Source of the DNA: a virus
Virus record (IMG/VR): IMGVR_UViG_3300043823_000609
Coordinates: 1-23,331 of that record
Length of the DNA stretch: 23,331 nt
Reading direction: 5' to 3' (one strand)
Shown here: positions 1 through 23,331 of the stretch, piece after piece
Numbering within the stretch: position 1 is the first letter of the stretch
Layout of the letters: each line of letters begins with the position of its first letter
The notes under the pieces: generated by a model
What the model was told of the DNA's origin: nothing
The model's database searches: none
What the model saw: only the letters and a program-made list of their open reading frames with translations
Made by a program: the position numbers and the translations under genes

Positions 1-386
1 GGCACCAGGGTCGAGGCGCAGATGTAGGTGGCGGATCCGCCGATGGTCGCCTTGACGATGAGGTCGCGGCGCCCGACCTGGCTGGCGGCCCACTGGGCGA
101 GCACGGAGACGTTGTAGATGCCGCCCCACGAGATGGTCACGGTGTCGGTGTGCAGGGAGCCGTTGGTGTCGACGTCCGTGGCCAAGAAGCACTTAGTCCA
201 AGTGGTGCCTGACGAGATGGTCTGGGATCCAGCAGCACCGCCAGATGTGCCAGAGCTGAGAGCGAGCACCTCTTCGGGCTGCAATACAGCAGTAACGACA
301 GTGTTGTAGGTGTTGAAGTCGCCTACGGTGGGCACGACTGGGCTGACCTGGAATAGATAGACGCCGTTGGCGGTGGGATTTGCCAT
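1..386 (-). CDS. Tail protein with C1q/TNF-like jelly-roll features, 3' end missing
   Basis: The frame is open from the ATG at 386 to the left edge, giving the first 128 residues of a protein that continues outside the window. The second half alternates hydrophobic and polar residues (SWGGIYNVSVLAQWAA, then GRRDLIVKATIGG). This resembles the C1q/TNF-type beta sandwich often found at the receptor-binding end of phage tails and in BclA-like surface proteins. It is the last gene of the late operon seen here, 24 nt after the minor tail hub gene. That position fits a distal tail, fibre or receptor-binding role. The start is supported by a GACTGTC heptamer 6 nt upstream; there is no Shine-Dalgarno. 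The reading frame is certain. The C1q likeness is by eye only, and another beta-rich tail protein is possible. Confidence 0.7.
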   Translation of the reverse strand, partial: MANPTANGVYLFQVSPVVPTVGDFNTYNTVVTAVLQPEEVLALSSGTSGGAAGSQTISSGTTWTKCFLATDVDTNGSLHTDTVTISWGGIYNVSVLAQWAASQVGRRDLIVKATIGGSATYICASTLV

Positions 387-392
387 AGGTAT

Positions 393-399
393 GACAGTC
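393..399 (-). promoter_or_regulatory. Start-associated heptamer before the C1q-like tail gene
   Basis: Coding strand GACTGTC lies 6 nt before the ATG at 386. This copy is the reverse complement of the usual GACAGTC, so the core is best written GACWGTC. Confidence 0.5.
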
Positions 400-410
400 C
401 CGCCGGGAAG

Positions 411-2588
411 CTATGGCGCCAGTGGGTAGATCCCGATGGGCGGGAACTGGTCGGCTGCGAGCTGCACCTGGCCGCTGACCACGGTCTCGGCGTGACCATC
501 CTCTTGGACGTGGATATCCGCACCGTCCCAGGACGGGACCTTGGCGCCGGGCACAAAGAAGAGAGCGGCGTTCCAGGCGGGAACTGTGCTAAGCGTAATG
601 GTCCACTCGCCCACCGTGAAATCGAAAGAATGCTCAATGCCTTCGATGAGCGCGAAGGTCGAGAGATTGCCACCGAAGTCCACGTGGGCAGGCAGGTTGA
701 TGTAGACGTTGCGCCATATCTCAAGGGTCGCGATTGCGTGCAATGCGTTTGCGTAGTCGGCGCTGGTGGACGCGAACTGAGACAGGTAGGCCCACGGCTT
801 GAAGGTCACTGTGTCTACGCGCGTTCGTTCGACGTCGTAGCGGTTGACGAAGGTCAACAGGACGTTGCGCACCTCGACGTCGGTCAGGTAGTTGAGCGTG
901 CCGGGCCAGTGGAAGGTCTTCTGCCCAAAGCCACCCGTACGCCCGGGGATTGACGCCTGGGGAGACGGGGAGTCCACGATGACCGGGTTGGACGCACCGC
1001 GGCTGCCCTCGGCAGCAGTCCACAAGTCCTGGTCCGTGTTCGAGATGGTGGCCTTGACGACTGGGACGACGCCGGGGCCAACCGTCGGACCCGTGGTAGT
1101 GGTGCCCAGCGTTAGCCAGGTGCCCGGCGTGGACGCTGCCCACGAGCGGTCGAGAAAGTTGATCTTGCCGGACCCGTCGACAAAGAGCTGACCGAGCTCG
1201 TCGAGGGTCGTCTGCTCCAAGTCGGCACGCACCGAGCGCGACCGGGCGTTGGCAGCGTCAGGCTCGATGAGAACGGACTGGCCCGGCATGATGTAGCGGT
1301 CGAGGGCAGGTGCTCCGAGGTTGATGAGCTGCAGGTTCACCCATTCCCCTGTCCGTCGCGACTCGGGATACACGAAACCCCACCAACCCGTGCGGACGTC
1401 TACTGGGGTACTCGACGTGCTGATGTCAGCCGTCGGGTTGCCACCAATCACCGATGCAGAAACCGCGTGATCAAAGAGCGCAATGTCACCAACTCCCCCG
1501 TACCAAGGGGAGTAGACCATACCCTTTCCCGGTCCAGTGTGGCCCATTACGACGAGGTTGGATGCGGGGATGACCATGCCCGAGGTTGAGCAGGTCCCAA
1601 CAACCGTTCCGTTCAGGTAGAGGGTCATGGTTGATCCATCTCGAACGAGCGTGAGCATCTGCGTGACGTTCACGTCGAATGGAACAGAGCTCGTGATGGT
1701 CTGCACGCGAGCCCCGGCGGCGTTGTAGGCGGCAAAGCGCGGGTACCACTTCTGGGAGAGGAATACGGCATCGAGCGCCCAACCACTCGTTCCATTGGTG
1801 GTAGAGGCTATGAGAAGGGGATTGACCAGCGGTAGAGCAGAAGAGTTGTCGAGCAATACGAGGGCATTGAACGTCCATGCTGAGCTGGCCATCGTGGTCT
1901 TCGAAATCGAGTTGCAGGTGAGTGTGTCGGCTTCCAAGTTGAGCTCTGGACGCGGCGTAGTCTCTGTGCTCGATGTTAGGTAGTTGTCCTGGATAAAGGC
2001 GAACGAGCCATCGCGGGCGTTACCCGAGGCGTCATAGGCGGCGAAGTTTTGCACGCTCTTGTTAGAGATAGAAGTCATTGAGTTGTCGTCGCATGGATAC
2101 CAGAACAACGCGCCGTTTAACCGGTACTGAGTACCCAAGTAGTTAGGGTCCATGTAGGCGTCGGTGGCCGCCTTAAGTTGGTCGTAAGCAACGCAGGTGA
2201 AGTCCATGAAGCCGGCTTGCGACCATTCTTTGGGTCCCCACTCGCCGATGTAGCCGGTGAAGATCGGCACCCAGCCATACGAACTACCGGCGAAGACCTG
2301 GTATGTCAGAGGCACGTCGATGGATCCGTATGGCAGGATGCTGTTGCTGTTGGACCAGCCGCCTCGGTTTGGTGTGAGGCGCCCGTCGTAGTTCTTCAGC
2401 GTGAGCGTGCACTCGCCCGCATCGGGGATCTGGAGCTCGTGGTTGGTGCCTCGGTGCACGGTGGCCTGGGTGACGTAGTCGCTGATGTCCAGCCAGTCGC
2501 CAGACGGGATCGTCGAGATGCGCACCCGACCGTAGCCAGGTGCGATGAGAATACGCGCGCCAGCGCCGATACCGGGTGCGGGGATCAT
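411..2588 (-). CDS. Minor tail protein / tail hub with LamG-like insert
   Basis: This 725-residue protein follows the tape measure gene, and its ATG overlaps the tape measure stop (ATGA). Residues 1-160 look like the first half of a tail-tip hub: beta-rich, with GRLTPNRGG near 69-77 and VPIFTGYIGEWGP at 107-119. Residues about 162-380 look like a LamG/concanavalin-type jelly roll: WYPCDD at 163, WTFNALVLL at 238, LTLVRDGSTMTLYLNGTVVG at 312-331 and GGVGDIALFD at 364-373. The C-terminal part returns to hub character, ending in IEGIEHSFDFTVGEWTITLS. Hub proteins of this type seal the tail tip and start host contact; a LamG insert would add glycan binding. The tail position is firm. The insert is inferred from sequence pattern. 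Confidence 0.8.
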   Translation of the reverse strand: MIPAPGIGAGARILIAPGYGRVRISTIPSGDWLDISDYVTQATVHRGTNHELQIPDAGECTLTLKNYDGRLTPNRGGWSNSNSILPYGSIDVPLTYQVFAGSSYGWVPIFTGYIGEWGPKEWSQAGFMDFTCVAYDQLKAATDAYMDPNYLGTQYRLNGALFWYPCDDNSMTSISNKSVQNFAAYDASGNARDGSFAFIQDNYLTSSTETTPRPELNLEADTLTCNSISKTTMASSAWTFNALVLLDNSSALPLVNPLLIASTTNGTSGWALDAVFLSQKWYPRFAAYNAAGARVQTITSSVPFDVNVTQMLTLVRDGSTMTLYLNGTVVGTCSTSGMVIPASNLVVMGHTGPGKGMVYSPWYGGVGDIALFDHAVSASVIGGNPTADISTSSTPVDVRTGWWGFVYPESRRTGEWVNLQLINLGAPALDRYIMPGQSVLIEPDAANARSRSVRADLEQTTLDELGQLFVDGSGKINFLDRSWAASTPGTWLTLGTTTTGPTVGPGVVPVVKATISNTDQDLWTAAEGSRGASNPVIVDSPSPQASIPGRTGGFGQKTFHWPGTLNYLTDVEVRNVLLTFVNRYDVERTRVDTVTFKPWAYLSQFASTSADYANALHAIATLEIWRNVYINLPAHVDFGGNLSTFALIEGIEHSFDFTVGEWTITLSTVPAWNAALFFVPGAKVPSWDGADIHVQEDGHAETVVSGQVQLAADQFPPIGIYPLAP

Positions 2589-5551
2589 CGGCGCAGTTCC
2601 CTACCAGACCCGCCGTTTACCTGGCTGCGCCGGCTCGCGACCTTGGATAATTCTTGGTAGAAGCTCTCCAAGTCCTGGACGCCGTTGATTGTCAGCTGAT
2701 TGATGATGATGTTTCCCGTGCCCATAGTGGAGACCGACGCGACGGGCTTGGACGGTAAGCCAGTGAGCGCAAGGCCGCCATGGGTCTCGGCCTGCTTGAG
2801 CAGGTTGGCCATGTCATAGGTGTGGTGGCTGATCTTGATAAGCCATGGGGTCATGTCGCGGGTGTTGAGACTGATGTTGTTGCTGCTGTTGCTGCTCCCG
2901 CCGCCACCGAACAGGCCGCCGAAGAAGCCACCGATCGCAGAGCCGATGCCGTGCGTGATGTTGCCTACCATGTGCAGGCCGCCGTTCACGAGGTTGTTGG
3001 CCGCGCTGCCGAGCGCGCCGAGCACGTGGCCGCCAAGGTGCCAGAGGCCCTTGGCTACATCGGCGGTCTTGTGTGCGATCGCCGAGGCCGTGCTGGCGCC
3101 CCACTTGGCGACGTCCTTGATCCCGTGCCAGACGTGCTTGGCGGTCTGGCCAACGAAGTGGTCGATCTGCTTGTGCCACTTGATGTAGGCGGCGGTGGCT
3201 CCTGCGATTGCAAGCGACACACCGAGGGTCTCGGGACCAAGGGCAGCGCCCGCGGCCATCACTCCACCCTCGGCAGCAGCCTCGCCGCCACCTACCACGG
3301 CAGCCTCCTCCACGCCAGTAGCAGCGTCACCGGCAAGTGCGTCACCAGAGCCACCCTTGAACAAGTTGCCGATCTTGGAGAAGAGCCCCTTGCCCTTGCC
3401 GAAGATGTTCTTGGCCTTGCCCAGTAATCCCTTGATGATGTTCTTAGGGTTGAGGGCGTCTTTCATCTTGCCGAAGAAACCCTTCTCGGCGTCATTTTCG
3501 AGGGTCTTCTCGGCGTCCTTCTCCAAGCCACCACCGAGTCCGCTTCCAAGTCCATTGTTCATTTTCTCGGCAGCGGCCATCATGAGCTCGGCAGCACGCA
3601 TCATCGTGGCGGCTGACCCGCCAGATGTGCTGCCGCCACCAAAAACGTCATTTTCGACATCCTTACCAATACCGAATACGCGCTTGAACATGCCGCCCCA
3701 ACCACCAGCCTCCTTGGCCGCCTTGACGTCCTTGAGCCAGTGGTACGCCTTGAAGCCCTTCGCAAACGCCCAGAATCCACCGGCGCCAGCCGTCAGGCCA
3801 ACTGCACCAATCCCCAGCCCTTCCATGATGGCCGGGTGCTTGGCAAGGGAGCCGATGAGGTTGGAGAACCATTTCAGCGGCCCTCGCACAAGACCCCAAA
3901 GGGTCTTGCCAAACGAGGTCATGGCACTTTGCGCGGCCAACTCCGCTTGCTTTAGTCCAAACTTGGCGGTCTTGCGGACCGAGTCCATGCCCGTGATGTC
4001 CTTGGTGTTCTTACCTGCAGCTTGGATGGCAGCGATGTTGGACAGCGTCATTGCATAGTGAGACCCCGTAGTTTCCATGAGGGTCTGCGCACTGGAAATG
4101 TTTCCTGTTGCAGTGTTGAGCGCGGCCATGAATGTCTGAACTGCGGGACCACCGCTTTTGATCAGGTCATTGAAGCCGTTGGCCTTGTCAAAAAGCGCCT
4201 TGAACTGCATGGCCTGGGTGTAGTTTGCACCCGTACCGATGTAGTTTTTGCGGAACTGTGAGTAGGTGAGCTGACCGGACGCATACTCCTGCATTGCGGC
4301 GCGGGCGTCTGGCGAGGCAGCAGCCATCATGGCGGCGAGGTCCTGGCTCGCGGACTTGGACTGCTTGTAGGCGCTGAAAACAACATCGCCGTTCTTGCCA
4401 AGGTGCTGTGCGACAGCGCTGGAGATGTACTGGAAGGTCTGAGGAAGCCCCTGCTGCTTGACCATGTTCATGACCTGGGTCTGGTCAAGTCCAAGCTGGC
4501 CCCACTCGGACACCATCTTGGTTGTGGGGTTCGACATGGTTCGCAAGGACTGGCGAATATATGTGGCGGCTCGGGCAGGGCTCTGACCCATCTGTGTCAT
4601 AGTCGCCAACATGCCAAGCACTTGGGGCAGCGGGATCCCCATTGACCCTGCAAGCGGCACAATCGTTGCCAGCACCGGATTCAGGTCGTCCATGGTCATC
4701 TTGCCGTGGGCTTCGGTAGCGATGATTTCGTTACCGGTACTATTGATCTGACCCTTCGTTCCCTTCATTCCGTAGCTGTCCAGGATGGAGGTCAAGGCGT
4801 TCACACTGGACTGGGCGGTGGTGTTGCCGACCCATCCCATCTGCTGACCCGCGCGCACTATGTTGATGCCGCTCATGCCATGGAAGCCTGCGGAGTTGGC
4901 GTAGTAGGCCGCCGCAAGTGTGTCGGACTGGGAGGTGGCATTCGAGACGCTGGATTGCAGCAGCAGTGAGTTATCCATGCCAAGGTTGCGACGGAGTTCG
5001 CCCGCACTGGTCGCAAGGCGGTTGATGCCGTACTCCCAGTTGGAGAACGACTTGATGGAGAACCAGCCGCCGATGATGTCTCCGATTGCCAGGCTCTTGA
5101 ACATGCGTCCCGCCCGTGCTGCGCCATTCTCGACGGCGGTGCCCCAGCTGCTCGCGCTTGCTGCGGAACGATCGAAGGCGGCTCCTTGCGCGGCGATGTA
5201 GGGCACGCTCGAGCCGATCTTGGTGCCAAGCGCCTCATGCTGGGCGGCGGCGGCATCGGCGGCAGCACCCGACTGGCCGATCTTGGTGGCCAGGGTGGCG
5301 TGGGCGTAGCGAGAGGTAGCTGCGCTGTCTGCGGCCCCGAGGTTGGCGGCGGCCAAGCGGTCCGATGCAGCGGTGGCGACGTCAGCTGACCCCGCAAGGG
5401 TGTCGGCTGCACCGCTTGCGGCCTCGACCGAGCCGGCCATGCGGTCGGCCGCGCCGGCAGCCTTGTCGAGGGAGCCAGCAAGCGTGTCGAACTGACCAGC
5501 CGCCTCGGCGGCGTTGGTAGTGACGATGATCTCGATCGGGTCGATGGCCAT
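2585..5551 (-). CDS. Tail tape measure protein
   Basis: At 988 residues this is the longest gene in the window, and it lies just downstream of the tail chaperones. Residues 1-130 are Ala-rich helical repeats, probably coiled coil. Residues about 150-430 resemble the TP901-type tape measure core (NWEYGINRLATSAGELRRNL, TMTQMGQSPARAATYIRQSL, NPTTKM). Hydrophobic stretches near 570-600 and 770-792, and a Gly/Phe-rich patch near 870-895, are typical of the membrane-active part of these proteins. The C-terminus is a short beta segment (IIINQLTINGV) and helix. At roughly 1.5 angstrom per residue, the usual scaling, a tail of about 150 nm would be expected. Its ATG overlaps the previous stop by one base (TAATG), and its stop overlaps the hub start (ATGA), so translation is probably coupled. 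Confidence 0.92.
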   Translation of the reverse strand: MAIDPIEIIVTTNAAEAAGQFDTLAGSLDKAAGAADRMAGSVEAASGAADTLAGSADVATAASDRLAAANLGAADSAATSRYAHATLATKIGQSGAAADAAAAQHEALGTKIGSSVPYIAAQGAAFDRSAASASSWGTAVENGAARAGRMFKSLAIGDIIGGWFSIKSFSNWEYGINRLATSAGELRRNLGMDNSLLLQSSVSNATSQSDTLAAAYYANSAGFHGMSGINIVRAGQQMGWVGNTTAQSSVNALTSILDSYGMKGTKGQINSTGNEIIATEAHGKMTMDDLNPVLATIVPLAGSMGIPLPQVLGMLATMTQMGQSPARAATYIRQSLRTMSNPTTKMVSEWGQLGLDQTQVMNMVKQQGLPQTFQYISSAVAQHLGKNGDVVFSAYKQSKSASQDLAAMMAAASPDARAAMQEYASGQLTYSQFRKNYIGTGANYTQAMQFKALFDKANGFNDLIKSGGPAVQTFMAALNTATGNISSAQTLMETTGSHYAMTLSNIAAIQAAGKNTKDITGMDSVRKTAKFGLKQAELAAQSAMTSFGKTLWGLVRGPLKWFSNLIGSLAKHPAIMEGLGIGAVGLTAGAGGFWAFAKGFKAYHWLKDVKAAKEAGGWGGMFKRVFGIGKDVENDVFGGGSTSGGSAATMMRAAELMMAAAEKMNNGLGSGLGGGLEKDAEKTLENDAEKGFFGKMKDALNPKNIIKGLLGKAKNIFGKGKGLFSKIGNLFKGGSGDALAGDAATGVEEAAVVGGGEAAAEGGVMAAGAALGPETLGVSLAIAGATAAYIKWHKQIDHFVGQTAKHVWHGIKDVAKWGASTASAIAHKTADVAKGLWHLGGHVLGALGSAANNLVNGGLHMVGNITHGIGSAIGGFFGGLFGGGGSSNSSNNISLNTRDMTPWLIKISHHTYDMANLLKQAETHGGLALTGLPSKPVASVSTMGTGNIIINQLTINGVQDLESFYQELSKVASRRSQVNGGSGRELRR

Positions 5552-6009
5552 TACGCGAACACCTCCTCGAGGACCGCCTCAGCGATGGCGGTAGCTGCCT
5601 CGGTGGCAACGGCTGCGCCCTTGGCCATGTAGTGCTTGCCGGGGATAGTCACCTGGCTCTTGCGGTACCAGATGCCCGAGTTGCGCGGCGCCTGGAACCG
5701 GAGGCCGTTGGGCGTCTTGGCACGAATGACTGCGCCCTCTTCCTGGACGCGCGAGTAGATGAGGGCGGTGCCGACGACCACGCGAGCGGCCTCGACCGAC
5801 TCGGTGACCGTGGCCGTGTGGATAGACGCGGCGAGGCGACCCGTCGGGGTGCCAGAGACGTAGGGCTTGATGGCTTCGCGGGCTTCCAGCTGGGCCATGC
5901 GTCCGACCTCTTGGGAGATCTTCACGGCAGCAGTGCGCATGAGCTCTGGCGCGGCCTCGAAGCGACTGACGGCCTCGCTCAGGCCCTTGATGTCAACAGT
6001 GAACGCCAT
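5551..6009 (-). CDS. HK97 gp10-like tail completion / morphogenesis protein
   Basis: This is a 152-residue protein. Helical N-terminal features (VDIKGLSEAVSRFEAAPELM), a central TGRLAASI and YSRVQEEGAVI, and a Pro-Gly-Lys-His-Tyr near the end match the pattern of HK97 gp10 and Mu gpG-like tail completion proteins (TGxLrxSI, YaxyvExG, pfl). It ends one base into the tape measure ATG. The start at 6009 is preferred over an in-frame ATG at 6033. The 6009 start gives a protein beginning MAFTVDIKG, as the family usually does, and has a TACTGTC-type heptamer and AGGA just upstream, while 6033 has no ribosome site. Its place between tail chaperones and tape measure is unusual, because this family normally sits before the tail tube gene. 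Function is inferred. Confidence 0.7.
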   Translation of the reverse strand: MAFTVDIKGLSEAVSRFEAAPELMRTAAVKISQEVGRMAQLEAREAIKPYVSGTPTGRLAASIHTATVTESVEAARVVVGTALIYSRVQEEGAVIRAKTPNGLRFQAPRNSGIWYRKSQVTIPGKHYMAKGAAVATEAATAIAEAVLEEVFA

Positions 6010-6015
6010 GCTTCC

Positions 6016-6022
6016 TACTGTC
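6016..6022 (-). promoter_or_regulatory. Start-associated heptamer before the gp10-like gene
   Basis: Coding strand GACAGTA lies 6 nt before the ATG at 6009, with AGGA directly after it. This helps decide 6009 over 6033 as the start. Confidence 0.45.
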
Positions 6023-6050
6023 CGCACAAGCAAGGCGACGGCACGGTCCC

Positions 6051-6449
6051 CTAGAGACCCTCACCTCGGAACGCCAGGAACCAGTCGGCCAGGCTGGGTG
6101 CAACGCTGCGTGCCTGCTCGTACGTCCAGCCAAACTCGCCACGCAGCTGCGCAACGCGTGCGGCGTCACCAGGTGAGTAGGGAAGGTCGTAGACCTGCTC
6201 GACTGTGAGCGGGCGGTCGCCGAAGTATTCGTCGGGAGTGAGGGCGGCTACCAGCGGCGAGCGCGTGCCGGTCATCGGGTCGATGGCTGTGCGCTGTGGG
6301 AAGGTGCAGACCGCGTAGATCTGGTACTCGACAGGGACTGATGCAGCCCTTAGCTGGCACTCTGCGGTGCAGGAGCTGCCGTCGTCGTGTCGGCCTCCGT
6401 GCCACTTGACCCAGCGCTTGGCTGACTTGACGCCGTGGTAGCCGCGGCT
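6051..6449 (-). CDS. Tail assembly chaperone, frameshifted extension (gpT-like)
   Basis: This frame is open from just after a TGA at 6456-6458 down to the TAG at 6051. It lies in the -1 frame relative to the upstream chaperone. It has no ribosome site of its own; an in-frame ATG at 6275 exists but would give only 74 residues with no Shine-Dalgarno. A -1 shift on CCCAAAA would fuse 119 residues of the upstream protein to 132 residues of this frame, giving a 251-residue product. The extension has a basic start (KSAKRWVKWHGG) and a well-formed C-terminal part (LTPDEYFGDRPLTVEQVYDL, FGWTYEQARS). In lambda and many siphoviruses the analogous gpG and gpGT load the tape measure protein and recruit tail tube subunits. 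The gene order here (tube, chaperones, then tape measure) agrees. Confidence 0.8.
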   Translation of the reverse strand, partial: SRGYHGVKSAKRWVKWHGGRHDDGSSCTAECQLRAASVPVEYQIYAVCTFPQRTAIDPMTGTRSPLVAALTPDEYFGDRPLTVEQVYDLPYSPGDAARVAQLRGEFGWTYEQARSVAPSLADWFLAFRGEGL

Positions 6450-6805
6450 TTTGGGTCAGTCGCCTCGGTCTCCATCGTCGGGTCGAAGTCCGGGTAGAGC
6501 TTGGGCAGCTCGTCCTTGACGGCGACCCAGATGGCATTGCTGTCACCGATGGTGATCTCGTCCCAGGATGCAGCCTCGACGGACGGAACCGGCAGGGCCG
6601 AGCCGTCAGCGTTGGTGAAGTCCCAGTTGACGATGAGGTAGCGCAAGATGACGTCCTTCTGGAACAGGGTCCAGTTGGCGACGCTGGCGTTCTCGTCGTA
6701 GCCGGCCGTGAGCTCGGCCATGAGCTCGCGCTGCTGACGGTTGGTCAGAGCGGTCGCCTCACGACACGAGACGGTGTGGCCGGATGGCAGTGCAACAGTG
6801 ATCAT
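6350..6805 (-). CDS. Tail assembly chaperone (gpG-like)
   Basis: This 151-residue protein starts MITVALPSGHTV. It has a helical middle (TNRQQRELMAELTAGYDENA, DVILRYLIVNWDF) and an Ala/Thr/Ser-rich tail, a common profile of first tail chaperones. It lies 22 nt after the tail tube gene. Its start has a strong Shine-Dalgarno, AGGAGG at 6811-6816, inside a short inverted repeat (GTAG at 6806-6809 and CTAC at 6815-6818) that could partly hide the site. It is one of only two uncoupled late genes in the window that use a normal ribosome site rather than the GACAGTC-type heptamer. Ribosomes that do not slip at 6449-6455 stop at 6350 and make this short form, which is normally the more abundant product. 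Confidence 0.85.
   Translation of the reverse strand: MITVALPSGHTVSCREATALTNRQQRELMAELTAGYDENASVANWTLFQKDVILRYLIVNWDFTNADGSALPVPSVEAASWDEITIGDSNAIWVAVKDELPKLYPDFDPTMETEATDPKAAATTASSQPSAGSSGTEADTTTAAPAPQSAS
6449..6455 (-). promoter_or_regulatory. Programmed -1 frameshift slippery site CCCAAAA
   Basis: The coding strand reads GAC CCA AAA GCC in the upstream frame, which is the X XXY YYZ form C CCA AAA. Slipping back one base re-pairs as CCC AAA and continues with AGC CGC GGC in the extension frame. The -1 frame is closed by TGA directly 5' of the heptamer, so a -1 shift can join the frames only between here and the stop of the upstream gene at 6350. No strong downstream hairpin was established by eye. 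Confidence 0.85.
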
Positions 6806-6827
6806 GTAGTCCTCCTACTGGTTGGGG

Positions 6828-7892
6828 TTAGGCGTAGCCGTTGGCTCCGTACGCGATGGTCGGCACCGCATTGGTCACAAAGATGTCCAACGGAGTCAAT
6901 ACGCCATCGATGATGCTTGACTGGGCGGCCAGGGCCTCGAAGTCGAACTCAGCTTTGAGCACGTCCTTGGTGCCACCGCGGACGATCTTGCCGGAGGTGT
7001 AGGCGACGTTGGAGCAGATGACCTGCACGCTAAATGTTCCGGTGCCGGTGCCGGTGCCAGGCTGCCACTCGGACGGGAGAAGCGCTACGGAGAACTGCGA
7101 CGAGGCGCCCTGCACGAAGTTGGATAGCTCCGAGTAGGCAGCGCTGTCGGCAAGAGCAGTGACCTTACCGGTGACCTCGACTGTGGTGGCCTGCCATGCG
7201 TAAGGAGCGCGGCCGCCCTGCTTGGTTGAGCCGAAGGGGTTGAGCGGGTCACCACTGGCAGTGAAGATGGGCTTGACATCGCGCTTGATTTCGATGTCGT
7301 AGCTCTCGACCTGGAACTGCACGTAGGAGAGGTTGGCAAACGATGACCAGGTCGGGATCGGGCCCTCGGTAGTCCAGCTGATGGCGGATGCGTCCGTGTC
7401 TACAACAGACGGCATGCCAAGTAGCGAACACTCTACTTCAACGAGCTTGTCGTCCGAGCCGGTGATCTTGACGCTCTCAAACACGCAGTTCGAGTAGTAG
7501 AAGTTGTTGCCCTGGCCGTCCTGAGTCGAGATGCGGAACACGGCCGGTGCGCCGTTCACAAAGCCCGCGTGCGCCAATGCGCCATCGACGGTCTGGGCGC
7601 CGTAGTAGTTGGTGACGCCGAAGAGCGCAAAGCCGATGGTGTCCACGGCAGCGGCCATCGTGAAGGAAATCTTTGAGTGAATGGTGCCAGGAACTGCCTG
7701 GTGACGCGCGATGTAGTCGCCGGTGAAGGTGTCATCGAAGATGGGCTTGGTGACGTCCTCGGTGTCGAACTTCGAGGCGCGGATGAAGTAGGGAGCAGCG
7801 CCGGACACGACGTTGCCAGATCCGTCCTCACGAACGATGCTGATGACCGAAGTCGAAGTGCTCTGCGCCATTACGGGGTTGTGCGTGGTCAT
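6828..7892 (-). CDS. Major tail (tube) protein
   Basis: This 354-residue beta-rich protein lies directly upstream of the tail chaperones, the usual position of the tube subunit. Supporting features are repeated beta-strand segments (TIHSKISFTMAAAVDTIGF, FESVKITGSDDKLVEVECSL, SYDIEIKRDVKPIF) and a short GTGTGTGTF linker near 285. Its length is that of a tube protein with an extra domain. The ATG at 7892 overlaps the stop of the preceding Thr/Ser-rich gene (ATGA), so translation is probably coupled; an in-frame ATG at 7871 is a weaker choice. The identity rests on position and composition, not on a recognised motif, but no other gene nearby fits the role. Confidence 0.8.
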   Translation of the reverse strand: MTTHNPVMAQSTSTSVISIVREDGSGNVVSGAAPYFIRASKFDTEDVTKPIFDDTFTGDYIARHQAVPGTIHSKISFTMAAAVDTIGFALFGVTNYYGAQTVDGALAHAGFVNGAPAVFRISTQDGQGNNFYYSNCVFESVKITGSDDKLVEVECSLLGMPSVVDTDASAISWTTEGPIPTWSSFANLSYVQFQVESYDIEIKRDVKPIFTASGDPLNPFGSTKQGGRAPYAWQATTVEVTGKVTALADSAAYSELSNFVQGASSQFSVALLPSEWQPGTGTGTGTFSVQVICSNVAYTSGKIVRGGTKDVLKAEFDFEALAAQSSIIDGVLTPLDIFVTNAVPTIAYGANGYA

Positions 7893-8227
7893 TGGTTGGC
7901 TCCAGAATTGGTCGTGTTGCTAGAAGTTGAGGCGGTCGTGTTGCTCGAAGCTGTGGCCGTGGTGTTGTCAGTCGCAGGCGTGGTGGCCGTCGAGGTAGCG
8001 GTGCTCTTGGTCGTCGTGGGCGTGTTAGCAGCCTTGGTGGAAGCAACTGTGGCGACAAACGGAGTGGTGACGATGGTCACATTGGACGAAGCCGCGGCCG
8101 TCGGCATGTTGGCCGATGCTTGGGCGGTCGCTTGGGCGGGGGTGATTGCACCAGCGGTTTTGTTGGAAGGGTCGATCTCGCCGACGCCAGGAACGAACCG
8201 CTTTTCAGAGAAGGTGTACTCGGACAT
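7889..8227 (-). CDS. Small Thr/Ser/Ala-rich protein of unknown function
   Basis: The protein is 112 residues. The first 30 (MSEYTFSEKRFVPGVGEIDP and on) look globular. From about residue 50 it is almost entirely Thr, Ser, Ala and Asn, with repeats such as TATASSNTTASTSSNTTNS. The composition resembles a flexible, mucin-like linker. The frame continues far upstream without a stop, but the start at 8227 is preferred: a GACAGTC heptamer lies 6 nt before it, and the upstream stretch overlaps the gene at 8275-8814 in another frame. Its stop overlaps the tail tube start (ATGA), so it is probably made in step with the tube protein. A structural role, such as a tail or head decoration, is a guess. 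Confidence 0.7.
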   Translation of the reverse strand: MSEYTFSEKRFVPGVGEIDPSNKTAGAITPAQATAQASANMPTAAASSNVTIVTTPFVATVASTKAANTPTTTKSTATSTATTPATDNTTATASSNTTASTSSNTTNSGANQ

Positions 8228-8233
8228 GGCTAT

Positions 8234-8240
8234 GACTGTC
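8234..8240 (-). promoter_or_regulatory. Start-associated heptamer before the Thr/Ser-rich gene
   Basis: Coding strand GGGACAGTC lies 6 nt before the ATG at 8227. There is no Shine-Dalgarno in the 46-nt gap between this gene and the previous one. Confidence 0.55.
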
Positions 8241-8274
8241 CCGCCCTGTGCCGCTCGCGCAAGGGGGCAGACAG

Positions 8275-8814
8275 CTACTGGGCGGTCGAGACGACCATCG
8301 CCTCGAAGCTGATCTTGAAGGCGATCTCGAAGGCACCCGGCTCGCCTTGGAGCGGGTCGCGCTCGACGCTGAGCTTGTGGATAGCGGCCTCGACCACTGC
8401 TCCCCCGAGGGTGGGGTCGTTGCGCAGGGCGTCCTTGATCTCGTCTTCGATACGGCGCTGCAACACCACGGACGAGGCACTGTCGCGGCTCGATGTCTTG
8501 AAGATGCCGAAGAGGTCGATGTGGTGGGTGACCGTGCGGTCCGGCTTGCCGTTCGAGGTGTAGAGCCGGCCCTGCTTCTCGGAGAGTGCGAGGACGTAGA
8601 GCGCTGCGCCCCAGGGTTGTCCCGTGCCGTAGTAGTTGGCCGAGTCGTCCCAGTTCATTGGCTCGGCGTCGAAGATTGCTCGCACGCCAGGCAACGTGAC
8701 GCTGCGCAGGTAGTCGGCTACGGCTGTGGTTACTGCCTCGGCAGACCACGGATTGGGCGTATAAGACGGCCACGTCGTGTTGACACCGGGCCAGGTAGAG
8801 AAGTCCGCGCTCAC
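8275..8814 (-). CDS. Probable tail terminator / head-tail joining protein
   Basis: The protein is 179 residues, with a GTG start at 8814 that overlaps the preceding stop (GTGA). The early helix (SAEAVTTAVADYLRSVTLPG), a central beta segment (WGAALYVLALSE) and a late one (VTHHIDLFGIF), and a C-terminal strand (FEIAFKISFEAMV) fit the alpha/beta pattern of tail terminator proteins. These cap the growing tail and dock it to the head. Its position between head-tail connector and tail tube gene is where such a protein is expected. No signature motif was recognised. A general head closure protein is the main alternative. Confidence 0.6.
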   Translation of the reverse strand: MSADFSTWPGVNTTWPSYTPNPWSAEAVTTAVADYLRSVTLPGVRAIFDAEPMNWDDSANYYGTGQPWGAALYVLALSEKQGRLYTSNGKPDRTVTHHIDLFGIFKTSSRDSASSVVLQRRIEDEIKDALRNDPTLGGAVVEAAIHKLSVERDPLQGEPGAFEIAFKISFEAMVVSTAQ

Positions 8815-9752
8815 CAGATGCCCCAGTTAGGGTCAACTTCGAAAACATTGGTCTCTTTGTTCAAGATGAAGCCCGGCGGGACGAGCCAGCCCTGCTTCTC
8901 GGGGGCGCTGACCGAGACGACGTTGGCGTCGTTCACACCGCCCATACGCTGGCCGCGACTGAACTCGGCAATGGACTTGCGCAGGCGCGTAAGGCCGTCG
9001 GAGTAGGTGGCGCGCAGGTGCTCGATGCGTCCCCATCGGTTCTCGCGGTGCGAGGCGGGCGTGTAGGCCATCTCGATCTGGGCAGCGACGCCGTGGGTGG
9101 CCACGCGCTTGGCGGCGGCCTTCAAGGTGTCGAGCGCAGCCAGGCGCTCGGGGCTGGTGGCCTGGGCCGAGAGTGCGTCGGGGTCACCGGCGAAGGCTGC
9201 GACCTCGGAGCATACGTCGACGATGAGCGTCCAGACGGTGGTCGCCGTCGGGTAGGTCGTCTGGTTGAAGATGCCCGAGGCGTCCTGTGCGAGGTTGGGC
9301 ACCATCATCGAGACCTCTTCGATGCTGGGCTGCCAGGTAAAGGGCGAGTAGGCCACGCCAGCCACGCGCAGCTGGACCTCGGCGAGGTAGGTGCTCGTAG
9401 CGTCGGAGTTCTGCCACTGGGCGCGCAACGTGTAGCCAGTTCCGGGGTTGAGCAGCGAACCGGGCACGAGCTGGACTATGACCGCGCCGTCCACATACGC
9501 AGCGTTGGGCAGCGCCGGCCCGTTCGAGCCGTCCGGGTTGATGAGCGCGACAACGACATTGATCGGCTGGGTGAATGCAGGGGCTTCGAGAGGCTCAAGG
9601 TTCCCCAAGTAGTCGTGCTGGATCGGCAGCTGGGCCGAGGCGTCGATACCTATGGCGATGGTCTCGTTGACCGAGATGTCGATGATTGGGTTCGTCTCGG
9701 GAACGAATCCCGTAGCGCCGAGGACTGCCGTGATGTCGGGAAGAGTGCTCAT
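8811..9752 (-). CDS. Head-tail connector with N-terminal beta-sandwich domain
   Basis: The protein is 313 residues from the preferred ATG at 9752. Residues about 15-145 are rich in beta strands and turns, with an Ig-like look (TQPINVVVALINPDG, TGYTLRAQWQNSDATSTYLA). Residues about 155-290 are helical (SIEEVSMMVPNLAQDASGIF, ATTVWTLIVDVCSEVAAFAG, LDTLKAAAKRVATHGVAAQI), as in HK97 gp6-type adaptor proteins that bind under the portal. Adaptors of that type are usually near 100-120 residues, so the N-terminal half would be a fusion. It follows the terminator hairpin after the capsid genes, and its stop overlaps the next GTG start. An ATG at 9797 in the same frame is disfavoured because it starts inside that hairpin region and has no ribosome site. 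Confidence 0.65.
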   Translation of the reverse strand: MSTLPDITAVLGATGFVPETNPIIDISVNETIAIGIDASAQLPIQHDYLGNLEPLEAPAFTQPINVVVALINPDGSNGPALPNAAYVDGAVIVQLVPGSLLNPGTGYTLRAQWQNSDATSTYLAEVQLRVAGVAYSPFTWQPSIEEVSMMVPNLAQDASGIFNQTTYPTATTVWTLIVDVCSEVAAFAGDPDALSAQATSPERLAALDTLKAAAKRVATHGVAAQIEMAYTPASHRENRWGRIEHLRATYSDGLTRLRKSIAEFSRGQRMGGVNDANVVSVSAPEKQGWLVPPGFILNKETNVFEVDPNWGIW

Positions 9753-9758
9753 GTTGTA

Positions 9759-9765
9759 TACCGTC
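9759..9765 (-). promoter_or_regulatory. Start-associated heptamer (degenerate) before the connector gene
   Basis: Coding strand GGACGGTA lies 6 nt before the ATG at 9752. It differs from the core at two positions; position and flanking GG are kept. Confidence 0.35.
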
Positions 9766-9799
9766 CGTGGGTAGAGGTTGTGTGCAACCAGACGCAAGA

Positions 9800-9836
9800 A
9801 GCCCCCCTGGTCCGGAGGACGGGGACCAGGGGGGCT
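9800..9836 (-). terminator. Hairpin after the capsid genes, probable terminator
   Basis: A perfect 14-bp inverted repeat (AGCCCCCCTGGTCC at 9800-9813, its complement at 9823-9836) with a 9-nt loop, extended by CAAG/CTTG outside one unpaired base. It lies 33 nt after the stop of the small gene following the capsid gene. The run after it on the minus strand is only TTCTTG, so it may be a leaky terminator that reduces transcription from the abundant capsid gene into the tail genes. Confidence 0.75.
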
Positions 9837-9868
9837 CTTGCTACCAGCGGCTTGGCCGCTTTGTTTCG

Positions 9869-10051
9869 CTACTCAGCCGAAGCCGAGGGCGACTTCTTTG
9901 CGGCGGTCTTGTCAGGCTCGACAACACCGAGAGCGATGAGGCGCTCGAGCTCACCTTCTTGCAGCGCGGGAACCGTGTCACCGCACTGCAAGAAGATCTT
10001 CTTGCCCGACGCGTCGTGCGCGAAGGCGCCAGAAGACAGGAGCTTGGCCAT
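9869..10051 (-). CDS. Small protein following the capsid gene, function unknown
   Basis: This 60-residue protein begins MAKLLSSGAFAHDASGKKIF. It has a short beta/helix core and a segment ELERLIALGVV, then a Lys/Ser/Ala tail. The ATG overlaps the capsid stop (TAATG), so it is probably translated by reinitiation; the frame extends further upstream but only inside the capsid gene. Small proteins with a similar GK-x-I and E-x-x-RLIA-x-GVV layout are common between capsid and connector genes in phages, but their role is not settled. It is the last gene before the terminator hairpin, so it shares a transcription unit with the capsid protein. Confidence 0.75.
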   Translation of the reverse strand: MAKLLSSGAFAHDASGKKIFLQCGDTVPALQEGELERLIALGVVEPDKTAAKKSPSASAE

Positions 10052-11028
10052 TATGCGATGCCGTTCACCCAGCAGCCCGCGAGCGGGTTCTGCACGTAGG
10101 GGGCGAAGTTGTGAGCCATCGACACGACCCAAGTCTCGGCAGGCGAGATGTTGGGGGTGTTGAAGACTGACTGCGCGCGCAGCGGAAGCGTCTCAGCGAG
10201 GCCACCGAGCAGGGCGAGGTCAGCGACCAGCGCACCACTCTCGAAGGCGTTGCCGATGGTCAGCTCGGTCGGAACCGTGATGACTTCGAGACCCGCGATC
10301 TTGCCGAGGACACCCTCGTCGGAGACGGTGGTCGTCTCACGCGAAAGAGCAAGCAAGGTCTGGATCGGGGCGCTCGACGCGAGCAGAGCGGCGTTGAGTT
10401 CGCTCATGACGATCGCGTTCGGGCGGAAACCGAGACGGGCGTCCTTGATGGTCGCGCGAGCGGTCATCAGAGGAGCCAAGACCTGGTCGGCCGAGGTGGC
10501 GCCAACGAAGGTCGTGCCAGCGACAACGGTGCGGGCACTCGTGCCGGTAGCCGGGATGTCGGCAACCAGAGCGGAGACCGACAGGGTGTCGGCGCTGTCC
10601 GAGTAGCTGTTGGACAGCTGACGGAGGGCGGTGTCCACGGCGGAACGCTTGTAAGCGAGAACGTCTTCCCAGGTGACGAGAGACTTAGCGGCGATCTTCA
10701 CCGTCGCGCCCATCGAGGGGGTCGTCTCACCAGTCTGAGCCAGCGGGAAGTCCGAGCCCGGGGTGATGACACCGTAGGGGGTGTCGCCCGAGATCGCGGC
10801 GGCCTTCTGGGCCACGCTCTTCTGGACGGCAAACGCACCGTTTACAGCGTTGATGCGCTGGGTGAACAGCTTGTAGGTCAGCACGTTCTGGGACAGGTAG
10901 TCACCAAGGATGGCCAACACGGCCGGGGTGCTGTTGAGCAGACCGACGATGTCAGCGACGTCACCGGTGGGTGGCGCCTGCGTGTAGTCCCAGCTGATAG
11001 CTGAGTGGGTGTTGACGGGCTCGGACAT
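10051..11028 (-). CDS. Major capsid protein (HK97-like fold)
   Basis: The protein is 325 residues. Features seen are a helical N-terminal region, a central spine-helix segment (TWEDVLAYKRSAVDTALRQL at about 118-137), a segment LGFRPNAIVMSELNAALLAS typical of the peptidyl-domain of encapsulin/HK97-fold coats (phxivms), and a C-terminal strand set (AETWVVSMAHNFAPYVQNPL). It sits downstream of the protease/scaffold and upstream of connectors, where the major capsid gene belongs. The start has a good Shine-Dalgarno (AAAGGAG, 10 nt upstream), one of only two uncoupled late genes that do, which fits the need for high expression. No long cleavable N-terminal delta domain is seen, so scaffolding is probably supplied by the protein encoded just upstream. 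Confidence 0.88.
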   Translation of the reverse strand: MSEPVNTHSAISWDYTQAPPTGDVADIVGLLNSTPAVLAILGDYLSQNVLTYKLFTQRINAVNGAFAVQKSVAQKAAAISGDTPYGVITPGSDFPLAQTGETTPSMGATVKIAAKSLVTWEDVLAYKRSAVDTALRQLSNSYSDSADTLSVSALVADIPATGTSARTVVAGTTFVGATSADQVLAPLMTARATIKDARLGFRPNAIVMSELNAALLASSAPIQTLLALSRETTTVSDEGVLGKIAGLEVITVPTELTIGNAFESGALVADLALLGGLAETLPLRAQSVFNTPNISPAETWVVSMAHNFAPYVQNPLAGCWVNGIA

Positions 11029-11043
11029 TGCTGTCTTGCTCCT

Positions 11044-11559
11044 TTACTTGAGGGCCCGGAACCGGGCGATGATGGAATCCACGGACTGCTGACCGTCGGA
11101 CAACTTGGCCGAGCCCAGGGCAGTGGTAGGGATTGTGCCGGCGGCACACTTGGCGACGAAGGAACGGCAAGCCGTCTCGTTGGCGTCGAACAGGGTGCGC
11201 ATGTCGTCGAGCTGCGCGGGGGCGATACGGCCCTCGACCTCGCAGGCATTGCGCAAGAAGGCTTCACGCGTCTCAACGCGCTGGGCCTCACGAAGGTTGG
11301 CGAGCTCGGTCTGGGCGCCGCGAAGCTGTACCAGGTTGTCGCTCGTGATGATCTCGAAGCCGACAGGGAGCTGCGAGGCGAGAACCGCGACCTGCTGTGC
11401 AGCGGCGGCGGCAACCTCAACGGTTTCGGCAACTTCCTCGACGACTTCGTCGGTGGTGGTCTCGTCGATGGCGAGCTCGGTCTCGGCGTTAGCCTCGACA
11501 GTCTCGTCCGCGATGACCTGGTCCACGACGGTCTCGATGTTCTCGGTGGTCTCTTCCAT
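11044..11559 (-). CDS. Putative internally started scaffold protein
   Basis: Within the protease gene and in its frame, the ATG at 11559 is preceded by GGACAGTC with a 7-nt gap, the same arrangement as at the start of the protease gene itself. Starting there gives a 171-residue protein (METTEN-like acidic start MEETTENIETV, helical repeats, C-terminal DSIIARFRALK) consisting of just the predicted scaffold region. Lambda makes its scaffold Nu3 in the same way, from an in-frame start in the protease gene C. The separate product is inferred from the heptamer and this precedent; no ribosome site is present. Confidence 0.5.
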   Translation of the reverse strand: MEETTENIETVVDQVIADETVEANAETELAIDETTTDEVVEEVAETVEVAAAAAQQVAVLASQLPVGFEIITSDNLVQLRGAQTELANLREAQRVETREAFLRNACEVEGRIAPAQLDDMRTLFDANETACRSFVAKCAAGTIPTTALGSAKLSDGQQSVDSIIARFRALK

Positions 11560-12399
11560 GACTTCTGACTGTCCAGAGGTGGCGGCCCGCGTCAAGGACC
11601 CTGGCGCAGAGATCCGAGAGAGCAACGCGGCCGAGCTCGGCACGGGTCCGTCCTCGAAGCTGTCGGCGTCGGCGACGTAGGTCACCATGACGCGCTCGGG
11701 GGCGCCGAAGGTGACGAGGCCGTCACCGTTGTCGGTCCACTCCACACGGTAAAGCTCACCGTCGGTGCCCTCTACGATGATGAAGTCTGACCAGACCTCG
11801 CGCACATAAGCCCACGAGGCCTGGCCGAGCTGGTCGTAGAACTGGTCTACAACGGCGTCAATACGGACGCTGGCTTTTACTGACATGTTTTCCTCCATAC
11901 GGGTGAACAGGACGGGCTTGGATGGGCCCTTTGCGGCGACCTTGCTCTCGAACAAGTCGTAGAGGTCGTTGAGCTCTTCGATGGCCGGCAGCTGCTCACC
12001 GAGCAGGGCCACGCCAGTCATGACGAACGGGTAGCGCGCGGCGCGCGGGCTCGTCTGGTAGTTGAACGCGCCCTCGATGGAGCGAGCCGGGTAGGCGATC
12101 GGTGCGATTGCGGCGAGCGATGTCGGGACCACAAGGTCACCAACCAGGACAACGCCGTCGCCGACCTCGCTGACGCGGAGGTTGGTCACGCGGCCAACGG
12201 CCGGTGCGCTGTCGCCGAGCTTGCCGTCGTGGCCGAGCTTGATGACCGGGTTGCGCAGCTTGGGGTCGAGGAATGCGGCGACCGCACTGTCGAAGTGCTC
12301 GCGGGTGAAGGTGACGTCACCGGTCGAGGCGTGGTAGGTGCCGCTGCGGGCAATCTCGACGCCGGGGATCGTCGTGGTGGGGATGGTCGGGGTAGGCAT
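11044..12399 (-). CDS. Prohead protease (Mu gpI-like) with C-terminal scaffold region
   Basis: The product is 451 residues from the ATG at 12399. Residues 1-160 resemble Mu gpI-type capsid proteases: NPVIKLGHDGKLGD with a candidate catalytic His at 57, PAVGRVTNLRV, and PARSIEGAF with a candidate Ser at 107. A middle domain at about 172-245 has alpha/beta character (WAYVREVWSDFIIVEG, YRVEWTDNGDGLVTFG). Residues 281-451 are acidic and helical, rich in Glu, Thr and Val, then ELANLREAQRVETREAF, as expected for a scaffold. The protease would cleave the scaffold inside the prohead. The start at 12399 has a GACAGTC heptamer 7 nt upstream; an in-frame ATG at 12435 has no start signal. Two internal starts may give shorter products. 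Confidence 0.8.
   Translation of the reverse strand: MPTPTIPTTTIPGVEIARSGTYHASTGDVTFTREHFDSAVAAFLDPKLRNPVIKLGHDGKLGDSAPAVGRVTNLRVSEVGDGVVLVGDLVVPTSLAAIAPIAYPARSIEGAFNYQTSPRAARYPFVMTGVALLGEQLPAIEELNDLYDLFESKVAAKGPSKPVLFTRMEENMSVKASVRIDAVVDQFYDQLGQASWAYVREVWSDFIIVEGTDGELYRVEWTDNGDGLVTFGAPERVMVTYVADADSFEDGPVPSSAALLSRISAPGSLTRAATSGQSEVMEETTENIETVVDQVIADETVEANAETELAIDETTTDEVVEEVAETVEVAAAAAQQVAVLASQLPVGFEIITSDNLVQLRGAQTELANLREAQRVETREAFLRNACEVEGRIAPAQLDDMRTLFDANETACRSFVAKCAAGTIPTTALGSAKLSDGQQSVDSIIARFRALK
11567..11573 (-). promoter_or_regulatory. Start-associated heptamer inside the protease gene
   Basis: Coding strand CTGGACAGTCAG lies 7 nt before the in-frame ATG at 11559. It encodes Ser-Gly-Gln-Ser in the long product, just before the acidic scaffold region. 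Confidence 0.5.
11887..11896 (-). promoter_or_regulatory. Internal Shine-Dalgarno in the protease gene
   Basis: Coding strand GGAGGAAAAC is followed directly by an in-frame ATG at 11886, with GGAGG 5 nt from the start codon. A 280-residue product (MSVKASVRID onward) covering the middle domain and scaffold could start here. It is as good a ribosome site as any on the late strand, and it falls at a domain border (residue 172 of the long form). Confidence 0.45.
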
Positions 12400-12406
12400 C
12401 GTTGTT

Positions 12407-12413
12407 GACTGTC
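12407..12413 (-). promoter_or_regulatory. Start-associated heptamer before the protease gene
   Basis: Coding strand GGACAGTC lies 7 nt before the ATG at 12399, in the 41-nt gap after the portal gene. There is no Shine-Dalgarno. Confidence 0.55.
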
Positions 12414-12440
12414 CTGTCTCTGGGCGCTCGGGCAAGGGCC

Positions 12441-13751
12441 CTAGAAGTTGGAGGCGCCGGGGTTGTCGGCCTTGGGCTCGGGCGGCATGTGCGTCGGCGG
12501 CTTGACCAGCGCGCCGGTGCGCGGAGCGTCCGGGTCGTCGGCGGCGGGCATGCCGAAGAGCTGACGGACGTGGGTCTCGAGGCCCTTGTCCGGGGTGACC
12601 ACGCCGGCCTCGACGAGCAGGCCGAGCACTGCGGGCGGGATGTTGCTGTCGACGCCGATGAGGCCCGGAACCAGACGCGGGATCTTGGCGTCCTCACCCT
12701 GGCTCCATACGGTGAGCGGGCGGATGACCTGCTGGGTGAACTGGTCGCCCAGGTCGTTGGCCATTGCCTGGCAGCTGTCACGGAACAGGTCGATCTGGAC
12801 TTCGCCCAGCGCGTGCGAGCCCTCGGACGAGGCACCCAGCTCCAAGAACATGGCCAGCGTCGACTTGGCGATCTGCTTGTTCTGGTACTCGATGTGCGGG
12901 AGGATGTCGGGCAGTTTGCCCTCGACGCCAACGAGGCGGAACTCGCTGTCGCCCTTGGTCACGACCGAGGCGGTGTCTCCGGCACGCAGGGCGCGGCCGG
13001 CCTTCTCGGCGTTGGACACCTGTTCGTCGGTGGCACCCTCGGAGAGCTTGAAGTGAGGGATGCCCATGCCGTTGCGCTCATCGGTCATGACGAGGATGCG
13101 TTCAAGGCGGTCCTTCAAGCTCCACGGCTTGTATGCCGAGCGGAGCATCGAGACACCCTGGGGCACGGCGCCTATGCCGCCAACGCGATACCAGCACATG
13201 CGCGCACCCGGGATAGCACCGGTTCCCGACTGCCACACTTCGAGGATCTTCCCCTGGGCGTCGGTGATGATGCGGGTGATGGTCGAGGGGTGGCGCACGT
13301 CGAGGCGTGCGAGGCGGACCATGCCATCTTCAATGGCCACGGTGATCTCGAAGGGCATGTGCCCGTAGGTCGTAGCTTCGAGGGCCTCACGAAGGTGCTG
13401 TGTGAATGAGACGCGGGTCGCCTCGGCAACCACGCTCGCCTCCTCACCCAAGATGGGTAGGCCCAGGTCGGCAGCCAGTGCAGCCACGAACTTGGGGTCG
13501 GCGCCGGCCGGGTCAATGCGCCATGGCACCTTGCGGATGGTCAAGTGAATAGCGCGGGTGGCGGCGTCGATCTGGCTGTCGGTGCGCATCTGGGAGAAGA
13601 TGCGGACGTTGCCCGGCCACGTGAGGGAAGGGTTGAGCTCGTCGATGTTCCACGGTGTGAGCGACTGCCCATTGACAGGATAGACACCAGTGGCGTAGCC
13701 GGATGGGTCGGTGAAATCGGCGGGGTTGGAGTCGTACACGATCGGGTCCAT
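12441..13751 (-). CDS. Portal protein (DUF935 / Mu gp29-like)
   Basis: The protein is 436 residues and lies between large terminase and protease, the expected place for the portal. An early segment QMRTDSQIDAATRAIHLTIR followed by VPWRIDP is the characteristic start of DUF935-type portals. Later segments are ALEATTYGHMPFEITVAIED, a central LKDRLERILVMTDERNGMGI, and FLELGASSEGSHALGEVQID, which matches the 'lgq..~ GS~Al~~vq~~' pattern of the stem-side region. The C-terminus is Pro-rich and probably flexible. Twelve subunits would form the ring through which DNA enters and leaves the head. Pairing with a Mu-like protease agrees with this portal family. The start has a TACTGTG-type heptamer 7 nt upstream and no Shine-Dalgarno. 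Confidence 0.88.
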   Translation of the reverse strand: MDPIVYDSNPADFTDPSGYATGVYPVNGQSLTPWNIDELNPSLTWPGNVRIFSQMRTDSQIDAATRAIHLTIRKVPWRIDPAGADPKFVAALAADLGLPILGEEASVVAEATRVSFTQHLREALEATTYGHMPFEITVAIEDGMVRLARLDVRHPSTITRIITDAQGKILEVWQSGTGAIPGARMCWYRVGGIGAVPQGVSMLRSAYKPWSLKDRLERILVMTDERNGMGIPHFKLSEGATDEQVSNAEKAGRALRAGDTASVVTKGDSEFRLVGVEGKLPDILPHIEYQNKQIAKSTLAMFLELGASSEGSHALGEVQIDLFRDSCQAMANDLGDQFTQQVIRPLTVWSQGEDAKIPRLVPGLIGVDSNIPPAVLGLLVEAGVVTPDKGLETHVRQLFGMPAADDPDAPRTGALVKPPTHMPPEPKADNPGASNF

Positions 13752-13758
13752 GCGTCCC

Positions 13759-13765
13759 TACTGTG
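13759..13765 (-). promoter_or_regulatory. Start-associated heptamer before the portal gene
   Basis: Coding strand CACAGTA lies 7 nt before the ATG at 13751, in the 40-nt gap after the large terminase gene. Confidence 0.4.
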
Positions 13766-13791
13766 CAGAGATAGTCGCTGGGTGCCAGTTG

Positions 13792-15411
13792 TTAAAACTG
13801 CATCGTGAGGATGTTGCTCTCGTCGCTGGCGTGGCCGATGTCTACCGACAGGCCACCCGTGGCCCGGGGGCGCCAGAGTGCCAGGTTCAGGGCGTCCGCG
13901 AGGTCGGGTGAACGGCGCAGCTTGGCTCGCACATCTTCCTTGCTTTCGGCGCGCCGTTGGCCAGAGGGCTTGCCGCTCTCCTTGTGTACGTCCGTGGCCG
14001 TAAGCTCGGCGGCGAGCATGTTGAAGTCCTTCTCGTTGATGCCGCCCAGCTCGTTCTCGGACATGTCGAGGTAGCCCATGCGCAGGTAGTCGGCCGTGGT
14101 GAACCAGAGCTGGTCGCGCATGCGTGTGTAGCGCTTGGGGTCATCGGCGCTGGCCGAGGCGTTGTTGGGGAAGTAGTCCCGGCCCTTTACATAGTGGGTC
14201 TTGGAGAGCTCGGAGGTGAGGCCGACGCCAAGACCGGTCTCGTCGTAGACGAGCTTGTAGCCGTCTTCGAGCGCCTTGATCGCGAGAGCAGCCGTCTCGT
14301 GTATCTGTAACCCGCGGTGTCCCTCGATGCGCTGGACGCGGCGCCCGTCCACGAAGCAGATGGCGGTCCGGTCGGCGCTTCGTCCCGGGCCGGCGATGTC
14401 GATACCAGCCCAGCGGCCGGTGAGGGCTGGCAGGTGCGGCGGGAGCATCGGGAGCTTGTCAAGGCCGGCGCCACCGCGGCGGGCCAGCATCATGCCGTCC
14501 ATGCTGATGAGCGTGCGGTCGGACATGGGAGGGAAGTCGCCCATGATGATGGACGACCAACCGGGCGACCCGATGCCCCACTCTTCCTTGGCCTCGTGGA
14601 TGTCGATGAGCGTGACGGCACCGGGGAACGGCTCGTGCAGTGCCTCGATCTCTTCGTTGCGCTCGCCGTAGGGCAAGTCGAGGAACTGCTTCCAGGACAT
14701 GCCCAGCTGCTTCAAGCCTTCGACGATGTTGGGGTGAGTGCGCGGCGACATGTGCAGGGTCGAGTAAAGCTTCTGCTTGGAGTGGAACATGTCGTAGAAC
14801 GGGCCGCTCGTGACGGTCGGGTTGCCAATCGTGAGCAGTCGGGCGTTCTTGCCCTTCAACATCGTGGCCGCGGCGGTGTAGATATAGGCGGGCACACCGG
14901 GCCCCTCATCGAGGATGATGAGCAGCATCCCACGGGTGTGCTGTCCCTTGAAGCCTTCTTCGCTATCAGCGGTGCGACCAACGGCAAAGTGCTCGGGGCT
15001 GATGTCCCAACGCGGCTCCTTGGGGGTGAGCCGCCCGCGCAGGCGCGGCGAGGCGGTAGCGACCCGCGTGCGGATTTCCTTCCACAACAGGTCGGTCACC
15101 TGCTTGAAGCTGGGAGCCGAGGTGTAGACGATGGCAGGCTCGAAGCATTCCATCGCCCAGGTAGCAACCACGGACGAGATGAAGGTCTTGCCCACACCGT
15201 TGCCGGCGCGCACGGCGGTGCGGCGGTTGTCTCGGACGCTCTCCAAGACCTTGACCTGGTCGGGCGTGAGTTCGAGGCCGAGGCGCTCGCGGCCGAACGC
15301 GGCGGGGTTGCGCTTCCACTCCTCATTGCGGCGACGAAGGATCTCGGCCTGGGCGCGTAGGGCGAGGAGTTGGCGCTGCTCTTCGTTGAGGTCGTTGAGC
15401 GACTGCGTCAC
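13792..15411 (-). CDS. terL: Terminase large subunit
   Basis: The protein is 539 residues with both expected domains. The ATPase carries a Walker A AGNGVGKT at 69-76 and a Walker B LLIILDEG at 163-170, with the catalytic Glu following the Asp. A coupling segment LLTIGNPT lies at 192-199. The nuclease carries GIDIAGPG (Asp338), LVYDETGLGVG (Asp390) and SPDLADALNLAL (Asp503, Asp506), the RNase H-type acidic set. It packages DNA into proheads through the portal and cuts the concatemer. All motif residues that can be judged by eye are intact. The ATG overlaps the small terminase stop (ATGA), so the two are translationally coupled. Identity is firm; the packaging mode (cos or headful) cannot be told from this protein by eye. 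Confidence 0.97.
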   Translation of the reverse strand: MTQSLNDLNEEQRQLLALRAQAEILRRRNEEWKRNPAAFGRERLGLELTPDQVKVLESVRDNRRTAVRAGNGVGKTFISSVVATWAMECFEPAIVYTSAPSFKQVTDLLWKEIRTRVATASPRLRGRLTPKEPRWDISPEHFAVGRTADSEEGFKGQHTRGMLLIILDEGPGVPAYIYTAAATMLKGKNARLLTIGNPTVTSGPFYDMFHSKQKLYSTLHMSPRTHPNIVEGLKQLGMSWKQFLDLPYGERNEEIEALHEPFPGAVTLIDIHEAKEEWGIGSPGWSSIIMGDFPPMSDRTLISMDGMMLARRGGAGLDKLPMLPPHLPALTGRWAGIDIAGPGRSADRTAICFVDGRRVQRIEGHRGLQIHETAALAIKALEDGYKLVYDETGLGVGLTSELSKTHYVKGRDYFPNNASASADDPKRYTRMRDQLWFTTADYLRMGYLDMSENELGGINEKDFNMLAAELTATDVHKESGKPSGQRRAESKEDVRAKLRRSPDLADALNLALWRPRATGGLSVDIGHASDESNILTMQF

Positions 15412-15968
15412 TTGATCCCCCGGGCGAGTTGTTCGAGCTCGTCGATGGACAGCGCCTCCACGCCGATGTTTACGTTGAGGTTCTTGCTCTCGGTCTTCTT
15501 GGCAGGCTCGGCGCCGTTGATCTTCACGATGGCGAGCAGGGCCTGGCGCTCCTCGGCCAGGGCGAGAACGGCAGCGGTGGTCTTGCCGGCTGCGAGTGAC
15601 AGGCGGGCGGACGATGCGGCGTCAGCGGCGATGCGGCGCAGGCGGGCAGTCGCGTCGTTCACGATCTGGGCATTGCGGTGCATGGTCTCTGGGTGAGACA
15701 GCCAGTGCTTGCTCCACTCGTCGAGGCGGCGCTTGACCTCGGACGGCTTCAAGCCGACTTCGCGGCCGATCTGGGTGGGAGACAGTCCGAGTGTAGAGAG
15801 CTCCAAGATGCGCTCCCAGAGCTCGGCGTTGGCCGTCTCGGGGTCGAGCGGGTCGAAGCGCTGGGTCGTGTTGACGACGGGCGTGAAGTCTGGGTCTACG
15901 GGGTGCTCAACGACGCGGGGCGTCACCTCGTCTGGCACGACGATCTCGGCAGGGATGATCTCTGGCAT
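15408..15968 (-). CDS. terS: Terminase small subunit
   Basis: From the ATG at 15968 the protein is 186 residues. After an extended acidic N-terminus, residues about 46-88 form a helix-turn-helix region (NAELWERILELSTLGLSPTQ, then IGREVGLKPSEVKRRLDEWS). This is followed by an Ala-rich helical oligomerisation segment (about 97-150) and a short C-terminal tail ending LSIDELEQLARGIK. This is the usual plan of small terminases, which bind the packaging site and recruit the large subunit. It is immediately upstream of terL and overlaps it by four bases. The frame stays open upstream to 16301, but that extension is Pro/Arg-rich, crosses a 13-bp hairpin and has no start signal. The 15968 start has a heptamer 6 nt upstream. 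It is the first gene of the late operon. Confidence 0.88.
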   Translation of the reverse strand: MPEIIPAEIVVPDEVTPRVVEHPVDPDFTPVVNTTQRFDPLDPETANAELWERILELSTLGLSPTQIGREVGLKPSEVKRRLDEWSKHWLSHPETMHRNAQIVNDATARLRRIAADAASSARLSLAAGKTTAAVLALAEERQALLAIVKINGAEPAKKTESKNLNVNIGVEALSIDELEQLARGIK

Positions 15969-15974
15969 GCCTGT

Positions 15975-15981
15975 GACTGTG
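15975..15981 (-). promoter_or_regulatory. Start-associated heptamer before terS
   Basis: Coding strand CACAGTC lies 6 nt before the ATG at 15968. It decides this start against the in-frame ATG at 16301. Confidence 0.5.
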
Positions 15982-16014
15982 CGGAGGGGGCGGCAGTTTT
16001 CACCCCAGACGCAA

Positions 16015-16048
16015 CGAGACCCCCTCCCTAGCCCAGGAGGGGGTCTCG
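16015..16048. terminator. Strong hairpin upstream of terS
   Basis: A perfect 13-bp inverted repeat (CGAGACCCCCTCC at 16015-16027, complement at 16036-16048) with an 8-nt loop. It lies 47 nt before the terS start on the minus strand. No T run follows on either strand, so it may be a terminator without a tail, a barrier to transcripts entering the late operon, or a structure tied to packaging. Confidence 0.5.
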
Positions 16049-16379
16049 CCATACCAGGAGCCGCTCGATGTAAAGCGGGACGATTGCTCGTCGTAGATGA
16101 GTGTCCGGTGTGTTTTGCATAGTGCAAGGGTTTCTTGATTTTCTTTTGCCTTGTCTGGCAGGGGGCGACACATAGGCCTGATGATTTGTGCTTGCGCTCT
16201 CGTGAGGGACCGGTGCAATGCCGCCGCCGCCCTACCGAGATACAAGGGGGGGGGGGCTTGCCAACGCCGGGGGCTGCCAACGCCGCGCCCTCGTTCGCCA
16301 TAGCGCGCCGTCACCATCTGCCACGCGGTCACTCGGTGCGGCGGTGCGCGTCCGATCACCCGATCACCCGCCCATGTCA

Positions 16380-16413
16380 CCCGATCGGGGGATTTCCAAG
16401 AATCCTCTTGACA
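16380..16413 (+). promoter_or_regulatory. Operator-like palindrome and -35-like box before the early genes
   Basis: CCCGATCGGG (16380-16389) is a perfect 10-bp palindrome following two CCGATCACC direct repeats. TTGACA, a consensus -35 hexamer, lies at 16408-16413, about 75 nt before the first early ATG. No good -10 box is found at 16-18 nt spacing; that position is occupied by the orphan GACTGTC. A host sigma-factor promoter controlled by a repressor is possible but not shown. Confidence 0.35.
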
Positions 16414-16429
16414 TTTGTCGCCTCCCCCT

Positions 16430-16436
16430 GACTGTC
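16430..16436 (-). promoter_or_regulatory. Orphan copy of the start-associated heptamer
   Basis: GGACAGTC on the minus strand (GACTGTCC on plus), with no start codon at 6-7 nt. Some 15 nt further is GGAGG with an ATG at 16414 opening a 16-codon frame. This may be a leader peptide or chance. Confidence 0.3.
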
Positions 16437-16488
16437 CTTTTCGTCACCTTCGCAAGTCGCGGCGGTGATTTGACTCAGGAGGTCAACG

Positions 16489-16749
16489 ATGTACCAGCCC
16501 ATGTGCACCAATTGCCAGGTGCAACCCGCACACCCGGATAACACCAGGTGCGCACCCTGCCACAACGCCGAAGTGGCGCGCCGCATGCCGGTGAACGCCG
16601 CGTGCGTTGGATGCGCTGCCCCCGTGCACGCCATCGGCAACGCAACCCCGCGATGCGACTCATGCTACGAGGCCTATATGACGGCCCGTTTCGCTGGCCG
16701 CCAGATCACCGCCGCCGACGTGGTGGCCGCTTGGGGAGGTGCTCGCTAA
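16489..16749 (+). CDS. Small double zinc-ribbon protein
   Basis: The protein is 86 residues with four CxxC pairs at Cys6/9, 21/24, 39/42 and 56/59. This layout suggests two four-cysteine zinc ribbons, CxxC-x11-CxxC and CxxC-x13-CxxC, which may have arisen by duplication. The C-terminal third is helical (ARFAGRQITAADVVAAWG). The start has a strong Shine-Dalgarno (AGGAGGTCAAC before ATG), and its stop overlaps the next ATG (TAATG). As the first gene of the early side it would be among the first expressed. Small zinc ribbons in phages often bind DNA or host polymerase, but no specific function can be assigned. Confidence 0.8.
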   Translation: MYQPMCTNCQVQPAHPDNTRCAPCHNAEVARRMPVNAACVGCAAPVHAIGNATPRCDSCYEAYMTARFAGRQITAADVVAAWGGAR

Positions 16750-17405
16750 TGGGCGCCCGCACCGTTCTGGCGTCGTTTGACTGGCGCGATGACCACTGTG
16801 GCGAACTTGCCGATGACCACGCGGACGATTTCTGCGACTGCGGCGAGTTCGCCCATGAGTCCGAGATCGAAGCTGCCAACGAGTACCTAACCGCCACGTG
16901 GTACCTCTGGCGTGGCAATAGCGCTAATCACCTGATCTCGTGCGAGGCGGACTCTTTCTCGAAGTTCACACCCCTCGAGCGCATTGCACGGAACTTGGGC
17001 GAGTTGTGGTCCGTCCCCGGCGTTGCGGTGGAGGATTTCGAGCTAACGCGTGACGCCGAGACTGGTGCACTTCATTTGGCACTCACAGTGGCCGGCGGCT
17101 CCCGGCGCGACGAAGGCGAACTGGTCCCGATTTCATTTGATCAGTGGTCGGCCTTTCACGGCTTGGGCTACCTGATCGGCGACGATGCGGTCGTCGCGGA
17201 TGCACTCGTGCTGCCCGTTGCGCTCCTGCGCCGTGCGGTCTTTGTGCGTAGCGAAGTGCCGACGGATCGGGTCATTCACCAACTGGCGCGGATGTGGGAG
17301 CCCTTGACCCCGCACGTGCGAGAAGTGGCCCTGACGCTATGGGAAGACGGCGCGACCCTCGAGCGGGCCATCTCTGCTGCCCGCGCCCTGGCCGCTATGG
17401 CATAA
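16749..17405 (+). CDS. Conserved-looking early protein of unknown function
   Basis: The protein is 218 residues, starting in the TAATG overlap with the zinc-ribbon gene; the frame is open further upstream but only inside that gene. The N-terminus is acidic and carries His and Cys residues close together (DDHCGELADDHADDFCDCGE at 14-33), which might bind metal. The middle is mixed alpha/beta. The C-terminal helix VALTLWEDGATLERAISAAR near 193-212 resembles a segment of the next gene product. No family was recognised. Good codon use, coupling and a full-length frame support it as a real gene. Confidence 0.75.
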   Translation: MGARTVLASFDWRDDHCGELADDHADDFCDCGEFAHESEIEAANEYLTATWYLWRGNSANHLISCEADSFSKFTPLERIARNLGELWSVPGVAVEDFELTRDAETGALHLALTVAGGSRRDEGELVPISFDQWSAFHGLGYLIGDDAVVADALVLPVALLRRAVFVRSEVPTDRVIHQLARMWEPLTPHVREVALTLWEDGATLERAISAARALAAMA

Positions 17406-17413
17406 CCCGCCCC

Positions 17414-17458
17414 GCCCGGGGCAACGCGTGACGCTGCGGATCGGATCCGCCCCCGGGC
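17414..17458 (+). other. Two nested hairpins between early genes
   Basis: GCCCGGGG (17414-17421) pairs with CCCCGGGC (17451-17458). Inside lies GCGGATC (17436-17442), one base, and GATCCGC (17444-17450), also perfectly paired. The inner and outer stems would stack end to end. The structure lies 8 nt after the 218-residue gene and 39 nt before the next start. It has no T run, so attenuation or transcript stabilisation is as likely as termination. Confidence 0.5.
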
Positions 17459-17497
17459 ACTGCGCAACACCGCGCTAACTGACCTGGAGGTCAACTG

Positions 17498-17749
17498 ATG
17501 TACACCACCCGCCAAACCGCCGCCGATGCCGCCGAGCTGACCCAAGGGGGCAACAACATGGCAACACTGTCCGACATCACCAGCAAGATGACGAGTTGGG
17601 AGCTCGGCATGGCTTTGTCACTCATGGAGGACGGCCTAGACGAGGCCACTGCCGTCATTGGGGCCCTCAAGTGGGGCGCCCGCTGCGAGGCAACCCGCCG
17701 CGCCGACGAGGCCAACACTGCCTATCTGGTTCTCTGCGCTGGCCACTGA
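17498..17749 (+). CDS. Small early protein of unknown function
   Basis: The protein is 83 residues, largely helical. The segment ALSLMEDGLDEATAVIGAL at 39-57 resembles the C-terminal helix of the upstream protein (AL-x-L-x-EDG), suggesting a shared small module. The start at 17498 has a ribosome site GGAGGTCAACTG, almost the same as that of the zinc-ribbon gene. The site lies inside a small inverted repeat, GACCT-GG-AGGTC. An internal ATG at 17558, with weaker purine-rich sequence before it, is a second possible start. Function unknown. Confidence 0.7.
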   Translation: MYTTRQTAADAAELTQGGNNMATLSDITSKMTSWELGMALSLMEDGLDEATAVIGALKWGARCEATRRADEANTAYLVLCAGH

Positions 17750-17837
17750 TCGGCACCCCAACCCCCGCGCATGCGCGCTACACGCCGGCCCGCAACCGGC
17801 GGCGGGGACCACTACCAGCACCTAGAGGAGGTGAGAC

Positions 17838-17954
17838 ATGACTGCCAAAGAGATCAAGGAACGCGAAGCCGAAGAAGCCCTGCGCCGCGAGGCCGAAGAG
17901 GCCCAACGTGACGACGACGCGCGGGCCGACAGGCACACCCGCCGGCCCGCATAG
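17838..17954 (+). CDS. 38-residue charged helical peptide
   Basis: A very short frame with a strong Shine-Dalgarno, GAGGAGG, 6 nt before the ATG at 17838. The product begins MTAKEIKEREAEEALRREAE and is almost all Glu, Ala, Arg, Lys and Asp for the first 25 residues, predicting one charged helix, then a basic end. The frame closes with TAG at 17952-17954, 7 nt before a terminator hairpin. The good ribosome site and the terminator right after it support translation. Function unknown; small acidic or amphipathic early peptides in phages often target host proteins. Confidence 0.6.
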   Translation: MTAKEIKEREAEEALRREAEEAQRDDDARADRHTRRPA

Positions 17955-17961
17955 ACACACA

Positions 17962-17989
17962 CCCCCGCCGGGCGTTGGGCGGGGGCTTT
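17962..17989 (+). terminator. Terminator after the first early gene group
   Basis: CCCCCGCC (17962-17969) pairs with GGCGGGGG (17978-17985) across an 8-nt loop, followed by CTTT. It lies 7 nt after the stop of the 38-residue gene and would end the 16489-17954 transcription unit. Confidence 0.65.
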
Positions 17990-18181
17990 GTGCCATCCGG
18001 GGTGCCCGTGAGTGCACTCGACGTGTCTACCTCTCACGCCCGCACCGGGCCGACCTATACCGAGACACCCGCCAGGCGTTCGCCGGCCCGTGAGAGTGCC
18101 ACGTCGTCCTGACCCGTGGCCCGAGAAGCGCCGGCCCGGCACGACCCGTCGCCGGCCTCGTATACCCCCCTCTGGCGGCTC

Positions 18182-18246
18182 GTGCGCGCGCACGCGGGGG
18201 CATGCGCTAAAATTTTTTTGCTAAGGGTCGCGCCCCGGGGTTTTTG
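18182..18246 (+). repeat. AT-rich/CTAAGG repeat element, copy A
   Basis: About 65 bp that align with 18599-18661. Shared parts in order are GTGC, CGCACG, CTA-x-AA with a run of T, CTAAGG, CGC, CCC-x-GGG and TTTTT. In this copy the last part is a full hairpin terminator. Confidence 0.55.
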
Positions 18247-18258
18247 CCCCGGGGTTTT
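18233..18258 (+). terminator. Strong T-tailed terminator
   Basis: CCCCGGGG at 18233-18240 and again at 18247-18254, separated by TTTTTG and followed by TTTT. Because CCCCGGGG is its own reverse complement, the two copies form an 8-bp GC-only stem. This is the best intrinsic terminator in the window. It could work on either strand, but the T tail favours plus. Confidence 0.75.
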
Positions 18259-18302
18259 CTGCTGTCTGTGCCGGCTTGGGCGGTGACTGACACACTGGTT
18301 GC

Positions 18303-18560
18303 ATGGGACATGACCCGCGACCACCCCTCGACGACGGCTGGGCCTTCCTTGACCCACTGACGGGCGAAGAGCTGGCGGGCTTTCACGACGCCATGGTGCG
18401 CGGGGCCGCAGCTGGCCGGTTGGCCGTCGAGCTTGCTGGTGATCTGCCTGACCCCGTGGCCGACGTCGATGCACACATCGCCGGCCTTGCTGCTGGCATC
18501 GATCGCATCCTGGCCGACGACGCCGAGGCCGACGTCGATGCTGGCCCCAGCCGGCCCTGA
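18303..18560 (+). CDS. Small acidic protein of unknown function
   Basis: The protein is 85 residues, Asp/Ala-rich and mainly helical (GEELAGFHDAMVRGAAAGRL, DAHIAGLAAGIDRILADDAE). The short word GCCGACGTCGATGC occurs twice near its 3' end. The start at 18303 lacks a clear ribosome site, and the gene stands alone between two copies of the AT-rich/CTAAGG element, so it may be its own transcription unit. Codon use looks like that of the neighbours. No family recognised; acidic small phage proteins include DNA mimics, but nothing specific supports that here. Confidence 0.55.
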   Translation: MGHDPRPPLDDGWAFLDPLTGEELAGFHDAMVRGAAAGRLAVELAGDLPDPVADVDAHIAGLAAGIDRILADDAEADVDAGPSRP

Positions 18561-18598
18561 TCCAGGTCGACGTCGCTATACCCCGGCCCAGCTCTTCG

Positions 18599-18661
18599 TG
18601 CCTGCGCACGGGGATGGTCATCTATAAATTTTTCCCTAAGGAACGCTCCCAGGGTTTTTCA
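18599..18661 (+). repeat. AT-rich/CTAAGG repeat element, copy B
   Basis: The counterpart of 18182-18246, about 417 bp downstream, just after the 85-residue gene. The core reads CTATAAATTTTTCCCTAAGG, then CGCTCCCAGGGTTTTT. The final hairpin is reduced to a few base pairs compared with copy A, so it is unlikely to terminate as well. Confidence 0.55.
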
Positions 18662-18838
18662 GGTGGGACCCCTTGCCTGGGACCCTCCGCGCGTGGATCT
18701 CATGTAGGTCGCGGCCTGGCGTGGTCGCACGGCCTCAAAGCTGGCTCCCTCGCATCACGATAAAACCCGGGAACGTTCCCATCGGTTCCCGACAGGTTCC
18801 CGGAACGCGGAACCGACCCAGCGTGTGTGTTCCGTTCC

Positions 18839-18866
18839 CGGTTCCCCCTATAAAGGGGGGGAACCG
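18839..18866 (+). promoter_or_regulatory. TATAAA-centred palindrome within the repeat array
   Basis: CGGTTCCCCC (18839-18848) and GGGGGAACCG (18857-18866) are perfect complements around TATAAAGG. Each arm holds one array repeat. TATAAA resembles a -10 box, so binding of the repeats would block it. No good -35 hexamer is seen 17 nt upstream. Confidence 0.45.
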
Positions 18867-18930
18867 AGGGAACTGATCACCACACTCTCGCGATGGGCAA
18901 CCGTCGTTTCCCCAGTGATTGCAAGGCTTT

Positions 18931-18960
18931 TTGATGATTTACCCCCCTGACATATAGGGT
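18931..18960 (+). promoter_or_regulatory. Candidate promoter for the replication operon
   Basis: TTGATG (18931-18936), 18 nt, then TAGGGT (18955-18960), matching the TANNNT -10 form common in actinobacteria; TATAGG at 18953 with 16-nt spacing is an alternative. It lies between two clusters of GGGAAC repeats, the nearest only 11 nt downstream, so the array could regulate it. The leader to the first ATG would be about 230 nt. Confidence 0.4.
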
Positions 18961-19197
18961 CATTTTTGCCCGGGAACCGATCGGGAACGTCGCCCCCTCT
19001 GTTCCCTACCGTTTGTCACCCCCCTCTGGGCACTTCGATACCCCAAACCGGGACCAAAAGTTCCCCGCGCCCCCTGGGGTCCCCCGAATATGTGATCTTC
19101 GCAACTTCTCCAAAACATCCGTGCACGGCGTCATCAGCACCGGACCGTCCTCTCTCGTCGGTGCCATCCGGGCATCGGCCACACCAGTGAGGACACG

Positions 19198-19494
19198 ATG
19201 ATTACCACACACAAGCCCAAGCCCATCCGGCTCACTCCCACCGCAATGCGTCTAGCCCCGCTCGTCCGTATGGGCGGCTGGTATGTAGACACCGAGCTCA
19301 TCGAGCAGCTCGGCGGCGTGGACGTCTCCACCTACTACCGCGCGCTCCACCAGCTCGCGGACCTCGGGATGATCACCTACACCGATCGCAACCGCGGACC
19401 CCAGAGCCCCTACTCGTATCGCCGCATCGACCCGATCGTCACCTCGACGATGTGGGACGTGCTCGGCCTGCGCATCTTCGGGGTAGGTGCCTGA
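19198..19494 (+). CDS. Winged helix-turn-helix DNA-binding protein
   Basis: The protein is 98 residues. Residues 28-60 form a helix-turn-helix (DTELIEQLGGVDVSTYYRAL, then HQLADLGMI) and residues 60-78 a basic wing (YTDRNRGPQSPYSYRRID). This is the plan of small MarR/replication-initiator-type winged helices. GAGGAC before the ATG is a modest ribosome site. Its stop overlaps the ATPase start (TGATG), so the two are probably made together. With the GGGAAC array just upstream, the simplest idea is that it binds that array, as origin initiator, operon repressor, or both. Binding is inferred from adjacency only. Confidence 0.75.
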   Translation: MITTHKPKPIRLTPTAMRLAPLVRMGGWYVDTELIEQLGGVDVSTYYRALHQLADLGMITYTDRNRGPQSPYSYRRIDPIVTSTMWDVLGLRIFGVGA

Positions 19495-20714
19495 TGTCGG
19501 CCATCTACGACCACGACGAAGCCGCCATCGCCGCCATCATGGCCGACGGCGACCAGATGCCCGCGATGATGTCGTCAGGTGGTGCAGTCCGTCGACCCGC
19601 TGTCGAGAAGCCCGCTGTCGAGGTCCCGTCCTTCTTCGGTGACGACTGGGACGAGGACGAGCCCGAGATTGCCCCAGAGCTCACAGTTGTCGACGGTGGC
19701 CACCCGCTCTACTACCCAGGGCTCGACCACGTCATCGCGGGGCCGGCCGGCACGGGCAAGACCTGGATCGCATTGGCGAGCATCGCTGAGCTGGTCCAAG
19801 ACAACCCGGCCGCGATGGCCCTTTTCATCGACTACGAGGACACCCGGTCCCGTATGAAGCAGCGCTTGAAGGCGTTGGGCGTGACCCGCGAGCAAGCGTC
19901 GCGCATTGCCTACTGGCAGCCGTCGGGCTACATCTCGCCGGCCACCCTGTATGGCCAGGCGTTCCACCGCTGGCTCGATGACTACATGGTGGAGCTGATC
20001 GTGCTCGACAGTGTCGCGATGTCCATGGTGAGCGGTGGGCTCGACGAGAACAGTGCGCACGACGCAACGACCTGGTGGAACGACGTCGTCGTGCCGATGA
20101 ACCGACGCGGTTTGACGTCGATCCGCATCGACCACACCGGTCACGCAACGCCCGACCAGCCCATCCGGGCGCGCGGGTCAGCAGCCAAGCTCGACCGAGT
20201 GGCCGGCGCCGCCTATGTCGTCACGGCCATCAAGCCGTTTAGCCGCGAGCAGGGTGGCGAGCTCAAGATGGTCTGCTCCAAGGACCGCGGTGGCTTCCAC
20301 ACCAAGGGCAAGGCCGCGGCCATGGTCCACATCGACATTTCCGACCTGGACGGGACCGAGCACCTGCGTGTGCGCTTCGTAGCGCCCGCCTCGACCGTTC
20401 GCGGCGCCGCCGGGTTCCGTCCGACCACGCTCATGGAACGCGCGTGCAAGGTTGCCGTCGACCACGGCGAGCCGATCACCCGCACTGCGTTGCGCAACCT
20501 CGTGGGCGGCAAGGCCGAGTACACCAACTCAGCCATCGGCATCCTCATCGACGAGGGGTATTTGGTTCGCGACACCGGCGACAGCCGTGGCCCGCTCACG
20601 GTTGCCCGCGTCTACCTGGCCAAGGAAGACCCGACCAGTGACGACTTCGACCCGGCCAGCCCGGTCGCTCGCACCGTCTTGTCGGACTTCACCGAAGAAA
20701 GCGTGTTCGACTGA
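19494..20714 (+). CDS. RepA/RecA-type replicative ATPase
   Basis: From the ATG in the TGATG overlap the protein is 406 residues. After an acidic, disordered-looking N-terminus, a RecA-fold core carries Walker A GPAGTGKT at 83-90, FIDYED at 111-116 and a Walker B ELIVLD at 167-172. These are followed by a polar segment RIDHTGH at 211-217, which matches the 'DH~~k' motif of RepA-like helicases, and RGSAAKLDRVAGAAYVV. Residues about 310-375 look like a C-terminal winged helix (TRTALRNLVGGKAEYTNSAI, then LIDEGYLV). Proteins of this AAA_25/RepA group act as hexameric helicases or loaders at phage and plasmid origins. No primase or polymerase is encoded nearby, so host enzymes probably complete replication. 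An ATG at 19452 is disfavoured because it lies inside the upstream gene. Confidence 0.88.
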   Translation: MSAIYDHDEAAIAAIMADGDQMPAMMSSGGAVRRPAVEKPAVEVPSFFGDDWDEDEPEIAPELTVVDGGHPLYYPGLDHVIAGPAGTGKTWIALASIAELVQDNPAAMALFIDYEDTRSRMKQRLKALGVTREQASRIAYWQPSGYISPATLYGQAFHRWLDDYMVELIVLDSVAMSMVSGGLDENSAHDATTWWNDVVVPMNRRGLTSIRIDHTGHATPDQPIRARGSAAKLDRVAGAAYVVTAIKPFSREQGGELKMVCSKDRGGFHTKGKAAAMVHIDISDLDGTEHLRVRFVAPASTVRGAAGFRPTTLMERACKVAVDHGEPITRTALRNLVGGKAEYTNSAIGILIDEGYLVRDTGDSRGPLTVARVYLAKEDPTSDDFDPASPVARTVLSDFTEESVFD

Positions 20715-21028
20715 TGAAGCCAAACATTGTCCGAATGGACAACCCTGACGGCTGGGCGTATGACGACCTACAGCAGCGCTTCCCCATCATCAAGGGTCTC
20801 GGCCCCAAGCCTCTTGGGTTTTGCTTTGTCGTGCTCGACGAAGAGCACCCGGCTCACCCGTTCGTCATGGAGATGTACCAAGAGGGTGTCTTGCTCAATC
20901 GCTCGTACCCCGCCTGGGAGCGACTCGAAGCGATGGCTCAGAAAGATGTTGCCGCCCCGTGTCACGCACGGACCGTAGATACCGACAGCACGGATGTTCC
21001 GTGCGTCACACATGGAGGACAACCATGA
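20714..21028 (+). CDS. Early protein of unknown function
   Basis: The protein is 104 residues, coupled to the ATPase gene by a TGATG overlap. The N-terminal 75 residues look globular, mixed alpha/beta (FCFVVLDEEHPAHPFVMEMY, SYPAWERLEAMAQ). The C-terminal 25 are polar with two Cys and two His (PCHARTVDT, VPCVTHGGQP) and are encoded by an inverted-repeat region, so that tail may be shaped by DNA or RNA structure rather than by protein function. No family recognised; presumed part of the replication operon. Confidence 0.7.
   Translation: MKPNIVRMDNPDGWAYDDLQQRFPIIKGLGPKPLGFCFVVLDEEHPAHPFVMEMYQEGVLLNRSYPAWERLEAMAQKDVAAPCHARTVDTDSTDVPCVTHGGQP
20959..21011 (+). other. Inverted repeat at a gene junction
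   Basis: GTGTCACGCACGGA (20959-20972) and TCCGTGCGTCACAC (20998-21011) are complementary except for one position. A second copy of GCACGGA at 20988-20994 forms a tighter 7-bp hairpin with 20998-21004 over a 3-nt loop. The two structures exclude each other. They sit 14 nt before the next ATG, close to its ribosome site. Confidence 0.5.
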
Positions 21029-21330
21029 ACACCCACTCCTATGCCGGTGACCCAGCGGGCTTCGCCCGAGACATCTGTCGCGCCGACATCACCGATGAGC
21101 AGGCCGCGTGCTTGCAGGACCTGTTCATCAACGGGAGCACTATCACCTGGCACCGACCCGGCAGCGCCAACGTCGCCGTGCTGTACTCCATCTGGGCAGC
21201 AGTGACCCGACTGGACTCGCACGTGCGTAGCTCTCACATGCAGCTCACCATCGATGGCCAGATCCAAGAGCTCGTCTACATCTCGGCCACGGTAAACGAG
21301 CCGTTCGAGCAGTGTGAGGCGGGCTGGTGA
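21025..21330 (+). CDS. Early protein of unknown function
   Basis: The protein is 101 residues with a strong Shine-Dalgarno (GGAGGACAACC before ATG at 21025), whose start overlaps the previous stop (ATGA). The segment ITDEQAACLQDLFINGSTIT and a beta pair (VAVLYSIWAAV, MQLTIDGQIQELVYISATV) suggest a small alpha/beta fold. Its stop overlaps the GTG of the peptide deformylase gene. No family recognised. The frame is open far upstream but only inside the previous gene. Confidence 0.72.
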   Translation: MNTHSYAGDPAGFARDICRADITDEQAACLQDLFINGSTITWHRPGSANVAVLYSIWAAVTRLDSHVRSSHMQLTIDGQIQELVYISATVNEPFEQCEAGW

Positions 21331-21785
21331 TCTCGCGCGAGGACATCCTGCAAGTCGGCGACCCGCTATTGGCTCAGCGCCTGACTTGGACCCCCGGGGA
21401 CAACGTGCACGAGCGTGCGCTGGAGATGTACGCCAACCTGCACGGCCTGCGTGCCATCGGCCTGGCCGCCAACCAACTTGGTTACACCGAGCGCTTCTTC
21501 GTGCACAACCTGCCGGGCACCCTGCCGCGTGCGGTCATTGACCCGATTATCGAGGCGGTCTCGCCCGACCTGGTGTGGGCAGTCGAGGGGTGCTTGTCAG
21601 TAGACGGTATGGCCGTCGAGGTGGCCCGTCCGGCGTGGATCAAGATCAGTTTCGTGACCGGCTACACGCGCCGGCGTCTTCGCTTAGGCGGGATGAACGC
21701 ACGCATGGCGTGTCACGAGGTCGATCACCTCAACGGCATCAACATCTTGCAGCGTGCGGACGACCCGTACCTGCCCTACGCATAA
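21327..21785 (+). CDS. def: Peptide deformylase
   Basis: The protein is 152 residues, with a GTG start at 21327 overlapping the previous stop (GTGA). All three signature motifs are present and intact: GLAANQ at 45-50, EGCLS at 87-91 and HEVDH at 130-134. Cys89, His130 and His134 bind the metal, with Glu131 as catalytic base and Gln50 in the oxyanion site. The enzyme removes the N-terminal formyl group from new proteins, using Fe2+ or another divalent metal. It is somewhat shorter than cellular enzymes, as phage versions often are. Phage deformylases are known mainly from aquatic phages and are thought to aid translation of viral or photosynthetic proteins. Here it is the second-last gene of the replication operon. 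Confidence 0.95.
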   Translation: MISREDILQVGDPLLAQRLTWTPGDNVHERALEMYANLHGLRAIGLAANQLGYTERFFVHNLPGTLPRAVIDPIIEAVSPDLVWAVEGCLSVDGMAVEVARPAWIKISFVTGYTRRRLRLGGMNARMACHEVDHLNGINILQRADDPYLPYA

Positions 21786-21793
21786 GGAGCATC

Positions 21794-21949
21794 ATGGAAT
21801 CAGCAGCATTGTTGGCGGCATTCGCCGTCGTCTGGGGCGCATCAGCCTCTCTTGCCCTCGCCGCCATTGCCTGGACCTACTGGGCCCTGCACGACGCCGT
21901 GGTTACTCGTCTGATCCGCCGGGAGCAGTCCAGGTCGAGCCGTCGGTAG
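21794..21949 (+). CDS. Small single-pass membrane protein
   Basis: The protein is 51 residues. Residues 4-33 are a long hydrophobic segment (ALLAAFAVVWGASASLALAA and on), then a basic tail (RLIRREQSRSSRR) that should stay in the cytoplasm. AAGGAG, overlapping the deformylase stop, lies 4 nt before the ATG and is a good ribosome site. It ends the early operon, and its last 47 bases overlap the 3' end of a minus-strand tail gene. It has the size and charge layout of some one-helix holins, but no lysis gene is nearby, so that remains a guess. Confidence 0.7.
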   Translation: MESAALLAAFAVVWGASASLALAAIAWTYWALHDAVVTRLIRREQSRSSRR

Positions 21950-22076
21950 TCCACCCGATCCACGCGCCAGCGGGCAGGCTGGATAGGTCGGTCCACGACG
22001 CTTCGGGCGTCATGTCGACGTCGGCCGCGATGACGTTGGTGATGGTGTTGTTTTCGATGATGGCGTAGTTCTTCAT
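21903..22076 (-). CDS. Small tail protein with C-terminal WTTDGSTWTAP motif
   Basis: The protein is 57 residues. It begins [20 protein letters not shown] and ends GWTTDGSTWTAPGGSDE. The pairing of a start 'YAvIeNntVtNvI' with a C-terminal 'GWtyDGstftaP' is common in small phage tail or XkdW-like proteins encoded next to fibre genes. The ATG overlaps the stop of the fibre gene (TGATG), so it is translationally coupled. Its 3' end runs 47 bp into the opposite-strand membrane protein gene, so early and late operons converge here. The reading frame is certain; the exact role at the tail tip is not known. Confidence 0.75.
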   Translation of the reverse strand: MKNYAIIENNTITNVIAADVDMTPEASWTDLSSLPAGAWIGWTTDGSTWTAPGGSDE

Positions 22077-23331
22077 CAGTACCAGATTTCGATAAGGCCA
22101 GGGGCACCAGAGCCACCGGCGGGTGCAGGGTTTGCGGAGTTAGCCGAGGCGCCCGAGCCGCCACCGCCACAGCCCGGAGTGGTAGCCGTCGTGCCGGTGC
22201 CCGGCGTAGTCGAGCTCGTTAGCGTCGTGGTGTTGCCAGTCAGCGGAACGACCAGCGCATTGGTGGCCACCGTCGAGGCAGTGCCGCCGATGCCGCCGTA
22301 GTTGGGGGACGCCGACTGCGAGGTCGCGCCACCCGTGCCGCCGACCACACCCATGAACGGGATGGTGACAGCGCTGTTGCCGGTCGGGCCGGCGACGCCG
22401 CCGTTGCCCGGTTGGTTCGCATAGGTAAGCGACGCCGAACCGGTGGTAAGCGTCGAGGCGGCACCGTAGAGAGCCACGACCACGACAGCGGTTGAGACCT
22501 GGCCACGGTAGCCGCCGCCACCGCCGGTCGCCTTCGCGATGGCACCGTTTGCGGTAGAGGTGAGGATCGTCGTTCCGCCGGCGTTGCCAGAGTTGCCAGT
22601 AGCCGACACCGTGCTCTGCGCCGCGCCGCCTGTGCCACCCGCACCGATGGTCGCCGTTAGCGTGTCGCCGGGCGTGACGGGAATCCACTCAATCTTGACT
22701 TCGCCGGCTGCACCGCCACCGCCACCGCCACCAGAGTTGGTGAGAGCGCCCGAGCCACCTCCGCCGCCAGCACCAATGAGGCGAGCGCGGATCATGGTCA
22801 CACCCGAGGGGACGGTGAAGGTCTGGCCCGAGCTGGTCATTTTCGTGTAGCGGTTGCCAAGCGGGATTTGGCCGGCCACCGTCGAGGCTGCGCCATAGGC
22901 GTCGTAGGTGTTGGCAGCGATGCTGAGCACAGCAGCCGACGAGGTGCCCGAGTTGGTCAGCGGCGCATTGACCGAGACGACACCAGACGGGCCCTGGGCA
23001 CCTGTGGCACCTGTGGCACCTGTGGCACCCGTCGTACCTTGCGGACCCTGCGGACCAGTAGCACCGGTTGCACCAACCGGAATGGTGAAGTTGAGAACAG
23101 CAGCAGCACTCGTTCCCGAGTTGGTGACGGTCGCCGATGATCCGGCAGCACCCGTCGTGGTCGATCCGACGGTCACAGTGGCAGCGGTTCCGGCAGGGCC
23201 GGTCGCACCTGTGGCACCTGTGGCACCCGTCGTACCTTGCGGACCCTGCGGACCAGTAGCACCGGTTGCACCAACCGGAATGGTGAAGTTGAGAACAGCA
23301 GCAGCACTCGTTCCCGAGTTGGTGACGGTCG
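22076..23331 (-). CDS. Collagen-like, glycine-rich tail fibre protein, 5' end missing
   Basis: The frame is open from the TGA at 22076-22078 to the right edge with no start in the window, giving at least 418 residues. Toward the edge are G-x-y repeats ([19 protein letters not shown]), which should form a collagen-like triple helix, separated by [17 protein letters not shown] units. Then comes [16 protein letters not shown] and a glycine-rich domain ([30 protein letters not shown]), known from many phage fibres. The C-terminus is Gly/Ser-rich and ends GLIEIWY. Trimeric fibres of this kind bind the host. A 198-bp tandem repeat covers the collagen part. A GTG at 23176 is internal to the repeat and is not the real start. 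Confidence 0.88.
23007..23331 (-). repeat. 198-bp tandem repeat in the fibre gene
   Basis: 23007-23133 and 23205-23331 are identical over 127 bp at an offset of 198 bp (66 codons), with a mismatch just outside the left border and the right border set by the window end. The unit encodes a collagen-like stretch plus one [13 protein letters not shown] segment. A third, degenerate copy of that segment ([13 protein letters not shown]) is encoded near 22915-22955. Confidence 0.85.

Follow-up and report, generated by a model that had tools for sequence, protein, structure and literature searches.

Phage virion genes are usually pictured as one long leadered operon. In the lambda C/Nu3 pair, the scaffold is independently expressed from inside the protease gene via internal translation initiation. 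Sigma-70-type -10 elements are most strongly conserved at two bases, A (position 2) and T (position 6). Actinobacteria commonly use leaderless promoters (PMC3160421, PMC3898074), whose -10 elements have their first hexamer base ~12 bp from the start codon (PMC3160421) or are centred 7-12 bp from the transcription start site (PMC3898074); such promoters have also been predicted in the cluster O mycobacteriophages (PMC4351075). In cluster K mycobacteriophages, a 13-bp start-associated sequence, GGGATAGGAGCCC, with an AGGAG (Shine-Dalgarno) core accompanies non-structural genes (PMC3203893), the putative promoters being assigned to a distinct element, the ESAS (PMC11373665). The jumbo phage AR9 carries a phage-specific late-promoter consensus before very many genes, in some cases inside ORFs; these promoters are served by a phage multisubunit RNA polymerase and yield 5' UTRs of 26-491 nt, and hence are not leaderless (PMC5312081).

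The stretch of DNA analysed here (the window) is a virus record of 23,331 bases with a virion gene set on the minus strand, comprising a TerL-like protein, a Mu-type portal (PF06074), a head maturation protease with a scaffold-like C-terminus, a major head protein, a probable tail tube, a tape measure and a fibre. No family match was obtained for the gene in the small-terminase position, upstream of TerL. The original prediction placed a heptamer close to GACAGTC 6-7 nt 5' of seven late ATGs, with an eighth copy before an internal ATG at 11559. All eight copies are present on the minus strand, and the end of the GACAGT-type hexamer is separated from the ATG by 7-8 nt at each of the eight starts. 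The accompanying count, of nine late genes that do not overlap the previous gene and seven that carry the motif, is correct, the remaining two having AGGAGG (6805) and AAAGGAG (11028). All four copies of the 9-mer TGACTGTCC (near 8233, 11566, 12406 and 16429) could likewise be located, the copy at 16429 having no associated minus-strand start. A feature overlooked at that stage is a second, -35-like box (consensus cTTGCMC), located exactly 16 bp upstream of the hexamer at 8/8 window sites, the -35 hexamer starting 22 bp before the -10 hexamer. The predicted elements, with the associated hairpins, are as follows.

386..421, minus strand: predicted promoter of the tail-fibre-like gene; TGGCGC 421-416, N16, GACTGT 399-394, ATG 386 (heptamer GACTGTC)
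6009..6044, minus strand: predicted promoter of gene 6009-5551; GTGCCG 6044-6039, N16, GACAGT 6022-6017, ATG 6009 (heptamer GACAGTA)
8227..8262, minus strand: predicted promoter of gene 8227-7889; TTGCGC 8262-8257, N16, GACAGT 8240-8235, ATG 8227 (heptamer GACAGTC)
9752..9787, minus strand: predicted promoter of gene 9752-8811; TTGCAC 9787-9782, N16, GACGGT 9765-9760, ATG 9752 (heptamer GACGGTA)
9796..9842, minus strand: GC-rich hairpin without a long U tract, candidate terminator; z = -6.5, separates the head block from the 9752 promoter
11559..11595, minus strand: predicted promoter within the protease ORF; TTGACG 11595-11590, N16, GACAGT 11573-11568, ATG 11559 (heptamer GACAGTC)
12399..12435, minus strand: predicted promoter of the head maturation protease; TTGCCC 12435-12430, N16, GACAGT 12413-12408, ATG 12399 (heptamer GACAGTC)
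13751..13787, minus strand: predicted promoter of the portal gene; TGGCAC 13787-13782, N16, CACAGT 13765-13760, ATG 13751 (heptamer CACAGTA)
15968..16003, minus strand: predicted promoter of the gene before TerL; GTGAAA 16003-15998 (weak), N16, CACAGT 15981-15976, ATG 15968 (heptamer CACAGTC)
16013..16049, minus strand: GC-rich hairpin, candidate terminator; z = -4.7, just upstream of the 15968 promoter
16100..16127, minus strand: predicted variant promoter, TTGCAC-N16-GACACT, no ATG at the expected start
16408..16435, plus strand: candidate promoter for rightward transcription; TTGACA-N16-GACTGT, before gene 16489, which has a leader and an SD site

Taken by itself, the heptamer shows no enrichment in the window (7 matches compared to 4.6 expected, with 7 or more found in 22 of 100 shuffles), and the non-random part is therefore its position in combination with the partner box. 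The composite TTGCMC-N16-SACAGT-N7/8-ATG yields eight minus-strand matches, corresponding exactly to the eight starts, and none on the plus strand, with 0.09 expected per strand (200 shuffles; mean 0.09, maximum 2). As the ATG is part of this pattern, its usage is not independent evidence. Because the composite was derived from the same data, two controls were used: other box spacings, and a matrix built from the window sites only, without the ATG, applied to a related phage. Spacings between 8 and 25 bp other than 16 bp gave at most two matches each, the full set being obtained from 16 bp alone.

The related phage, L003 (IMGVR_UViG_3300021139_000622; 9,061 bp), is the sole close relative found in coat-protein, portal, protease and terminase scans of IMG/VR, with identities of 79% for the coat protein, 60% for the portal and 47% for the protease. 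The four best matrix matches in L003 score 17.0-21.6 compared to 9.1 for the next, and coincide with the starts of the portal (829-866, orthologous to the 13751 site), the internal scaffold ATG (4094-4132, orthologous to 11559), the 9752 orthologue (5904-5941) and the 8227 orthologue (7390-7427). N-termini of the window and L003 proteins align from the motif ATG (e.g. RFVPGVG in the 8227 orthologues). The 16-bp spacers have no evident sequence in common, indicating it is the boxes and not the region that are conserved. The check proposed with the original prediction, to look for the motif in relatives with the same gene order, hence had a positive outcome in this single close relative. A megablast of the window against phage records gave no match, and scans of genome contigs recovered distant portal relatives only. 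Two composite-pattern scans of IMG/VR returned single scattered matches, with no array recovered outside L003; the array is absent from the distant portal or terminase relatives and from five annotated actinophages.

Over the 12 sites (8 in the window and 4 in L003), the hexamer is of the G/C-A-C-A-G-T type; its A (position 2), its C and G, and its T (position 6) never vary, and the base directly 5' is G in 12/12. Positions 2 and 6, equivalent to A-11 and T-7 of a sigma-70-type -10, are thus A and T in every site, while position 1 is G or C in 12/12 and never the T of a TANNNT element. The first hexamer base lies 13-14 nt from the ATG throughout, close to the roughly 12 bp expected and in agreement with the spacing of known leaderless -10 elements. 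For the -35 box, the 16-bp spacer and the third-base G are found in 12/12 sites, the first T in 10/12 and the second T in 8/12, with weak boxes at 15968 and 6009. This corresponds to a bipartite sigma-70-type arrangement (TTG -35 box, 16-18 bp spacer).

In both phages, starts with boxes have no SD site, and non-overlapping starts without boxes have one (AGGAGG, AAAGGAG or similar); short AGGA/AGG matches occur near some motif starts. Later genes in each block possess Shine-Dalgarno sites or a stop-start overlap. The protease swaps start class: in the window it has the promoter and lacks an SD site, and in L003 the reverse is the case. An additional gene precedes the L003 protease, which is located mid-block, within the portal block. 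The sequence itself shows the two boxes, their fixed spacing and position, their conservation in L003 and their exclusion of SD sites.

A hairpin also occurs at the equivalent place in L003, just upstream of the 5904 site (z = -2.9). The hairpins upstream of the 9752, 15968 and L003 5904 sites are without long U tracts, and we therefore only infer terminator function for 9796-9842 and 16013-16049. Their location just upstream of these three sites suggests transcription may need restarting there.

On the basis of these features, we estimate a probability of approximately 80% that the heptamer is the -10 element of a bipartite promoter (cTTGCMC, 16 bp, SACAGT preceded by G) and that the first gene of each virion block is read from a leaderless mRNA. 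Promoter identity is here inferred, as are start points, leaderless translation, any role in stoichiometry and the sigma factor that would read the boxes. Transcription would start either on the first base of the ATG or 1-2 nt upstream, and the first gene of each block would therefore be carried on a leaderless transcript. In the simplest reading, the boxes mark the first gene of each transcription unit, and the late region would be divided into terS-terL; portal; protease; scaffold with the major coat protein and the next gene; the 9752 pair, directly after the hairpin; the 8227 tail-tube block; the block headed by gene 6009-5551, which contains the tape measure; and the fibre.

The unit starting at 11559 would begin inside the protease ORF. 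This ATG is protease codon 281, in frame, and a PHROG 2976 match spans residues 281-438. It is presumed to be the start of the scaffold, the in-frame C-terminal product of the protease gene, and the product includes a C-terminal stretch well conserved between the window and L003. The box pair is retained within the protease linker, where the protein sequence is otherwise poorly conserved between the two phages. Such an arrangement would allow scaffold and coat protein output in excess of protease. As in lambda, the scaffold is an in-frame C-terminal part of the protease gene; the lambda nested product is obtained by internal translation initiation, whereas the window has an apparent internal promoter. 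A more far-reaching proposal is that cTTGCMC-N16-SACAGT represents an unfamiliar promoter class, recognised by a sigma factor not yet characterised or an RNA polymerase modified by the phage, that drives nearly all virion blocks leaderless, with the protease-embedded promoter setting scaffold/coat output; this we hold tentatively, at somewhat less than even odds.

The original prediction had offered three options for the motif. That of a -10 element for leaderless transcripts is supported by the fixed-distance -35 box, the invariant A2 and T6, the lack of SD sites, the two upstream hairpins and the conserved intragenic copy. The other two, an RNA processing site or a non-standard translation signal, would leave unexplained a second box constant at 16 bp combined with an ATG distance of 7 or 8 nt. 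A promoter with a short leader, where initiation occurs further downstream or upstream and the mRNAs are not strictly leaderless, or where an internal ribosome binding site is used, would share identical promoter evidence, and the plus-strand copy at 16408 does precede a leadered gene with an SD site. Against this, the hexamer ends 7-8 nt before the ATG in 12/12 sites with no extended SD sequence between, leaving no room for an RBS-bearing leader, and we consider it unlikely. An RNA motif that initiates translation through the ribosome, a small RNA or a phage protein, as has been proposed for the cluster K sequences, could account for a sequence that adjoins the ATG and stands in for the SD site, with cluster K providing a precedent for position. 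It is nevertheless very unlikely given the constant second box and varying ATG distance, the lack of the SD core that the cluster K element contains as AGGAG, and a plus-strand copy whose nearest start is 53 nt away and carries an SD site itself.

Still more doubtful is a regulatory role, with the late-gene copies serving as sites for a dimeric phage repressor or activator. Phages often carry repeated operator-like sites, and GACTGTC is near-palindromic at several window sites, which had led the near-palindromic core to be proposed as a protein dimer site. The dyad is not conserved across sites, with CACAGT replacing GACAGT in 6/12, and it is lost in L003 (GCACAGTA/GCACAGTC), which disfavours the dimer-site reading; moreover, what is conserved is a pair of boxes that is asymmetric and has a fixed orientation to the gene. 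An activator working with RNA polymerase on these same boxes is possible. Least probable of all is that the motif marks RNA processing, with a long late transcript being cut there to leave leaderless ends: the sites do lie just 5' of start codons, but the -35-like box would be left without a reason and the hairpins upstream of two sites favour new initiation.

The predicted leaderless promoters resemble the TA-led leaderless genes of Actinobacteria and Deinococcus-Thermus in having a -10 hexamer ~12 bp before the start and no SD site (PMC3160421, PMC3898074, PMC12340547), but differ in that the hexamer is SACAGT rather than TANNNT and the -35 box is strongly conserved at one spacing. Hence, the element would work like a leaderless sigma-type promoter, with TANNNT membership failing at position 1. 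The cluster O SigA promoters (PL1, PR2, PL2) are few and have canonical SigA-like sequences, whereas in the window a single non-canonical class, with at least eight sites, serves consecutive virion gene blocks. The suggested likeness to the cluster K SAS/ESAS, a short repeat just before the ATG of many genes, holds for position but not for sequence, SD content or gene class (PMC3203893), with GGGATAGGAGCCC and its AGGAG core present in 0/12 sites. The virion operon thus appears to consist of several blocks, with transcription restarted at a leaderless promoter for each one and with start classes (promoter or SD) exchanging between relatives. If true, this would provide a direct route to predicting transcription units in uncultured phages, and would imply late translation without Shine-Dalgarno pairing and a -10 specificity without a known cognate sigma factor or activator.

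Within positions 1-17000, no canonical housekeeping sigma-70 promoter (at least 9/12 matches to TTGACA/TATAAT) was found, compared to 2.3 expected. The host may belong to the Actinomycetota, judging from weak protein similarity to actinophages. In 396 Actinomycetota genomes, among which the true host may not be included, the composite occurs 27 times compared to 15 in the reversed control, with at most three matches per genome and those three being copies of one repeat; this near-control count argues against a widespread promoter in the sampled hosts. Actinobacterial housekeeping promoters often have no conserved TTG -35 (PMC8407463), suggesting either a host unlike those studied or the involvement of another factor. 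The non-TANNNT -10, together with the near-control count, makes a non-housekeeping sigma factor or phage activator a possible reader of the boxes; candidates include a host sigma factor, a phage factor encoded outside the window, or the host enzyme with an activator. No sigma factor or known regulator was recognised among the window proteins searched, the contig seeming to be incomplete, and a literature search for GACAGT-type -10 elements returned nothing relevant.

The fourth TGACTGTCC copy, at 16429, may be explained by the candidate rightward promoter on the plus strand, which lies 53 nt before the first rightward gene (~0.004 expected per window). If functional, it would suggest that a GACTGT -10 is accepted by the reading enzyme already at an early stage of infection, favouring a host sigma factor. 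The variant at 16127-16100 ranks fourth on the window minus strand with an L003-only matrix, and its transcript would be ~85 nt in length, ending in the 16013-16049 hairpin. The stretch 16127-16010 on the minus strand comprises the variant promoter and the ~85 nt that follow it, in which three hairpins are predicted, the last one strong; located upstream of the gene in the terS position, it is a candidate small RNA or leader, for which no Rfam match was obtained.

Both ends of the window (23070-23331 and 1-386) fall in minus-strand fibre-like sequence, with a repeated collagen-like stretch (period ~190 bp) at the right end. The assembly probably broke in the repeat, and the genome may be little larger than the contig. 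Neither a lysis gene nor a tRNA was recognised in the window. A peptide deformylase gene (PF01327, E = 2e-26) is located at 21327-21785 on the plus strand. The stretch 6805-6051 on the minus strand, in the tail assembly chaperone position, has an apparent -1 frameshift with a slippery site at 6455-6449 (C CCA AAA in frame); beyond this site the -1 frame is open and ends at 6051 (P0016, 132 aa). The plus-strand starts at 18303 and 19198 are without a strong SD site; at 18303, GACACT ends 6 nt before the ATG, with no clear -35 box at 16 bp. GGGAACCGA/CGGTTCCC repeats, both direct and inverted, cluster at 18766-18990; this apparently non-coding stretch, which precedes gene 19198, is possibly an origin or operator region.
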